Source of the DNA: Cellvibrio sp. UBA7671
GTDB lineage: Bacteria; Pseudomonadota; Gammaproteobacteria; Pseudomonadales; Cellvibrionaceae
DNA: 64,000 nt
Assembly (NCBI GenBank): GCA_002483145.1
Contig: DLHJ01000004.1
Coordinates: 62,001 to 126,000 of the forward strand
Reading direction: 5' to 3'
The position numbers and the translations under genes are program-made. Shown piece by piece: positions 1-64,000 of the stretch. Under the pieces are notes generated by a model, which was not told the origin of the DNA, did not search any database, and saw only the letters and a list, made by a program, of their open reading frames with translations. Every line of letters begins with the position of its first letter. Positions within the stretch are counted from its first letter, which is position 1.

Positions 1-2
1 AA

Positions 3-1727
3 TACTGTAGAAGTTATATTTTCGATGGGATCAAAATTAACCTCGACAACTTTCGTGGCGACTTAGAGTCCTTCTGTCCAGAGTGTCTCCGTTCTTCACC
101 TTATTGGCGACGGCAATGGTCTCTCAGGGTATACACGGTTTGTGCAATACATGGATGCGATATGGTTGAACTCTGCACGCGTTGTAATCTGTCTTTAACA
201 GACAAAAGATCATGCATTTTTAGATGCAGAGAATGCAACTTCGATCTACGCGATACAAAACCAGTATATACGACTGAACGAAGACGGCTAAGTGCACATA
301 AACTTTTTACAACTGAGATAAGTCCTTTGGAATTAAAAATTGTGCTTAACGTATTTACCTCTTTAGATAAAACATTTAAAAAGCAGGTAACCGATAAAGA
401 AAAAATGAACATTGTAAACGCGCTAATCGAAAAGCAGGACGATGCTACTCAACAACTACACAGAGTCATTGCCGAAAATATATATATCTACCATCCACGC
501 ATCCAGCTATTACCATTGCTTCTAAATCGCGTCACTGCCTCAACAGCTGAAGCGGTCTTACAGCAACTAGGAAATATCAAATTCGATTCGCCTTCGAATT
601 GCGCGATATATTACCTTTCGATACCAGAAGCAGCAAAAGCGTTAAATGTATCACGTAAGATGATTAAGGATCTTATAAGTTGGAACATCCTACCATTCAA
701 GGGAATAAAAACTAAAAATCGGGTTTCGTCTGACGCGATAACATTATTGTTGGATAAAACGCCGCAAGATTTAAAAAGAATGTTAGATAAGGCAACGGGT
801 AACGAGATGGATACATCACGTGAAGTTAGTGTGTCAGAAGCAGCTGCACTATTAAATACTACCAGCGCAATAGTGTGTGGACTCAGGAGAACAAATCATC
901 TTGTAACCTCGATTAGAATGATACATGGACAGCAGAAAAATATGGTTGACATTGATTCAATCAAACAATTCAAACAGAAATACATTATATCAGGTGCTAT
1001 TGCGAAAAATTTCGACCTATCAATTCAAACAGTAAACCTACGTTTGAAAGCTATTGGTATATTTCCTGTATCAGGCCCTTCAATTGATGGGGCAATCACG
1101 AACATTTTTAAAACCACTGACTTACATGAGTACACCAAAGCTAAAATCATTGATGGAAAAATTATGCCGAAAAACAACAATAGAGACCATACGCCTAACC
1201 TCACATGGGCGACATATGTCACAGAGAAAGCTGCCGCTGTCACGTTGGGTGTCGGATTGAAAATGATAAAAAGATTAATGGATGAAGGAATTTTAAAATG
1301 CACAGTTATTAATCAAAACACCTTAATTGAAAAGCAAAGTGTAAAAGATCTGCAAAAGACACTAAAAAATTCTGAATACATGGAGCTTCATCAAGTTCGA
1401 AAGGCGATTGGAGTAAACCCTGGATACTTTTGGACCTACTTTGTCAACACAGGAATAGTGTCTGTTGTTGAAATTTTTTATCATAAGCTAGTCCATAAAA
1501 AATGTGTTGATAGATTGATGGAGATCACCTCAGAATACATGACACCCAAGGAAGCAATAACTAAGTTGGGGATAAAAGGAGGTGTATTGACCTGTCTTCG
1601 TGAAAAAAGTGTGGTGAAATTCAAACATTTTCAAGGGATCCGCTATGACATATATTTTTATTTAAAAAAAGATATAGAGAATTTGATAAAATTTAATATA
1701 AATCAGCCGCAGCCGTACATAAGCTAA
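3..1727 (+). CDS. tniQ: TniQ family transposition protein, 5'-truncated by the window edge
   Basis: The reading frame is open from base 3, so the gene begins outside the window; the first internal ATG at 162 is not the start. The first ~80 visible residues carry the TniQ zinc-binding pattern: FCPECL, then YWRRQWSLRVYTVC, AIHGCD, CTRC and CREC. TniQ/TnsD proteins choose the target and bridge target DNA to the AAA+ regulator (TniB/TnsC) of Tn7/Tn5053-type transposons. The rest is unusual: several successive excisionase/MerR-like helix-turn-helix units, for example LSIPEAAKALNVSRKMIKDL, VSVSEAAALLNTTSAIV, ISGAIAKNFDLSIQTV, KAAAVTLGVGLKMIKRL and MTPKEAITKLGIKGGV. This suggests sequence-specific recognition of a target site. 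The transposase genes would lie to the left, outside the window. A terminator hairpin follows at 1760. Family call is confident; target is unknown. Confidence 0.88.
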   Translation, partial: YCRSYIFDGIKINLDNFRGDLESFCPECLRSSPYWRRQWSLRVYTVCAIHGCDMVELCTRCNLSLTDKRSCIFRCRECNFDLRDTKPVYTTERRRLSAHKLFTTEISPLELKIVLNVFTSLDKTFKKQVTDKEKMNIVNALIEKQDDATQQLHRVIAENIYIYHPRIQLLPLLLNRVTASTAEAVLQQLGNIKFDSPSNCAIYYLSIPEAAKALNVSRKMIKDLISWNILPFKGIKTKNRVSSDAITLLLDKTPQDLKRMLDKATGNEMDTSREVSVSEAAALLNTTSAIVCGLRRTNHLVTSIRMIHGQQKNMVDIDSIKQFKQKYIISGAIAKNFDLSIQTVNLRLKAIGIFPVSGPSIDGAITNIFKTTDLHEYTKAKIIDGKIMPKNNNRDHTPNLTWATYVTEKAAAVTLGVGLKMIKRLMDEGILKCTVINQNTLIEKQSVKDLQKTLKNSEYMELHQVRKAIGVNPGYFWTYFVNTGIVSVVEIFYHKLVHKKCVDRLMEITSEYMTPKEAITKLGIKGGVLTCLREKSVVKFKHFQGIRYDIYFYLKKDIENLIKFNINQPQPYIS

Positions 1728-1759
1728 AAAGTCTCCATTGATAAGCATAGCGAACCGAG

Positions 1760-1789
1760 AAAAATCCCGTCCAAATGGTCGGGATTTTT
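1760..1789 (+). terminator. Intrinsic terminator after tniQ
   Basis: A perfect 10-bp inverted repeat (AAAAATCCCG / CGGGATTTTT) with a 10-nt loop ends in a T run, 32 bases after the tniQ stop codon. Confidence 0.8.
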
Positions 1790-1929
1790 AGCGCCTTTGA
1801 AGCAGACAACCATCTCTGAAAAGGTGCGGACTATTAAACACTAGCCGATCAATAGGCAGTTGTTTGGTGAAACAGAAATACTCTAAAGCAGAAACCAAAA
1901 CATTTTCGTGGTTTTTTATACAACATTCA

Positions 1930-2104
1930 ATCGATACTGAATCAATTGAAATTTTCAAAAAGCTTTATCATTACGGGAGATATTGCAAAACGATTTTGTG
2001 TAAAAGCTCAAACGATTGACCATAAACTCAACATGGTAAATGTATACTAGGATCCAGCCCATCAATTGATGGTGCGCAGCCCAACATCTTTAAGCAATCT
2101 TAAA
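1930..2104 (+). pseudogene. Degenerate fragment of a second TniQ-like gene
   Basis: Translated in shifting frames, this stretch matches an internal part of the upstream tniQ product. DTESIEIFKKLY matches DIDSIKQFKQKY; ITGDIAKRFCVKAQTIDHKL matches ISGAIAKNFDLSIQTVNLRL; and SPSIDGAQPNIFK matches GPSIDGAITNIFK. There is a frame change near 1968, a stop and frame change near 2048, and a stop at 2102. No start codon or intact frame remains. It is diverged from tniQ rather than a recent copy, so it is probably a relic of a related target-selection gene from an older transposon insertion or rearrangement. Confidence 0.7.
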
Positions 2105-2228
2105 TAAAGGCATTTACGAATCAGTCCTATAGTTAAGAGCTTTGCTATAGCCACTTGGCTCTTCAAAGCCTCGCTGAGCGATATTGGTACTTGGAATATT
2201 ATTCATCAATGAATCATCAGGTATTGCC

Positions 2229-2567
2229 ATGATTAAAAAATCACCCATCAACACTCCCACCCAACAAGCGGAACTAGTGCCCCTCGAGGATGCTAAAGCC
2301 ATTCGCATTGTGGAATGGCTGCTACCACTTGAAAAGCTGGATACTGTAAGCAGCAAATTTTTTGCTCGCAATATACAAAGCAGTATTCAACACATTAAAG
2401 AAAGTCGTCGCCCACTTGGATTAAAGCTTAGAAACAAGCTTTCCGCAGTGATAATTGACAACGACTCCTATGAAGAACTTTCGGGTCTTAAAGCCATATA
2501 TACCGAACTAGTTGAAGAGGTGAAACAAAGTGAAGCTGCAGTACCCCCCGATACCGATAATCACTAA
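2229..2567 (+). CDS. Small conserved-looking protein of unknown function in the transposon
   Basis: A 112-residue product if started at ATG 2229, which has a weak AGG seven bases upstream; an in-frame ATG at 2184 gives 127 residues and has no better ribosome site. The protein is soluble, without signal peptide or membrane segment, mostly helical and charged (KESRRPLGLKLRNKL, IYTELVEEVKQSE). No family was recognised. It lies between the tniQ relic and the candidate transposon end, so it is likely transposon cargo or an accessory gene. An antitoxin or small DNA-binding regulator is possible, but nothing in the sequence proves this. Confidence 0.55.
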   Translation: MIKKSPINTPTQQAELVPLEDAKAIRIVEWLLPLEKLDTVSSKFFARNIQSSIQHIKESRRPLGLKLRNKLSAVIIDNDSYEELSGLKAIYTELVEEVKQSEAAVPPDTDNH

Positions 2568-2659
2568 GATCCTTTTCACCTTGGCGAAAAATGAAGTCCA
2601 TTCAAATTGGCTACACCTAAAAAAGATGCAATTTATAGGTCAATATAGAGAAGGCACCA

Positions 2660-2812
2660 AGTCCTTTTTCAAAGCATAACGGCGCGCACTAAATCTAAGC
2701 TGCAAATTGAAGAATATGAGCATAAGACATCTGATGTGTTGTCTTAAAACGACACATGAGTTGCTCAAGCGAGCCTATATTTTTCAATGACTTAGCAGAC
2801 TTCGTGACACGG
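2660..2812 (+). mobile_element. Candidate right end of a TniQ-type transposon
   Basis: Two short quasi-palindromic elements, GACATCTGATGTGTTG at 2726 and the inverted CGACACATGAG-TTG at 2750, precede a terminal-like sequence. Read inward from 2809, that sequence is TGTCACGAAGTCTGCTAAGTCATTGA. Tn7/Tn5053-family ends begin with TGT and carry several transposase-binding repeats, which fits. The interior would be to the left, where tniQ lies. A related locus occurs at 60374-60566: 2660-2741 matches it directly at about 78% identity by eye, and 2749-2812 matches it in inverted orientation. The exact terminus and the target duplication could not be fixed. Confidence 0.55.
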
Positions 2813-3704
2813 GGGCAACTTATTGGCATATAAACATCAACTCGGTGAATGTCTGGGGGGGTTATGAGCGGGATATCTTAATTGTTCGCCCACTCCGTAC
2901 AAGGCGCTTAACTCCGCTTGAAGGTGCATTTTCTTAAGATCCGCTTGCTCTGGTTTCAGGTGTATATTCAGCGTCGGGATCAATGAAACGCGCGTTAAGC
3001 AACCAAACTGGATACAAGCAGCGATGACGTGTATGAAAACGTCTAACAACTAATCTCTAGCAGGTGTCATTAAGTTGGCTCTTGTCTGGGAAGAAAAAAC
3101 CACCGCACGGTGGTTTTTTCATTTATAGCGGATAGAAAAATGGGTTGAAACCTGAACGTCGACGTCGGGCGACATGAGTGTCCTAGCCACTCTATATTTA
3201 TCAATTACTTAGTTAATTCTGTGACAAACAGACAATAAACTTACCCTAGAAAACACATAATTCTGGCGGTAATGGTCACTTCGAGTGCGATGGATCGTTC
3301 CGCGGAAATCGTTTTAACAGATATCAAAAATGGTCTGGCCAGACGAGGGGCCATTAAAAAGGCGCGGAACATCAATTAAAAAGGTCTTGTGAAGGGGTAG
3401 TCTTGTTGTAGTCGCATACATTATCCCCCGTCGATCCTTAAACCACGCAAAGTCACTCCAATAGCCCTACCCTATTTTTTTTATTTCTTCGTATGGATGA
3501 ACCTAGATTACGCCTCAAGAATTAGTTCGGCGGAAACAAGTTTCCTCAAATAATGACTTCAACGTCATTGTGACGTGTTATTTGCAGACACGTAAAAAAA
3601 TAGGGTCTTATTTCGTTGCACCGCTCGTCTCCTAAATCCTAGTGATAGATTTTAATGATAATTTTTCACAGGATTTCTTTAAACTTTGATAGTAGGAGAT
3701 TTTT
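2813..3704. other. Apparently gene-free stretch upstream of the LPMO gene
   Basis: About 890 bases with no convincing gene on either strand. The only longer open frame, minus-strand 2837-3049, lacks a recognisable family or ribosome site. A symmetrical terminator-like hairpin lies at 3094-3119. The last ~150 bases are AT-rich and presumably hold the promoter of the LPMO gene, but I could not assign a -35/-10 pair. Confidence 0.5.
3094..3119. terminator. Bidirectional terminator-like hairpin
   Basis: Twelve-base perfect arms AAAAAACCACCG / CGGTGGTTTTTT around a 2-nt centre give T runs on both strands. No intact gene ends beside it, so it may be a leftover of a lost gene. Confidence 0.65.
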
Positions 3705-5033
3705 ATGAAGACCATAAAAAATTCAATTTCACGCAAAAAGTTCTTTTCAACGCGCTTACCCATCCTTGCCACCGTTAGTGCGATAGCGAGCATAATGATT
3801 GCGGCCCCTTCATTTGGGCATGGTTATTTGGAAGGTGAACGGGGAGATCTTTGCCGACAAAATATTAATACTAATTGCAGTAATGTTGACCCCGCCGACA
3901 CCGAGCATCCTGGAACATTTCCCGTTGGCGGGCCACCGGATGGTCAAATAGGAAGTGCTACACGTCCTTATCCTCAACTGGATGAACAATCTGCCAACCG
4001 CTGGTACAAACATGGCATGTCGTCCGGGAGCAATGATTTTCATTGGATTATTCCGGCACAACATGTTTCCGATAATTATCGTTACTACATTACTAAACCG
4101 GGCTGGAATCCCAATGTTCCGTTAGCACGTTCGGCATTTGAACAAACACCTTTTTGCGAGTTTGAGGACAATGGCCGGGCACCTGGTAATCCAACTCATA
4201 ATTGTAATGTTCCGCAGCGCAGCGGATATCACATCATTCTCGCAATTTGGCAGGTCTCTTACACTGGAGCAGAATTTTATTCTTTGCTGGATGCTAATTT
4301 TGATGGAAGTTCTCAGCCAGGCGATGGCAGTTCCAGTAGCGTTAGTAGTTCCAGTAGTAGTTCCAGTAGCAGCTCCCCGACGACGGGACTAGTGGTTAAT
4401 GGAAATTTTGATGCAGGTAACTTTAACGGATGGACTTTAACCGGTGATAATGCAGGTGTAGATAACAACGATGCGTATTCCGGACACAAGGCCTATTTTT
4501 GGAGCACTGATGCTTACGAGCAACGGATCGATCAAACCGTTTCAGGATTAACTAACGGAGTTTATAGCGTAAGCGCGCAGGTAAAACAGAACACCGGAGT
4601 TCCCGATGCCAGTCGTTTGGAATTAACCTCTGCGGGAGATGTGCAATATATCGACATTCCCCACAGTGATAATTATACGGAAATCAACGGGACGATTACT
4701 GTCAGCAACGGCAGTATCAATATCGCTTTTTTCCAGCAGGCAGCGGGCAATACCAACTTGCAAGTTGATAACGTGTCTATTGTCCTACTGGATCCGGACA
4801 ACTCGGGTAGCTCCACTAGCTCCAGTAGTTCCAGCAGTTCCAGTAGCGCGGGAAGTTCAAGCAGTAATGCACAATGCAACTCAGTTGCATGGAGCGCTTC
4901 GGCCACTTATCAATACGGCGATACAGTTTCCCTTCACGGAAACCAATGGTCGGCCAAGTGGTATACGCAAGGCCAGGAACCTGGCACCACAGGTGAATAT
5001 GGTGTTTGGGAGAACGAAGGAAGTTGTCAGTAA
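3705..5033 (+). CDS. Secreted AA10 lytic polysaccharide monooxygenase with two carbohydrate-binding modules
   Basis: A Sec signal peptide (residues 1-38) is cut before His39, giving the mature HGYLEG N-terminus typical of AA10 copper enzymes. The second histidine-brace residue is His120 (IIPAQH), followed by the family signature RYYITKPGW and TPFCEF; Phe191 fits the axial position. The catalytic domain (39-201) is joined by a serine-rich linker to a jelly-roll module (about 230-360, VVNGNFDAGNFNGW, CBM4_9-like). A second serine linker leads to a C-terminal CBM5/12-like chitin-binding module (391-442). Such enzymes cleave crystalline chitin or cellulose oxidatively outside the cell. TAGGAG lies just upstream of the ATG. 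It stands alone as a transcription unit with its own terminator. Substrate is inferred to be chitin from the CBM5/12. Confidence 0.93.
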   Translation: MKTIKNSISRKKFFSTRLPILATVSAIASIMIAAPSFGHGYLEGERGDLCRQNINTNCSNVDPADTEHPGTFPVGGPPDGQIGSATRPYPQLDEQSANRWYKHGMSSGSNDFHWIIPAQHVSDNYRYYITKPGWNPNVPLARSAFEQTPFCEFEDNGRAPGNPTHNCNVPQRSGYHIILAIWQVSYTGAEFYSLLDANFDGSSQPGDGSSSSVSSSSSSSSSSSPTTGLVVNGNFDAGNFNGWTLTGDNAGVDNNDAYSGHKAYFWSTDAYEQRIDQTVSGLTNGVYSVSAQVKQNTGVPDASRLELTSAGDVQYIDIPHSDNYTEINGTITVSNGSINIAFFQQAAGNTNLQVDNVSIVLLDPDNSGSSTSSSSSSSSSSAGSSSSNAQCNSVAWSASATYQYGDTVSLHGNQWSAKWYTQGQEPGTTGEYGVWENEGSCQ

Positions 5034-5057
5034 AGTGGATGATTGTCAGTGCTAACA

Positions 5058-5082
5058 AAAGTCCCCCTTCCAGGGGGACTTT
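5058..5082 (+). terminator. Intrinsic terminator after the LPMO gene
   Basis: The hairpin AAAGTCCCCC-TTCCA-GGGGGACTTT starts 25 bases after the stop codon. The short T run makes it plausible on both strands, serving the convergent halogenase operon as well. Confidence 0.75.
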
Positions 5083-5126
5083 ATGCCGGCCACTAATGCA
5101 ACTTAATCTGGTTCAGTAGAAAAATT

Positions 5127-6653
5127 TTAATGCCCATTTTTTTTAGATAGATTGCCACGTAATTGACGCTCCAAGGTCTCACGATGGGAATTAAAATTTA
5201 ATGCACAACCCTCAAAAAAACTATAAATTTTCTGGTTCTGGTAAGCATCGGGAATTGCTGTATTAACTGCGGTTATTGGTGGAAACGCACCGTAACCAGC
5301 CAATAAACAATGCCACGATTCGGATCCAAAGTGTGAAGCAATATTTTGCCTTCCAATTTCAGCAGTCAGGTCTTTCTTGCGATACCAAACATCGAGTATT
5401 TGCAGAAGAGATTCCGACAGATTCATATTGTTACGATTCGCTCGCCAGTATTCGCTGTCATCGCGCGTATTTAATTTATAATGCGCCACTATGTAATCGC
5501 GTACACGCTCAAAGCGCTGATCCATTTCACTATTGAATTCCGCCCTGTATTTACTCGTAAAATTACCTGCCTCAAATTTTAAAATAAATAGTTCTATGCA
5601 AGTTTGGACCAAGTGTAATGCGGTAGCTTCTAATGGCTCAATGAAGCCTTGAGATAACCCGAGCCCCAGGCAGTTATTAACCCAGTGATGCTCAAGTTGA
5701 CCCACATGCATTTTTAAGTGTCGACATTCCTGAGGACTATTTTCCGTTCCAATGTATTGTCGAAATTCCGCTTCTGCCCGATCATGCGCGATAAAGTCCG
5801 AGCTATAGACATAGCCATTGCCAAACCTGTTGCGCAAAGGAATCTTCCAACACCAGCCTGCGCTCAACGCTTGAGCACGTGTTTCAACCGGAATAACTGC
5901 GGCAATGTCAGTGGGCATAACTACAGCACTATCATTAAATAAATTTTCTTTAAAAGGTTTGAAACGAACGCCGAGAGTTTTTTGCATGAGAATCGAAGCA
6001 AAACCGGAGCAATCGATAAAATAGTCGGCTGCCAACTCTTCTTTTTTTTCTGTGATAAGGGCCGCGATGCTGCCCTCTTTATCTATTCTTACTTGTATTA
6101 TTTTTTCTTGTTTATGAATAACGCCACGTTTAACGGCTAAATCAGCCAGATATTGACCCAACAAATAGGAATCGAAGTGATAGCCATATTGCATATGAAA
6201 CGGGAAATTGGGTGGTGTTACCGGACTCTTACCCAGCTGGGCAAGCACACTGTTCAAAAAGAAATCCTGCGGAGCGGTATTAGCCTCCACATTAAAACGT
6301 CTGGTGAGACAATTGGCAAAAAAGGCACTTTTGGTAAAAATATCGAGCTGTGAAACAAACGGATGAGAATATTCACGAACACCGGATGCGGGGCTCCAAC
6401 CGGAAAATCTGATATTGGTTTTATAAGTTGCATTGCAACGTGGCATCCATTCGTGTTCCGCCACATCAATTACCTGGAAAAAGTTTTTTAATGATGGCGT
6501 TGATCCTTCACCCACACCAATTATACCAATATCCGGTGATTCAACCAAAGTCACTTTTATTGGTGCTTTGGACCATTTTTTCACCAATAAATTTGCAGCC
6601 ATCCAACCCGCTGTGCCGCCACCTAAAATAATAATATTGAGCAGGCAATTCAC
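5127..6653 (-). CDS. Flavin-dependent tryptophan halogenase family protein (second of two)
   Basis: A 508-residue protein of the flavin-dependent halogenase family. Seen: the N-terminal FADH2-binding GGGTAGW motif (residues 11-17), GVGEGSTPSL, Lys78 in NATYKTNIRF at the position of the catalytic lysine of PrnA-type enzymes, and the family motif WxWxIP as WCWKIP. These enzymes use reduced FAD, oxygen and halide to make hypohalous acid or a lysine haloamine. The GTG start overlaps the stop of the upstream halogenase by four bases (GTGA), with GGAGG just before it, so translation is coupled. It is last in an operon with a TonB-dependent receptor. The natural substrate is unknown; free tryptophan is not implied. 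Confidence 0.9.
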   Translation of the reverse strand: MNCLLNIIILGGGTAGWMAANLLVKKWSKAPIKVTLVESPDIGIIGVGEGSTPSLKNFFQVIDVAEHEWMPRCNATYKTNIRFSGWSPASGVREYSHPFVSQLDIFTKSAFFANCLTRRFNVEANTAPQDFFLNSVLAQLGKSPVTPPNFPFHMQYGYHFDSYLLGQYLADLAVKRGVIHKQEKIIQVRIDKEGSIAALITEKKEELAADYFIDCSGFASILMQKTLGVRFKPFKENLFNDSAVVMPTDIAAVIPVETRAQALSAGWCWKIPLRNRFGNGYVYSSDFIAHDRAEAEFRQYIGTENSPQECRHLKMHVGQLEHHWVNNCLGLGLSQGFIEPLEATALHLVQTCIELFILKFEAGNFTSKYRAEFNSEMDQRFERVRDYIVAHYKLNTRDDSEYWRANRNNMNLSESLLQILDVWYRKKDLTAEIGRQNIASHFGSESWHCLLAGYGAFPPITAVNTAIPDAYQNQKIYSFFEGCALNFNSHRETLERQLRGNLSKKNGH

Positions 6654-8146
6654 TTTAAACCTCCGCGAATAGTTGTGAGGAATTCGTCGTGGCTCGGAAA
6701 ATTCCCCACTAAACTGCGTTTGGATTTTTGAATATTTTCAAGCATATCGTGCAATTGTTTATTCGTAAGCTGATTAGCTATAGGATGATAGTCTTGTGCC
6801 TCGATGCCCTGTCCAAGCATTACTTGTAGCCAGGACGAATCAACAAATAGATCATCCGGTTCCTGAAATAAGCTCCCTGTGCGGCGATAAATTTCTATTT
6901 TTTTCCGTAGGCTTTCAGGAATCTCCATATTGCGCATATCATGCCAAAACTGACTGTCATTACGCTCGTTAACATAGTAGTGCAATATAATAAAATTACG
7001 TATTTGTTCGTATTCAATTTTCGATTGCCGGTTGTATTCCGAGACAGCGGCAGAATCTACCCCTTGATGAGGAAAAAACTTGATCAATCGAACAACGGCA
7101 GACTGGATTAAATGGATACTCGTAGATTCCAGAGGCTCAAGAAATCCACTCGATAAACCTATTGCTATCACGTTACGATTCCATTGCTTGCGCCGACGGC
7201 CTGTCAAAAATTTTATAAAGTTGGGTTCACCTAATGCTGCAGAACCCAAATTATTCAAAAGCAGATTAGTGGCTTCATCGTCTGAACAGTGATTACTACT
7301 GTAGACCAACCCATTGCCATTGCGGTGTTGTAACGGAATCCGCCATTGCCAACCTGTTTTGTGCGCTATGGCACGAGTGTAAGGAAGCGTTTCCGCAAAG
7401 CGTTCTGAGGGTACTGCAACTGCACGATCACATGGGAGCCAATGGCTCCAGTCATCGTAACCAGTGTTAAGTACCTTCTGTATTAGCAGGGCTCTTAACC
7501 CGGAGCAGTCAATAAATAAATCCCCGTGAACAATTATTCCCGAGGCTAATTCAAGGCTCTCAACGAACCCAGAATCGGGATTCAAATTAATTTTATTAAT
7601 TAACCCCTCAGTGCGTAATACACCAATTTTTTCACTGAATTTACGTAAAAATGCGGCATAAAGAGAAGCATCGAAATGATATGCATAGAGCATTTCAGAC
7701 TCGCCACTTCTGCTGGTAAGCGGTGCGAATTTATTGGATTGTGCGCAAAGATAATTTAAATCGTAATCCCAAAGACTTGCCTTATTACCTTGCTGTCTGG
7801 AGCGTAACCAGTAATGGTGAAAAGAACAAAAAGCCAGACTTTTACCTGCTGCACCGAAAGTATGAAAATAATGCTCGCCTTGCACGCGCCAATTATCAAA
7901 TTTAATGGCTAATTTAATTGTGGCTTTGGTTTCGCGTATAAACTCGGCCTCCTCTATTCCGAGAGCCGAATTTAAGTAGCGAATAGGCGGGATTGTGGCT
8001 TCGCCAACACCGATGCGACCAATTTCTTCAGATTCAACCAGCTCTATATCTATCACGCCGCCCAACAATTTTTTGATTAGTGCTGCAGAAATCCAGCCCG
8101 CAGTTCCGCCCCCCACTATCACAACTTTTTTGATTAGCTTATCCAT
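6650..8146 (-). CDS. Flavin-dependent tryptophan halogenase family protein (first of two)
   Basis: A 498-residue paralogue of the next gene. It has the nucleotide-binding GGGTAGW at 12-18, GVGEATIPPI, Lys78 in KATIKLAIKF as the candidate catalytic lysine, and the motif WQWRIP, so all key residues are present. Identity to its neighbour is partial, indicating an old duplication with possible difference in substrate. It lies 70 bases downstream of a TonB-dependent receptor on the same strand; a terminator hairpin in the gap may lower read-through. No dedicated flavin reductase is visible nearby, so reduced FAD must come from elsewhere. Related halogenases are known beside TonB receptors in Xanthomonas- and Caulobacter-type genomes. 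Confidence 0.9.
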   Translation of the reverse strand: MDKLIKKVVIVGGGTAGWISAALIKKLLGGVIDIELVESEEIGRIGVGEATIPPIRYLNSALGIEEAEFIRETKATIKLAIKFDNWRVQGEHYFHTFGAAGKSLAFCSFHHYWLRSRQQGNKASLWDYDLNYLCAQSNKFAPLTSRSGESEMLYAYHFDASLYAAFLRKFSEKIGVLRTEGLINKINLNPDSGFVESLELASGIIVHGDLFIDCSGLRALLIQKVLNTGYDDWSHWLPCDRAVAVPSERFAETLPYTRAIAHKTGWQWRIPLQHRNGNGLVYSSNHCSDDEATNLLLNNLGSAALGEPNFIKFLTGRRRKQWNRNVIAIGLSSGFLEPLESTSIHLIQSAVVRLIKFFPHQGVDSAAVSEYNRQSKIEYEQIRNFIILHYYVNERNDSQFWHDMRNMEIPESLRKKIEIYRRTGSLFQEPDDLFVDSSWLQVMLGQGIEAQDYHPIANQLTNKQLHDMLENIQKSKRSLVGNFPSHDEFLTTIRGGLK

Positions 8147-8166
8147 ACATCATTTACCCATAAAAA

Positions 8167-8194
8167 AACCCTGTTAGCATTCGCTGACAGGGTT
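8167..8194 (-). terminator. Intra-operon terminator between TonB receptor and halogenases
   Basis: On the minus strand a 12-bp near-perfect stem (AACCCTGT-AGC type, one mismatch, 4-nt loop) is followed by a run of seven T. It would end or attenuate the receptor transcript before the halogenase genes. Confidence 0.75.
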
Positions 8195-8216
8195 ATGTTT
8201 TTCACTAACTGCAAAT

Positions 8217-11015
8217 TTAGAACTTGTAGTTAAGGTTGAGCATATAATTTGTACCGTAGTGTTGGACTCTGGTCACAAGACGTGAGTCAGTTTCCAAGGC
8301 ATTAACATCGTCTTCATCTGTCAGATTCTGAGCTTGCAAAGAAACACGCAAACCTTCAAGACTATTAATGCCGGATTCGGAAAAGTCGTAACTAATTTGG
8401 GCATCCCACAACTCGGTTGCCAATCGATTGACCGTCGACAAGGTATTACTACCACCACGCTCTTCGGATTGGAATTCGCTGCGTTTTGTACCGGCAATAC
8501 GAATTTCAAAACCCGCATTTTGATAGTAAGCAGTGAGCTGGGAAACATGATCTGACAAACCAGGTACTTTGGAGTTGTCATCCATTTTTCCATCGGTGTA
8601 AGAGCTACTGACGATTACGCCAAATCCGTCCAATGCGTCGTGAACAATCCGAAGTGGTAAATTCATCTGGCCTTCGATACCATCAACAGTTCCCCTCAAG
8701 CCATCCCGCGTAGAGGTGTTAACACCAAGGAATGTCGCGGGCGTGTAAACTTCACCTGCCTCAACTGCCTGATGGTATCCGGGAATGTAGTATTCGGAGA
8801 AATCAACGGTCTCGCCAGCGCTACTATGCCAATTAACCAAGTCTTTATAAAAATAGCCAACGGAGATGTAACCGTCATCGGCAAAATACCAGTCGTAAGC
8901 TAAGTCAAACTGATTGGCTTCGAGAGGTTCCAATGTAGGGTTACCTGAAGTAGAAACCCATGGACCTTTTTCGGGATCAGGATTAGTTACTTGAGAAACG
9001 TTTTGGCGGAACTTGATAGACGAGCCGGCTTTCAAGGAATCAAATCGTGCGCGACTGATACTTTTAGCAGCGGCAAACCTTAATATTTGATTTTCTGCCA
9101 CCTCGTAGTTCAAGTTTAAACTCGGCAAATATTTGGTGTAACTTGCTCCATCAGACACAGGTACGGCCTGCACAAATAAATCAGAACCTGTTTGTGCTGC
9201 ATACCCATCAGAAGATTGATCGGTATCAACAGCCTGAACACCAGCGTTACCATAAAGTCGTTTGCCTACAATGCTAGACTCGAAATCCAGCTTAACAAAC
9301 CCCATCAAAATTTCTTCATCAATCGCATAGGTATCACCCATACGGTCGGGTTCCAAGCCGGCAGCGTCGATCAGCGAATAATAGCCATCTTTATATAAAC
9401 CCAAACCGTCATACGCAACAATGTTACCCATACCCGCCCAATTCAAATCGGCAACACCGCGGCGATATTCTTCAGGGATAGGGCCGTCAGAAGGAAATGA
9501 CGGTGCCGTAGCGAAGGCGCCCGTATTATCTTTTGTTGCTGACCGCTCACTATACTGGACGCCAAAATTCACAGCGGTGATAAAATTATCTTCGAGTGTT
9601 TGTGTAGCTTCCAATCTGACTGCATCCAGCTCTTCCTCAAAAACAGCTTCATTAATAAAGCCATCTTGAGCATGGTTATAGTCAAGGTCTTCGCCGTGGG
9701 CGCCTTTTGTATTAACAGTCTCTGGAGCGAATTGAGATATTGGTGCCAAGCTGCCACCCCAAGCTTGTGGACCAGCCAATTTAACGAGATTGTAGTCAGA
9801 AAAATCAGTCGCATTATTGCTAAAGGTCAAGCCGTCATCACCTAAAGTCCAGGATCGTGTATTTAATTCACTGTCAGCAATAGTACCGGCGCGCCCAATG
9901 CCCGCGTAACTTTCCGCACGCAGGTCATTTTTGGTGGTTTTACTATGAGATACATCCAACTTAAGAGTTAATTCATCACTTACGTGAAAGGCCGCATTTA
10001 AACCGTAAGCGTCGAGCTTACCCTCAATACTCGAAGGATCTGTACGCATCGTCGGGGAATAGCCACCTGTTGTACCGGCAGTTACTACACCATCTACAGT
10101 TGTTACCGCCGAAGCAAATGGCATGGATTCAATAAATCCGCGTTTCACGCCCTCATCTTTGAAGTCGATATAAAGCGCATCAACGATAATCTCCCATTGA
10201 TCATTCGAATTGAATTGGAGCACACCAGTGAGTGCATCGCGCTCTAATACATTTGAAATTGCAAATACATCATTGCCGTCCGGTGTATAAGATCCACCAG
10301 CGGCCGGGTTTTGTGTATAACCCCAAACGTTCGATTGTTCAATTTGACTGGGTGATGATGTACTCGCAGCGGCTACGGCAACACCAATTGTGTCGTCTGC
10401 AAATTTATCTGAATAACTCAACGCATAGCGATGACCGGTATCATCAAAATCAGGATTATTTGATTTTAAATCGTTAGATTCATAAGTAGCAGAAATTGCT
10501 GTACCAGGTGCGGAATCCAACGGCCGAATAGTGCGCAAATCGACAGTACCACCAATACCGGTAGTGGATAGTGAAGCATCAGGTGATTTATAAACGACTG
10601 CGCCGCTGATAATTTCGGAAGGATATAAGTCGTACTCTACACCGCGGTTATCTCCAATCCCAAGTAACTCACGGCCATTCATGGTGGTGCCTACATAATC
10701 CTCCTTAAAGCCGCGCACTGATAAGCCACTTGTACGTCCATTGCGACGTTCGCCCGCCAAGCCAGGCAATCGTGCCAATGTTTCTGCAATACTGGAGTCA
10801 GGTAGTTTGCCGATGTCTTCAGCAACCACTGCTTCCACAATAGAAGTATTTTCCCTCTTCAAGACTTGTGCTTTTTCCAGGCTCGCCTTAAAGCCGGTAA
10901 CGAGCACTTCCTCTACTTCTCCTGAAACATTTTGTGCGTATACAGCATGCGAACCTGCTGCCAACGTCATTGTGGAAACTACTGCTAGTAAGTGGTTAAA
11001 CTTCCGCTTTATCAT
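8217..11015 (-). CDS. TonB-dependent outer-membrane receptor (Xanthomonas/Caulobacter type)
   Basis: A 932-residue outer-membrane beta-barrel receptor. A Sec signal peptide ends at AVYAQ; a TonB-box-like EEVLVTG follows; the plug domain carries AEDIGKLPDSSIAETLARLP and LSVRGF; the barrel ends in the aromatic C-terminus NYMLNLNYKF. This subclass usually imports oligosaccharides or aromatic compounds by TonB energy. It heads an operon with two halogenases. AGGGG lies 6 bases before the ATG. The candidate ECF promoter at 11273-11298 lies about 258 bases upstream, leaving a long leader. The ligand is not revealed by the sequence; the halogenases suggest an aromatic or decorated carbohydrate compound, and the regulon suggests a glucan. 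Confidence 0.92.
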   Translation of the reverse strand: MIKRKFNHLLAVVSTMTLAAGSHAVYAQNVSGEVEEVLVTGFKASLEKAQVLKRENTSIVEAVVAEDIGKLPDSSIAETLARLPGLAGERRNGRTSGLSVRGFKEDYVGTTMNGRELLGIGDNRGVEYDLYPSEIISGAVVYKSPDASLSTTGIGGTVDLRTIRPLDSAPGTAISATYESNDLKSNNPDFDDTGHRYALSYSDKFADDTIGVAVAAASTSSPSQIEQSNVWGYTQNPAAGGSYTPDGNDVFAISNVLERDALTGVLQFNSNDQWEIIVDALYIDFKDEGVKRGFIESMPFASAVTTVDGVVTAGTTGGYSPTMRTDPSSIEGKLDAYGLNAAFHVSDELTLKLDVSHSKTTKNDLRAESYAGIGRAGTIADSELNTRSWTLGDDGLTFSNNATDFSDYNLVKLAGPQAWGGSLAPISQFAPETVNTKGAHGEDLDYNHAQDGFINEAVFEEELDAVRLEATQTLEDNFITAVNFGVQYSERSATKDNTGAFATAPSFPSDGPIPEEYRRGVADLNWAGMGNIVAYDGLGLYKDGYYSLIDAAGLEPDRMGDTYAIDEEILMGFVKLDFESSIVGKRLYGNAGVQAVDTDQSSDGYAAQTGSDLFVQAVPVSDGASYTKYLPSLNLNYEVAENQILRFAAAKSISRARFDSLKAGSSIKFRQNVSQVTNPDPEKGPWVSTSGNPTLEPLEANQFDLAYDWYFADDGYISVGYFYKDLVNWHSSAGETVDFSEYYIPGYHQAVEAGEVYTPATFLGVNTSTRDGLRGTVDGIEGQMNLPLRIVHDALDGFGVIVSSSYTDGKMDDNSKVPGLSDHVSQLTAYYQNAGFEIRIAGTKRSEFQSEERGGSNTLSTVNRLATELWDAQISYDFSESGINSLEGLRVSLQAQNLTDEDDVNALETDSRLVTRVQHYGTNYMLNLNYKF

Positions 11016-11272
11016 AATATCCCCTAATGTAAGATTATTTGTTTTTACGATGCATATCGACCAAAAAAATGTGACATTTAAATCACAACCCGTTCAAACG
11101 TTACCTGGTATTGCGCAAAAGAATACGTCTTGAGTGGAACGACATTTTTCTACAACAAGCTCATCTCTCTCCTGGATATCAAGCATTTACCTCCTGTATC
11201 CCAGAAACCAGGAGTGTGGATGTTTATTTAATCGGTAAGAATGATATTCATGATAGATATGGCGCCTGATAA

Positions 11273-11298
11273 GACGGATCAAATGATAATTCCGCCCC
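11273..11298 (-). promoter_or_regulatory. Candidate ECF-sigma promoter for the receptor/halogenase operon
   Basis: On the minus strand GGGGCGGA and CCGTCTTAT are separated so that GGGGCGG-N15-CGTC holds. The same arrangement occurs at five other sites in this window, always facing a gene start. It lies directly downstream of a minus-strand terminator at 11326-11353. Confidence 0.65.
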
Positions 11299-11325
11299 TA
11301 CAGTGATTTCCAAACCAACAAAAAA

Positions 11326-11353
11326 GCCCTAATTGCAAGTGAGCAATCAGGGC
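11326..11353 (-). terminator. Minus-strand terminator just upstream of the candidate ECF promoter
   Basis: Eleven-bp stem GCCCTGATTGC / GCAATTAGGGC (one G-U pair) followed by TTTTTT on the minus strand. It would insulate the promoter from upstream transcription. Bases 11354-11600 around it hold no gene I can support. Confidence 0.7.
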
Positions 11354-11609
11354 CATACGGATAACTTAATCAACGAGGAAAAATTTAGATGACGGGAACA
11401 GGCGGCGCCTAATTATTAATCTACAATCGACGTATAAGCTCACCACCAAAAATCCCAATGCATGATCGACCCGATCTCAAACGTAAGCATCCAATAATCC
11501 GCACCTACAGCTTGTAGCCGGATCAAACATAATGGCCACGTACAGCCAAGCTATTCAGATTTATATTCAAGCTTCTTAAATTATCTCAATGAAAAATTCA
11601 ACAAGTAAT

Positions 11610-11635
11610 GGGGCGGATTTCATTTATCGTACGTC
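11610..11635 (+). promoter_or_regulatory. Candidate ECF-sigma promoter for the left copy of the paired unknown genes
   Basis: GGGGCGGA at 11610 and CGTC at 11632 keep the N15 spacing seen at 11273 and 47464. It faces the gene whose ribosome site is at 11659, about 35 bases downstream of the CGTC. Confidence 0.65.
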
Positions 11636-11668
11636 ATATACTAAATAGGTTTTTTAAAAGGATTTCCC

Positions 11669-11681
11669 ATGCAAAAAAATG
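11669..11681 (+). promoter_or_regulatory. Ambiguous start: well-placed ATG out of frame across a run of seven A
   Basis: A Shine-Dalgarno-like AAGG (around 11659) is well spaced for ATG 11669, but that ATG is in the wrong frame. ATG 11679, in frame, sits about 16 bases from it. The two are separated by C and seven A (11673-11679). Losing one A would fuse the better start to the frame as M-Q-K-M-T-L-L. Confidence 0.5.
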
Positions 11682-12344
11682 ACATTACTACTATTCACCG
11701 TATTGGCTACTTTCGGTGCTCTATATTTTATGTATGAAAAAAAAGAATCACTCAGTGCGACGATGTCATTTCCGCTACCAGAACCACAAATCAGTAAAAG
11801 TCATTTTTATGCCGCACCAAGAAAATCAGGCCAGGAAAAAGGGAACATAGTTAATTCGATTACTACCGAAAACACAATCGAAAATATAACCGAACTAAAA
11901 ATCCAAAGAGAGCCTCAGCCCCTTCACGACTCTTATCTTAAGCCAATAATATTGGCGGCCTACGCTAAAAACAAAGAAAATATTGACAATCGATTTAAAT
12001 CGATCAACGGTCGCCTGGCCCAAGACCCAACCATGTCAGTGTCAGACGTCTTGGGGAAACTCTTTGAAGAAGAACCAGTTGAAATCGAATGGGCAAGGAA
12101 GAACGAAGAGAATATTTATAACTTCTTTCGCGACAGCAATAACTTTAAAAATTTTTCTCCCGAGTCTGTGGACTGCAGGTCATCTAGTTGCAGAGTGGTG
12201 ATATCTGCAGCAGATGAGATAGCAAGCATTGAAATCCAGAACAAAATTAGTCATCAGTTGACTATTAACCACCCTGCAATCCCTCGCAGCTATAGCACTA
12301 TTACAGATCAACAAACAGCAAAACTAACCATTTATTTTCAGTAA
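11679..12344 (+). CDS. Membrane-anchored protein of unknown function, left copy (gene A)
   Basis: A 221-residue product. It has one N-terminal membrane segment (LLLFTVLATFGALYFMY), a variable linker, and a conserved C-terminal part. Strong matches to the gene at 19307-19981 include RFKSINGRL, the segment around EWARKNEENIYNFFRDSN, NFSPESVDC, SSSC and IQNKISHQL. Two conserved cysteines in VDCRSSSC may form a disulphide, which fits a periplasmic location. No known family was recognised. It is followed at 125 bases by gene B (12469). A candidate ECF promoter precedes it. The start is uncertain because of the poly-A shift at 11669-11681. Confidence 0.75.
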   Translation: MTLLLFTVLATFGALYFMYEKKESLSATMSFPLPEPQISKSHFYAAPRKSGQEKGNIVNSITTENTIENITELKIQREPQPLHDSYLKPIILAAYAKNKENIDNRFKSINGRLAQDPTMSVSDVLGKLFEEEPVEIEWARKNEENIYNFFRDSNNFKNFSPESVDCRSSSCRVVISAADEIASIEIQNKISHQLTINHPAIPRSYSTITDQQTAKLTIYFQ

Positions 12345-12390
12345 TTTCATGGATAAGGAAGATAGGAACCATGTGGCAGCCTTAGGTTTC

Positions 12391-12412
12391 ACCAACACTC
12401 TATATCGTTGGT
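12391..12412 (+). other. Conserved small hairpin between genes A and B, left copy
   Basis: Arms ACCAAC / GTTGGT with a 10-nt loop. The same arms and flanking bases recur between the homologous genes at 19244-19262, so the intergenic sequence was duplicated too and the hairpin kept despite a changed loop. Confidence 0.5.
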
Positions 12413-12468
12413 ATACATAAGGATTATGTGGCTGCTGAACACTAATCATTAATTAATAGGGAAAGAAA

Positions 12469-13137
12469 ATGAATACTTTTATTAAGATATTGCTTGGTTT
12501 GACTTTAGGGATTACAACACTTTCAACAAACGCTCAAACAACACGAGCGTTATTTTCAGGTGGTGCCATAATTGATAGAGATTCCCATATTCGTTACAGT
12601 TTTGCTGACAGCTCCTGTAGAGAGATAACGAGTAGATTGTTTTATCTCGCGGGACCGCTTACCTGGTTCGATTCAAAAGTATATTGCAGCGGCTTTAGCG
12701 AACCCATTCTTACCTTCACCTATGGTCTTTACGATTACGGCCTAGGTCCTACTTCAATACAAAGTTGCAGCATCGATCGAGGTAATAATCCAAATGTAAT
12801 TTTTTACTCTACTGAAAATTGTTTCGCATCTGTTGGCGCGATGGTAAGCGCTCCAACGCAACCTCGAGATTTAGTATTTTGGGATATAGGAAGTTACCTT
12901 TCAGAACCCTATATTTCGTTAAAAGATCCTACCTGTTCAAAAGCAAAAACTCTCATTAGCGGTAGTTATTCAACGTCCCGCTACAGAATTAATGTTTCCT
13001 GCCCTTCAGTCACCGGACCCGTAATTAGTATTGATTACTATGTGGGAAGCGGCCCGCGAACTGTAACGAAAAATCCAAGTTCAAAAGTAATAACAAATAC
13101 AGCAGCAACAGCTGACTATGTTAAGTTGGTTCCTTAA
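12469..13137 (+). CDS. Secreted protein of unknown function, left copy (gene B)
   Basis: A 222-residue exported protein. The signal peptide MNTFIKILLGLTLGITTLST ends near NAQ; the mature part contains eight or so cysteines spaced through a beta-rich sequence. It matches the equally long product of 18526-19194 throughout (ITSRLFYLAGPLTWFDSKVYC against VTSRLSYLAGPLEWFDSKVYC, and SCSIDRGNNPN against SCSITRGSNPN). AGGGAAAG lies before the ATG. No known family was recognised; an internal repeat of the pattern (C-residue block followed by a short beta segment) is suggested. It is co-transcribed with gene A, so the two products may work together in the periplasm or at the surface. Confidence 0.8.
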   Translation: MNTFIKILLGLTLGITTLSTNAQTTRALFSGGAIIDRDSHIRYSFADSSCREITSRLFYLAGPLTWFDSKVYCSGFSEPILTFTYGLYDYGLGPTSIQSCSIDRGNNPNVIFYSTENCFASVGAMVSAPTQPRDLVFWDIGSYLSEPYISLKDPTCSKAKTLISGSYSTSRYRINVSCPSVTGPVISIDYYVGSGPRTVTKNPSSKVITNTAATADYVKLVP

Positions 13138-13200
13138 CTATTATTATGACACAAAAAATCGCACTTGATTATTTTTCCGGTTACAATTAAAAACCTTGAC

Positions 13201-13235
13201 GAAAGCTGCTGAAATTTCCATTTTCAGCAGCTTTC
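13201..13235. terminator. Bidirectional terminator between convergent genes
   Basis: Perfect 14-bp arms GAAAGCTGCTGAAA / TTTCAGCAGCTTTC with a 7-nt loop lie between the ends of gene B and the minus-strand binding-protein gene. Confidence 0.85.
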
Positions 13236-13250
13236 ATTTTGGGCTGTAAC

Positions 13251-14123
13251 TTACCGAACACTATTGTCCAATGACTCGATATCAAGCCACAACTCCTCCC
13301 TTTCCAAAGGAGTTTCCTTTGGTAAGCCGGGATTGCTAATTTTAAATATTTTTCTCTGTTTCAAGTTTGCTTTTTCGATAACTGACTTAATCATAGGGTC
13401 ATTAAAAAACACCTGATCGAAACTCTTATCTGCGATAGCGCGATTAAGCCCTAACTCAATATCAGCTGCTAATTTTTTGTTGCTTTTTGTGGTAAAAAAA
13501 TAGAATGGCATGCGATAGATCAACATTGTTTTTTCCTCCACCACAAGTGGAAGATTCGAATTATCTAGCAACTCTTGCCAAGGCTCCTGAACCCCTCGCG
13601 GAAAAGCGTCAAAACGGGAACCGTCCAACATATAAAATAATCCTTGATATTTATTGGCTGTAATTACAGTAAGGTTATTGTTGCGAAGTATTTCTGTATC
13701 CGCCCAAGTCTTACCCTGACCAAAGGTTAAACGCCGAAGATCCTCAATTGTATTAATTTGGTCAAACCTGGGTTGATCACCTTTGCGGATAATGAATATT
13801 CTGTGCCCGAGAAGGCCTTTAAATAAAGGAATACGGATTGGCAGCAATGTATCCTCCATTTGTTGGCTTGTAGCAGCCCAAAGCAAATCTGAATGCCCGG
13901 ATGAAACTAGTTCAATATTTCTCGACTGACTAATTACGTTTTCGTCAGTTATTAATTCGTATTGAGTGTCAATTTTACTTAAGGCAAGATTGAGCATTTG
14001 CATCGCGTAGCGGCCATTGCCATCACTTGCGGTATTTACACGAATATTTTCTTTGGCAACCGTGGGCAAGCTGTAAACATAAGAAAAAAAAACAATGTGT
14101 ATGATTGAATAAAAAATTTTCAT
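13251..14123 (-). CDS. Periplasmic binding-protein-like protein, copy 1 of 3
   Basis: A 290-residue exported protein with an N-terminal signal (IVFFSYVYSLPTVAKE) and the two-lobe pattern of extracellular solute-binding proteins of the SBP_bac_3 type. Hallmarks shared with the copies at 20129 and 32481 are IRIPLFKGLLG, a KGD/KED motif, LRRLTFGQGKTWADTEILRN, FPRGVQE, YFF and a late FNDP. There is no ABC permease gene nearby. It is last in the operon TonB receptor / SusE-F-like lipoprotein / this gene. A role as periplasmic carrier or sensor-ligand protein for imported sugar is inferred only. Confidence 0.75.
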   Translation of the reverse strand: MKIFYSIIHIVFFSYVYSLPTVAKENIRVNTASDGNGRYAMQMLNLALSKIDTQYELITDENVISQSRNIELVSSGHSDLLWAATSQQMEDTLLPIRIPLFKGLLGHRIFIIRKGDQPRFDQINTIEDLRRLTFGQGKTWADTEILRNNNLTVITANKYQGLFYMLDGSRFDAFPRGVQEPWQELLDNSNLPLVVEEKTMLIYRMPFYFFTTKSNKKLAADIELGLNRAIADKSFDQVFFNDPMIKSVIEKANLKQRKIFKISNPGLPKETPLEREELWLDIESLDNSVR

Positions 14124-14173
14124 AGATGTGTTTCAGCAGCGGTATAAACGATAAAAAGGCGGGATAAAAAAGC

Positions 14174-14197
14174 CCGCTACCGCAGGTGCGGTAGCGG
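14174..14197 (-). terminator. Intra-operon terminator after the SusE/F-like gene
   Basis: Perfect 10-bp arms CCGCTACCGC / GCGGTAGCGG with a 4-nt loop, followed on the minus strand by GCTTTTTT. It sits between two genes of the same operon, as also seen at 8167-8194, and probably reduces expression of the binding protein. Confidence 0.8.
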
Positions 14198-14215
14198 AAA
14201 GGGGTTGAGCAAGAG

Positions 14216-15409
14216 CTAATTTTGCTTGGTGAAAAGAATCGTATTATCTTTCAAGTTTACACGAATCAGGTAAGTGCCCGCTTTTTCCGGGGAGACTTTC
14301 CATTTCAAATCGTCCGCAGAACTATTTGCACCAACTTTTACTACAATGGGGCCAGGAGCTTCTGTTGGAAGGTCAGCTGCAGTGGATGGCGCGAATATCC
14401 ATATCCCATTTGACCACTCATAATTCTCACCATTGGCCTGACCAAATAATTTCAAAGCTTGTTCACCACCCGTAGCAGCCAAATCAGTTACAGTGGTGAA
14501 AACCATTGGATCGATAGCATCTCGCTCGAAGCGTACAGCGCCATTTAAATTCCAACCTGCAACAGTACCATCACCCACCATACCCAATTCATAGGCAGGT
14601 GCACCGAAATATACTTTTTGAGTTTTCTGATCGATAACAATAGTGTATTCACCAGCTACTGGCACTTGCCATTTGTTGTCTGGGCCGCCACTTGGAATTA
14701 CTTTCATTGCAGGATTAGTTACGGATTGTTGGTCCGCCTCCGGCATAATCCATTCGATGCAGCACCAATCACCTGGGATCGGCGCCAAAGGGAATTTAAT
14801 CGCGCCAGGCTCAAGATGACCCTGCCACGTAAACCTACCCTCAATAGTTGGGTGTTGCTCCAATGGGATAGCCGCTGTGTTGGTCCAACCCGCAGCAGTG
14901 GCGTCTCCAATCATCGCTACATATTCATAAAACTCCTTAGTATTAAGATCAAAATTAGCAATAGTTGACTGATTGGCTGAATCTACTGCCACAATACGCG
15001 CATCGTAAATTCGTCCACCTTGCAAGGCGAAAGTCGCATCACTGTTTTGATCTTGTAACTCAGTTAAATCAAGACTAACAATTGATTCAAGGCCGGATAA
15101 GTTATCCAGTTTTGCTACAACAACATCATTGATTTCAACATAATAGGATTTGAGTCCCTTATCATCGCCAATGTAAATTTCTACAGCTTTACGGATGTTG
15201 ACATCTGCTCGAGTACCATTTTCCAAAGCTGTTTTTGCTGCGCCATTTCCAATACCGAAGTAAGGAGCACGATCAACGGGATCTGTCGCTTTATAGCCTC
15301 CCGAGGAATTACCTCCTCCACAACCTGTAACGACAGATGCCAACACACCGGCAAGGAAAATAATTCCCATTTTTTTCATATCTACTTTTTTATTTAATAC
15401 TTTTTTCAT
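14216..15409 (-). CDS. SusE/SusF-like outer-membrane carbohydrate-binding lipoprotein
   Basis: A 397-residue lipoprotein. The signal peptide ends in the lipobox VVTGC, followed by GGGNSSGG. After an N-terminal domain come two related modules that begin YVAMIGDATAAGWTN and LGMVGDGTVAGWNLN and continue with G-W-W-rich beta strands, the pattern of SusE/SusF starch-binding modules of Bacteroidetes. Those proteins hold alpha-glucans at the cell surface beside the SusC/D transporter. Here the neighbour is a TonB-dependent receptor (15462-18269), but no SusD is visible. The same fold seems to recur in the dextranases of this window (LWVAGTFSNWSLK type). Alpha-glucan binding at the surface is therefore likely. 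Confidence 0.8.
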   Translation of the reverse strand: MKKVLNKKVDMKKMGIIFLAGVLASVVTGCGGGNSSGGYKATDPVDRAPYFGIGNGAAKTALENGTRADVNIRKAVEIYIGDDKGLKSYYVEINDVVVAKLDNLSGLESIVSLDLTELQDQNSDATFALQGGRIYDARIVAVDSANQSTIANFDLNTKEFYEYVAMIGDATAAGWTNTAAIPLEQHPTIEGRFTWQGHLEPGAIKFPLAPIPGDWCCIEWIMPEADQQSVTNPAMKVIPSGGPDNKWQVPVAGEYTIVIDQKTQKVYFGAPAYELGMVGDGTVAGWNLNGAVRFERDAIDPMVFTTVTDLAATGGEQALKLFGQANGENYEWSNGIWIFAPSTAADLPTEAPGPIVVKVGANSSADDLKWKVSPEKAGTYLIRVNLKDNTILFTKQN

Positions 15410-15461
15410 GATTATTTTTCCAATAATGACCTATGGATTTGAATGACTATTAATTGCAACA

Positions 15462-18269
15462 TTAAAATTTAAAACGAGCACCTATTTCAAAGCGGCGATA
15501 GTATTGCTCGTAATAATGTGTTGCTGTCTTGTCTCCCCAAAAGGTCTGGCCATTTTCTTCCAGCAGATTTTGAGCTTCTGCATAAATGGAGAGGTTTTCA
15601 TTCACGTTGTAGGCCAAGCTTAAGTCCAGCCCCTGGTAATCAACATTTAACTTTGGATTGCCCCAATTGCCTTCACGGGCTCCAGCTATGTAGTCATCGC
15701 GATAGCTATAACTTAAACGTGCGCTGTAAAGCTCTGTTTCGTAAAAACCAACCAGGTTGTAGGTATTTTCTGAAACACCATCAAGTTCGCCCTCAGTTTC
15801 TACACCATTGACAGTCGTTGAGGAGGAAGTATCGGCGAAAGTGTAATTGGCTTGTAAACCAAAACCATTGTCAAAAATTTTCTGGGCAGAGAGTTCAACA
15901 CCATTGAGTTCCGCAGTATCGCCGTTTAATGGAGTGCCCGCATTCCAGGTTCCGGTAACGTTAGATTGGGGCTGCCCACCAATTTGTTTAAATTCAGGGA
16001 TAACATAAGTAATTTCCCTACTACCACCAAAGATCCAGTCAGAGATATCTTTATGGTATACCGCAACTGAAGCAGTCAATCCGTCATCGCCATACCATTC
16101 GTATGACACATCAAAGTTATTTGATTTGATAGGCTTTAAGTAGGGGTTACCATTAGTCCGAAGTTTCGGAAACCCTGCACCAACTTCCCAAGTAGTACCA
16201 GTACCCAAATCTGTCATTGATGGACGAGTGATGGTTTTGGATGCGGAAAACCGCAGTTTTGAATTGTCCCAAACGTTTATGATCAAATTAGCCGATGGCA
16301 AAATCTCATCGTATGATGAGTCGTAAGAAACAGGGACTGCTTCGGTAGTTGTGAGGCTGTAATTAGTTGATGATTCCATGCCAGTTGTCTTGTCGACAAC
16401 AGGAACTAAAATGGTAGGGCTAACCTCGTAGCCGCTGGTAGTTAAATCCGTATTAATCCAGCGAATCCCCACATTTGCATTCCAGATTTCTTCTTTAATA
16501 TTTAACTGAACATAGGCAGCAGTGTTTTCCTCTTCAATTAATGTAGAACGTTCAAGTTTATGCTCCGGGGCCATTTCGTCATCGAAACGACCAAGACGAT
16601 TTTCAATAACATCGTAACGACGCGCAGCAGCGAATAATGCGTAAGGATTCATCGCTGGGAAATACGGCAGACCGCTATCAACACCTGAATCAAACTCTGC
16701 ATAACCGTCAACGGCATCAATACCAACTGCTCCTATTTTGCGGTGATAGAAACAATAGGTACAACCATCTTTCGGAGTCTTGAAAATATCTTTATCTTTT
16801 TCACGCTGGCTATAGGCAACACCAAATTCCAAAACCGACTCGGTATCAAAAAAGGCAAAATCATAATCACCGTCGAAATGGAATGATGTGGCCTTGTCGT
16901 TGACCTGCTCTCCCTTCAAATCCATGTAATGCAATCCGAGATCGGCATTGGTTACATCCCAGCAGTTTCTTCCATCATTAATAGTGCAGCCAATTTTGGG
17001 CGCGGCATTATTACTAGCATCCCAAGTGTAGTGGGCCGTTTTAAGTCCGGCTACCGTATAAAGATCATCACCTTCATTAGGACGATCCGCTTCGGAATAT
17101 GCGATGTCAGCCGATAATTTTAGGGCATCCGTTACTTGAAACTCATTATTCCAACCCACCATATAGGTATCAGTCTCACGCTCACGCGTATCTGTACCCA
17201 TTTCCAATTCTGTAGTGGTTGAAAATTTAGTCGCCACATGGGTTATACCGCGTGTTGCACTTGACCAAGGCGTTAATTCTTCAAAAACTGTGCTGCCTGC
17301 AACTGATGAACCGAAATTTATATTGTATGAGTAAGCCCCTTCAGGAGTTTTGTAATTTGAATAGAAGAAGTCCAGTGTGGAATTCCATTGGTCATTCGGA
17401 CGGAATTGAAATGCACCGGCAACACCTAAACGTTCCCTTTCGCCAAACTTCAACTGGTAAGAAGCGATTTCCGGCATCCACGCGGTAATTTCATGATCTG
17501 CAACATCAGCACCAACGGGATTGTTATTAACATCGACTGGAACTGTGACAGTTTTATTTGCACTCAATAATTCATACGTATTCGCATGCCATTCACGTTT
17601 TGAATAGGTGACGCCGAGAGAGGCGCCGATCGTATCATCCATAAAACTATTAGAAACAACCAGGGTTGCTTGCTCACCCCATTTTTCTGTACCTTCGTCA
17701 TAGAGCCCGCCAAGAGAACCGGCTACATGTAAGCCAGGAGTATCCAGCGGCCGACGAGTTTTTACGCTGATGAGGCCACCAATACTGCCTTCCTCGAGCG
17801 ATGCGCTTGACGTTTTATAAACATCAGCCTGCGATATAAGTTCGGATGGCATTACGTCAAAACTAAAGTCACGCCCCGCATTATCGGTTGCTAATGTACG
17901 ACCGTTCATTGTGGTCAGATTAAATTGACTACCCAAACCACGAACAGATACAAAACGGCCTTCACCTCCACGATCACGAGAAATTTGAACGCCGGGGACC
18001 CTCTGCAATGAGTCAGCTATATTCGCGTCCGGAAACTTACCTATATCTTCCGCAGTAATGGAATCAACAATCACATCGGAATTACGTTTAAAATCTGCAG
18101 CTGATTTCAAGCTGTTCGCAATACCATAAACAACCACCTCTTCGGTGATATCAGTGTCTGAGCTCTGGGCGTAAACCATGTTGGTACCCAACGCCATAAG
18201 GATCGCCGAGCTCAGAATTTTTAATTGGAATTTTCGAGAAGCTTTTGCAGCATTGTTATAAGTATTCAC
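15462..18269 (-). CDS. TonB-dependent receptor, partner of the SusE/F-like lipoprotein
   Basis: A 935-residue receptor. Signal peptide ending near MVYAQS, TonB-box-like EEVVVYG, plug with AEDIGKFPDANIADSLQRVP and FVSVRGLGSQFN, and a barrel closing with EIGARFKF. It starts with GTG at 18269, preceded by GAGG six bases away; the nearby ATG is out of frame. It heads an operon with the SusE/F-like lipoprotein and a periplasmic binding protein. It probably takes up alpha-gluco-oligosaccharides; that is inferred from the partner lipoprotein. A candidate ECF promoter lies 120 bases upstream. Confidence 0.92.
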   Translation of the reverse strand: MNTYNNAAKASRKFQLKILSSAILMALGTNMVYAQSSDTDITEEVVVYGIANSLKSAADFKRNSDVIVDSITAEDIGKFPDANIADSLQRVPGVQISRDRGGEGRFVSVRGLGSQFNLTTMNGRTLATDNAGRDFSFDVMPSELISQADVYKTSSASLEEGSIGGLISVKTRRPLDTPGLHVAGSLGGLYDEGTEKWGEQATLVVSNSFMDDTIGASLGVTYSKREWHANTYELLSANKTVTVPVDVNNNPVGADVADHEITAWMPEIASYQLKFGERERLGVAGAFQFRPNDQWNSTLDFFYSNYKTPEGAYSYNINFGSSVAGSTVFEELTPWSSATRGITHVATKFSTTTELEMGTDTRERETDTYMVGWNNEFQVTDALKLSADIAYSEADRPNEGDDLYTVAGLKTAHYTWDASNNAAPKIGCTINDGRNCWDVTNADLGLHYMDLKGEQVNDKATSFHFDGDYDFAFFDTESVLEFGVAYSQREKDKDIFKTPKDGCTYCFYHRKIGAVGIDAVDGYAEFDSGVDSGLPYFPAMNPYALFAAARRYDVIENRLGRFDDEMAPEHKLERSTLIEEENTAAYVQLNIKEEIWNANVGIRWINTDLTTSGYEVSPTILVPVVDKTTGMESSTNYSLTTTEAVPVSYDSSYDEILPSANLIINVWDNSKLRFSASKTITRPSMTDLGTGTTWEVGAGFPKLRTNGNPYLKPIKSNNFDVSYEWYGDDGLTASVAVYHKDISDWIFGGSREITYVIPEFKQIGGQPQSNVTGTWNAGTPLNGDTAELNGVELSAQKIFDNGFGLQANYTFADTSSSTTVNGVETEGELDGVSENTYNLVGFYETELYSARLSYSYRDDYIAGAREGNWGNPKLNVDYQGLDLSLAYNVNENLSIYAEAQNLLEENGQTFWGDKTATHYYEQYYRRFEIGARFKF

Positions 18270-18388
18270 ATGTAACCTCGTTATTTGTTACCCATTTGAT
18301 TTTAGGCTCGTAGTGGAACCACTTGTTTTATTGGAAGCGGAACACCTCCGGACTGGCGCATAAATCTAGAATTTGCAGCCCGATATGT

Positions 18389-18415
18389 GACGGGGATAAC
18401 GGTAGAATCCACCCC
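18389..18415 (-). promoter_or_regulatory. Candidate ECF-sigma promoter for the receptor/SusE-F operon
   Basis: Minus strand GGGGTGGA with CCCGTCACA, spacing N16 between GGGGTGG and CGTC, one base longer than most of the set. It follows the strong terminator at 18457-18493. Confidence 0.55.
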
Positions 18416-18456
18416 CCCCGATTCGGAGGGACAAGAGAAAAGTGGAAAAAACGATT

Positions 18457-18493
18457 GTAAAAGGTGACCCGCATATTCTGGGTCACCTTTTAC
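18457..18493 (-). terminator. Strong terminator after gene B, right copy
   Basis: Perfect 14-bp arms GTAAAAGGTGACCC / GGGTCACCTTTTAC with a 9-nt loop, then a T-rich run on the minus strand. It separates the right gene A/B pair from the downstream receptor promoter. Confidence 0.85.
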
Positions 18494-18525
18494 AGATGCG
18501 AGGAAAGACTAGTAATAGCGGCGTT

Positions 18526-19194
18526 CTAATTAATTTGAAATTTGACAAACCCTGAGTTTGAAGTCTCAGTTACAATAGCTTTTGCATGCTTTGACCTGAC
18601 AAACCATCTCCCACCATCATAGGATGCAAATGAAACCACGGCACCCTCTATACCATTGCAGTAAACTGATGAATAACTACCGCCCGTGTACCCCTGGCCC
18701 TGAGGGTCAGTGGCAAATGTCGCATGACAACTGGTATCAGACCAGGAATAAGTGGGCATAGGCTGCGACATTGGAACCCAGGCAAATAGATCTCGAGTAA
18801 TGGGCACAGGGGGAGTAATTTCTGTTACACCAACATATGCAGAACAATTCGCCGCATGATAAAAAAGTAGATTGGGGTTACTACCTCGAGTAATGCTGCA
18901 GCTTTTTATCGGAGATGGGCTTGGGTAGCCATATTGGCTGTAAGTAAACGTCAAAACAGGCCCCGTAATACCAGCGCAATAAACCTTTGAGTCAAACCAT
19001 TCAAGAGGACCCGCCAGGTAAGACAATCTGCTGGTTACGCTTCGGCACGAAGGATCATTAAAGCTATAACCAATATTGTAACCCGTACCAACAGTAGCGC
19101 CGCCGGTAAATAAAGTTCTTGTCGTTTGAGCACTCGAGGACAATGTAGCAATCCCTAAAACCAAACCAAATGACATCTTAATAAACTGATTCAT
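18526..19194 (-). CDS. Secreted protein of unknown function, right copy (gene B')
   Basis: A 222-residue exported protein, paralogue of the product of 12469-13137 along its whole length, with signal peptide MNQFIKMSFGLVLGIATLSS and conserved cysteines. The second half differs more (WVPMSQPMPTYSW region) than the first. AGGAAG lies before the ATG. It follows gene A' (19307) in the same order and with the same intergenic hairpin as the left pair, but the whole unit is inverted. Function unknown. Confidence 0.8.
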   Translation of the reverse strand: MNQFIKMSFGLVLGIATLSSSAQTTRTLFTGGATVGTGYNIGYSFNDPSCRSVTSRLSYLAGPLEWFDSKVYCAGITGPVLTFTYSQYGYPSPSPIKSCSITRGSNPNLLFYHAANCSAYVGVTEITPPVPITRDLFAWVPMSQPMPTYSWSDTSCHATFATDPQGQGYTGGSYSSVYCNGIEGAVVSFASYDGGRWFVRSKHAKAIVTETSNSGFVKFQIN

Positions 19195-19243
19195 ATTTTT
19201 CTTCCTAAAAATGAATGTTTAGCAGCTACATATCCCTATATGT

Positions 19244-19262
19244 ACCAACTTTTAACGTTGGT
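19244..19262 (-). other. Conserved small hairpin between genes A' and B', right copy
   Basis: Arms ACCAAC / GTTGGT with a 7-nt loop, flanked by sequence matching 12385-12460 in inverse orientation (GTAGCTGCTAAACA against GTGGCTGCTGAACA). Confidence 0.5.
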
Positions 19263-19306
19263 GAACCTAATACTGCCTCATGGCTCTGTTTTCCCTATTC
19301 GACCAT

Positions 19307-19981
19307 CTATATTTCATTTCTATGAAAATAGATGATTAACCTCGCGGATTCCGGATCAACAGTAGCACTATAATTATTAAGAATAATGGTGGGATTTTTT
19401 GATAACTGATGGCTAATTTTATTCTGGATATCGATACCAATGCCTTCATCAGGTGCAGCGATAATCACTTGGCAACTAGATGATTTACAATCCACCGATT
19501 CTGGAGAAAAATTTAAAAAATCATTTCCATTGCGAAAAAAATTGTAAATTCTTTCTTCATTTTCTCTAGCCCATGATAGGTCAGTGGGTTCCTCATCAAA
19601 AATCGCTCCCATAACGTCTATCACTGATTTATTTGGTTCTTTTGTAAGGCGATCGTTTATCGCGTTAAATCGATTTTCCATGCTTTCTTTCTGCTTAACT
19701 TGAATAGCTGACAATAAGGGAGAAAGTAAATTATCTGCAATCGCTTCATCTTTTGTATACGATATATCCTTTTCTAACTCCATATTGGCTTCTGATGAAA
19801 TGGAATTGACATAACTAATTTTAGGAGACTCCACTTTTATCGGGGTATCATCCAATTTATATTTATTCACACTAATCTCTGCTAAATTTTCTATTTTTTG
19901 TGGATATTCACGTTTTTGAAAAATTGAGTAAAGAATGATTAGAGAGGGTAATAGCACGAAAATCCATATTTTCTTTTCCAT
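19307..19981 (-). CDS. Membrane-anchored protein of unknown function, right copy (gene A')
   Basis: A 224-residue product if started at ATG 19981 (MEKKIWIFVLLPSLIILYSI), which puts the membrane segment at the N-terminus as in the left copy; the upstream frame to 20107 overlaps the candidate promoter and is not needed. The C-terminal part is conserved with 11679-12344 (RFNAINDRL, SWARENEERIYNFFRNGN, NFSPESVDCKSSSC, IQNKISHQL). The intact MEKK start here supports the idea that the left copy originally began in front of its poly-A run. No family recognised. Confidence 0.78.
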   Translation of the reverse strand: MEKKIWIFVLLPSLIILYSIFQKREYPQKIENLAEISVNKYKLDDTPIKVESPKISYVNSISSEANMELEKDISYTKDEAIADNLLSPLLSAIQVKQKESMENRFNAINDRLTKEPNKSVIDVMGAIFDEEPTDLSWARENEERIYNFFRNGNDFLNFSPESVDCKSSSCQVIIAAPDEGIGIDIQNKISHQLSKNPTIILNNYSATVDPESARLIIYFHRNEI

Positions 19982-20014
19982 GATTATGCCTTTAGAACTT
20001 ATACATACCTGTAT

Positions 20015-20040
20015 GACGTATGTTTTGAAAAAACCGCCCC
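20015..20040 (-). promoter_or_regulatory. Candidate ECF-sigma promoter for the right gene A'/B' pair
   Basis: Minus strand GGGGCGG followed 15 bases later by CGTC, about 34 bases before the ATG at 19981. Its position mirrors the site at 11610 in front of the left copy. Confidence 0.65.
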
Positions 20041-20128
20041 TTAAACCGCTAAAAATAATTGTAGGCAAAAAAATTGACAGTTCAGTATGGATTATAAAAA
20101 GGACCATAGCTAAGCCGGTGATGAAGGA

Positions 20129-20986
20129 TCAATTGGGAATGGAAAACCAATATTTGCTATCGTCAACCGGAGTGTCTGCAGACAAATAGGGATTTGGTAA
20201 ACGGAGATACCGTACTGACTGCTCAGTAGGTAAAGGTATAGTCGAGGCAGTGAATGGGTGAGATTGCATATAGGTATAAAATTCACCGGAATTAATTAGC
20301 TTTTCAAGCCCTTGCTCAATCCATTGAGCAAGCTCCTCATTTTTCTTATTAACGAAAAAATAAATCGTGAAAGGATAGTGTACGATCAATGACTCATACA
20401 CCATAAGCTCAGGATACTTTTCAGCTCGCTCGCTAATTTCGATATTGGCTTCCGCAATACCACGAGGAAAATAATCACAGCGCTTCGCCACTACTAACTG
20501 AAATAAAGATTCGAAACCAGCAACCTCCTTAATTCGCAACCCTGAATTGCGAAGAATTAATGTGTCAGGCCAGTTTAAACCTTGGCAACCAACCATGCTC
20601 TTTAAGTCATCAATGGATTCAACTTGATCGAATTGCGCTCGCATACTTTTATGAATAATAAATCGCCTAAAACCGAGTAAACCACGATCCAATGGGATTC
20701 GAATTGCTCGCAATTCAGTTTCTCGCTGGATATCTGTACCTACCCAGAAAATATCTAATTGCTGCCCTTCAAGAACTTGAGAAGTGGCCCGGCCTTGCTC
20801 GTAAGTTGAATTCTCTTTTAATATAGGGACTACCCTTCCATTTGCATTTTTCTCAAGCGCCATTATTAAAAGTTGCTTATAGTAAGCATGAATAACATCG
20901 CCAGCCATCGCCTTCTGTATGCGCAGCTCTTGAGCATGAGCTACAACACTTAGAAATAAGAAATATATTGCACACAGTAGTTTCAC
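20129..20986 (-). CDS. Periplasmic binding-protein-like protein, copy 2 of 3
   Basis: A 285-residue exported protein when started at the GTG at 20986, which is preceded five bases away by AAGGTGGA and gives a clean signal peptide VKLLCAIYFLFLSVVAHAQ. The upstream ATG at 21046 would add 20 charged residues. It shares with copies 1 and 3 IRIPLDRGLLGFRRFI, the segment DDLKSMVGCQGLNWPDTLIL, YFPRGIAEA and YFF. It follows the giant repeat protein by 150 bases on the same strand and probably belongs to that transcription unit. SBP_bac_3-like fold is inferred; ligand unknown. Confidence 0.78.
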   Translation of the reverse strand: MKLLCAIYFLFLSVVAHAQELRIQKAMAGDVIHAYYKQLLIMALEKNANGRVVPILKENSTYEQGRATSQVLEGQQLDIFWVGTDIQRETELRAIRIPLDRGLLGFRRFIIHKSMRAQFDQVESIDDLKSMVGCQGLNWPDTLILRNSGLRIKEVAGFESLFQLVVAKRCDYFPRGIAEANIEISERAEKYPELMVYESLIVHYPFTIYFFVNKKNEELAQWIEQGLEKLINSGEFYTYMQSHPFTASTIPLPTEQSVRYLRLPNPYLSADTPVDDSKYWFSIPN

Positions 20987-21138
20987 AGTGATCCACCTTA
21001 AAAAAAAATCCTGTCTATGGGGCAAATCCCTGAAACGCCATTTCATTGCCCTGAAATTTATTTTTGTTAAAATCTTCTGACAAATATCAATATGAGGTAC
21101 TTATGAAAAATTTATTAAGCCGCTCACAGGAACCCTGA

Positions 21139-24100
21139 TCAATCTGATTTTTTCTTACCTTGATCAAATAGATAACCAACTTCGCGGATGTGTCGATCTT
21201 CTTCAATTCTATCTTTCCGTTGCTGCTCCAACTCCTTCTTACGTTTATCCATGTTATCCAAGATAGGTAACGGATCAAAATCTCGCCAAAGTGGCAACAT
21301 CGACATAAGTGTCAACAGTAAACTGCTGGCGCGTAAGGACCAAACTAACAAACCTGTGGTTACAGAAAAAGTTATCCCCGCAATAACTGCTTTACGGTGC
21401 TGTTCCTCTTCCAATGTTTCATCCATTTGCGCGCGCAAACGACGCACTTCATTATCAAAATCCTCTGCTTCCCAAGGTGCAAATCCCGAATCAGGAGAAA
21501 TCAGACTTACAAGTGATGTAGAAGCGGTAAGCAGATTTATGGATACGTTCCCGTAGTTCATTAGCTCCAGAGCACGGGCGTAATCACGGCTTGAAGAATC
21601 GTTTACATAGGTAAAATCCGATCCATCACTATTATTTATAATTGTATTCCCTGATCCACCCGTGCCCGGCACATTGGTATTGGTAGTGCCATCCGAGTTA
21701 GGGGGTGAGAGCGGATCAATCACCTGAGCGCCACCGTCTACGGGTGGATTGGTGACAGGGATCTCCACTGTTGGCGGCTCAGTAGGCGGTGTTATAGGGG
21801 GTACTGTAGGGGGGATTGCTGGAGGAAGAGTGCCCGGGTCTTCCGGTGTTACAGGCGGCACTACTATCGGTGGAGCAATAGCCGCAGTGACGGTAACTTT
21901 AAACTGCGTCTCTACCCAAGCGTTGTCTGTATCCAGCGCGCGCAGCGTGATAATAGATTCACCGCCGGTGCTGGATGAAAAGGTCAGCGTCATCATCTCA
22001 GTGACAGGATCAATTTGCACGTTGGTAGCAACGGCAGGATTGGAATTTGCCATCAGCGAATATTTCAGCTGTGCAGCATCTTCGATATCGCTAAACACAT
22101 TATGCAAATTCATTTGTTGCGGAGCAGCGCCAGCCGCCACACGCAGATCAGCAATACCTGTTGAGACAGGCGTGTCGTTGACGGATTCGATATTAATCCG
22201 TAGCGACGTTTCTACACTCGCACCCTGAGCATCCTGCGCGCGAATAACCAAATCGGCACTGCCGAATTGATTTGCACCATAGCTGAGTTGCAACTTGCCA
22301 GTAGTTGCATCAATGGTTGCGCCACTGACCAGTGTTGGATTGGAGTTGCTGACAACTGAATATTGCAATTGATTCGCAGCAGTTTCCGCATCGCTAAATG
22401 CGACAAATAAATCCACCGTGTCGCCCGCTGCATCTTCTACATTATTGATGGGCGACAATCCGGATATGACAGGTGCATCGTTAACCGGAATTACCGTTAA
22501 CTGAAATTGCGCGTTGATACTAACAAGACCATCACTGGCAATAATCTGAATGGATAAAGTTCCAGTATCGTTATTGGTGGGTGTGCCGCTAAAACTGAGC
22601 GTCGTCGCATCAAAAACCAACCAGTCTGGTAAAGCATCACCATTAGCAAGTTGGGCGCTGTAAATCAGCGTGGTATCGGCATCCACATCGGCAAACATAT
22701 TGCTGCCAAAACTGACCGAGAAAGGAATATCTTCCTGTGCTGATTGATTAGCAGGAGGGTTCACCAACACTGGCGCATCATTGGTATTATTAACAGCGAT
22801 AATAAAAGTATCGCTCGCAGTACCACCATTGCCATCACTCACGCTGACCAACACCGAAATATTGCCGATGTCATCGTTAGTAGGTGTACCACTAAACGTG
22901 CGGGTTGCTGCATCAAAACGTAACCAGGATGGTAATGCACCGCCACCGGATAATTGGGCAGAATAATTCAGCGTATCGCCTTCAGCATCTACAAACGTAT
23001 TAGCGGCAACTGTAAAACCAAATGGGGAATCTTCGCTGGCAGTTTGGTCAGCAATCGTATTTTGCAATACCGGCGGTGCATTAACCGGTTGATTAGTTAC
23101 CACAATTCCAAAGGTGTCGGAGATGGTGCCACCATTACCATCATTGGCAATCACTTCTATCAACACTGAATCAATATTAGCGCTGGAGGGAGTTCCACTA
23201 AACGTGCGTGTAGCGGAATCAAAACTTAACCAGACAGGCAATGCACCACCACCAGCCAATTGCGCACTGTAAGTTAATACATTACCGACATCCTGATCAT
23301 TAAACGTATTGGCGGCGAATTGAAAATTAAAGGCCGAATTTTCAATCGCATTTTGATCAGCAATAGGATTGGCAAGCGTGGGGGCATCGTTGGTATTGGC
23401 AATTACAATCGAAAAAGTATCGGTGACCGTGCCACCATTACCGTCATCGGCAATCACATCAATCGATACTGTGCCTACATTGGCATTCAGCGGTGTGCCA
23501 CTAAAGGTACGTGTCACCGCATCAAAACTTAACCAGGCTGGCAGCGAGCCCCCACCGGCAAGTTGGGCAGAATAGGTAAGCGTATTGCCCGCATCCACAT
23601 CAGCAAAGGTATTGGCTGCAAATTGAAAATTAAACGCCGCATCTTCCGTTGCATTCTGATCGGGAATCGTATTGGCAATGGTGGGGGTATTATTTACAAC
23701 ATTCACGACAATGTTAAAAGTATCGGTCACCGTACCACCGTTACCATCATCGGCAATCACGTCAATAGACACAGTACCAAGATCACTATTTGCCGGTGTG
23801 CCACTAAACGTACGAGTAACGGGATCAAAACTCAGCCACGCAGGCAATGCGCCACCACCGGCTAATTGTGCGGAATAGGTAAGCGTGTCACCAACATCAA
23901 TATCGGCAAAAACATTTGCTGCAAACTGAAAATTAAATGCAACGTTTTCACTGGCATTTTGATTAGCAATAGCATTCGCGACCGTAGGGGCATCGTTCGA
24001 ATTGGCAACAACGATATCGAAGGTGTCCGTGACTGTTCCGCCGTTGCCATCATCGGCAATCACATCGATGGATACCGTGCCCACATTAGCATTTAGTGGT

Positions 24101-27100
24101 GTGCCGCTAAAGGTGCGCGTGACAGGATCAAAACTTAACCACGTCGGTATTGCTCCACCACCGGCCAGTTGTGCAGTGTAAGTTAAGGTGTCGCCCACAT
24201 CGGAGTCTGCAAAAACATTCGCTGCAAATTGAAAATTAAATGCCGCATCTTCCGTCGCATTTTGGTTCACAATTGCATTAGCGATGGTTGGTGCATCATT
24301 AGCATTTCCAACAACAATATTGAACGTATCGGTAACTGTCCCGCCGTTGCCATCATCGGCAATCACATCGATCGACACTGTGCCCACATTGACATTCAGC
24401 GGTGTGCCGCTAAATGTTCTGGTGACGGGATCAAAACTCAACCACGCCGGTATCGCTCCCCCACCGGCAAGTTGCACGGTGTAAGTTAACGTATCTCCAA
24501 CATCAGAATCAGCAAACACATTGGCTGCAAACTGAAAATTAAATGCAACGTTTTCACTGGCATTTTGATTAGCAATAGCATTCGCGACCGTAGGGGCATC
24601 GTTCGAATTGGCAACAACGATATCGAAGGTGTCCGTGACTGTTCCACCATTGCCATCATTGGCGATCACATCGATCGACACTGTGCCCACATTGGCATTC
24701 AGTGGTGTGCCACTAAACGTACGAGTAACTGGATCAAAACTCAGCCACGCAGGCAATGCACCACCACCGGCCAGTTGTGCAGCGTAAGTTAAGGTGTCAC
24801 CCACATCGGAGTCTGCGAAAACATTCGCTGCAAATTGAAAATTAAATGCCGCATCTTCCGTCGCATTTTGGTTCGCAATTGCATTAGCGATGGTTGGTGC
24901 ATCGTTCGAATTGGCAACAACGATATCGAAGGTATCGGTAACGGTTCCGCCGTTGCCATCATCGGCAATCACATCGATCGACACTGTGCCCACATTGGCA
25001 TTCAGTGGTGTGCCGCTAAATGTTCGAGTGACGGGATCGAAACTTAACCAGGCTGGCAATGCACCGCCACCAGCAAGTTGGGCGGTATAAACGAGTGTAT
25101 CGCCAACATCAAAATCCGCAAATACGTTCGCCGCAAACTGAAAATTAAATGCGACATCTTCGGTAGCATTTTGGTTTGCAATCGCGTTGGCAATGGTTGG
25201 GGCATCGTTAGCATTTCCAACAACAATGTTGAACGTATCGGTAACTGTACCGCCGTTGCCATCATCGGCAATCACTTCTACAGAAATAGTTCCAACATTT
25301 GCGTTAAGGGGAAGCCCGCTAAACGTGCGCGTTGCAGAATCAAAGCTCAACCATGTGGGCAACGAGGCCCCGCCTGCTAGTTGAGCGGTATATGTAAGAA
25401 TATTTCCGACATCAACATCATTGAATGTGTTCGCCGCAAACTGAAAGTTAAATGCAACATCTTCAGTGGCATTTTGATTGGGAATAGCATTCGCAACTGT
25501 TGGCAGGTTGTTTATTCCGGCAGACACGACCAAATCAAAAGTGTCTGTAACAGTCCCGCCATTACCATCGTCCGCTATCACATCAATTGAGACAGTACCT
25601 ATATCAGCATTCGAAGGTGTACCGCTAAACGTGCGAGTCACCGCATCAAAACTGAGCCATGCGGGTAATGCACCACCGCCCGCTAATTGGGCGGTGTAGG
25701 TTAGCGTAGCGCCGACATCAACATCGGCAAATGTGTTAGCTGCAAACTGAAAATTAAATGACGAATTTTCTGTCGCGTTCCTATCGGGAATTGCGTTGGC
25801 GACCGTGGGGGCATCGTTAGTATTGGTGACAACAATGTCGAAGGTATCAGTAACAGTGCCGCCATTGCCATCATCGGCGATTACATCGATTGATACGGTG
25901 CCCACATGGGCATTCAACGGTGTGCCACTAAAAGTTCGCGTTACAGGATCAAAGCTCAACCATGCGGGTAATGCACCACCGCCAGCCAATTGCGCAGAGT
26001 AAGTGAGTGCTGCAGCTGGATCCACATCTGCAAATGTGTTTGCTGCAAATTGAAAATTAAATGCCGCATCTTCAGTCGTGTTTTGATTCGGAATGGCGTT
26101 CGCGATTGTGGGAGCGTCATTCGTATTGGCAACCACAATGTCGAACGTATCGGTAACGGTTCCGCCATTACCATCATCGGCGATCACATCAATGGATACT
26201 GTGCCGACAAACGCATTGGTGGGCGTGCCGCTAAAGGTGCGCGTTACTGCATCAAAGCTCAACCAAGCTGGGAGTGCACCGCCGCCCGCGAGTTGCGAAG
26301 TGTAGGTAAAGGTATCGCCGACATCAGTATCCGCAAATGTATTGGCAGCAAACTGAAAATTAAATGCTGCATCTTCAGTCGCATTTTGATTGGGAATGAC
26401 ATTCGCAACTGTAGGTGCATCGTTAGAATTGGCGACAACAATGTCGAATGTATCGGTAACGGTTCCGCCATTACCATCATCGGCAATCACATCAATGGAT
26501 ACTGTGCCGACAAACACATTGGTGGGTGTACCGCTAAAGGTGCGCGTTACAGGATCAAAGCTCAGCCAAGCCGGGAGTGCACCACCGCCCGCGAGTTGCG
26601 AAGTGTAGGTTAAGGTATCGCCGACATCGGAATCCGCAAATACATTAGCTGCAAATTGGAAATTAAAGGCCGCATCTTCAGTCGCGTTTTGATTCGAAAT
26701 GGCATTCGCGATTGTGGGAGCGTCATTCGTATTGGCAACCACAATGTCGAACGTATCGGTAACGGTTCCGCCATTGCCATCATCGGCGATCACATCAATC
26801 GCAACAGTACCCACATCACCATTCGCGGGAGTGCCGCTAAAGGTTCTGGTGACGGGATCGAAACCCAACCATGCGGGTAATGCACCACCGCCAGCCAATT
26901 GCGCAGAGTAAGTGAGTGCTGCAGCTGGATCCGCATCCGCAAATGTGTTTGCTGCAAATTGGAAATTAAATGCGGAATCTTCAGTTGCATTTTGATTCGG
27001 AATGGCGTTCGCGATTGTGGGAGCGTCATTCGTATTGGCAACCACAATGTCGAACGTATCGGTAACGGTTCCGCCATTGCCATCGTCGGCGATCACATCA

Positions 27101-30100
27101 ATCGCAACATTACCCACATCACCATTTGCGGGAGTGCCGCTAAAGGTTCTGGTGACGGGATCGAAACTTAACCATGCGGGTAATGTACCACCGCCAGCCA
27201 ATTGCGCGGAGTAAGTGAGTGTTGCAGCTGGATCCACATCCGCAAATGTGTTTGCTGCAAATTGAAAATTAAATGCTGCATCTTCAGTCGCATTTTGATT
27301 CGGAATGGCGTTCGCGATTGTGGGAGCGTCATTCGTATTGGCAACCACAATGTCGAACGTATCGGTAACGGTTCCGCCATTGCCATCATTGGCAATCACA
27401 TCGATCGATACTGTGCCGACAAACGCATTTGTAGGTGTGCCACTAAAAGTGCGCGTTACAGGATCAAAGCTCAACCATGCGGGTAATGCACCACCGCCAG
27501 CCAATTGCGCAGAGTAAGTGAGTGCTGCAGCTGGATCCACATCCGCAAATGTGTTTGCTGCAAATTGAAAACTAAATGCAGCATCTTCGGTCGCGTTTTG
27601 ATTCGAAATGGCATTCGCAATTGTGGGAGCGTCATTCGTATTGGCAACCACAATGTCGAAAGTATCGGTAACAGTTCCGCCATTGCCATCGTCGGCGATC
27701 ACATCGATTGATACTGTGCCGACGTTAGCATTCAGGGGTGTGCCACTGAAAGTGCGAGTGACAGGATCAAAACTCAACCACGCGGGAATCGCACCACCAC
27801 CAGCCAATTGTGCGGTGTAAGTTAAGGTATCGCTGACATCAACATCAGCAAAAGTATTTAACGCAAATTGAAAATTAAATGCTGCATCTTCGGTCGCGTT
27901 TTGGTTAGCGATTGCATTGGCGATTGTTGGTGCATCGTTTGAATTGGCGACAACAATGTCGAAGGTATCAGTAACAGTACCGCCATTGCCATCATCGGCG
28001 ATCACATCAATGGATACAGTACCTACAAAGGCATTGGTAGGTGTACCGCTAAAGGTGCGCGTTACGGGATCAAAGCTCAACCAAGCTGGGAGTGCACCAC
28101 CGCCAGCCAATTGCGCAGAGTAAGTGAGTGCTGCAGCTGGATCCGCATCCGCAAATGTGTTTGCTGCGAATTGAAAATTAAATGCCGCATCTTCAGTCGC
28201 ATTCTGATTCGGAATAGCGTTCGCGATTGTGGGAGCGTCATTCGTATTTGCGACCACAATATCGAACGTATCGGTAACGGTTCCACCACTACCATCGTCG
28301 GCGATCACATCAATGGATACCGTGCCCACAAACGCATTGGTGGGTGTGCCGCTAAAGGTTCTGGTGACAGAATCGAAACTGAGCCATGCGGGTAATGCAC
28401 CACCGCCAGCCAATTGCGCCGCGTAGGTTAAGGTATCGCCGACATCAGCGTCCGCAAATGTGTTTGCTGCAAATTGAAAATTAAAGGCCGCATCTTCAGT
28501 CGCGTTTTGATTCGGAATTGCATTGGAAACGGTTGGTGCTTGATTATTGTTGATAGTAATTCCGATTAAATCCTGATCCATCAGATTTCCACCGGTGCCC
28601 GTATTACCTTGATCTTTGGTGGTAATACTCAGCGAATCACCACCCGTGTAGTTATTCGCTGGTGTATAGGTGAGAGTGGATAAAGCGGAATTGATGTCAG
28701 TAATGCTTCCTGTAAATACCAAGGTGGAATCGGCAGTTCCGTCGCCTGTCACCATAGTCAGGTTTGTGGTTTGCGCAAGAGTCAAAACACCGTTAGATAC
28801 ACTCAGAGTTACTTCTATATTTGTGGCTGCTCCCGCATCAATATCAGCAACTTGAATTTGATTGGAGTTGCCTGCACTAAAAGTAATGGGGACATTTTTG
28901 CCAGTAATCTGCGCGCCGGGCACAGTATTCACCGGTGCATCATTAACGGCACTAACTGCAATATCAAACGTATCAGTAACAGTGCCACCATTACCATCGT
29001 TGGCAATCACATCGACTGTTAGGGTTCCTACATCGCCATTCGAGGGTGTGCCACTAAAAGTGCGCGTTACAGGATCAAAGCTCAACCATGCTGGCAATGC
29101 ACCACCGCCGGCCAATTGCGCAGAGTAAGTGAGTGCTGCAGCTGGATCCACATCCGCAAATGTGTTTGCTGCGAATTGAAAATTAAATGCCGCATCTTCA
29201 GTCGCATTTTGATTCGGAATGACGTTCGCAACTGTAGGTGCATCGTTAGTATTGGCGACAACAATATCGAAGGTATCGGTAACGGTTCCGCCATTACCAT
29301 CATCGGCGATCACATCGATTGAGACGGTGCCGACATGTGCATTTAACGGTGTACCACTGAAGGTTCTCGTCGCTGCGTCAAAACTTAACCAGCCTGGAAG
29401 CGCCCCGCCACCCGCAAGCTGCACGGTGTAAGTCAAAGTATCGCCGACATCCGCATCCGCAAAGGTATTGGCGGCAAATTGAAAATTAAAGTTGTTATCT
29501 TCAGAAGCGCCCTGGTTTGGAATTTGATTAGATATTACCGGAGACGTGTTAATACCATTATCACCAGAAACTTTAAAAGCTAAATCCCACCCCGAGGCAT
29601 TTGGCGTACCACTTTGGATATACGCCGAGGTATTAACATATTGGTTGGACTGATGATAGGAAGCTTTTACTGTACCTCCGGAGTCAGTAGACGAGACCCG
29701 AATGACATAAGTTTGGTTATCATTAAGATCTACATTGCTGAAGCTAAAGGTTTTAAATTCGAATTGGGCCGAACTTAATTGACTTGAAGAGAGCGTTGCG
29801 GATCCTAAAATGGCGCCATTCCAGGAAGAACGCAGCTCTACAGTAATAGTTTGCTCCGGTGCTCCAACGTCCTTTTTCAAGGAGAGACTTACACTATTAA
29901 CTCCATATGTAGCTCCCGAACTATCATAAGTAAAGCTTTGCCCAATATGCACAAAAGTAGAGATTCCTAATTCGTATGCCCCAGTGTCAACAAATATATG
30001 ATCCACATTAGCCAACACGCCCATCCACTGCTCTTGCACTATTTCATGCACAATAACCTGACTTTCTATATCACCGTGATGTACCTCTAACTCCCAATCA

Positions 30101-30768
30101 CCACCATATGTTTTATGACCAGTTAAATCATTACTTGCAGCCACGTCAGCTTGTGTTAGCTCAGAAAGGCGCTCTATAAATTTCAAACCGTTTTCCGATC
30201 CAGCAACGCTACAACCATAAATCAGAATATCCGCATTATCCTGCAACACATTTCGCCAACTAAGCAGCTCATCCTTGTAAGTTTGAAGATTATCTGAATC
30301 TATAATCGTCCTACCGAGATTTATACTTCCATCTTTACCATGCGTGATTAGGTGAACCGCACTCAAGTTTGAATAATGAAGGAGAGTCGAGTTGATCTGT
30401 GCGAGACCATCGCCATCAGGCCCCAATAAAACCACATCAACCTTATTTGAATCTGTGTTTAGTAGAATATCGTCCAGTAATAGCTGAAAGTTTTCCACAC
30501 TGGGATCGATAAATACTACTTCGCGAAAGTTCGAATGGTCATTTAACTGCAAATGTTGACTACCGCCGTCCGCGACAGGTAAGTCGATTGCAGAGAGAGC
30601 AAGTTGATTACCGTAGATTGCAACCAGGTCGACATTTTCAGCCGCATTTAGAAGGTAGGTCACGTCCGAGTCACTATCATCCAAAACGGCTATATCGCCA
30701 GTTGCTGAAAATAGTAATCTGGATTCCAGGGGTTCTATAAGGGGTCTACGACGACGCTGAGTAGTCAT
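21139..30768 (-). CDS. Giant DUF4347 surface protein with about 22 putative Ig-like repeats
   Basis: About 3209 residues from ATG 30768; a longer TTG start at 30801 is less likely. The N-terminus RRRRPLIEPLESRLLFSA is an LEPR-XLL-type motif. A DUF4347 domain follows (about 80-235: DVVLLGPDGDGLAQI, HLITHGKDGSI, DILIYGCSVAGS). Next is a jelly-roll-like stretch (to about 410), then some 22 He_PIG/cadherin-like repeats of about 101 residues (typical core PAWLSFDPVTRTFSGTP and VSIDVIADDGNGGTVTDTF), one unrelated Ig-like domain after repeat 2, two diverged domains, a proline-rich stretch (PPTVPPITPPTEPP), a coiled-coil-like segment and a C-terminal membrane helix (ITFSVTTGLLVWSL). The overall form is that of a large adhesin or cell-surface protein. 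A candidate ECF promoter lies 145 bases upstream. Confidence 0.88.
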   Translation of the reverse strand: MTTQRRRRPLIEPLESRLLFSATGDIAVLDDSDSDVTYLLNAAENVDLVAIYGNQLALSAIDLPVADGGSQHLQLNDHSNFREVVFIDPSVENFQLLLDDILLNTDSNKVDVVLLGPDGDGLAQINSTLLHYSNLSAVHLITHGKDGSINLGRTIIDSDNLQTYKDELLSWRNVLQDNADILIYGCSVAGSENGLKFIERLSELTQADVAASNDLTGHKTYGGDWELEVHHGDIESQVIVHEIVQEQWMGVLANVDHIFVDTGAYELGISTFVHIGQSFTYDSSGATYGVNSVSLSLKKDVGAPEQTITVELRSSWNGAILGSATLSSSQLSSAQFEFKTFSFSNVDLNDNQTYVIRVSSTDSGGTVKASYHQSNQYVNTSAYIQSGTPNASGWDLAFKVSGDNGINTSPVISNQIPNQGASEDNNFNFQFAANTFADADVGDTLTYTVQLAGGGALPGWLSFDAATRTFSGTPLNAHVGTVSIDVIADDGNGGTVTDTFDIVVANTNDAPTVANVIPNQNATEDAAFNFQFAANTFADVDPAAALTYSAQLAGGGALPAWLSFDPVTRTFSGTPSNGDVGTLTVDVIANDGNGGTVTDTFDIAVSAVNDAPVNTVPGAQITGKNVPITFSAGNSNQIQVADIDAGAATNIEVTLSVSNGVLTLAQTTNLTMVTGDGTADSTLVFTGSITDINSALSTLTYTPANNYTGGDSLSITTKDQGNTGTGGNLMDQDLIGITINNNQAPTVSNAIPNQNATEDAAFNFQFAANTFADADVGDTLTYAAQLAGGGALPAWLSFDSVTRTFSGTPTNAFVGTVSIDVIADDGSGGTVTDTFDIVVANTNDAPTIANAIPNQNATEDAAFNFQFAANTFADADPAAALTYSAQLAGGGALPAWLSFDPVTRTFSGTPTNAFVGTVSIDVIADDGNGGTVTDTFDIVVANSNDAPTIANAIANQNATEDAAFNFQFALNTFADVDVSDTLTYTAQLAGGGAIPAWLSFDPVTRTFSGTPLNANVGTVSIDVIADDGNGGTVTDTFDIVVANTNDAPTIANAISNQNATEDAAFSFQFAANTFADVDPAAALTYSAQLAGGGALPAWLSFDPVTRTFSGTPTNAFVGTVSIDVIANDGNGGTVTDTFDIVVANTNDAPTIANAIPNQNATEDAAFNFQFAANTFADVDPAATLTYSAQLAGGGTLPAWLSFDPVTRTFSGTPANGDVGNVAIDVIADDGNGGTVTDTFDIVVANTNDAPTIANAIPNQNATEDSAFNFQFAANTFADADPAAALTYSAQLAGGGALPAWLGFDPVTRTFSGTPANGDVGTVAIDVIADDGNGGTVTDTFDIVVANTNDAPTIANAISNQNATEDAAFNFQFAANVFADSDVGDTLTYTSQLAGGGALPAWLSFDPVTRTFSGTPTNVFVGTVSIDVIADDGNGGTVTDTFDIVVANSNDAPTVANVIPNQNATEDAAFNFQFAANTFADTDVGDTFTYTSQLAGGGALPAWLSFDAVTRTFSGTPTNAFVGTVSIDVIADDGNGGTVTDTFDIVVANTNDAPTIANAIPNQNTTEDAAFNFQFAANTFADVDPAAALTYSAQLAGGGALPAWLSFDPVTRTFSGTPLNAHVGTVSIDVIADDGNGGTVTDTFDIVVTNTNDAPTVANAIPDRNATENSSFNFQFAANTFADVDVGATLTYTAQLAGGGALPAWLSFDAVTRTFSGTPSNADIGTVSIDVIADDGNGGTVTDTFDLVVSAGINNLPTVANAIPNQNATEDVAFNFQFAANTFNDVDVGNILTYTAQLAGGASLPTWLSFDSATRTFSGLPLNANVGTISVEVIADDGNGGTVTDTFNIVVGNANDAPTIANAIANQNATEDVAFNFQFAANVFADFDVGDTLVYTAQLAGGGALPAWLSFDPVTRTFSGTPLNANVGTVSIDVIADDGNGGTVTDTFDIVVANSNDAPTIANAIANQNATEDAAFNFQFAANVFADSDVGDTLTYAAQLAGGGALPAWLSFDPVTRTFSGTPLNANVGTVSIDVIANDGNGGTVTDTFDIVVANSNDAPTVANAIANQNASENVAFNFQFAANVFADSDVGDTLTYTVQLAGGGAIPAWLSFDPVTRTFSGTPLNVNVGTVSIDVIADDGNGGTVTDTFNIVVGNANDAPTIANAIVNQNATEDAAFNFQFAANVFADSDVGDTLTYTAQLAGGGAIPTWLSFDPVTRTFSGTPLNANVGTVSIDVIADDGNGGTVTDTFDIVVANSNDAPTVANAIANQNASENVAFNFQFAANVFADIDVGDTLTYSAQLAGGGALPAWLSFDPVTRTFSGTPANSDLGTVSIDVIADDGNGGTVTDTFNIVVNVVNNTPTIANTIPDQNATEDAAFNFQFAANTFADVDAGNTLTYSAQLAGGGSLPAWLSFDAVTRTFSGTPLNANVGTVSIDVIADDGNGGTVTDTFSIVIANTNDAPTLANPIADQNAIENSAFNFQFAANTFNDQDVGNVLTYSAQLAGGGALPVWLSFDSATRTFSGTPSSANIDSVLIEVIANDGNGGTISDTFGIVVTNQPVNAPPVLQNTIADQTASEDSPFGFTVAANTFVDAEGDTLNYSAQLSGGGALPSWLRFDAATRTFSGTPTNDDIGNISVLVSVSDGNGGTASDTFIIAVNNTNDAPVLVNPPANQSAQEDIPFSVSFGSNMFADVDADTTLIYSAQLANGDALPDWLVFDATTLSFSGTPTNNDTGTLSIQIIASDGLVSINAQFQLTVIPVNDAPVISGLSPINNVEDAAGDTVDLFVAFSDAETAANQLQYSVVSNSNPTLVSGATIDATTGKLQLSYGANQFGSADLVIRAQDAQGASVETSLRINIESVNDTPVSTGIADLRVAAGAAPQQMNLHNVFSDIEDAAQLKYSLMANSNPAVATNVQIDPVTEMMTLTFSSSTGGESIITLRALDTDNAWVETQFKVTVTAAIAPPIVVPPVTPEDPGTLPPAIPPTVPPITPPTEPPTVEIPVTNPPVDGGAQVIDPLSPPNSDGTTNTNVPGTGGSGNTIINNSDGSDFTYVNDSSSRDYARALELMNYGNVSINLLTASTSLVSLISPDSGFAPWEAEDFDNEVRRLRAQMDETLEEEQHRKAVIAGITFSVTTGLLVWSLRASSLLLTLMSMLPLWRDFDPLPILDNMDKRKKELEQQRKDRIEEDRHIREVGYLFDQGKKKSD
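22490..29560 (-). repeat. Tandem array of about 22 coding repeats of ~303 bp
   Basis: The Ig-like repeats of the giant protein are also highly similar as DNA. For example, a block around 26707 recurs at 27010 and 27313, exactly 303 bases apart each time. Some units alternate (DPAAALTYS type against DVGDTLTYT type), suggesting higher-order duplication. The array is interrupted once near 28540-28930 by an unrelated domain. Confidence 0.9.
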
Positions 30769-30912
30769 GATTCGATTCACCCGCAAAGCTCCAAACCGCA
30801 ATATTCAGGCTTCGCGCTTGGCACATATCGTTAGAACCGGAAATTCAATTTCCGAATATATTTATTACGAATTATCATAAAATGAAGCCAATGAAGATTG
30901 GTGCGACAATGA

Positions 30913-30940
30913 GACGTCTTTGGTAGCAAGATCCGCCCCC
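30913..30940 (-). promoter_or_regulatory. Candidate ECF-sigma promoter for the giant protein
   Basis: Minus strand GGGGCGGA and ACGTCTCA with N16 between GGGGCGG and CGTC. It lies in the 278-base divergent region shared with the methyltransferase gene; no matching site faces the methyltransferase. Confidence 0.6.
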
Positions 30941-31046
30941 TCAGCTCATACAAAAGTTTAGTTGATCTGGAGGAAAACCCATTGGTGTCCACACCTCTCT
31001 ATCAGATAGAATTCGAGTATGAATTATTATTTTTAGTGAATATTTT

Positions 31047-32447
31047 ATGCAGACAAATCTTCAAGAAATATTGATATGCCCCATATGCGGAAAGAAAAGC
31101 ATTCAACTGGATAAACTTCAATGCAAAACGTGCAAATCATTTTTTTTTGAATTGAACGGAATACCATGCCTTTTTCCGTCAGGAATAAAGCAACTGCAAT
31201 TATGGAATCATCTTCTAGCGAAGTTTATTGAAGAAGGTAGTAATATCACTAATGCACTGACCGAAGAACTAAATAAGCATGGCATATCAAGCGTGACAAA
31301 AAAAAGGTTGGCCGCCACTTTAAACATTCATAATATTAGTCATGACTATCTTGTTAAAACTCTTCAACAAGTCGGACTTCATCCGAAAAATAATTCTGAT
31401 TATAAAGATTACTCAACCAAGGTATTTTCGAAGTATCACCAGTTACCGTTGCGCGATTGGGCTTGGTTTTCTGAATCCGCGGTTAGATTTTCTTATGGGG
31501 ATCTTTTACATGATGAAAACCAACTTGCGTTAAACCATATCATCAAGCTGCTAAAAACTGTAAAAAGCAAAGCGCAAGTTAACTGCAGAACACTTGTTAT
31601 TGGGGCCGGCGCAGGAAGGCTCAGCTGGGATATTCATTGTCTCATGCAACCGTCCATGACTATCGCCATGGACTTTAACCCCTTACTAAGCTATTTATCA
31701 AAATCATTAATAAGAGATAAAAATACTATAAAGTGGCATGAGAAAATTGACTTCCCATTCGAACAACTTCCAACCTTTCATGAATGGCAATTGAAATGCC
31801 CGGAGACCAACGCCGAATTGCACCAATCATGGATACCGATACTAGCTGATGCCTACGCAATGCCATTTGTACCTCACACGTTCGACTATGTCGTTACACC
31901 CTGGTTTATAGATGTAATGAGCATCGACTGTAAAAAACTCATTTTTCTGATTGATAAAATGTTAAAACCTAGCGGCTATTGGATTAATTATGGACCATTT
32001 CTCTACAATGAAAAAATACCAGAATCAGAAAAATATACGAGCGAAGAAATTAAGGAGTTATTGAGGCTTTCACATTTTCAAGTTATCAGCGAAGCGACAT
32101 TTCAAACCCCATATTCTTGCTCACCATTGAATAAATGCGGTCGGATAGAACAAGTATGGGGGATGGTTGCCCAATCACCTTCCGATAGAACGCACATGAA
32201 GGGTCAATTCCAATCTTTTGAGCCAATCCATTCACAGCAACCTCCACCTTGGTTTGTGATGCCGCACCTTCCAATACCAAGATTGATGAGCACCAAAATA
32301 ATTCCAGAAGCATTAACCAATATTGCCGAGCTTATCGATGGAACACGTTCTATCAATGAGATTGCAGCTCTATTAGCCTCACATCTTCCTGAAGGCTACA
32401 ATTCAGAAGATGTGCTCTATGATTTTCTACTTGAGTACTTTTTTTAA
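31047..32447 (+). CDS. Class I SAM methyltransferase with Trm112-like zinc ribbon and PqqD-like tail
   Basis: A 466-residue cytosolic protein. The first 40 residues form a zinc ribbon of Trm112 type (Cys11, Cys14, Cys26, Cys29 followed by NGIPCLFPSG). A Rossmann methyltransferase domain has motif I LVIGAGAGRLSWDI near residue 182 and an acidic motif II in IAMDFNPL; this pattern recalls the N2227/carnosine-methyltransferase type. The last ~60 residues (ELIDGTRSINEIAALLAS) look like a PqqD-type winged helix, which in other systems binds a peptide substrate. It is divergent from the giant surface protein. Modification of a peptide or protein is a reasonable guess; the substrate is unknown. Confidence 0.72.
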   Translation: MQTNLQEILICPICGKKSIQLDKLQCKTCKSFFFELNGIPCLFPSGIKQLQLWNHLLAKFIEEGSNITNALTEELNKHGISSVTKKRLAATLNIHNISHDYLVKTLQQVGLHPKNNSDYKDYSTKVFSKYHQLPLRDWAWFSESAVRFSYGDLLHDENQLALNHIIKLLKTVKSKAQVNCRTLVIGAGAGRLSWDIHCLMQPSMTIAMDFNPLLSYLSKSLIRDKNTIKWHEKIDFPFEQLPTFHEWQLKCPETNAELHQSWIPILADAYAMPFVPHTFDYVVTPWFIDVMSIDCKKLIFLIDKMLKPSGYWINYGPFLYNEKIPESEKYTSEEIKELLRLSHFQVISEATFQTPYSCSPLNKCGRIEQVWGMVAQSPSDRTHMKGQFQSFEPIHSQQPPPWFVMPHLPIPRLMSTKIIPEALTNIAELIDGTRSINEIAALLASHLPEGYNSEDVLYDFLLEYFF

Positions 32448-32480
32448 CATAGTAATACCCACTAAAATAGACCAAAGAGT

Positions 32481-33350
32481 CTAATTACTAATCCCGGTGT
32501 AAGGTCTATACCAATAGCTACTATTTAGATGAGGGATTGATTCAGCCACATCAACATCCAAATAAAAAATCCTGCGTCGGTTCGATTCCAATTGACTTAA
32601 CGACTCTTTGACTCTTGGATGATTATAAAAATACCGGTCAAACTCACCGTTATCGATAAGGATTTTAAGTCCTTTTTCAATTCTCTTGGCAAGCTCTTGA
32701 TTATCCGCAGACACATAAAAATATAAATCAGAGGAGTAGGCCAATAGAATATTTTTCTCAACAGCTAACGAAGGATCTTTCTTGAGACTGGCCTCATACC
32801 AAGCTTCTACAACACCTCGTGGAAAATAGTCAAAACGTTTACCCTTTAACATTTTCAGTAAAGATTTTGATTCCATTGCAGTAACAACACGCAATCCATT
32901 ATCCCGTAGAATCTTCGTATCAGGCCAGTGCGCACCTTGCCCAGCCACGAAGTCTCCAAGGTCATCCAAGGTCTTTATTTTATCAAAAATTAACTGATCC
33001 TCTTTTCTGATAAGCAAAACCCTCATTCCCAGCAACCCCTTAAAAAGAGGAATTCTTATGGGAGTTAATAAAGAATTGCGATTATCGTCTGACATAGACC
33101 AAGCAACACTGTTAGAAACAAAATTTAACTCTCTTAGCAGTCGCGCTTGTGAATAGTTAAACTCAGTGAATTTGACATCGATTATTTCATTATCCTGCTT
33201 ACTCGCCGTCAACGCCATATTAAGTAAGGTTACGCAGTAATTACCAGATAGTTCCGATTTCGTCGCAATCGCATTAATAGAGAGAGACTCACTTGCTAAC
33301 ATTAAGGAAGTGAATGTTAAAAGATAAAAGAAAAGAATAATTCGCTGCAT
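32481..33350 (-). CDS. Periplasmic binding-protein-like protein, copy 3 of 3
   Basis: A 289-residue exported protein (signal MQRIILFFYLLTFTSLMLA) with the shared marks of the family in this window: IRIPLFKGLLGMRVLLIRKED, DFVAGQGAHWPDTKILRDNG, FPRGVVEAWYE and YFYV. It lies 20 bases after the STN-type TonB receptor and is the last gene of the dextran operon. The recurrence of one such gene after each receptor/surface-protein operon argues for a role tied to uptake or sensing rather than to an ABC transporter. Ligand unknown. Confidence 0.78.
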   Translation of the reverse strand: MQRIILFFYLLTFTSLMLASESLSINAIATKSELSGNYCVTLLNMALTASKQDNEIIDVKFTEFNYSQARLLRELNFVSNSVAWSMSDDNRNSLLTPIRIPLFKGLLGMRVLLIRKEDQLIFDKIKTLDDLGDFVAGQGAHWPDTKILRDNGLRVVTAMESKSLLKMLKGKRFDYFPRGVVEAWYEASLKKDPSLAVEKNILLAYSSDLYFYVSADNQELAKRIEKGLKILIDNGEFDRYFYNHPRVKESLSQLESNRRRIFYLDVDVAESIPHLNSSYWYRPYTGISN

Positions 33351-33370
33351 CTGAAGTAGCTACTTATAAA

Positions 33371-36337
33371 TTATATTGCCAACCTAAAACCCAGATAGTA
33401 GCGAGCACCAGTTTGTTCATATTCTATGAACCTGTTTTTGTACTCGGAATAAACAAATCTAGGCTCATCCAAAATATTAACTCCTTCAACATAAATACTC
33501 AGATTCGGTGTTAAGGCGTAACTTGCGTTAAAATCTAACTGGCTATATTCATCAACAATTTCCGGTCTAAATCCCTGACCAACTAAAGATTGAATATATT
33601 GATCACGATAATTGAGTGCTAAACGAGCGCTCCACTTATGTTTCTCATAAATGCCAATGAGGTTGTAGGATATTTTTGACAAGTTTTCCAAGCCGCTCTC
33701 TACCAAAACATTCTCAGCATCGATATAACTGTCGGTGTAACTACTGTTAATGTGAAATCCAAACCCGTTATCCCATAAATATTGATAAGAGAGTTCTGCC
33801 CCAACTATATCGGCTTTTTTATTATTAACTGGTTGCGTAACAGTAAATTCTTTTCCCAATATAGTTTCCTGGCTAACACCATTACTGACAAAACCGGAAA
33901 TTTTTTTATAGAAAATAACCGCAGATGCAAAGCTGGTATCAGAAATATACCATTCTGTCGAAACATCAAATTGATTGGACACAATTGGGTTTAAATAAGG
34001 ATTTCCTATCCTGCTTAAACGAAGCTCCCCCTCGTTTACTTCGTATTGCACATCCACACCGAGTTGCGCCAGTGACGGCCTGGCCATTGTCTTGGCTAAT
34101 GCCATACGAAGTACAACATCATTATAAATATCAAAATTAATATTTGCAGAAGGCAGAAAATTTACATAACCTCGATTAACCACCAAAGAGGTTGGGTCTC
34201 CAGTTATAATGCGGTAATTACTGGTAGCATCAATAAACTCTATCCCAATAAGTTCTTGAGGATATCCTTGTGACTCAAGATCAGTAATAATCAGACGCCC
34301 GCCAACATTGCCCTCCCATTTGTTACCAGAAAAATTGGTCTGGACATAAAATGCATATTTATCCTCATCAATCAGGCTGGATCCTCGAGGGTTCAACGCA
34401 GGCAAAATCCCATTACTATATCCCTCTGGATAATTAACTCCATCCGCTGCCTGTAAAGCCTCGTAAACAGCATCTACATCAATATGAGGCCAAGTACGCT
34501 GAAACTCCCCGTCAATATCATTCAAAAAATTTTCAAAGAAAATATTGCGATTACCCGTAACTCCCAAGTGTGCAAACGAATACTTGGTGTATTGGTAGGC
34601 TTGGGGATCTGAATTTAAGTAAGAATATCGATCTTTGGACTGCCATTGCCCGTAGATGCCAGCCTCAATCGATTCCAGCATCGGCCAATTCAGATCAAGA
34701 TTAAAATCAATATGGAATGTTACGGTTTTATCAGATATGTCATCCCCTTTAGTCTCCATAAAGCCAGGATAAACTTCATTGTTATTGACTTCAGAGATAT
34801 CACGCCCATCAAGCATGGTTACTTTTACTTCAGGAACAGGAACCTTCGCTGTGTACTCAACTGTAGCTCCTGGAATTCTCGCAACCCAAAATTTAGTCTT
34901 TCCTCCCTCAGGGCGATTGGCTTCTGAATAACCAATATCGGTATGAACAGATAATAGTTCGGAGGCTTGCCAATCTGTAGCCCATATCACCTGGTTAGTA
35001 TCAACAATTCTATTTTTAGGATCAGCTCCAATTTCCGTTTGATAGTTTTCAATTACAAAATGTGTGATTGTTTTGTGCTCATCAACCGTTACAGAACCGG
35101 GTTTGAATTTATAAAAAAAATTATTTGTCTGATAACTTGCATCTTCCGGGGTGCTATATTCGCCATAAAAAACATCTAATGACGATAGCAACGACTCATT
35201 CCACTGATACTCAATCGTGCCAACTACACCGAGCCGCTCTCTTTCGCCCCATTTAACAGGATAAGCTGTAAAAAAGGGACGGTGAAGACCTACATCATAG
35301 GCACCATCATTATCTATATCGATTTCATCGCCTGCATTGCTAAAACCCGACCCTAGGGACTGCGCCATATCAGAGCGCCAATTGCGACGGGCATAGGAAG
35401 CTGAAATCAACACACCTAATTTATCGTCAGCATACATATTACTAAAAACCCCAGAGATTTTATCGCCGCTATGCCCTGACAAAGTGTCATAGCCTTTTCC
35501 AAACGCAATCTCCGAGCGCATAAATGACTCGTCCAAAGGACGGGGAGTCTTAATCAATACGCTGCCACCGATGGCTCCTTCATCATGGCTAGCTTGTGGA
35601 GACTTGATTACTTTTACTTCCGAAATTAATTCGGCAGGAAGAATGTCAAAACTGAACTCCCGGCCAATATTATCGGTAGCGACTTCCTGACCGTTCAAAG
35701 AAACTTTATTAAACTGTTGCCCCAAGCCGCGAACGGTAAAAAATTGCCCTTCGCCGCCCCTGGTGCGAGTTATTGCTACGCCAGTCATACGCTGCAACGA
35801 CTCGACGATATTAGCATCAGGAAACTTGCCGAGATTTTCTGATGAAATTACATCAGATACTGACCGCTCTATACGCTTTTCAGACAACGAATTCTTTAAA
35901 CTCCAACGCATTCCGGATACAACAATTTCTTCCACTACCGAAGAAGGTTTTTGTAGCAGATCAGAATGAAGTTGAGCTGGAAGCGGAATTTCTTTATTGA
36001 AAGATTTTTTTGTAATTAATATTGATTTGGAATCTATAAATTCAAAATCCAGATCTGTATTAGTTAGAAGAATTTTCAGAGCTACCGTTGGCTCGTAACT
36101 TCCATTAAGCACAAGAGACTGCTGCTCTGCCAAAATTTCTGAAGAACTGAAAACAGCATATCCAGATTGAGATGAGAAAGTAATCAATGCCTCGCTAAGC
36201 GGTTGTGAAGGAATATTAAACTCAACGGCCTGTGAAGTCGTGCTAAAAAAAATGGATAGTAAGGATAATATGAACAGCGCGCTCGTCCTTGCTATTTTTT
36301 GATAGATCAAATCCCACCAAAAATTCGAGCTGCTCAT
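33371..36337 (-). CDS. TonB-dependent transducer with N-terminal STN domain
   Basis: About 988 residues from ATG 36337, chosen because AAGGTGATT places the ribosome site 5-8 bases before it; an in-frame GTG six bases earlier is part of that site. After the signal peptide an STN domain follows (FNIPSQPLSEALITFSSQSG, residues ~40-115), as in FecA/FpvA-type receptors that signal through a FecR anti-sigma factor. Then come the TonB box EEIVVSG, the plug (SSENLGKFPDANIVESLQRM, FFTVRGLG) and the barrel ending YYLGFRLAI. It is co-transcribed with dextran-degrading enzymes, so it probably imports isomalto-oligosaccharides and reports their presence. The FecI/FecR pair at 49949-51611 is the only candidate partner in the window. 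Confidence 0.92.
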   Translation of the reverse strand: MSSSNFWWDLIYQKIARTSALFILSLLSIFFSTTSQAVEFNIPSQPLSEALITFSSQSGYAVFSSSEILAEQQSLVLNGSYEPTVALKILLTNTDLDFEFIDSKSILITKKSFNKEIPLPAQLHSDLLQKPSSVVEEIVVSGMRWSLKNSLSEKRIERSVSDVISSENLGKFPDANIVESLQRMTGVAITRTRGGEGQFFTVRGLGQQFNKVSLNGQEVATDNIGREFSFDILPAELISEVKVIKSPQASHDEGAIGGSVLIKTPRPLDESFMRSEIAFGKGYDTLSGHSGDKISGVFSNMYADDKLGVLISASYARRNWRSDMAQSLGSGFSNAGDEIDIDNDGAYDVGLHRPFFTAYPVKWGERERLGVVGTIEYQWNESLLSSLDVFYGEYSTPEDASYQTNNFFYKFKPGSVTVDEHKTITHFVIENYQTEIGADPKNRIVDTNQVIWATDWQASELLSVHTDIGYSEANRPEGGKTKFWVARIPGATVEYTAKVPVPEVKVTMLDGRDISEVNNNEVYPGFMETKGDDISDKTVTFHIDFNLDLNWPMLESIEAGIYGQWQSKDRYSYLNSDPQAYQYTKYSFAHLGVTGNRNIFFENFLNDIDGEFQRTWPHIDVDAVYEALQAADGVNYPEGYSNGILPALNPRGSSLIDEDKYAFYVQTNFSGNKWEGNVGGRLIITDLESQGYPQELIGIEFIDATSNYRIITGDPTSLVVNRGYVNFLPSANINFDIYNDVVLRMALAKTMARPSLAQLGVDVQYEVNEGELRLSRIGNPYLNPIVSNQFDVSTEWYISDTSFASAVIFYKKISGFVSNGVSQETILGKEFTVTQPVNNKKADIVGAELSYQYLWDNGFGFHINSSYTDSYIDAENVLVESGLENLSKISYNLIGIYEKHKWSARLALNYRDQYIQSLVGQGFRPEIVDEYSQLDFNASYALTPNLSIYVEGVNILDEPRFVYSEYKNRFIEYEQTGARYYLGFRLAI

Positions 36338-36385
36338 AATCACCTTTGGAAAATTTTCAGGACTGAATATAAATCCTGGATTGGG

Positions 36386-39300
36386 TTAATTTTCTAATCG
36401 AGTAACCTTAAACCCTGCAATGGTTGCAGTATTTACAGGCCCCGACTTTCCTCCACTTCCACCGTAGGTAGCGTTTGTCTCTAGATAGCTCATATTGAAA
36501 AAATCGTCGAACTTAATCTGATAGACTCCTTTCTTCAGTTTCACCACCATTTCACTCGAAGGTAGGAACGGGAAAACGTCATCATTATCAGCAATATTTG
36601 GCATTTGAATAATGCCCTGATTTACTAAATCACCATCTGTATTGAAGATACGAATACCTTTAACAGCGGCTGTTACACCAGAGTCAATTGTATGTTGGCG
36701 GTTATTGTATATTGCTTGAATGGAATAACTACCGGTCTCATTAATAATCAAATTATTAACAATCAGCCGATCAGTCGGCTTACCCCAATCTATCAGCGCA
36801 GCTTTATTTAAATTGATCGAAGCTGGAGTTACCTTCACATTAGAATCGACTCTTTCGTCTGCCACTGAAATAAACATAGTAGCGTTTTCTTCATAACACA
36901 TCGGCTCGGAATGATGCGACCGATTCGCGGAACTTACAAAAACCGCCTCCAGCGCATAGCACGTGCGGACATTCGATTTAAGTTTTTTTGAATCAATCCA
37001 TGTATTTTCTGATACACCTGTAGCAACTTTTTCGCCATTCCGGTACACGTTATAAGTAATAGGGTCGTTGCTCTGTCCCTCCCGTTCCAACATAAAAACG
37101 AGCCTTAATTTTCCGCCTTCTATATCCAGCCGTTCTATTTCAGGAGTTACAGGCGAAAACACCGAGGCAGCAATGTGACTCATTGGATCTATTGATGGCA
37201 CCATAGTTATCGTTTGCTTATTGGAGATTAGCTTGCCAAAGGTTACTTCAACTACGTTAGTCGCTTCAGTAAGCATAGACTCACTAATAGTTCCTTTCAC
37301 ATTTTTTCCATTTAAAACGATGCTCCTTGGCTCAAAATATCCGGGAATGCTAGAAATAGGAGGAAGTAGTAAATTTATCGATATCTTTTTACCGTGATAA
37401 TTGATGTTATTGAGCTGGGCAGACGCAGATGCACCCAATTTACTGCGCAGCTCTGAGGTCAGGAACGGCGAAATCTCAATTCCCTGATCACTAACCTCAT
37501 AACCGAATAAGGTTTCAGTAACCATCCCCAAATAACCGGCAGTAGACCAAAGTTGGCGGCGTGAGTTGATTGCAGGGCCATCGTCATACCATGATTTTCC
37601 TGTTAACCACTCAAGATTTTCCATATTGGATAGATGTAAGGCGGTCCCACGCATCAAAGAATTAATAGCGTTATTCGCTGCCTGATAGTTTTTGGTCTTT
37701 TTAGCTGCACGCAAGGAATAAGCTGTTACAAAGGGCCAAAGTGAACGATTGTGATAAACATATACATTAGGTTGCTGCGGAAAGTAAACTGGCACACCAA
37801 AAGGAGCATGGGGATAATTAGCCATTATTTTCGTGGCCTGATCGGCAGATGCTATGCCGTAATTTATTGCAAGAGAATTTCCCAGCATATCGAACTTATA
37901 AACTGGCGCTTGATCTTCCGCCGCACTGGTTAAGCTGGAATATAGGCCTTTATCGTTAAGCCAAAATTTGGAATTAATTTTATCGCGTAGACTATCTGCC
38001 CAAGCGCTATATTTCTTTGCTGCAGAAACATCCCCAAATTCTTTTGCCAACTTTGCCGTTAGGCTAATTGCCTGATAGTGAAGTACATTCGTCGATAGAG
38101 CTTTACTCTCTGACATACGCACAAGATTTTTAGTGATCCAAGGTGCGTAAGTCTGGGTGCGCCAATCAAGATATGATTGTTCGCCACCATAAAGTCCTTC
38201 CCGATAATCATAAATCGCCTGGCGATCTGCCTCTATTGTGCCAACTAGCGACGCGTATGCCGTTTTAGCGAAGCCTTGACGATCTGAACCGCTCAAGTTA
38301 TTTAACACTGATTCGGCAGCAACACTCCAACTAACACGATCAGTGCTCACAGGCCAGCTACCGCCAGATCCAGTATCCTGGATAATCTGCATAGTATCTT
38401 TTGGTAATGAAGTGGGTGAAGTGACTCCTTCCCGGAATTTACTGGTTTTAAATAGCATTGAATCCATTGAGCGTTGAGGCTCTAAATTAGCGAGCGAAAG
38501 ATTTACTGCATATGAAAGATCGCGTGTCCAAACATAATTCCATTTCTCACCTGTCTCAAAACAATTACAGGGAATGGCCTGACCTTGATTATAGTTTGCG
38601 TCACGAATGTGACTGACACTATTCAACCTCATGTCGTCAATGGTCAACGCAAATAAACCATCAAAAAAAGGGCTAGCTGTTACAACTTGCGGAGCGTCTT
38701 TTTTCTCGGTAATTGTCCTCCACTTCGGTTTATCATCCCGTTGCTGTTGAGTAGATGTGAAGGTAAACTCTCTCTCACCCAAGACCGAACCTTTGGTTGA
38801 GACTTCTACCGTTTCTACTTTTCCAGTCTTATCCAAAGGATAGGGATCAAACGATACTTTGGTAACAGAACCCGTTGCATCGAAGTGTGGTGCAGCCGAT
38901 TTAGCCGCTAATGAATCCAATTTATTGAGTGATATTATGGGTGCATTGTGGCTGGTAGAAATACCAGGAGCATAATTGGGAATCTTAATCGCTAATTGGT
39001 AGACATACTGTTCGCTCACCTCAAAGCTAAGCTCACATCGCTCCTTGCAGACATTTAGTGATGCTTGTTCTCCTGACGATAAAGGCAGGCTATCAAAATA
39101 TTTTCCAGCTGAATTATTTAACACGAAATTGCTAGTTCCTTTCGGAAGTACAACGCCGCCCGAATAAACGCCATCGCCCTGATAAGAGAGAGAGACCGTC
39201 TCTCCCGATGAACGCTTCAAATAAAAGTTAGCTAACGGTGGAATATCTCTCACTACCTTCAGTGTTGCTTTCGGTGTGGGTCCAGCTGCTTGTATCTGCA

Positions 39301-39760
39301 AATAAAAATCTAAAAGCTCTTCATCAGAAGAAGCTACTTTATCGCCCGGCAGCGACACATGGATATCTTTCATATCTGCAAAATACTGCAATAGGGCAGT
39401 CGCTACCGAATTAACAAACATTAAGCTAGTTTTATCTACACTAATTTCAGATTTGTTTTCCGTCAATCCGAACTGATGTTGCCATCCTTTACCTGTAATT
39501 TTAAATCGTCTTGGATTGTCAGCAGATGTTGGTCCCGCCTTCAAATTATTTGCAACATATAATCCTAAATTTTTGTCAAACCTAAATTCGGTTTTTTCGT
39601 CCTGAACCCAGCTGGTAAAAGTGCCCGACAAATAGATGTCGTACGGAAGCTGCTTTCCTTTCCCTAATATTGAATCCGCGTTGGCCCCACCGACAATACA
39701 ACATGCCAATATAGTCAATATAACTCTCATACCGATGGAACCCTTATTTGAAAAACTCAT
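36386..39760 (-). CDS. Exported six-hairpin ((alpha/alpha)6-barrel) glycoside hydrolase
   Basis: About 1124 residues from ATG 39760, which follows AGAGGTGATT in the same way as the next gene. A signal peptide ends at GGANADS. An N-terminal module (DIYLSGTFTSWVQDE to FKITGKGWQHQFG) resembles the binding modules of the neighbouring dextranases. The catalytic barrel begins near residue 360. It shows KWNYVWTRDLSYA (about 410), a tryptophan-arginine-aspartate motif also found in GH15 glucoamylases, and GEQSYLDWRTQTY. C-terminal beta domains follow. The exact family was not recognised; by context it should release glucose from alpha-1,6-linked oligosaccharides in the periplasm. A GH15- or GH63-like activity is the main alternative. 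Confidence 0.72.
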   Translation of the reverse strand: MSFSNKGSIGMRVILTILACCIVGGANADSILGKGKQLPYDIYLSGTFTSWVQDEKTEFRFDKNLGLYVANNLKAGPTSADNPRRFKITGKGWQHQFGLTENKSEISVDKTSLMFVNSVATALLQYFADMKDIHVSLPGDKVASSDEELLDFYLQIQAAGPTPKATLKVVRDIPPLANFYLKRSSGETVSLSYQGDGVYSGGVVLPKGTSNFVLNNSAGKYFDSLPLSSGEQASLNVCKERCELSFEVSEQYVYQLAIKIPNYAPGISTSHNAPIISLNKLDSLAAKSAAPHFDATGSVTKVSFDPYPLDKTGKVETVEVSTKGSVLGEREFTFTSTQQQRDDKPKWRTITEKKDAPQVVTASPFFDGLFALTIDDMRLNSVSHIRDANYNQGQAIPCNCFETGEKWNYVWTRDLSYAVNLSLANLEPQRSMDSMLFKTSKFREGVTSPTSLPKDTMQIIQDTGSGGSWPVSTDRVSWSVAAESVLNNLSGSDRQGFAKTAYASLVGTIEADRQAIYDYREGLYGGEQSYLDWRTQTYAPWITKNLVRMSESKALSTNVLHYQAISLTAKLAKEFGDVSAAKKYSAWADSLRDKINSKFWLNDKGLYSSLTSAAEDQAPVYKFDMLGNSLAINYGIASADQATKIMANYPHAPFGVPVYFPQQPNVYVYHNRSLWPFVTAYSLRAAKKTKNYQAANNAINSLMRGTALHLSNMENLEWLTGKSWYDDGPAINSRRQLWSTAGYLGMVTETLFGYEVSDQGIEISPFLTSELRSKLGASASAQLNNINYHGKKISINLLLPPISSIPGYFEPRSIVLNGKNVKGTISESMLTEATNVVEVTFGKLISNKQTITMVPSIDPMSHIAASVFSPVTPEIERLDIEGGKLRLVFMLEREGQSNDPITYNVYRNGEKVATGVSENTWIDSKKLKSNVRTCYALEAVFVSSANRSHHSEPMCYEENATMFISVADERVDSNVKVTPASINLNKAALIDWGKPTDRLIVNNLIINETGSYSIQAIYNNRQHTIDSGVTAAVKGIRIFNTDGDLVNQGIIQMPNIADNDDVFPFLPSSEMVVKLKKGVYQIKFDDFFNMSYLETNATYGGSGGKSGPVNTATIAGFKVTRLEN

Positions 39761-39808
39761 AATCACCTCTTTTCATGTAACTCTATAAAATACTGCAAGT
39801 ATTCAGGC

Positions 39809-41548
39809 TTACAATTCATAAATTGTTGCTTCGTAAGGTCGAAGCAAAGCGCTGGAGGACTTTTCTTTATAATTACTAGACACAACCTTGGAGTTCACAA
39901 AAGAAATATTTGTGTTCAACTTGGCAGGATCTTTAGTGAAGTTCAGAGCAATCAAAAAGGTTTTTTTATCAAGTTTTCGAGTGTAAGCATATACGGATGG
40001 GTTACTTTCATCGATGACGGTATAATCCCCGTAGATAAGGACTGGATTTGATTTCCTAAGATGAACTAAATCACGAAAATAATTAAGTGGTGAGTTCTGA
40101 TTTTTATCCTGAATTTCAACATTTACGCTTTTGTAATTTTGATTAACCCTAAGCCAAGGCTTACCAGTTGTAAATCCCGCATTCGGAGATGAATCCCATT
40201 GGAATGGCGTACGCGAATTGTCTCTTGCGCTAATTTTTTGTGCTTCTATGAACTCCTTTAGATTTCCATTATTCTTTTGTAATTGTTGATACATATTTAT
40301 GGATTCAATGTCTCTATAGTCAGCAATCGAATTAAATTTAATATTATTCATTGCCAACTCATCGCCATAATAATAATAAGGGGTAGCTCGCATCGTCATC
40401 AAAAATGTGGTCAACATTTTAGACGAAAGCTCCCTGAATTCTGGCGAATCGTTGCCCCATCGAGTAACCATGCGCGGCTGGTCATGATTACCCAAATAGA
40501 TTGTTCCCCATCCTTTCTGTGCAAAAACGGCGTCCCATGTGGAATAGATTTTCTTGAACTCACGAAGATCGTAGCCTTTCGGATCCATGACCTTAAATTT
40601 GTTGGGTAAATATCCCAAATGAACCCCATCAAAGTGGTACAACATATCCAATTCCTTGCGCGCTGGATCAACAAATTTAAGTCCATCCTGAGGTTTAACC
40701 GCAATCCCTTCTGCAACGGTCATAATATTGTAGTGTTGCAGTACCTCACGATGCATCTCTTGTAAGTAATCATGTAATTTCGGTCCAGTTGCGTAGTGTG
40801 ACAACATATCGTCAGCTGGAAACTCCGGAAATGCCTGATCTTTTGCAATAAATGGAATTACATCCATACGGAAGCCGTCGACCCCCTTCTCGAACCAAAA
40901 ACGCATCATCTTATAAATTTCAGCTCGCAGTTTCGGATTTTCCCAATTCAAATCAGGTTGTTTGTCAGAAAAATAATGTAGATAGTATGCATTTGTTTTT
41001 TTATCGAATTCCCATGCATTACTTTCCACGTCGAAAAAACTGTATCGCGCTGGCGGAGTACCCTTTTCAGCATTCCACCAATGATAGTAATTACGGTAAG
41101 GATTCTCGCGAGAACTGCGCGATTGTTTAAACCATTCATGCTCTGAACTACTATGGTTTACAACCAAATCCAACACCAATTTTAAACCTCTCTTATGCAT
41201 CTCCATTAACAGCTGATCGAAATCAGCCATAGTCCCAAATTCCTTCATGATGCCTTCGTAGTTACTAATGTCATATCCATTGTCATCGTTTGGCGACTCA
41301 AAAATTGGATTCAACCATATAATGTCAACTCCAAGGCTTTTTACATAATCAAGCTTTTCGATTATTCCTCTAATATCACCTATACCATTGCCATCTGAAT
41401 CCTTGAAGCTACGCGGATATATTTGATATACCACACCTTCCTTCCACCATTTTTTGTTCACATTTGAAGTTGTGTTAACCTCCTCCGCACAAATAGGCTG
41501 AATAGAAAGACCCGCAAACAAAAGTAGAAGTAATATTTTTTTAATCAT
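39809..41548 (-). CDS. Periplasmic GH13 alpha-glucosidase, oligo-1,6-glucosidase/dextran-glucosidase-like
   Basis: About 579 residues from ATG 41548; the longer TTG frame to 41593 is less likely because MIKKILLLLLFAGLSIQPIC is a signal peptide. The GH13 regions are clear: YQIYPRSFKDSDGNGIGDI, DLVVNHSS, GVDGFRMDVIPF (nucleophile Asp229), MTVAEGIAV (acid/base Glu280) and LGNHDQPRM (Asp356). The start of the barrel and GVDIIWLNPIFESP fit the oligo-1,6-glucosidase subfamily. Export of this usually cytosolic enzyme, and its place between a dextranase and a six-hairpin hydrolase, suggest hydrolysis of isomalto-oligosaccharides in the periplasm. Confidence 0.88.
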   Translation of the reverse strand: MIKKILLLLLFAGLSIQPICAEEVNTTSNVNKKWWKEGVVYQIYPRSFKDSDGNGIGDIRGIIEKLDYVKSLGVDIIWLNPIFESPNDDNGYDISNYEGIMKEFGTMADFDQLLMEMHKRGLKLVLDLVVNHSSSEHEWFKQSRSSRENPYRNYYHWWNAEKGTPPARYSFFDVESNAWEFDKKTNAYYLHYFSDKQPDLNWENPKLRAEIYKMMRFWFEKGVDGFRMDVIPFIAKDQAFPEFPADDMLSHYATGPKLHDYLQEMHREVLQHYNIMTVAEGIAVKPQDGLKFVDPARKELDMLYHFDGVHLGYLPNKFKVMDPKGYDLREFKKIYSTWDAVFAQKGWGTIYLGNHDQPRMVTRWGNDSPEFRELSSKMLTTFLMTMRATPYYYYGDELAMNNIKFNSIADYRDIESINMYQQLQKNNGNLKEFIEAQKISARDNSRTPFQWDSSPNAGFTTGKPWLRVNQNYKSVNVEIQDKNQNSPLNYFRDLVHLRKSNPVLIYGDYTVIDESNPSVYAYTRKLDKKTFLIALNFTKDPAKLNTNISFVNSKVVSSNYKEKSSSALLRPYEATIYEL

Positions 41549-41611
41549 ATTTTTTCCAATTATAAAAAACAGGTTGCCGACAACAGTCGGCAACCTCAGG
41601 AGGGATGAAAA

Positions 41612-44600
41612 CTATTGAATTGAATAAGCTAATGTCACAGGGTCAATGGTAATTGTGTATGTTTTAGACTGCGCAACAGTAAATGCCAGGTTCGGTTTGC
41701 CGCCAGTCGATTCCGTAACTGTTCCTGCCAGGCCTGTAGTATTGCCCCAGTCTTTTCCAGTCCAGTTTCCTGTATTAGCGAACTTTAATTGGTGATTACC
41801 AGCAGATAACGCTTGCGAAAAGGAAAACTTGCCGCTGGAATATGTCATCGACTTCAATGACCAACCATTAAATGTTCCTGCAACCCACATTGGTAAAGGT
41901 TGTACTGCGAGCGCTACTATCGAGTAACTCAAGGTTGTTGGATTGAACGAAATTTTATAGTCGCCTGCCTGAGCTAAACTGAAAGAGATATTTGGGGCAC
42001 CACCAGTGGATTCTTTAGCAAAACCCTCCAAGCCATTGGAATTTCCCCAATCTTTTCCTTTCCAATCCGCAGTGTTGGCGAATTTAAGTTGATGATTTCC
42101 CGCACCCAGACTTATTTGATATTCAAAATTTCCGGAGTTGTTATTAACAGCCATAGCTTTGAGCGACCAGGAATTGAAGCTACCAGCAACCCAAAGACTG
42201 GTTGGGTTAACGGGTGGATCTACTGCTATAACAGCAATTTTGTAAGCAAATGTTGAAGGACTTAACGTAATTTTATAATTGCCAGGCTGGGTTATGGTGA
42301 AAGTAACATTCGGCAAACCACCGGTGGATTCCGTAGCATTCCCTTCCAAACCCGTAGAGTTGCCCCAATCCTTCCCTTTCCAATCACCTGTGTTCGCAAA
42401 TTTCAACGCATGGTTTCCAGCGCTAAAGGCCTGGGTAAATTCAAATACTCCCGCATTCAAATTCATCGCTTTTAGTGACCAATTGGAAAAGGTACCTGCC
42501 ACCCAAAGTGAAGTTATCGGCGGCAAGGCATCGTCAATAACGGTGAAACTGCGTGTCGCACTTGCAGAGCAATAGGCACTGTCACCAGCCTGAAGAGCTC
42601 TAACCATAACCTCGCCAATTTGATTTCCAACGGTAACCATATCCCCACTGACAATAGCATCACCACTTAGAATGCTAAAAGCGATGGGGAGTCCTGAAGT
42701 AGCCGTTGCATTGACACGAACAGTAGATCCTGTCGGTTGATCTGCGATGCCTGCGAAATTTACAACCTGACTTATACAGCCCGCGCTGGAACTGGAACTA
42801 GAACCTGGCATCGAACTTGTTGAAGCCGAACTTGTACTCTGGGTATCAGATTTCCATGCATTCCAATTATCAAAAACATCAGCATCGAATCCTAAACGAC
42901 CTATCTGATTAGCAGCCCAATTATTAGCCGCGCGCGTAACATAAACACCACCAACAGTGTAATTTTCAAGCTTAAGCCCTTTACCCTGGGTTGATTCATT
43001 TCCAATAGAAACCTTCTGTCCACCGCCATTTGAATAACGTTTGAAATCACTGATAACTCCGGGTGAATCCATATCCGTCCAAGCATCAATTTTCAAATTT
43101 TTAATGTGGATATTCTCCATACTTGAAAGAGAATAAATACGAATGGCGCAATTAACTTCACCTTCAACATAAGTATTTTCAATCATTATGTTTTTTACCC
43201 AAGTATTGGGATCAGCTCTAGTTGTCGAATTTGGATCCTCCCAATGAGAAGACGCATTGATTACGCAGGTATTAGTTTTCTTATCTTTCCACCACATGCG
43301 GCTATGAATAACGTAAGTATCTTTTACTTTTACATTTTCAAGATTTCTAGGGATCCAACCCCATTGGATGACAGGACCATTTTCGTTTTTCCAAATCACA
43401 GTATTGGTGGCCGAGGTATTATTATGGTACATCTTTAACACGTCATCGTTCGCGTGGAAGAACGAGTTGCTCAAAGTACTATTCTTATATAACTCAATAC
43501 CATCAGTCTGCCAAAACCAGCTGCCGACTTGTTTGTAATTTTCAACACGCATTTGGAAGGTGTCTTCGCTGCCGTAAACAACAAAAGAATGGTAAGGAGG
43601 CTCGACTATTGTTACACCTTGCAAATCGAGATATTGCTGCGGATTGTCTGATTCAAATTGCAGCATCTTCACACAATTAGTGTGGCATTTCTCCGTAGTG
43701 GAATGCGTGTATCCATTCAGGGTATCTGCTTCATAAACATATTTTTCACCAGATAGAGCGCCATAACCTGTAACTTTATAGACTGACTGATTTTTATGAG
43801 GGAAACGAAACGCACCCTTAATATATGCGCCAGGCGCCAAATAAACCCACTTGACATTAGAGGGCAACATTGCGTGATAGTTATATGGCATGTAGTAAGT
43901 GCCAGGCCTAAAGTAAACGATACTTTCACTGATGTTATTTAGATTACTAACCTCGCCTTCTGCTGGATAATAAATTGACCCATCAGAACTTTTTGGAATC
44001 AGTCTGTTTGCTTCCTCACCCGTTAAAATTGGCTCGGCAAAAATCAATAAGGCATTCCGAGGCTCGGTGGTCACTTTGCTGCCGGAATTAGTATTTAATC
44101 TTCCACTGGTACCTGACATGTCGTTATAGGCGGTATACAGTTGGTTATTGAACTCCACTGAAAACCTATATCCGTTTGGTGAATATGGAACTTTAATTCT
44201 TACTGTTTTTGAATCAACCAATTCTTTTACAAAATTTAATGATGAAGGTCTAATAGTTACATCATTAACTGACGAAATAGTTTTTCCATCCGTTTCTGAA
44301 ACATACACCCATGCCTCCTCACTGTAGAGAAAGCTTGACCAACTCATTGTAAGCTTCGCTTCAGCCGCAAATTCGGCACCATCTTCGTCAGAATATCCCC
44401 ACTTAGCTTTTCCACTACGGGGGATAGACATATAAGTAAAGGAATCGTATTTGGTAGCATCGGTGGTGGTACTGACTTTAACATCGTAGTGGGTCGAGCG
44501 ACGCACTTTATTATCGGCAACAAGACTGGATTCATTGAGTTCATAATTACTATGCCACCAGGTTTGCAGTTTTCCACTGCTAGCCGATTGTTGCGAATAA

Positions 44601-44704
44601 GCGGACATGCAAGTCAGCATTCCATATAGAATCACAACCAATTTTGCATTAGTGATTATCGTTGGCCATTTGAATAATTTGACGAACTGGTAGATGGTTA
44701 ACAT
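41612..44704 (-). CDS. GH49 dextranase with Ig-like domain and three tandem binding modules
   Basis: A 1030-residue exported enzyme. The N-terminal domain begins LQTWWHSNYELNES with DNKVRRSTHYDVKVS, the pattern of Arthrobacter dextranase and Aspergillus isopullulanase. The beta-helix carries the three family aspartates in WFWQTDGIELY (Asp401) and FFHANDDVLKMYH (Asp420, Asp421). It ends near residue 640 and is followed by a short serine linker, an Ig-like domain and three ~95-residue repeats starting LWVAGTFSNWSLKAM, LWVAGSFNSWSLKAM and MWVAGTFNGWSLKSM, probably glucan-binding. AGGAG lies eight bases before ATG. It heads the five-gene dextran operon; the 212-base upstream gap has no ECF-type motif but a short palindrome CGATATTATTTATCG at 44750. 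Confidence 0.92.
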   Translation of the reverse strand: MLTIYQFVKLFKWPTIITNAKLVVILYGMLTCMSAYSQQSASSGKLQTWWHSNYELNESSLVADNKVRRSTHYDVKVSTTTDATKYDSFTYMSIPRSGKAKWGYSDEDGAEFAAEAKLTMSWSSFLYSEEAWVYVSETDGKTISSVNDVTIRPSSLNFVKELVDSKTVRIKVPYSPNGYRFSVEFNNQLYTAYNDMSGTSGRLNTNSGSKVTTEPRNALLIFAEPILTGEEANRLIPKSSDGSIYYPAEGEVSNLNNISESIVYFRPGTYYMPYNYHAMLPSNVKWVYLAPGAYIKGAFRFPHKNQSVYKVTGYGALSGEKYVYEADTLNGYTHSTTEKCHTNCVKMLQFESDNPQQYLDLQGVTIVEPPYHSFVVYGSEDTFQMRVENYKQVGSWFWQTDGIELYKNSTLSNSFFHANDDVLKMYHNNTSATNTVIWKNENGPVIQWGWIPRNLENVKVKDTYVIHSRMWWKDKKTNTCVINASSHWEDPNSTTRADPNTWVKNIMIENTYVEGEVNCAIRIYSLSSMENIHIKNLKIDAWTDMDSPGVISDFKRYSNGGGQKVSIGNESTQGKGLKLENYTVGGVYVTRAANNWAANQIGRLGFDADVFDNWNAWKSDTQSTSSASTSSMPGSSSSSSAGCISQVVNFAGIADQPTGSTVRVNATATSGLPIAFSILSGDAIVSGDMVTVGNQIGEVMVRALQAGDSAYCSASATRSFTVIDDALPPITSLWVAGTFSNWSLKAMNLNAGVFEFTQAFSAGNHALKFANTGDWKGKDWGNSTGLEGNATESTGGLPNVTFTITQPGNYKITLSPSTFAYKIAVIAVDPPVNPTSLWVAGSFNSWSLKAMAVNNNSGNFEYQISLGAGNHQLKFANTADWKGKDWGNSNGLEGFAKESTGGAPNISFSLAQAGDYKISFNPTTLSYSIVALAVQPLPMWVAGTFNGWSLKSMTYSSGKFSFSQALSAGNHQLKFANTGNWTGKDWGNTTGLAGTVTESTGGKPNLAFTVAQSKTYTITIDPVTLAYSIQ

Positions 44705-44916
44705 TTGAAAACTCCTGATTATTAGGATTATTGGATAGAAGGTGCCAAGCGATATTATTTATCGAATTCTATTCCGGCTTAGTTCAATAACATTAATTAC
44801 TTGTCACCTATAATTTATACTTATTTTTCGCAGTGCTCACTCAAGTAATAAATCCGTTATTATATTTTTGTTTCCTTAATTTACTTATATAAATTAATTA
44901 TTCACACTTAGAATCA

Positions 44917-47388
44917 CTAAATTTTTTCAACTGAGTAATTCAATGTGTAAGGGTTAAATTTAATTAAATAATTTCCAGAAATATCTATAGAAAATTTAAT
45001 GTTACCCCCCCCACCGGTCGTTTTTAGAGCCAAACCTGAGAGTCCTGTTGCCGCACCCCAGTCGTCCCCCGCCCAATTATTGGTGTCAGTAAACTTTATC
45101 TCATGGTTTCCTGCCTGAATCGATGTTGTAATTTGATAATTTTTCTCTATCGAACTCCATATCATTTCCAAATCACCTGGACTCCAACTTTTCCAGCTTG
45201 CACCGATCCAACGCCCCAAAGAAGGAGCGACATCCGGATCATATATGTGGATAGGATAAGATTGACTCACAGCGCAATAAACATCATTACCAGTTTGATC
45301 GATGCGGATTACTGCTACACCCGGCTCTTCTTTAGCGGTCAACGTGGCTCCACTTATCTCAGCAGCATCACCAACGCTAAGCACTAATGGCAAACCTGAG
45401 GACGCACTTGCCGTTATAACCAAGCTTTCACGTACTTTGATTTTCTCACTGACCGAAACAGTCAATTCCTGAGGAATACAACTAGGGGTTGTGCTTGCAG
45501 TAGCACTCCAAGTAGCATCTAGAGCCGTATCAAAACTAATCCGCCCCAATTGATCTTTATCCCAGAGAGGCCCAGGTTTAACTATTGGTTGCCCACCAAC
45601 GGTATAGTTTTCTAAAACGATACCGTTTTCAGAACTGATGTTAACTTGCGCACCACTTTCATTTCGCATTGCTTTCATTAGATTGTATTGAGATGAATTC
45701 GGAAGCTCACTCCATTTTTCTACGAATAAGTTTTTTATACGAATATTTTCCATATTCGAAAGCGCATATATTCGCATTGCACAAAGGTTCATTCCTTCAG
45801 ACCGAATATTCTCAAGCGTTATATTTTTTATCCATGTATTAGTATCTGCCTTGCTCTCCCAGTTGGCCGCTCCCGCCTCCCAACTGTTTGCAAAATTAAT
45901 AAGGCAAGTATTGTGCTTCTGATCCTTCCAATACATACGGTTATGGATAACATCAATATTTTTCGCGCTTATGTTTTGCATATTGCGCGGCGACCAGCCA
46001 AACTGAATTACTGGTCCGTTCTCGTTTTTCCAAACAACTACGCCATCAACTGTTAAATTACTGTGATAAAGTTTTAATACATCGTCATTGGCATGAAAAA
46101 AAGCATTCCTCAGGCTACTTCCCGAATAAAGTTCGATGCCGTCTGTTTGCCAATACCAACTGCCCACCTGCTGGTACTCACTGACCTCCATTGAGAATGC
46201 ATCCTCATTACCATAGAGCGTAAAACTGTGATAAGGAGGCTCGTTGATAGTAATCCCCTGCAGACGCAGATTTTGTTGTGCGTTAGATGATTGGAATTGC
46301 AACATCTTCACACAATCGCCATGACAATCACTTTTGCTCGCCAGACGATGCTTGTATCCATTTGTTTTATCAGGTTCATACACATACTGCTCGCCAGACA
46401 AAACACCATAACCGGTAACTTTATAGTTGGTTTTTGCATCACGAAATTGGAAAGCTCCTTTTACGTACGCACCCGGCGCTAAATAAACCCAATAGACATT
46501 GCCTGGCAAATACGCGTGATAATTGCCGTCCATGTGGTAAATTCCCGGTTTAAAATAAACAATTCCTTTATTAACATTTGATAGATTCACTTTACCTTCG
46601 GGAGGATAGAAAATGTCGTCTCCCGCAGGAACCAATTCCGAGCGTGTGCTTTCCGTATAATTAGGTTGCGCAAATATCATAAGTGAATTTTTGGGTTCAC
46701 GATGAATTGCATAGCCGTTATTATTCAGACTTAGCCGACCGGTATTCCCACTATTATCGTTGTAACTAACAAACTGTTGTGAATCAAACTCCACTGAGAA
46801 TCGATGCCCATTTTTTGAATATGGAACTTTTATTCGAATTGTATTTGAATCTACAAATTGCTTTTCGAAACTTAGAATTGTTGGACGAATCACTACTTCA
46901 TCAACAGTTGAAATTGATGTACCGTCTAGTAAATCGACCTCAATCCAAACATCGGAGTCAAACAAAAATGATGTCCAACTCATAGACAGTTTCGCCGTCT
47001 CAGCAAATTCAGCGCCATCTTCGTGGCTGTAACCTACTTTGAGCTTTCCACTGCGAGGGATACTCATATATACGAAGGAATTCTTAAGTACCTCGGCTTG
47101 CCCTACAGTAGATACGCGAATACCATAAATTGTTGAGCGGCGAACCTTGTCGGCAGCAACTTCGCCTAAAGAATTTTGGTCTGCACTGTCATGCCACCAA
47201 GTATGCAAGCCTGGAGGGATAGAATTCGCTTGAGAACTTGATGCAGCCTCGGTGCTTGATTGTGGATTTTGAGAGCTAAGATTTTGTGCAGAGCTTTTAG
47301 TCGATGACCCCGAGCTGCCACCACCGCAGGCGGCTAGAGTCGTCGCAAGAACAGCCACAACAAATATTCGACTTATACCAATACACAT
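44917..47388 (-). CDS. GH49 dextranase lipoprotein with one binding module
   Basis: About 823 residues from ATG 47388. The signal peptide ends with lipobox LAAC, then GGGSSGSS and a serine-rich spacer, so the enzyme is probably tethered to the outer membrane. The GH49 domain starts LHTWWHDSADQNS, with WYWQTDGIELY and FFHANDDVLKLYH providing the three catalytic aspartates (about 416, 435, 436). Then come an Ig-like domain and a single C-terminal module (LGRWIGASWKSWSPGDLEM) matching the three repeats of the 41612 dextranase. A candidate ECF promoter lies 76 bases upstream, unlike the second dextranase. Likely division of work: this one cuts polymer at the surface. Confidence 0.92.
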   Translation of the reverse strand: MCIGISRIFVVAVLATTLAACGGGSSGSSTKSSAQNLSSQNPQSSTEAASSSQANSIPPGLHTWWHDSADQNSLGEVAADKVRRSTIYGIRVSTVGQAEVLKNSFVYMSIPRSGKLKVGYSHEDGAEFAETAKLSMSWTSFLFDSDVWIEVDLLDGTSISTVDEVVIRPTILSFEKQFVDSNTIRIKVPYSKNGHRFSVEFDSQQFVSYNDNSGNTGRLSLNNNGYAIHREPKNSLMIFAQPNYTESTRSELVPAGDDIFYPPEGKVNLSNVNKGIVYFKPGIYHMDGNYHAYLPGNVYWVYLAPGAYVKGAFQFRDAKTNYKVTGYGVLSGEQYVYEPDKTNGYKHRLASKSDCHGDCVKMLQFQSSNAQQNLRLQGITINEPPYHSFTLYGNEDAFSMEVSEYQQVGSWYWQTDGIELYSGSSLRNAFFHANDDVLKLYHSNLTVDGVVVWKNENGPVIQFGWSPRNMQNISAKNIDVIHNRMYWKDQKHNTCLINFANSWEAGAANWESKADTNTWIKNITLENIRSEGMNLCAMRIYALSNMENIRIKNLFVEKWSELPNSSQYNLMKAMRNESGAQVNISSENGIVLENYTVGGQPIVKPGPLWDKDQLGRISFDTALDATWSATASTTPSCIPQELTVSVSEKIKVRESLVITASASSGLPLVLSVGDAAEISGATLTAKEEPGVAVIRIDQTGNDVYCAVSQSYPIHIYDPDVAPSLGRWIGASWKSWSPGDLEMIWSSIEKNYQITTSIQAGNHEIKFTDTNNWAGDDWGAATGLSGLALKTTGGGGNIKFSIDISGNYLIKFNPYTLNYSVEKI

Positions 47389-47463
47389 AATTTTTTCGCC
47401 CAATTATGATTTTTAGTTATTAACAAAATGCATGCAAATGAATAATCATTTGGCATCAAATAA

Positions 47464-47489
47464 GACGTATCAAGTCGAATTTCCGCCCC
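47464..47489 (-). promoter_or_regulatory. Candidate ECF-sigma promoter for the dextranase lipoprotein
   Basis: Minus strand GGGGCGGAAAT with ACGTCTTAT, N15 between GGGGCGG and CGTC. The surroundings, including a terminator about 30 bases upstream, are almost the same as at 11273-11353, extending to GGCGGAA and GTCTTAT. Confidence 0.68.
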
Positions 47490-47518
47490 TAGAAATTTTT
47501 CTATCCCTAAATAAAAAA

Positions 47519-47547
47519 GCCTCGATTGCAACTGAAGCAATCGAGGC
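47519..47547 (-). terminator. Minus-strand intrinsic terminator
   Basis: Perfect 11-bp arms GCCTCGATTGC / GCAATCGAGGC with a 7-nt loop and TTTTTT downstream on the minus strand. It is over 280 bases from the nearest upstream coding end, so it more likely ends a small transcript. Confidence 0.85.
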
Positions 47548-47650
47548 CAAGGAGAGCTCGCAAGTGTGATGACCGGTTTGGGCAAACTGGAACTTGCGAA
47601 CACCCTGAACGAATCGCTCGATTCAGGGCTTTACGACGGAGAGAGTCCAA
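47519..47650 (-). ncRNA. Candidate small structured RNA
   Basis: The minus strand here could fold into three consecutive hairpins. One has arms CCCTGAA / TTCAGGG (47603-47628). One has arms CGCAAGT / ACTTGCG (47559-47598) with a smaller inner pairing, and the third is the terminator at 47519-47547. Spacing is tight and the last hairpin ends in T6, as in a free small RNA or a long 3' leader. No open reading frame of note covers it. Promoter not identified. Bases 47651-47827 hold nothing else I can name. Confidence 0.4.
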
Positions 47651-47827
47651 CACTAACAAAAGCTCATTTCCGTAATCTTCCAATCAAAAACTCAGAAGAT
47701 TAAATAATGAAACTTCAACAATAAGACGATTAATGCCCTCAATTCCAATCTCTTACCAAGAAATTATTTCATTCTAAAAATTAATCTAACTGCACACCAG
47801 TATTTTTCATTAGTGTTAAAAAATTGC

Positions 47828-48973
47828 CTATTGAACATCATAGAAAAGTACGAAGTTAACGGGGACTGCAGTGCTGATAGACTCAATATTGACCGCCTTC
47901 CGCAACTCCTCTACACCATTAGCCAATGCATAATCAGGCGCATTTATGATAACAGGTGACAGGCTCTGAACTTGAATACGGGTAGCTGACAATCTTTGTA
48001 TTGATACCCTCGTGTTAATGACTCCACTCACGCCATGCAAATCTAAATTTGCGACAATTGCCTGTATTACAGCACCACCAACCGGAATATCACTTATTTG
48101 ATTACCGTTGAGATTCACGGTTACGGTGGCATTAGGAAAGCTAACCACCTCAAATAGCAAACCGCGCATACGACCGTCTCGTACAGCATTTGATGTATTA
48201 ACAGTATTAAGATCAATTACTAGAGTGGCGAGTCCATTACTGCTAATGCTTCCACTAACCCCAGTGAATGTATGCGATTCAACTGTGTTGACGTTTTTTG
48301 TCGTTGCAAAACTTAAATACGATGCAGCTGGGTCAAGATTCCAGTTGCCGATAGTGCTGACTTCTGAAGTATTAATACTACTTGTGGCCGATGAGCGTGC
48401 AGAGGAAAGTGCTACTGAGCTTGATGACGAAGGAATTGTTGAAGTCGCAATGCTGCTTGAAGACTTACTCGCAGACGAAGGGGTTGCTGATGAAGGAGTA
48501 CTACTTACTGCTTTACTTGAACTACTTAGGCTAACCGCTGACGATTTAGCTTGGCTTGAGCTCGATGCCCCGCCGCACACACCTCCGGCCAGTATTGGAA
48601 TTTCTGCCGCAGCAGAACCTTTGCTACCATTTAAACCGAACTCCACCGCTTGGCCAGGCGGGATGCTGCCGTTCCATCCTAGATTCGTTGCGGTGTAGGG
48701 ATTTCCACCATTCAAATTAGTGTTATATGCATTAGCGACGCGATCCTGCCCAGAATATTGCCAATTGACACTCCACCCATTAACAGCTACGCCACTATTG
48801 TTAGTGATTTTTATAGTTGCATTAAAACCGCCATTCCATTGGCTATTGACTGAATACAGACAAGCGGAGAATGCACTTGTAGATGATGCCGAGGCTATCA
48901 GAAAAACCCCTAACGGATAGACGTATCTCGCGAATTTATGAAAGCTATTTTTTGATAATTTATTGTTAATCAT
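47828..48973 (-). CDS. Secreted CBM2-YceI protein, probable extracellular electron carrier
   Basis: A 381-residue exported protein. After the signal peptide (ending SAFS) comes a CBM2 cellulose-binding module with the bounding cysteines and surface tryptophans (YSVNSQWNGGFNATIKI, GWSVNWQYSG, LGWNGSIPPG). A long serine/alanine linker (~145-205) leads to a YceI-like lipocalin-type domain (WNLDPAASYLSFATTK to the C-terminus). YceI domains bind isoprenoid quinones or similar lipids. CBM2-YceI proteins are typical of Cellvibrio and Saccharophagus, where they are suspected to pass electrons to LPMOs. The YceI part is homologous to that in the 52394 product. Confidence 0.85.
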   Translation of the reverse strand: MINNKLSKNSFHKFARYVYPLGVFLIASASSTSAFSACLYSVNSQWNGGFNATIKITNNSGVAVNGWSVNWQYSGQDRVANAYNTNLNGGNPYTATNLGWNGSIPPGQAVEFGLNGSKGSAAAEIPILAGGVCGGASSSSQAKSSAVSLSSSSKAVSSTPSSATPSSASKSSSSIATSTIPSSSSSVALSSARSSATSSINTSEVSTIGNWNLDPAASYLSFATTKNVNTVESHTFTGVSGSISSNGLATLVIDLNTVNTSNAVRDGRMRGLLFEVVSFPNATVTVNLNGNQISDIPVGGAVIQAIVANLDLHGVSGVINTRVSIQRLSATRIQVQSLSPVIINAPDYALANGVEELRKAVNIESISTAVPVNFVLFYDVQ

Positions 48974-49096
48974 GTTATTTCCTCAATAGTAAGAATCACT
49001 TTGACCAAATGAAAATTAGTCATTTAGACAGAAGCACAACTAAAAACAATGGTTTTACGTTAGTTACAGGTTACCCTCTCTACGAGGATTAATTTT

Positions 49097-49708
49097 CTAT
49101 TTTGTTTTTCTTTCAATACTTCTAATTGTCCCCAGCTGAATTCTATCGGTTAGCAACGGCAATTCTTCGCGCCGCAAAAAACGTAGCAATTCACAAGAGA
49201 AAATAATTGCAACTATTAAAATAGACATATAAATAGACATGATGTACGAAAAATCAACCGTATCATTCCATGGACGTGCAATACCTAAGTAACATGCAAA
49301 TAACCAAGACACTGATGATACGGCACCAGACAGTGTTACCAATACTTGTTCGACAACACTTAAATTAAGTAGCCCGTGGGTTCCAGTGACTCTCGGAAAA
49401 CTATAATAATGCAGAAATACACCGTTTATTGTTAAAATCAAAACCACTGTAAATTTCGCCCATAACTTTTGATTTAGCAGATATTGCTGAGGATTTTCAA
49501 AATATCCAAGTACAACTAATAGAGCTCCAGATACCCATAAAAAAACCAACGCAACGGAAACAATTCGAGCAGATTTAATTAATTCATTAATGGCACCTTT
49601 ACTCAAAGGGGCTCCTCGTGAGCGAATAATTGCCAGATCTTGAATCAATAAAATACCGATGGCGACACACGCCGCCAATAAATGAGCATAGATGATTAGC
49701 GTTTTCAT
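49097..49708 (-). CDS. Five-helix integral membrane protein of unknown function
   Basis: About 203 residues from ATG 49708 (a TTG start at 49723 is possible). Hydrophobic helices: IIYAHLLAACVAIGILLI, VSVALVFLWVSGALLVVL, FTVVLILTINGVFLHYY, LVTLSGAVSSVSWLFACYL and YMSILIVAIIFSCEL. His9 in helix 1 and the histidine of FLHYYSF could ligate heme, as in cytochrome-like membrane proteins, but no family was proven. Its place between CBM2-YceI and FecR genes would suit a membrane electron donor; this is inference. Confidence 0.65.
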   Translation of the reverse strand: MKTLIIYAHLLAACVAIGILLIQDLAIIRSRGAPLSKGAINELIKSARIVSVALVFLWVSGALLVVLGYFENPQQYLLNQKLWAKFTVVLILTINGVFLHYYSFPRVTGTHGLLNLSVVEQVLVTLSGAVSSVSWLFACYLGIARPWNDTVDFSYIMSIYMSILIVAIIFSCELLRFLRREELPLLTDRIQLGTIRSIERKTK

Positions 49709-49948
49709 AATTTTAATAACCAATGAAAAAAATGTTTCAAATTTTTATTGTTATAGTTCTGCCATAAAAAATACAATTTTATGGCTAATAGTGCGTGTAG
49801 AATTAAAAAATTACTTGGCACATTGAAGCTTTATTGTTTTAGATTTGATAATGGCCTATTGAAGCTCAATATCAATCATCATTAAGACGGGGAGGATGAA
49901 GAAATGCGCCCCTAAGGGCGATGAAAATTTATTGGTGTGGTTGGACAA

Positions 49949-51070
49949 TTATTTCTTTGGGGGGGAGGAGCGAATAAAAACCCGCCCAGACGCATCACGT
50001 GTATATGCTACAGGTAACATTTTACTTAGAAGCGCAGGCAAAGAATCAACCTGCTCAATGTCGAAAGCAATGGTTACCTTAATATTATGCAAAGTTTCAT
50101 CGAGAAGCACTTGATTCCGTGTATAACGGTTTACATCATCAATAACATCACACAATCGTGCATTGCTATATACCAAGCGACCACTCCTCCAGTTAGCAAC
50201 GTTCGTTGATGCAATCTTCTCCACCGGCGAGAAGTCTTCACCATCATCGCGACTGACCTGCAGACCACCTGTAACCATGACCGACTGTGTGTCAACCACC
50301 GCCTTAGTATCGTCCAGAATACTTGATACTTTAACAACACCTTCAATTACGGCAATACTCACCCGACTACTAGTGCGATTGACATCAAACTGCGTGCCAA
50401 CCACTCGGATCAACGTATCCCCTGTTTTAACATAAAATGGCATCTCTCGATTCTTTGCCACCTCGAAAAACGCCTGCCCTTCCAATAACTCAACATGGCG
50501 TTCACTTGCTGTATTCCAAGCGGCCAAACGCGACTTACCAGACAGAGTAACAAGTGTCCCATCAGGTAAGTGGATTTTCTGAATTTGGGCGATACCCGTT
50601 TGATATGATTGAACATCTACCTTATTACCAAGGAAATCATTAAACAGAAAAACTGACACAAAAAGGACAAACCCTACTACTGCAAATCGGCCCGTATGGG
50701 ACCATCCAATTGCAGGTTCACTATCCCTTGTCGCGCCATCACGCAATAAGAAGATTCTTTTGAAAACCGTGAAGAATTCAAACATCCACGCTTGAACATG
50801 CTTGAAAAAATATTCCACAGAGAATGAATCAATAGAGTTCCTTAAACGCCTTCCTTCTTGCGTGGTAGCCAGCTCACCCAAATCACGCCATAGCACCTCG
50901 TAAGCCCGATAGGCTTCTTGATGCTCTCTACATTCATCAAACCAATGTAAAAACGCGCTACGTTCACTTTCTGTGACCGCATTTGATTGCATGAGAACAA
51001 ACCATTCGCTGGCTTGCGTATTGATTGACTCTGTGACCTTGCTGCTCATTACTTCAGTCCCATTACTCAC
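49949..51070 (-). CDS. fecR: FecR-type anti-sigma factor / signal transducer
   Basis: A 373-residue inner-membrane protein. A cytoplasmic DUF4880 domain (SEWFVLMQSNAVTESERSAFLHW) is followed by a membrane helix (FAVVGFVLFVSVFLF, about residue 135), the periplasmic FecR domain (VHLPDGT-type QKIHLPDGTLVTLSGKSRL, FFEVAKNREMPFYVKT, GTQFDVN) and a C-terminal STN-like region that would touch the receptor. The GTG start at 51070 overlaps the sigma-factor gene by eight bases, with AAAGG six bases upstream, so the two are translationally coupled. It should hold the sigma factor inactive until a TonB transducer such as 33371-36337 is occupied. Confidence 0.9.
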   Translation of the reverse strand: MSNGTEVMSSKVTESINTQASEWFVLMQSNAVTESERSAFLHWFDECREHQEAYRAYEVLWRDLGELATTQEGRRLRNSIDSFSVEYFFKHVQAWMFEFFTVFKRIFLLRDGATRDSEPAIGWSHTGRFAVVGFVLFVSVFLFNDFLGNKVDVQSYQTGIAQIQKIHLPDGTLVTLSGKSRLAAWNTASERHVELLEGQAFFEVAKNREMPFYVKTGDTLIRVVGTQFDVNRTSSRVSIAVIEGVVKVSSILDDTKAVVDTQSVMVTGGLQVSRDDGEDFSPVEKIASTNVANWRSGRLVYSNARLCDVIDDVNRYTRNQVLLDETLHNIKVTIAFDIEQVDSLPALLSKMLPVAYTRDASGRVFIRSSPPKK

Positions 51071-51611
51071 CGCATGCCTTTAGAGCCTTACGGCAATCTT
51101 CTAACGCTTTGGCTATGTGCTTTCTTACTACCGTTTCCGATAGACCCACTTGACGCGCGATTTCAGCATAGGATAAACCGTCAAATCGGCTCATCATTAA
51201 TAATTGCCTGCGCCGACTTGGCATCGCCCACATTACTCGAGCAATAATGCCTAAGCGCTGGCGCGATTCATTTGCCCTCTCTGGCCCGATCGAATCCGTT
51301 GCCTCTTCCTCTAACTCAAACACCTCAGCGGAATATCCGTGGCGGACCTTATTGTGTCGCTTAATATCAATCGCAATATTACTACACGATTTATACAAGA
51401 AAGCGCGCGGGTTTTCGACAGACAAAACCCCATCTAATTCTGCAAATTTAGCAAATGCAGACTGCACGATATCTTCAGCGTCGCTTGCATCTACACCAAA
51501 TTTACTAATGATGTAAGCGCAAAGCTCCTGCCGATGTTTAATATAAACTTCCATTACAAAAGCATCTTTGTTGTTATTTTGAGTATTCACAACCCCTGCC
51601 TGTCGAAACAA
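51063..51611 (-). CDS. fecI: FecI-type ECF sigma factor
   Basis: About 182 residues or fewer. Region 2 (VDASDAEDIVQSAFAKFAEL, NPRAFLYKSCSNIAIDIKRH) and region 4 with its helix-turn-helix (LSYAEIARQVGLSETVVRKH) are complete. The start is unsure: the frame opens with TTG 51611, and GTG 51590 or ATG 51554 are possible; none has a good ribosome site. It is paired with FecR, so it should direct RNA polymerase to target promoters when a TonB transducer signals. A candidate target motif (GGGGYGG-N15/16-CGTC) occurs six times in this window, but no clear copy lies before this gene. Confidence 0.9.
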   Translation of the reverse strand: MFRQAGVVNTQNNNKDAFVMEVYIKHRQELCAYIISKFGVDASDAEDIVQSAFAKFAELDGVLSVENPRAFLYKSCSNIAIDIKRHNKVRHGYSAEVFELEEEATDSIGPERANESRQRLGIIARVMWAMPSRRRQLLMMSRFDGLSYAEIARQVGLSETVVRKHIAKALEDCRKALKACGE

Positions 51612-52393
51612 TGTCGGACGAAGCAGTCTGATTTTTCGACCAGATGATCGAAAATATTTTAAACGATACCTCAGTGCAGACTGCCCAAAACCCAGTATAG
51701 ACGGCTATCGCGGCGTCATCACATCGCTTACCTTCCGCCACACCGTCCCATAACTACACATGAGAAAATTCCATATTGGCATTAAGACGTAGCAGCGCTG
51801 CCAATCCACTCCCCTTAAATCAAATTTATGAAACCAACTACTCTCCTTAAATCATGCCTTATAACAAAAACATGCATGGCAATGGAAATCTAAATACCAA
51901 TTAGATATATATGAGGGAGGGCTGAATTCAACACCATTACCGTCTTAATGGACAGCTTATGTGAAAGCCGAATGTTTACACGTCGAATAAGTCGATCAAT
52001 ATTTTTCGATTTGACATTAAGAATTTTGCAATCACATCGGCTAGCTGTTGGGACAATCCAAACTATCTACCAATTACTGTGGCACATGATAAATATAAAA
52101 ATGGAAATAGTATTTGATCAGAGGTCCTGAAAAATCTCAAAACCGATGATCGAATGATTGCAGAAAAACTATAAAAACATCAGAGGCTATTTATAGCTGA
52201 ACATAAAGCGCCTCTGTATCCATGAGCTCACAAAATCAAAATGCCCATCACTCATCACTGAATTTTTAACCGGTAAGCAATTAATTATGGGAGATCTATA
52301 TCAAATGAGCCAACAGTTTTAATAAACATAAAAATTGGCAGTTGGTGCGGGGCTTTCAGGTACGAAATATCCGTTTTACATCTAACGAAACCT
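51612..52393. other. Divergent intergenic region between sigma factor and cytochrome fusion gene
   Basis: About 780 bases with no supported gene; the plus-strand frame at 51948-52130 has no ribosome site or family. It should contain the promoters of both divergent units. A weak resemblance to the ECF motif (GCGGGGC with CCGT, near 52347-52375) lies close to the start of the plus-strand gene, but it lacks the GG after the C and is not counted. Confidence 0.5.
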
Positions 52394-55300
52394 ATGAGAA
52401 AAATCATGAAACAAATATTCAAGATTTCAGCGTTATCGCTAGGCATTACATTCACGGGTGCTACAGCTGCGGCTGACTTATGCAATGTAACCTATCAAGC
52501 GCAAAGTAACTGGGGTAGCGGTGCGCAACTTCAGGTCACCGTGGTCAATAATGGCTCAAGTATTAATAACCCTACACTTAGCTGGAGTTATTCCGGCAGT
52601 GAAAGTTTAGTTAGCTTTTGGAATGCTTCATCGGTAACCCAAAGTGGAAAAATCTTTACAGTAATAGAAAATGGTAGTGTTTCTACGGGAGGTTCTTTTG
52701 ATTTCAATATAATTATTAATAATCCTGGAGCAGCACCAAGCGATTTCTTATTAAATGGAGTGAGTTGTAAGACACCAGTTGGCACGGGATCGGTCGCATC
52801 TAGCAGTGTGCAGACAGCTTCATCTATTAAATCTTCTGTGTCTTCCTCAAAATCATCCACTCCAAATTCTTCATCATCTGCTGGTACAACGAATACAGCA
52901 GCGTGGATTCTTGACGACAGCACCTCAATGTTGAATATGGTTACTGTTAAAAAAGAACATGTGGCGGAAATTGGCGGATTTTCGCAACTAAAAGGCTCCG
53001 TAGACAAAAATGGGCTTGCAACGCTACAAGTGGATCTGAATAGTGTCGATACACTCAATGCAACTCGTGACTCACGTATTCGTGAATTCTTGTTCGAAAC
53101 CAGCCTTCTGCCCCATCTCTATTATTCGGTCCAACTTAACCTTGCTGAAATCAACGCAATGCAAGCAGGAAGCACCAGTATTCAAACTTTAAATGGGTCA
53201 CTTATATTACATGGGGTCAACACCACAACACCTGCCCAAGTATTAATTACCAAGCTAAACAACGGAAAAATTTCAGTAACCTCTCTCAAGCCGGTGTTAA
53301 TTAGTGCGCCCCTGTTCGATTTAAAGTGGGGAATAGAATATATACGATCACTTGTAAGTCCAATCCCATCAAGTATTGGGCATACCGTACCAATCTACTT
53401 CAACCTGAACTTTGCAGCGAACAGTAATCCTGCAGTGGCAGCGTTAAACATCCCAAGCATTCCTACAACTCCTGTCAATTTAAATGCCACTAACAATTCC
53501 GGCGGTATGGTTACCTTAACTTGGGCAGATGTTAGTAATAATGAAACAGGCTTTATAGTTCGCCGTAAAGATAACACTGGCTACTGGAGTAAAATTCAAA
53601 ACCTTTCAAGCAACCAAATTATGCTGGAAGATTTACTCAGCAATACAGGAACATATGACTATAAAGTAATCGCGCTAAATGGCAGCGTTCCTTCGAGCCC
53701 TACCCCAATAGTCACTGTCATTGTGGATAATATAACTATAGATCCAGTCATTACTGGGAAAACCCACTACCAAGCCATGTGTACGGGATGTCACGGTGCA
53801 GATGCAAAAGGATTGGGCGGAGCCTTTCCTGCGCTCAATGTAAAAAGAGAAGGTGCATTGCGTGAAAGCATGATCAATACAATTGTCGCTACAATGCCAA
53901 AAGGTGCTGCTGGCACTTGTGATAGAGAATGCGCTGAGACCATTGTTGCTTATCTTGATGCTACATTCTGGCAAGAGCCCACACCCGTTTATAACGAAGA
54001 AATAAGCTGTACCGCTCCTGTTAATTATGGTGCCCGTCAATTGCGATTCCTTACTCGCGAAGAGTACCAAAATTCTATTAATAGTTTATTGGGAAGTGGT
54101 TTTATTGTGGACTCCCTTCCTGGAGATTCTATGCTGGGTCATTTCATAAGTAACACTCAAAGAGTTATGAATTCCGGAGCTTATGAGCAATATTTACTCA
54201 CCTCAGAAAAAATCGCCAAATGGTCAGCCGATAGGAATTTTTCAGGTGTTGTAAATTGTAACAATAATTTCAATCAGGATTGCGCGAACAAATTAATCAA
54301 CGAGTTTGCCCCAAGGATATTTAGACGCTCACTCGACAACCAAGAGAAGCTCACTTATACCAGCATGGCTAATGGTAGCAAAACCAATGGTGATGTTAAG
54401 GCCGGTATGCAATTGGCATTGGAAGCCATGCTGGCAGCCCCGCAATTTTTATATCGCCATGAAGTTGGGGAGAGAAATCCAGCTAATACCGCTCTTGCAA
54501 GTGATGCTTATCAACTTACCGCCTATGAAATGGCAACTTGGTTAGCATATACCTACACGAATACCACACCCGACGCGCAATTACTGAGTAAAGCAGCCAG
54601 TGGTGCCTTAGTACAGGAAAACGAGATAACTACAGAAATTACCCGCTTAATGCAAAGTACCGCGTTTAAGGAAAAATTGGGAACATTTGTGAATAGCTGG
54701 TTGGCAACAGATTCACTGAATAATGTCGCCAAAGATCCAGGAACTTATCCAACATTAGATTTCAATGCACTTATTCCGCATATGCAACAGGAGTTAGCTG
54801 TTTTCTTCAGTGATTTAATGCTGGATCCAAATGGAAAGTTCGAAACGCTTTATAACGCGGACTACACATATGTTAACGGACCACTTGCTCAACATTATGG
54901 TATTAATGGTGTTAGTGGTAACCAATTTGTTCGAGTAGCAACAACTAATCGAGGCGGAATTCTTGCAAATGGCGGATTCATGTCACGCTGGGCCGATGCA
55001 ATTGAACCATCACCAATTCGCCGCGCCGTTAGAGTCCGTGGTCGCATGCTCTGCCAGGATGTTCAAGACCCACCAGCAAACGTTGGCATAGGCCGCGAAC
55101 AATTGCTGGAAATACATAAACAAGAACTTGCGAATCCAATGACAACCAACAAGAGACGGTTCGAGCTGGTCACAAGTCTGGAGTCCTGCAAAACCTGTCA
55201 TGAATATATTATTAATCCACTTGGTTTTGGATTAGAAGATTTTGACTCTGTAGGCAACCCACGGACAATTGACACCAAAGGTAATGCTGTAAATGCGAGC

Positions 55301-55648
55301 GGAACTCTGTATGCACCACAAGCATGGAGTAATAACTTTGCAAGCACTGCTTATTCATTCGTAGGGGCAAAAGAACTCGGGGACACTATGGCAACTTTAC
55401 CTACAGCACAAAGGTGTCTTCCACAAAATCTATTCCGCTATACCACTGGGATCGGCGTAGAGGATGGTTGGCAACAACACGGTGACTATGTTTTGGTGGA
55501 TGAGGCGGAAATAAAAGCTTATGCCTGCGATGTCCAGGATCTGAAACATACCATGATGGAACAAAGCCCTCGAAAAATGCTGGAGCAATTGGGTGTGTTG
55601 GATACCGTAAGATATCGCAAAGCTTGGGCGCGACCAACCAATATGTAA
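52394..55648 (+). CDS. CBM2-YceI-FN3-cytochrome c-DUF1592/1588/1585 fusion, extracellular redox protein
   Basis: A 1084-residue exported protein with an exceptional domain string. Signal peptide (to ~27); CBM2 (28-126, SNWGSGAQLQVTVVNNG, LSWSYSG); serine linker; YceI-like domain (~168-345); FN3 domain (~355-450); a cytochrome c domain with the heme site CTGCH (Cys463-Cys466-His467, GADAKGLGGAFPAL). Then come planctomycete-cytochrome-type domains: DUF1587-like LRFLTREEYQNSINSLLG, DUF1592-like APRIFRRSLDNQEK and AAPQFLYRHEVG, DUF1588-like PANVGIGREQ with a second CxxCH (Cys932), and a DUF1585-like end (QNLFRYTTGIG). It resembles the CBM2/YceI/cytochrome proteins of C. japonicus implicated in cellulose use. 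The DUF1552 gene follows at 116 bases. Start may be ATG 52406. Confidence 0.88.
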   Translation: MRKIMKQIFKISALSLGITFTGATAAADLCNVTYQAQSNWGSGAQLQVTVVNNGSSINNPTLSWSYSGSESLVSFWNASSVTQSGKIFTVIENGSVSTGGSFDFNIIINNPGAAPSDFLLNGVSCKTPVGTGSVASSSVQTASSIKSSVSSSKSSTPNSSSSAGTTNTAAWILDDSTSMLNMVTVKKEHVAEIGGFSQLKGSVDKNGLATLQVDLNSVDTLNATRDSRIREFLFETSLLPHLYYSVQLNLAEINAMQAGSTSIQTLNGSLILHGVNTTTPAQVLITKLNNGKISVTSLKPVLISAPLFDLKWGIEYIRSLVSPIPSSIGHTVPIYFNLNFAANSNPAVAALNIPSIPTTPVNLNATNNSGGMVTLTWADVSNNETGFIVRRKDNTGYWSKIQNLSSNQIMLEDLLSNTGTYDYKVIALNGSVPSSPTPIVTVIVDNITIDPVITGKTHYQAMCTGCHGADAKGLGGAFPALNVKREGALRESMINTIVATMPKGAAGTCDRECAETIVAYLDATFWQEPTPVYNEEISCTAPVNYGARQLRFLTREEYQNSINSLLGSGFIVDSLPGDSMLGHFISNTQRVMNSGAYEQYLLTSEKIAKWSADRNFSGVVNCNNNFNQDCANKLINEFAPRIFRRSLDNQEKLTYTSMANGSKTNGDVKAGMQLALEAMLAAPQFLYRHEVGERNPANTALASDAYQLTAYEMATWLAYTYTNTTPDAQLLSKAASGALVQENEITTEITRLMQSTAFKEKLGTFVNSWLATDSLNNVAKDPGTYPTLDFNALIPHMQQELAVFFSDLMLDPNGKFETLYNADYTYVNGPLAQHYGINGVSGNQFVRVATTNRGGILANGGFMSRWADAIEPSPIRRAVRVRGRMLCQDVQDPPANVGIGREQLLEIHKQELANPMTTNKRRFELVTSLESCKTCHEYIINPLGFGLEDFDSVGNPRTIDTKGNAVNASGTLYAPQAWSNNFASTAYSFVGAKELGDTMATLPTAQRCLPQNLFRYTTGIGVEDGWQQHGDYVLVDEAEIKAYACDVQDLKHTMMEQSPRKMLEQLGVLDTVRYRKAWARPTNM

Positions 55649-55659
55649 TGAGTAAGAGA

Positions 55660-55687
55660 AAGTACGCAATCCTAAAATTGCGTACTT
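55660..55687 (+). other. Hairpin between the cytochrome fusion and DUF1552 genes
   Basis: Perfect 11-bp arms AAGTACGCAAT / ATTGCGTACTT with a 6-nt loop but no T run downstream. It looks like an RNA-stability or partial attenuation element within the operon rather than a full terminator. Confidence 0.5.
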
Positions 55688-55764
55688 CCCTAAAAAACCT
55701 AAATATAAACTCAAACATATAACTATTCGATCCTGTAATTCGAATCTAATTGAAGGTATAAAAA

Positions 55765-57057
55765 ATGAAAAAGCCGAACATAGATCAATTTGATAAAAAA
55801 CGTAGAGACCTGATAAAGCTAATAAGTGCTGCAGGAATTTCGAAAGGTTTGTTACGTGCATCTCCATTAGTATCTGCAATGATGTATTCCCGTATGGCAG
55901 AGGCACAAAGTAGTGTTGATAAAATCGTGACACTTTACATTGGTAATGGAGCACTACCGGAAATGTGGCATGGACAGCCGGGCAACTTACCTCCATTCTC
56001 AGCCCCCCTAAACGAAGTAGCAGATAACATCCTCATGGTTGATGGTGTGCAAGCTCGCAATCCGCACGTAGGACAAAACCTTGGGCATGGGATTATTAAA
56101 CTACTCATGAATAAAGGTTGGGGCGGTGGTGAAAGCTTTGACGTCAATATGGGACGCATTCTTGGTGCCGGAAAGCGCCATGCATATCTTATCGGTAACA
56201 TTCACCAAAATTTTAACAATCAAACAAACGGAGTCTCGCGCGATAGCGGTAACGATGCGCACACCTATCAAAATCCAATGACAATGTTTGAGGCAATTTT
56301 TGGTGCCGGTACAGCTACGCCTGCTACTACTAATGTTAAAAAACATATTGTCGACGGACATTTGGAAGCGGTTAAAGCATTGCAATCGAAATTAGGGCAA
56401 GACGAAAAAATCCGTCTTGATGCCCATTTAACTGCTATCGAAGAAAAAGCAAATCAGCTGGCATCGGACCCGGGAACTGGCGGCGGTGGCGGCTCCTGTG
56501 GATCACCCGCTGCTCTGGGTGCATTTCCATTAAACATGGGGACTATTCGTGAACAATTCAGAGCCTTTACCGATGTTTTTGCGTTGGCAATGAAATGTAA
56601 TCTTACCAACTCTGCAATGCTATATTTTGGTGATGATAACGCAGAACTTTCTTTTTCTGGCGTAAAAGTAGGTAATGACGCTTACAACGGAACAATGCAT
56701 ACCGCCGCCCATGACCATAACAACGGCAGAAAATCAAATAGTTGCTGTGATCAATATCCACAATGGTTAGCACAACGATCCGAAGCAACAAAACTACAAG
56801 CTTATATGATTAAAAAATTCAGGGACGAAGGCTTATTAAGCTCAACCATTGTTGCCCAAGTTTCTGACGCAGGCAACGGAGATGCGCACGATGCAGCAAG
56901 AGTTCCGATTGTAATCGCGGGTGGTGGCGTGGGGAATCGGCGAAGCATTAATGCCAGTGGAGCTAACTCCCATGATGTATGGCACTCGCTAGCGGTTAAA
57001 CTCGGCGCGAATGAAAGCGGTCGTTATCAAGGATTCAGCAATAAGACAATTTTTTAA
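55765..57057 (+). CDS. DUF1552 family protein, Tat-exported
   Basis: A 430-residue protein that begins with a Tat-like signal (KKRRDLIKLISAAG, hydrophobic stretch, cleavage near AEAQ). The body has DUF1552 marks: TLYIGNGALPEMW, DNILMVDGVQARNPHVGQNLGHG, the segment around FDVNMGRILGAG and IVIAGGGVGNRR. DUF1552 genes regularly pair with DUF1592/1588/1585 cytochrome-like genes, as here, and Tat export suggests a folded, cofactor-bearing partner. The fold looks related to the alkaline-phosphatase/DUF1501 type (Asp and His-rich GHGIIK, HDAARVPI), but activity is unknown. Confidence 0.82.
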   Translation: MKKPNIDQFDKKRRDLIKLISAAGISKGLLRASPLVSAMMYSRMAEAQSSVDKIVTLYIGNGALPEMWHGQPGNLPPFSAPLNEVADNILMVDGVQARNPHVGQNLGHGIIKLLMNKGWGGGESFDVNMGRILGAGKRHAYLIGNIHQNFNNQTNGVSRDSGNDAHTYQNPMTMFEAIFGAGTATPATTNVKKHIVDGHLEAVKALQSKLGQDEKIRLDAHLTAIEEKANQLASDPGTGGGGGSCGSPAALGAFPLNMGTIREQFRAFTDVFALAMKCNLTNSAMLYFGDDNAELSFSGVKVGNDAYNGTMHTAAHDHNNGRKSNSCCDQYPQWLAQRSEATKLQAYMIKKFRDEGLLSSTIVAQVSDAGNGDAHDAARVPIVIAGGGVGNRRSINASGANSHDVWHSLAVKLGANESGRYQGFSNKTIF

Positions 57058-57070
57058 AACTTCTGCGATT

Positions 57071-57106
57071 AAATAAGAAGCTGGCTGCAAAGTCAGCTTC
57101 TTATTT
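57071..57106 (+). terminator. Intrinsic terminator after the DUF1552 gene
   Basis: Perfect 13-bp arms AAATAAGAAGCTG / CAGCTTCTTATTT with a 10-nt loop, 14 bases after the stop codon. Confidence 0.82.
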
Positions 57107-57131
57107 TAACTCCCTATAATTTCTAGATGAG

Positions 57132-58028
57132 ATGTGTATGCATCGCCTTAAATACTTCACCAACATCACACCAATAGTGCTTTTTATAATTGCTAGTGGT
57201 TGCTCCAAAGACGGCACAAAAAGCAATGATACTCCAAAAAATATAAGCTCAGACATAAACACCATTGCAGTTATATATCAGGAAATAAATGACTCAGGAA
57301 TTACATGGGCTGGTAATTATACAAAAGATAACATCGATACCTGCAATGATAGGTTTGAAGTAGACAGTGCAGAGCCAAAATCCAAAATTCACTTACCCAT
57401 TCAACAAGATTGCTCATTTGGTCGGGACATCACCAATAAAGATAGTGATGGTAGAGCGGGCTTTAGCTATCAAAAAATTAATAACCAAGGAATACCTTTG
57501 CCAGATAATTCTTCATCCGGCAACTGCGTTCTGGATACAGTTACTGGATTATTATGGGAAGTAAAAACCGAAATTGATGGTATTTATGGAAATAGCGGAT
57601 TACATGATGGTGATGATCTATTCACATGGTACTCCAATAACTCCTCCGTTAATGGGGGGGCTGTGGGAAGCTGGAACAATGTTTTGAATATTTGCTCAGG
57701 CTATATCCCTAACGAACCTAAAACATTTTGCAATACAGAAGAATTTATACAACGTGTAAACAATGTTGGACTATGCGGATTTAAAGATTGGCGGCTCCCC
57801 ACCAGATTTGAAATAGAGAGTTTAGTTGATTATGGAACCAAAGGACCCAGCATCGACACCACCTACTTTCCCAACACGAAGCTGGAGTTTTATTGGAGTT
57901 CGACGCCAGCCGTAAATGCCCCCTTTTCCGCGTGGGCCGTGAATTTCAGATCCAGTAATACCTCTCTAGTCTCCCGAGAAAGCTCATTCCCAGTTCGGCT
58001 TGTACGAGATTGGGTTAGTAAACAATAA
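57132..58028 (+). CDS. DUF1566 (Lcl C-terminal type) lipoprotein
   Basis: A 298-residue protein with lipoprotein signal (PIVLFIIASGC). The C-terminal half has the DUF1566 pattern: VTGLLWEVKT, GFKDWRLPTRFEIESLVDYG, FPNTKLEFYWSSTP, AWAVNFRS and VRLVRD. These domains resemble the C-terminus of Legionella collagen-like protein and are found in many surface proteins; their binding target is generally unknown. It forms a short tandem with the next gene (29 bases apart). Confidence 0.8.
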   Translation: MCMHRLKYFTNITPIVLFIIASGCSKDGTKSNDTPKNISSDINTIAVIYQEINDSGITWAGNYTKDNIDTCNDRFEVDSAEPKSKIHLPIQQDCSFGRDITNKDSDGRAGFSYQKINNQGIPLPDNSSSGNCVLDTVTGLLWEVKTEIDGIYGNSGLHDGDDLFTWYSNNSSVNGGAVGSWNNVLNICSGYIPNEPKTFCNTEEFIQRVNNVGLCGFKDWRLPTRFEIESLVDYGTKGPSIDTTYFPNTKLEFYWSSTPAVNAPFSAWAVNFRSSNTSLVSRESSFPVRLVRDWVSKQ

Positions 58029-58057
58029 TTATAGAATTAGCTATCAGGAATAAATAA

Positions 58058-58591
58058 ATGAATATCCTTCAGCACTTGATCTGTTTGGGATTTACTACTC
58101 TTCTAATAACCTCCTCTGTACTAGCGGATCAAATATGTCAACGGGATGGCATACCACAACACTTATCAAACTCGCGATTTAGCTACGACGAAAAAAACGT
58201 TGTAATTGACAACCGAACAGGTCTTATGTGGACAACCTGTATCGATGGGCTCAATGGAGAGCGATGCGAATCAGGGACACCAACATTATTTACCTGGGGC
58301 GAGGCGCTGCTACGTACTGCAGAAATAAATGAAAATGAAGGTTTAGCAAACCATAAAGACTGGCGATTACCTAATATTCGTGAACTCACGACTCTGATAG
58401 ACATACAATGCTTAAAACCGAGCATAGATATGGAGTCATTTCCTAACACCCCTGCATCGCATACATGGAGTTCATCGCCTTATCACACGTTAACGTTCTA
58501 CTCATGGTACATAGATTTCGCAACAGGCGAAACAAATACAGATGATCGATTGAATAAAAAAGTTATCCGATTGGTTCGAAGCGTAAGATAG
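58058..58591 (+). CDS. DUF1566 exported protein
   Basis: A 177-residue protein with a Sec signal (MNILQHLICLGFTTLLITSS, cleavage near VLAD). Nearly the whole mature chain is one DUF1566 domain: NRTGLMWTTC, HKDWRLPNIRELTTLIDIQC, FPNTPASHTWSSSPY, SWYIDFATGE and VIRLVRS. It is a shorter relative of the preceding gene, probably from tandem duplication. Confidence 0.8.
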   Translation: MNILQHLICLGFTTLLITSSVLADQICQRDGIPQHLSNSRFSYDEKNVVIDNRTGLMWTTCIDGLNGERCESGTPTLFTWGEALLRTAEINENEGLANHKDWRLPNIRELTTLIDIQCLKPSIDMESFPNTPASHTWSSSPYHTLTFYSWYIDFATGETNTDDRLNKKVIRLVRSVR

Positions 58592-58655
58592 AAATTTATA
58601 TATTGAAAATAAATATATGCTACGACATTTCCTTATATTTAGCGAAGCAGGAAAT

Positions 58656-59471
58656 ATGATAAAAATAGTGCTGTTTGTAACTTTATCTACACTTATCTCT
58701 TGGTCGCGGGCGCAACCAACTAACATTGAAGGGAACTATTATAAATCACCGGATGGCACAAAAATTTATTATGAAGTGACGGGTACAGGTGATGCCATAG
58801 TATTGGTGCATGGTTTTATTACTGATGGTGATTCTTGGAAGAGGACTGCACTTTATACTGATTTAATTAATGCTGGGTATAAAGTAATTCTTATGGATTT
58901 ACGTGGCAATGGTAAATCGGACAAGCCACATCAACCTGAACTTTATGAAAATGATATAGAAGCAAAAGATATTATGGGCATAGTAAATGAGTTGGGAGTA
59001 AAAGAGTACACCGCAATTGGTTACTCCCGAGGTTCAATATTAACAACGCGGCTACTTGTGTTAGACAAACGCGTTACTCATGCAGTTATTGGTGGCATGG
59101 GTGTGGACTTTACTAATCCTGATTGGCCGCGCCGAATTATGTTTTACGAAGCGCTTTCTGGTAAGCCAGCAAAAGAGTTAGAGAGTTTTGTGACGTATGT
59201 GGAGAACTCAGGATTTGATCAACAAGCGCAAGCTTATCTGCAAAAGTCACAACCATCTACCAGCAAAAAAGCCCTGGGTGAAATCAAAAATCCAGTGCTG
59301 GTAGTTTCTGGCATAGAGGATAACGATAACGGCTCAGCTAAAGATTTGGCAACAATTTTCCCTAATGCAACTTATGCTACTGTGCTTGGCAATCATAACA
59401 ATACTGTGCAGACGGCGGAATTTTCCGCTGTCGTTACACAGTTTTTAAAAAAAAATGATTCACTGTATTAA
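58656..59471 (+). CDS. Exported alpha/beta hydrolase
   Basis: A 271-residue protein from ATG 58656 (AGGA four bases upstream); the frame extends to 58617 but the shorter form gives a proper signal peptide (MIKIVLFVTLSTLISWSRAQ). The alpha/beta-hydrolase fold shows the oxyanion HGFITDGDSW, the nucleophile elbow GYSRGS, an acid in EDNDNGSA and the histidine GNHNNT. Substrate unknown; an esterase or lactonase is likely. It follows the DUF1566 pair by 64 bases and may share their promoter. Confidence 0.82.
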   Translation: MIKIVLFVTLSTLISWSRAQPTNIEGNYYKSPDGTKIYYEVTGTGDAIVLVHGFITDGDSWKRTALYTDLINAGYKVILMDLRGNGKSDKPHQPELYENDIEAKDIMGIVNELGVKEYTAIGYSRGSILTTRLLVLDKRVTHAVIGGMGVDFTNPDWPRRIMFYEALSGKPAKELESFVTYVENSGFDQQAQAYLQKSQPSTSKKALGEIKNPVLVVSGIEDNDNGSAKDLATIFPNATYATVLGNHNNTVQTAEFSAVVTQFLKKNDSLY

Positions 59472-59643
59472 TTCCAATAGTAATAGCATCAGAGTGAGAT
59501 GACCCAGATTCCTGAATCGTTATGTGATCAACTTGATTAGAAAAAACAACGTTCGAGTGAACGGAACAATCATTTCCAACTTGCGGAATTACTGCATCAG
59601 GAGAAAAAATACCGAAAATGAATTAGTTTGTAAGCAGGGAAAT

Positions 59644-60141
59644 TTAAGTTACCAGACATTTCAAAAGGCAAACCAAATCCCAATTTAGCAGCATTTCAAT
59701 CAGAGTCACCGCTGTAATCGCCAATATTAAGCCATATAGCGTTGGATTTATCGATAGAGGGAAATTGGTCGCAAAATCGACTAAACCGCTTCTCAATTTC
59801 AGGATCAAGGTGTAGAGAGTTTTTATCTTCCAAGTATTACTTTCCGCCAACCACACACCTATCGACAAGAGTATCCCTGACAATAAAAAGATAGGCGAAA
59901 AGAAAAGGCTAATAAAAAAGGTTATAGCTAAAGGCCAGTACCATGATTTTTTATATTTTTTCGTTTTGCTCACATATTTACGCAGGCCTACTGAATCAAG
60001 CAATGCCTCATCAGTATCGACATTTGTATATGTTGTCTTTTCCCTCGTTATTAGTGATGCAAGAAAAACATGCCCACGAACAAATTTGCGTAAAGATGGA
60101 GGTAAAAGGTCTTTTGTGAAATACCTTTGAAAGGGGTCCAT
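59644..60141 (-). CDS. Small membrane protein of unknown function
   Basis: A 165-residue protein with a soluble basic N-terminal half and three hydrophobic segments (WPLAITFFISLFFSPIFLLSGILLSIGVWL, which may be two helices, and LYGLILAITAVTLIEMLL). It has no recognisable family, signal peptide or catalytic motif. It is isolated, convergent with the hydrolase gene, and its start lies about 230 bases from the transposon-end-like locus at 60374. It may be an accessory gene. Confidence 0.55.
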   Translation of the reverse strand: MDPFQRYFTKDLLPPSLRKFVRGHVFLASLITREKTTYTNVDTDEALLDSVGLRKYVSKTKKYKKSWYWPLAITFFISLFFSPIFLLSGILLSIGVWLAESNTWKIKTLYTLILKLRSGLVDFATNFPLSINPTLYGLILAITAVTLIEMLLNWDLVCLLKCLVT

Positions 60142-60373
60142 TCATATTTAGCAATCATCCAGTACATATATAGGCTTAGAACCCCCTCACCTAAACACAG
60201 AATATGCCTAAGGTATGGCCCGCCACATTAGCAGTACTTATTATTGAGTTTTCAGATAACAACCTTAGATCGCGCCTAATCCTCAGTGGCGAATAAATAG
60301 AGGAAACGGCTTCAATCATTTCCCTTTTAGTCGTTTTACCTATTCCATTTAGAGTTCAACAGCGAACCTATTA

Positions 60374-60566
60374 AATCCAGTTTCGAAGCATGACGGCTCG
60401 CAGTAAATCCAGGCTGCAAATTGATTATTTTGAGAATAAGACACATCATGTGTCGTTTTCCTCAGATTAAGACACCTGATGCGTCGCCAATTTGAGACAA
60501 GTCGTGTCGCGAAATCTGCCAAGTCATTGATTTGTCAATGCGGATAAAGACATCTTATGTGTCGTC
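60374..60566 (+). mobile_element. Second transposon-end-like locus with four GACA...TGTCG repeats
   Basis: Four quasi-palindromic units in the same orientation: GACACATCATGTGTCG (60440), GACACCTGATGCGTCG (60471), GACAAGTCGTGTCG (60496) and GACATCTTATGTGTCG (60549). TGTCGCGAAATCTGCCAAGTCATTGA starts at 60505 and matches, in inverted orientation, the terminal sequence at 2784-2809 with four differences in 26. The left part (60374-60455) matches 2660-2741 directly. The mixture suggests remains of one or two TniQ-type transposon ends. No transposase gene is seen between here and the window end. Bases 60142-60373 hold nothing else I can support. Confidence 0.5.
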
Positions 60567-60636
60567 CGCCGCTATACTCAGCAATCAGGATCAATTCCCT
60601 GCCAATTACATAATGTTAACGAATGGATTATTGATA

Positions 60637-61926
60637 ATGATTAGGCCGAAATCCTACGCAACTTTCAGATTATTAGCGGTGCTCATCACTATCATCCTCA
60701 TCGCCACTCATCAATATTTGCCGGCGAAAATCCTGCCCCTATACCCAGACCCTGAGCGTCTCTCATGGATTTATAGTCCACACGCTCATGATACAGAACA
60801 AGCAGATTGGATTGACCGAAGCATCAACCATTTCCGCTGCAACTACGCTCCCGGCGATGCCTATTCCTGCGGATGGTCGCTCAATCTTGGGCCGGACAGG
60901 ACAACAGGAATCGACCTCTCAACCTATGATGGGCTAAACATTTTCATTCACTACAAAGGTAACGCGCCCCGGATTCGTTTATCACTACGGGATTTCGATC
61001 CCAGCTTCAGCGATATAGAAAAATTCGACACCACCAGCAAAGTCATGTCTACCGCAATACGCACCTCTGACTTGAATCAACCGGTTTACGTACAGCTGAG
61101 TGAATTTAGTGTTGCCGAATGGTGGATTACCGAGTTCGATATCGCGCGGCAGTATTCAGCCCCGTCCATGGACAACGCAATTGCTATCGGATTAGATTTT
61201 AATGTTCACAGCGACAATGAAATCCGCATTGAACGAATTGAAGCTGTGGGCCAATGGATAAAAAAGGAAACTCTCTATTTCTGCATCATTTTATTTTGGA
61301 TGATACTGATTGTGATAGAAGTGTTGTGGCGGTTTTATCTTATCAATAAACAAACTAAAGCCGACGCCCAGCGGATTAATAATTTAGTTAGTGAATACAA
61401 GAAACTGGAGACTGAAAAACAACAGTTTGAGGCGCTATCAACCACCGATGTTCTGACCGGAGTTATGAACCGCGCCGGAGTGCAGCAATTTCTGCAACGT
61501 TTATTTGAAAGCAACTTTAGCCGCAACCAAATGGGCGTTATGCTATTCGATATCGATTATTTTAAGAAAATAAACGACAGCCTGGGCCATGACGCGGGTG
61601 ATGTCGTACTCAGTGAAATTGCCAGAATCATCAACGAGCAAGTCCGCCAAACCGATATTTTTGGCCGCTGGGGCGGCGAGGAGTTTATTCTCATTTGTTC
61701 GCAAATTTCCGAGGAGCGCCTAATCACTCTGGCCAACAAACTGAGAGAGACCATCGAACAACACAGTTTTGTTATTGACGGCCAATTAGTTAAAGTCACT
61801 GTCAGTATCGGTGCCACAACAGTGAAAGCCACAGAAACTTTCGAAGCGGTTTTTAAGCGTACCGATAAAGCGCTCTACAACGCCAAAAATAGTGGTCGAA
61901 ACCAGGTAAGGTTTGTCAGTCCGTAA
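60637..61926 (+). CDS. Membrane diguanylate cyclase with periplasmic jelly-roll-like sensor
   Basis: A 429-residue protein from ATG 60637; the frame runs to 60532 but that would overlap the end-like repeats. One membrane helix (LLAVLITIILIATHQYL), a periplasmic domain (~30-205) with beta-sandwich, sugar-binding-like features (STYDGLNIFIHYKGNAPRIRLSLRDF, AIAIGLDFNVHS), a second helix (YFCIILFWMILIVIEVLW), a short coiled coil and a complete GGDEF domain. The active site is GGEEF and the inhibitory I-site RQTD lies five residues before it, so it should make cyclic di-GMP and be product-inhibited. The sensor may bind a carbohydrate; that is inference from fold pattern only. Confidence 0.88.
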   Translation: MIRPKSYATFRLLAVLITIILIATHQYLPAKILPLYPDPERLSWIYSPHAHDTEQADWIDRSINHFRCNYAPGDAYSCGWSLNLGPDRTTGIDLSTYDGLNIFIHYKGNAPRIRLSLRDFDPSFSDIEKFDTTSKVMSTAIRTSDLNQPVYVQLSEFSVAEWWITEFDIARQYSAPSMDNAIAIGLDFNVHSDNEIRIERIEAVGQWIKKETLYFCIILFWMILIVIEVLWRFYLINKQTKADAQRINNLVSEYKKLETEKQQFEALSTTDVLTGVMNRAGVQQFLQRLFESNFSRNQMGVMLFDIDYFKKINDSLGHDAGDVVLSEIARIINEQVRQTDIFGRWGGEEFILICSQISEERLITLANKLRETIEQHSFVIDGQLVKVTVSIGATTVKATETFEAVFKRTDKALYNAKNSGRNQVRFVSP

Positions 61927-62036
61927 AATATGCTATCAATCGCCAAAATTTTACTGTAAGAAAAAGTCAACAACCCAAGACTGGGCGACTAAATTCCCAG
62001 CGGTACAAAAACGGCAATTTATGTGAAATAAATAAA

Positions 62037-62234
62037 TTATTGCGCTTCCAACAGTTCCTTACGTTGCCGCTCATAGGTTTGGTAGTCAGGTGCTAAACGC
62101 TCCAAACACTCCTTGCGCTGCAACCCACTCAAACGTTCACATTCATTGCGATTACTCGTTTGAACCGAGTCGTAAATCTGCCGTTGGGAACAAGCTGTAA
62201 GGGTAACCAAGCAAAAAAGAATGAATATCTTCAT
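62037..62234 (-). CDS. Small lipoprotein
   Basis: A 65-residue lipoprotein from ATG 62234 (AGAGG nine bases upstream), with signal peptide MKIFILFCLVTLTAC ending in the lipobox. The mature part is charged, with two cysteines around LSGLQRKEC and a helical tail. No function known; similar tiny lipoproteins are common in this family of bacteria. Confidence 0.7.
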   Translation of the reverse strand: MKIFILFCLVTLTACSQRQIYDSVQTSNRNECERLSGLQRKECLERLAPDYQTYERQRKELLEAQ

Positions 62235-62425
62235 GATGAGAGAACCTCTTTCGATGATTGATGGATGAAGCAACATCGACCAAGAGATTATTGCGCAGTT
62301 CCCTATTGGATACGCTTTGTTACAGTTGGATCATAAATACTTACGCACAGGATTGACCCACTCCATGCGCAATCTAAAATTTGAATGCCATAAAGAACCC
62401 GAGTTTTTGAATTAGAAAAAGTGTG

Positions 62426-62463
62426 AGGCGTAGCCTGTATGGAGCCTAGCGGAATACGGGGGA
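62426..62463. repeat. REP-like intergenic palindrome
   Basis: GGCGTAGCCTGTATGGAGC followed by CTAGCGGAATACGGG can fold through CCTGTAT / ATACGGG. The pattern resembles the widespread bacterial REP-like element of the form gcgtagcccggatg...gcggaatccggg. It is the only copy I noticed in the window. Confidence 0.45.
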
Positions 62464-62485
62464 TGTATTTGTTAAAAAATACCGG

Positions 62486-63292
62486 CTAGTTAATATACTC
62501 CCCAAACCAAAACTGAATCGCGTCTTGATCAAGGCCATATTTTGGAAGCCACAAATCAGCCGGAAATGGCCAATCCGATTTAGTGTAAGCAGAATATTCC
62601 CTTTCGCTGCAAGGCGTATATGAATTGTAAAAAGGTTTGTAATCTGGAACGTTTAAAATACCGCAATAGCCCATTGTTGCAATAATGTGCGCCCTCTCAT
62701 TCTTATTCCCTTTGATAGAATTTTTTATAGCTTTTTCAGCATCGGAAAGCTTACCTTCCGTGAGCCCAGCTAACGAATCCAAAATATTTTTAATTATCTT
62801 GACATCGAAATCAGTAGATTTAGGCAGTATGACTTTCGAGAACAATGAAAGATCCAGATAAATGTAACTCGGCTGTAAGTGCCGAACCCCACCAAATTTA
62901 TATCGCTCAAAATTCAAAACATTAAGATCAATTAAGTTTGCAGCTGAAACTTCGGAACAAATAGAGCACGTAACCGAGCCTTTTTGCGTTTTAAAATTAT
63001 GAAGAGGAAGCTTGTACCCACAGGCAAAGCTACCCAAAGCAGATCTAAGCTCTAAACGTCTAGTCGAGAGACTTGATAGAAACGCATCTACTACTTGAGT
63101 CTTGGTTATTGAATTACACTGCGCTATAGCTCTTTGAATTATTTCATCATGATTAAGTGAAATATCATCAAACATAACACCCATTGTTTTAGCATATTCA
63201 AAGTCTTCCTCAGGTACGGTATTTCTCTGCCAACCTTTTGCCGGAGACCAGTACTTGTCAAACAATATTTTTAGTGCGCGCTTGTCAGTCAT
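62486..63292 (-). CDS. Hypothetical protein with possible zinc-binding cysteines
   Basis: A 268-residue soluble protein without signal peptide. A CSIC pair in GSVTCSICSE and an earlier cysteine may bind metal; the remainder is mixed helix and strand, ending WLPKYGLDQDAIQFWFGEYI. No family was recognised. It lies 73 bases downstream of the next gene on the same strand and may be co-transcribed with it. Confidence 0.6.
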   Translation of the reverse strand: MTDKRALKILFDKYWSPAKGWQRNTVPEEDFEYAKTMGVMFDDISLNHDEIIQRAIAQCNSITKTQVVDAFLSSLSTRRLELRSALGSFACGYKLPLHNFKTQKGSVTCSICSEVSAANLIDLNVLNFERYKFGGVRHLQPSYIYLDLSLFSKVILPKSTDFDVKIIKNILDSLAGLTEGKLSDAEKAIKNSIKGNKNERAHIIATMGYCGILNVPDYKPFYNSYTPCSEREYSAYTKSDWPFPADLWLPKYGLDQDAIQFWFGEYIN

Positions 63293-63365
63293 GATTTTTA
63301 TTTATTACCAATAGATTAGCTTTCAATCAAACCTAGGAACGGAAGTAGAATTCTCTTAATCAACT

Positions 63366-63995
63366 TTACAAAGGCGGCGGCATACAGTCATTAAACTCAA
63401 AGGCAAGCTCAAGTACATCCTTTTGCATTGGTTGCTCACCTGAAAGAACAACTGCTTGCATTGCTGACATCACTGCAAGCCCATTAGCATTTCGCAAGAC
63501 ATCAAAAATCAATTGAACTGGATAGCCTTCACTATGCCGCCGAATGGGATGAATACCTGCGTGAACATAGGAATTTAATGCTTTCCATGAATTATCTTTG
63601 AATCTGCTAAGGGCATCAAATGCCTCACGCGGCCCACTCTTTCCTATAGATGAAATCATGTCCGCAACTTTCGGCAAATTCTTCGCAGCCTGCTCTGATT
63701 CTAAATTTAAGTCGGTGGACAGCTTATTAATATGGTCATCAGTTGCTGAGTAAGTCATCCATACAGACCGCACTAACGCCTCGTACTGAGCGCGATGAAT
63801 CACGATTGAAGAAGGTAGAAGGCCGCATTCAAGTAATGCCCTTACGGAGTGCCAGTGCTCGAACGATAGAGAGCATGCAACATCAGAGGTTATGATTCTT
63901 GCCGAATCATTGAGCAATGGCATATCAATTAGTACTTGAATTTTCTCGGCAAGTAAATCTGATTTTAGGAAAAGTTCTTCGTTAAAATTTGACAT
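63366..63995 (-). CDS. Hypothetical HEPN/DUF5677-like helical protein
   Basis: A 209-residue, mostly helical soluble protein. The pattern SFEHWHSVRALLECGLLPSSIVIHRAQYEALVRSVW, with a later SYVHAGIHPIRRH, recalls the DUF5677/DUF6988-type group of HEPN-like proteins; assignment by eye only. The ATG lies five bases from the window end, so anything upstream in an operon is not visible. Function unknown; some relatives sit in defence or accessory islands. Confidence 0.6.
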   Translation of the reverse strand: MSNFNEELFLKSDLLAEKIQVLIDMPLLNDSARIITSDVACSLSFEHWHSVRALLECGLLPSSIVIHRAQYEALVRSVWMTYSATDDHINKLSTDLNLESEQAAKNLPKVADMISSIGKSGPREAFDALSRFKDNSWKALNSYVHAGIHPIRRHSEGYPVQLIFDVLRNANGLAVMSAMQAVVLSGEQPMQKDVLELAFEFNDCMPPPL

Positions 63996-64000
63996 GATGA

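Follow-up and report, generated by a model that had tools for sequence, protein, structure and literature searches.

Predicted promoters of a FecI-like sigma factor across a putative dextran-use cluster in Cellvibrio sp. UBA7671

A 64-kb stretch of the genome of Cellvibrio sp. UBA7671 (64,000 nucleotides, here called the window) carries genes for TonB receptors, glucan-degrading enzymes, a giant surface protein and two pairs of proteins without recognised family, and a first-pass annotation had noted that six units in it are preceded by a common motif, GGGGYGG-N15/16-CGTC, which raises the question of what reads it. The explanation favoured here, and held with a good deal of confidence, is that the motif is a promoter read by the FecI-like sigma factor encoded at 51063-51611 (-) and that about ten such promoters, distributed across 41 kb, make up an autoregulated FecI/FecR regulon for the use of an alpha-glucan, most likely dextran.

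The window has seven exact matches to the motif, where 0.03 would be expected (mean of 100 shuffles, the largest count being 1). All six reported sites are present and each faces a gene start; five had been placed exactly, whilst the one at 30913 ends at 30939 rather than 30940. The seventh copy, at 56120-56145 (+), lies inside the open reading frame 55765-57057, contrary to the earlier impression that no exact copy occurs inside genes. Across the 5.04-Mb genome there were 14 exact matches, compared with 4 for the reversed pattern. Seven of the eight that are not among the six sites, the copy at 56120 included, fall in stop-to-stop frames of at least 220 codons, and the sequence of the eighth (L014) was called tRNA-Met by ARAGORN in all three of the sister-genome loci tried; the copy in the genome itself is broken by Ns and gave no ARAGORN tRNA call. 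In the window and genome scan that had been suggested as a check, the exact intergenic copies were these six only, tRNA-like sequence aside. Wider forms of the motif, allowing as many as 2 mismatches, gave 1 match (reversed control 16) and 5 matches (control 6) in the rest of the genome beyond the cluster, and these mismatch-tolerant matches are background; those on C3, C8, C11 and C12 (L158-L161) were among the five hits. Two near-matches in the genome were dropped, one at C14:307407 as a terminator-like hairpin and one at C5:90186 as lying within a reading frame. The exact pattern stayed near control level both in 21 genomes, this one included, and in 390 genomes, where there were 3 matches against 1 for the reversed control; two of the three stand before FecI genes (that of this genome and that of G388, a training locus of the matrix described below) and one lies inside a frame. 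An exact match in G006 (L039), inside a frame that by eye reads like a histidine kinase, was dropped. Three of the window sites had also been said to follow a terminator: hairpins just before 11273 and 47464 appear in the terminator scans, whilst the one before 18389 is visible in the sequence and absent from the scan list.

Footprinting started from the FecI/FecR pair, with FecI relatives drawn from the named genomes (best 80 of 224) and from further relatives, and took in the stretch of 600 nt that precedes fecI in 34 relative loci together with G000, G004 and G061. These regions share an element consisting of GGRGYGGATT, 13 nt and CGTCTTA. Thirteen clear sites, the window's included, were aligned, having been chosen because they show the element; other loci among the 34 inspected had weaker forms or no element upstream of fecI. 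A matrix was built from the 12 fecI-upstream sites outside the window (10 of the 34 inspected loci, G004 and G061), and its ten best matches in the window scored 15.2-32.5, the next reaching 11.0. Besides the six reported sites, all of which are among the ten, there are four new ones; the six stand, and their number was too low. The connection with FecI/FecR, previously a guess, now has support from comparison: fecI carries its own site, and a matrix made upstream of fecI in 12 other loci recovers all six. Twenty Markov copies of the window gave a mean of 0.15 matches of at least 12, with a best single score of 16.9; the weakest of the ten sites (15.2, before GH49) scores below this, and its assignment therefore draws in addition on its exact match to the motif and on a counterpart in G004. 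The full element is GGRGYGGAWT-N12/13-CGTCYTA, and GGGGCGG, once proposed as the -35 region, survives as one form of a first block that is longer as a whole (GGRGYGGAWT). CGTC is a usual -10 element of ECF sigma promoters, and the sites have the other features of such promoters as well: two blocks, a constant spacing that differs by one base only, and an orientation that is always toward the downstream unit. On the assumption of a transcription start 7 nt past CGTC, the leaders are predicted to be 27 to 443 nt long.

The best match in the window (32.5) is a new site at 51783-51814 (-), the predicted promoter of fecI-fecR, which would make the pair autoregulated. The other new sites are predicted promoters at 51916-51947 (+; 19.3), facing a Cbp2D-like gene (52394-55648, +) with a long predicted leader of 443 nt, a point against the model; at 49883-49914 (-; 18.9), before 49097-49723, which encodes a membrane-like protein, and a Cbp2E-like gene (47828-48973, -); and at 47722-47753 (-; 19.0), before a structured stretch that ends in a terminator. 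According to Pfam, the first of these proteins carries CBM2, YceI, cytochrome c and PSD domains and the second CBM2 and YceI; they resemble Cbp2D and Cbp2E, which belong to Cellvibrio japonicus as described in PMC12542752, in domain content only. The six reported sites, all exact copies of the motif, are the predicted promoters at 47461-47491 (-; reported as 47464-47489; 15.2, lowest of the ten) of the GH49 operon; at 30910-30941 (-; 24.4) of the gene for a giant protein with Pfam matches to DUF4347, He_PIG and cadherin-like domains (21139-30801, -); at 20012-20042 (-; 19.8) of the gene pair A2-B2; at 18386-18417 (-; 18.9) of TonB receptor 2 (15462-18269, -; Pfam), a SusE/F-like protein (14216-15409, -; Pfam SusF_SusE) and the gene at 13251; at 11608-11638 (+; 22.2) of the gene pair A1-B1; and at 11270-11300 (-; 19.0) of TonB receptor 1 (8217-11015, -; Pfam) and two tryptophan-halogenase-like genes (5127-6653 and 6650-8146, -; Pfam).

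The GH49 operon begins with a dextranase-like GH49 protein (44917-47403, -; Pfam GH49), whose best PDB match is the dextranase 6nzs, followed by an isopullulanase, so that dextran is indicated as the substrate. It continues with a second GH49 protein (41612-44704, -; Pfam), a GH13-type enzyme of the alpha-amylase family (39809-41593, -; Pfam Alpha-amylase), a six-hairpin glycosidase-like protein (36386-39766, -; weak Pfam matches, over the cut-off) and a TonB receptor at 33371-36343 (-). The window thus holds what is looked for in a dextran locus, a dextranase-family enzyme with a TonB receptor, in the form of two GH49 proteins of predicted activity and three receptors, and, judged by gene content alone, the regulon would serve glucan use. 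The genes A1 (11679-12344, +) and B1 (12469-13137, +) had no Pfam match, and A2 (19307-19981, -) and B2 (18526-19194, -) had neither a Pfam nor an NCBIfam match; A1 and A2 are 44% identical and B1 and B2 48%. The model of gene A is confident in the fold of its C-terminal part (mean pLDDT 77.9), for which no PDB match was found at E 0.001 or better, and that of gene B is poor (pLDDT 47.8).

The proposed reader (51063-51611, -) matches Pfam Sigma70_r4_2 and NCBIfam sigma70-ECF over the cut-offs, and the adjacent gene (49949-51070, -) encodes a FecR-like sigma regulator with Pfam FecR and DUF4880 matches, likewise over the cut-offs; an ECF sigma gene next to that of a FecR-domain regulator is one of the marks of FecI/FecR/TonB signalling. 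The scores against the NCBIfam equivalogs are far under the cut-offs (71.5 of 260 bits for FecI and 96.3 of 385 bits for FecR), and the sigma factor is therefore best described as FecI-like and not as an E. coli-type FecI. Two FecR genes occur in the genome, and the other FecR locus has no matrix match of at least 12. What switches FecI/FecR systems, as described in PMC9249621, is a TonB receptor that has a signalling domain in the periplasm. Among the three receptors of the window a match to this domain, STN, occurs only in 33371-36343, at 21.0 bits and below the Pfam cut-off of 28.4; its counterpart in G004 scores 33.4 bits, over the cut-off, and that in G061 27.3, just under it. This receptor is likely to be the sensor of the system, and its gene lies in the GH49 operon, behind a promoter predicted by the matrix.

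We infer from this arrangement that FecI recognises the ten sites and sets their transcription starts, that FecR acts upon it, and that the sensing receptor responds to dextran as the likely inducer. The glucan or its fragments would bind the STN-bearing receptor, the periplasmic signalling domain of which would contact FecR, and FecR would activate or release FecI. RNA polymerase carrying FecI would then use GGRGYGGAWT as the -35 region and CGTCYTA, 12-13 nt further on, as the -10 region, and would transcribe fecI-fecR, the GH49 operon, the two further receptor operons, both A/B pairs, the giant DUF4347 protein gene and the Cbp2D/Cbp2E-like redox set. With a promoter of its own before fecI, such a regulon would be self-amplifying and local.

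The element recurs in other genomes, where loci of further Cellvibrionaceae, of SAR92 and of Microbulbifer carry it in front of fecI, receptor or dextranase genes. In G004 and G061, whose FecI/FecR proteins are respectively 73% and 47-49% identical to the window pair, the pair lies just upstream of GH49, TonB-receptor and SusE/F genes; G004 carries the element in front of fecI, of GH49 and of a receptor-2-like gene, and G061 carries it in front of fecI and of the SusE/F gene, at two places in front of GH49 and at the start of a receptor frame. Over 35 regions the matrix gave 45 matches of at least 14, of which 12 are the training sites and 9 were flagged inside a mechanically called frame. The 29 loci in which FecI is 40% identical or more (530 kb) yielded 27 matches of at least 18, 10 of them training sites, as against 2 in Markov sequence, and 36 of at least 14 as against 8. 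The 51 loci of less similar FecI proteins (928 kb) had no matches of at least 18 (Markov 0) and 5 of at least 14 against 6. From 35 further stretches, 17 matching records of the named-genome set were left out and 18 untrained loci kept, and 17 of these 18 have a match of at least 14, and in 11 such a match lies no more than 190 nt from a gene recognised as fecI or receptor; G069 has no match, G026 has one far from fecI, and in the remaining five the matches precede unrecognised frames or lie farther off. In the region directly upstream of fecI, scored for 8 of the 18, the best match reaches at least 24 in five and 12.1 in one, and nothing was found in two. No FecI was found in the stretches examined around GH49 in G009 and G017; in G009 there is one matrix match of 15.7 (L063). 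In several relatives (L065, which also has SapC and DUF6445, G020, G128 and G024) a receptor and a halogenase follow FecI/FecR, and the comparison suggests that receptor and halogenase are the older target and that the dextran genes were recruited later.

These data bear on other readings of the motif. The element could be the binding site of an activator or repressor, the -35-like block being GC-rich and unusually long (10 conserved bases), as operators can be; we consider this improbable, however, given two unlike blocks held at a distance fixed within a base, of which the second is CGTC, a single orientation toward genes, and conservation with the FecI clade, including before fecI. An equally small chance is given to ECF promoters that are read by another ECF sigma factor, the FecI pair being a mere neighbour: the survey of the genome's ECF sigma factors covered the FecR-linked ones, which leaves such a reader some room, but the element tracks the FecI clade across genera and has no match of 18 bits or more near distant FecI relatives. 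Duplication of upstream regions within the cluster, with the motif as its by-product, would account for a site on both copies of the duplicated A/B pairs and yet can be set aside almost entirely, as the flanks of the sites look unrelated, likeness between unrelated units is confined to the two blocks, the genes downstream belong to a variety of families and other genera have the element too. More weight is due to the possibility that the FecI regulon is correct and its inducer is not dextran, being for example pullulan or another alpha-glucan. GH49 includes isopullulanases, which furnish the second-best PDB match, and GH13-type, SusE/F-like and AMPK-type glycogen-binding domains are present in the locus; the dextranase match is nevertheless the best (E 4e-211 vs 9e-95 for isopullulanase), and a different inducer seems rather unlikely.

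As kinds of system, signalling by FecI/FecR and polysaccharide loci under sigma control are both already known. The FecI-dependent regulon proposed here shares with the E. coli FecI/FecR/FecA system, as set out in PMC9249621, an ECF sigma factor, a FecR-type membrane regulator, a TonB receptor with a periplasmic signalling domain (in the window a match under the cut-off) and a sigma gene directly before the regulator gene. The E. coli system is there concerned with iron, has the one target promoter fecA, and its fecIR is Fur-controlled and not autoregulated, whereas the window has glycan genes and about ten predicted promoters, including that of fecI. Bacteroidota polysaccharide loci likewise have a sigma/anti-sigma pair beside polysaccharide-use genes and TonB transporters, under a control that PMC10316084 calls Bacteroidota-specific, whereas the present host is a gammaproteobacterium; no SusD-like gene was found by Pfam among the window proteins scanned. 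The dextran utilization locus of Flavobacterium johnsoniae described in the same paper also combines surface glucan capture, a dextranase and TonB transport, with enzymes of GH66, GH31, GH97 and GH65 where the window has GH49 (PMC10316084). TonB receptors in proteobacterial carbohydrate loci are familiar from the carbohydrate-scavenging (CUT) loci of Xanthomonas and aquatic bacteria, and the FecI/FecR case mentioned in that study has a Fur box upstream and is treated as an iron system (PMC1790865). No description of the promoter element, its conservation with the FecI clade or a ten-promoter dextran regulon was found in the titles and abstracts that literature searches brought up, the motifs of the ECF reclassification (10.1093/nar/gkaa1229) standing outside that comparison. 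Were the proposed regulon real, a sigma clade found beside carbohydrate receptors in several gammaproteobacterial groups would have a readable promoter code from which its targets could be predicted, the sigma/anti-sigma control known from polysaccharide loci of Bacteroidota would extend to a gammaproteobacterial dextran system, and the A/B pairs, the giant DUF4347 protein and the Cbp2D/Cbp2E-like redox proteins would gain a testable context.

A broader and decidedly speculative proposal, which we rate as doubtful, is that a glycan-sensing FecI clade of Cellvibrionaceae, SAR92, Microbulbifer and their neighbours reads a promoter code of its own, is autoregulated in many cases and was co-opted for multi-operon polysaccharide regulons, and that the dextran version also drives a small structured RNA, made between two sigma promoters before the dextranase gene, which tunes the operon. 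The candidate small RNA or leader is the stretch at 47508-47715 (-), which was more stable than all 200 shuffles (fold z -4.8) and has a terminator at 47548-47518; it matched nothing in Rfam, and none of the other 20 genomes in the genus set had a DNA homolog of it. The stretch may encode a small RNA or simply be the 3' end of the upstream operon. Along the strand the predicted promoter at 47722-47753 is followed by the structured stretch, its terminator and then the GH49 promoter, and the same order is seen in G061, with a shorter and dissimilar sequence.

Within relatives the predicted FecI promoter element recurs beside the same FecI clade, which adjoins receptor, halogenase, SapC and DUF6445 genes at locus L065, GH3 and sugar-transporter genes at L072 and likewise GH3 at L082, the element being present in each case. 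Loci similar to these show comparable neighbourhoods together with the element, and loci of these types are possibly regulons for other glycans. At the locus of genome G004, the -35 block of the element ahead of fecI (L053:18214-18245) lies within an inverted repeat, GGGGGAGCGG...CCGCTCCCCC, that looks perfect by eye.

In the window, the dextran-type regulon is adjoined by genes for two redox proteins, likened by domains only to Cbp2E (47828-48973, -) and Cbp2D (52394-55648, +), which are predicted to belong to it; one paper (PMC12542752) reports Cbp2D and Cbp2E in cellulose use by C. japonicus. Before the GH49 dextranase-like gene, the strongly structured stretch 47508-47715 (-), flanked by two predicted FecI promoters and ending in a strong terminator, is a possible small RNA candidate. 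The layout ahead of the GH49 gene of genome G061 is analogous.

Gene B (12469-13137 and 18526-19194) encodes a beta-rich, cysteine-containing protein whose start, judged by eye, resembles a signal peptide; neither copy matched Pfam, and the structure model was of too low quality for comparison. Gene A (11679-12344 and 19307-19981), from a family without a name, is matched in 24 of 144 family genomes and encodes an N-terminal helix followed by a C-terminal domain, in which two cysteines are invariant across 20 aligned sequences.
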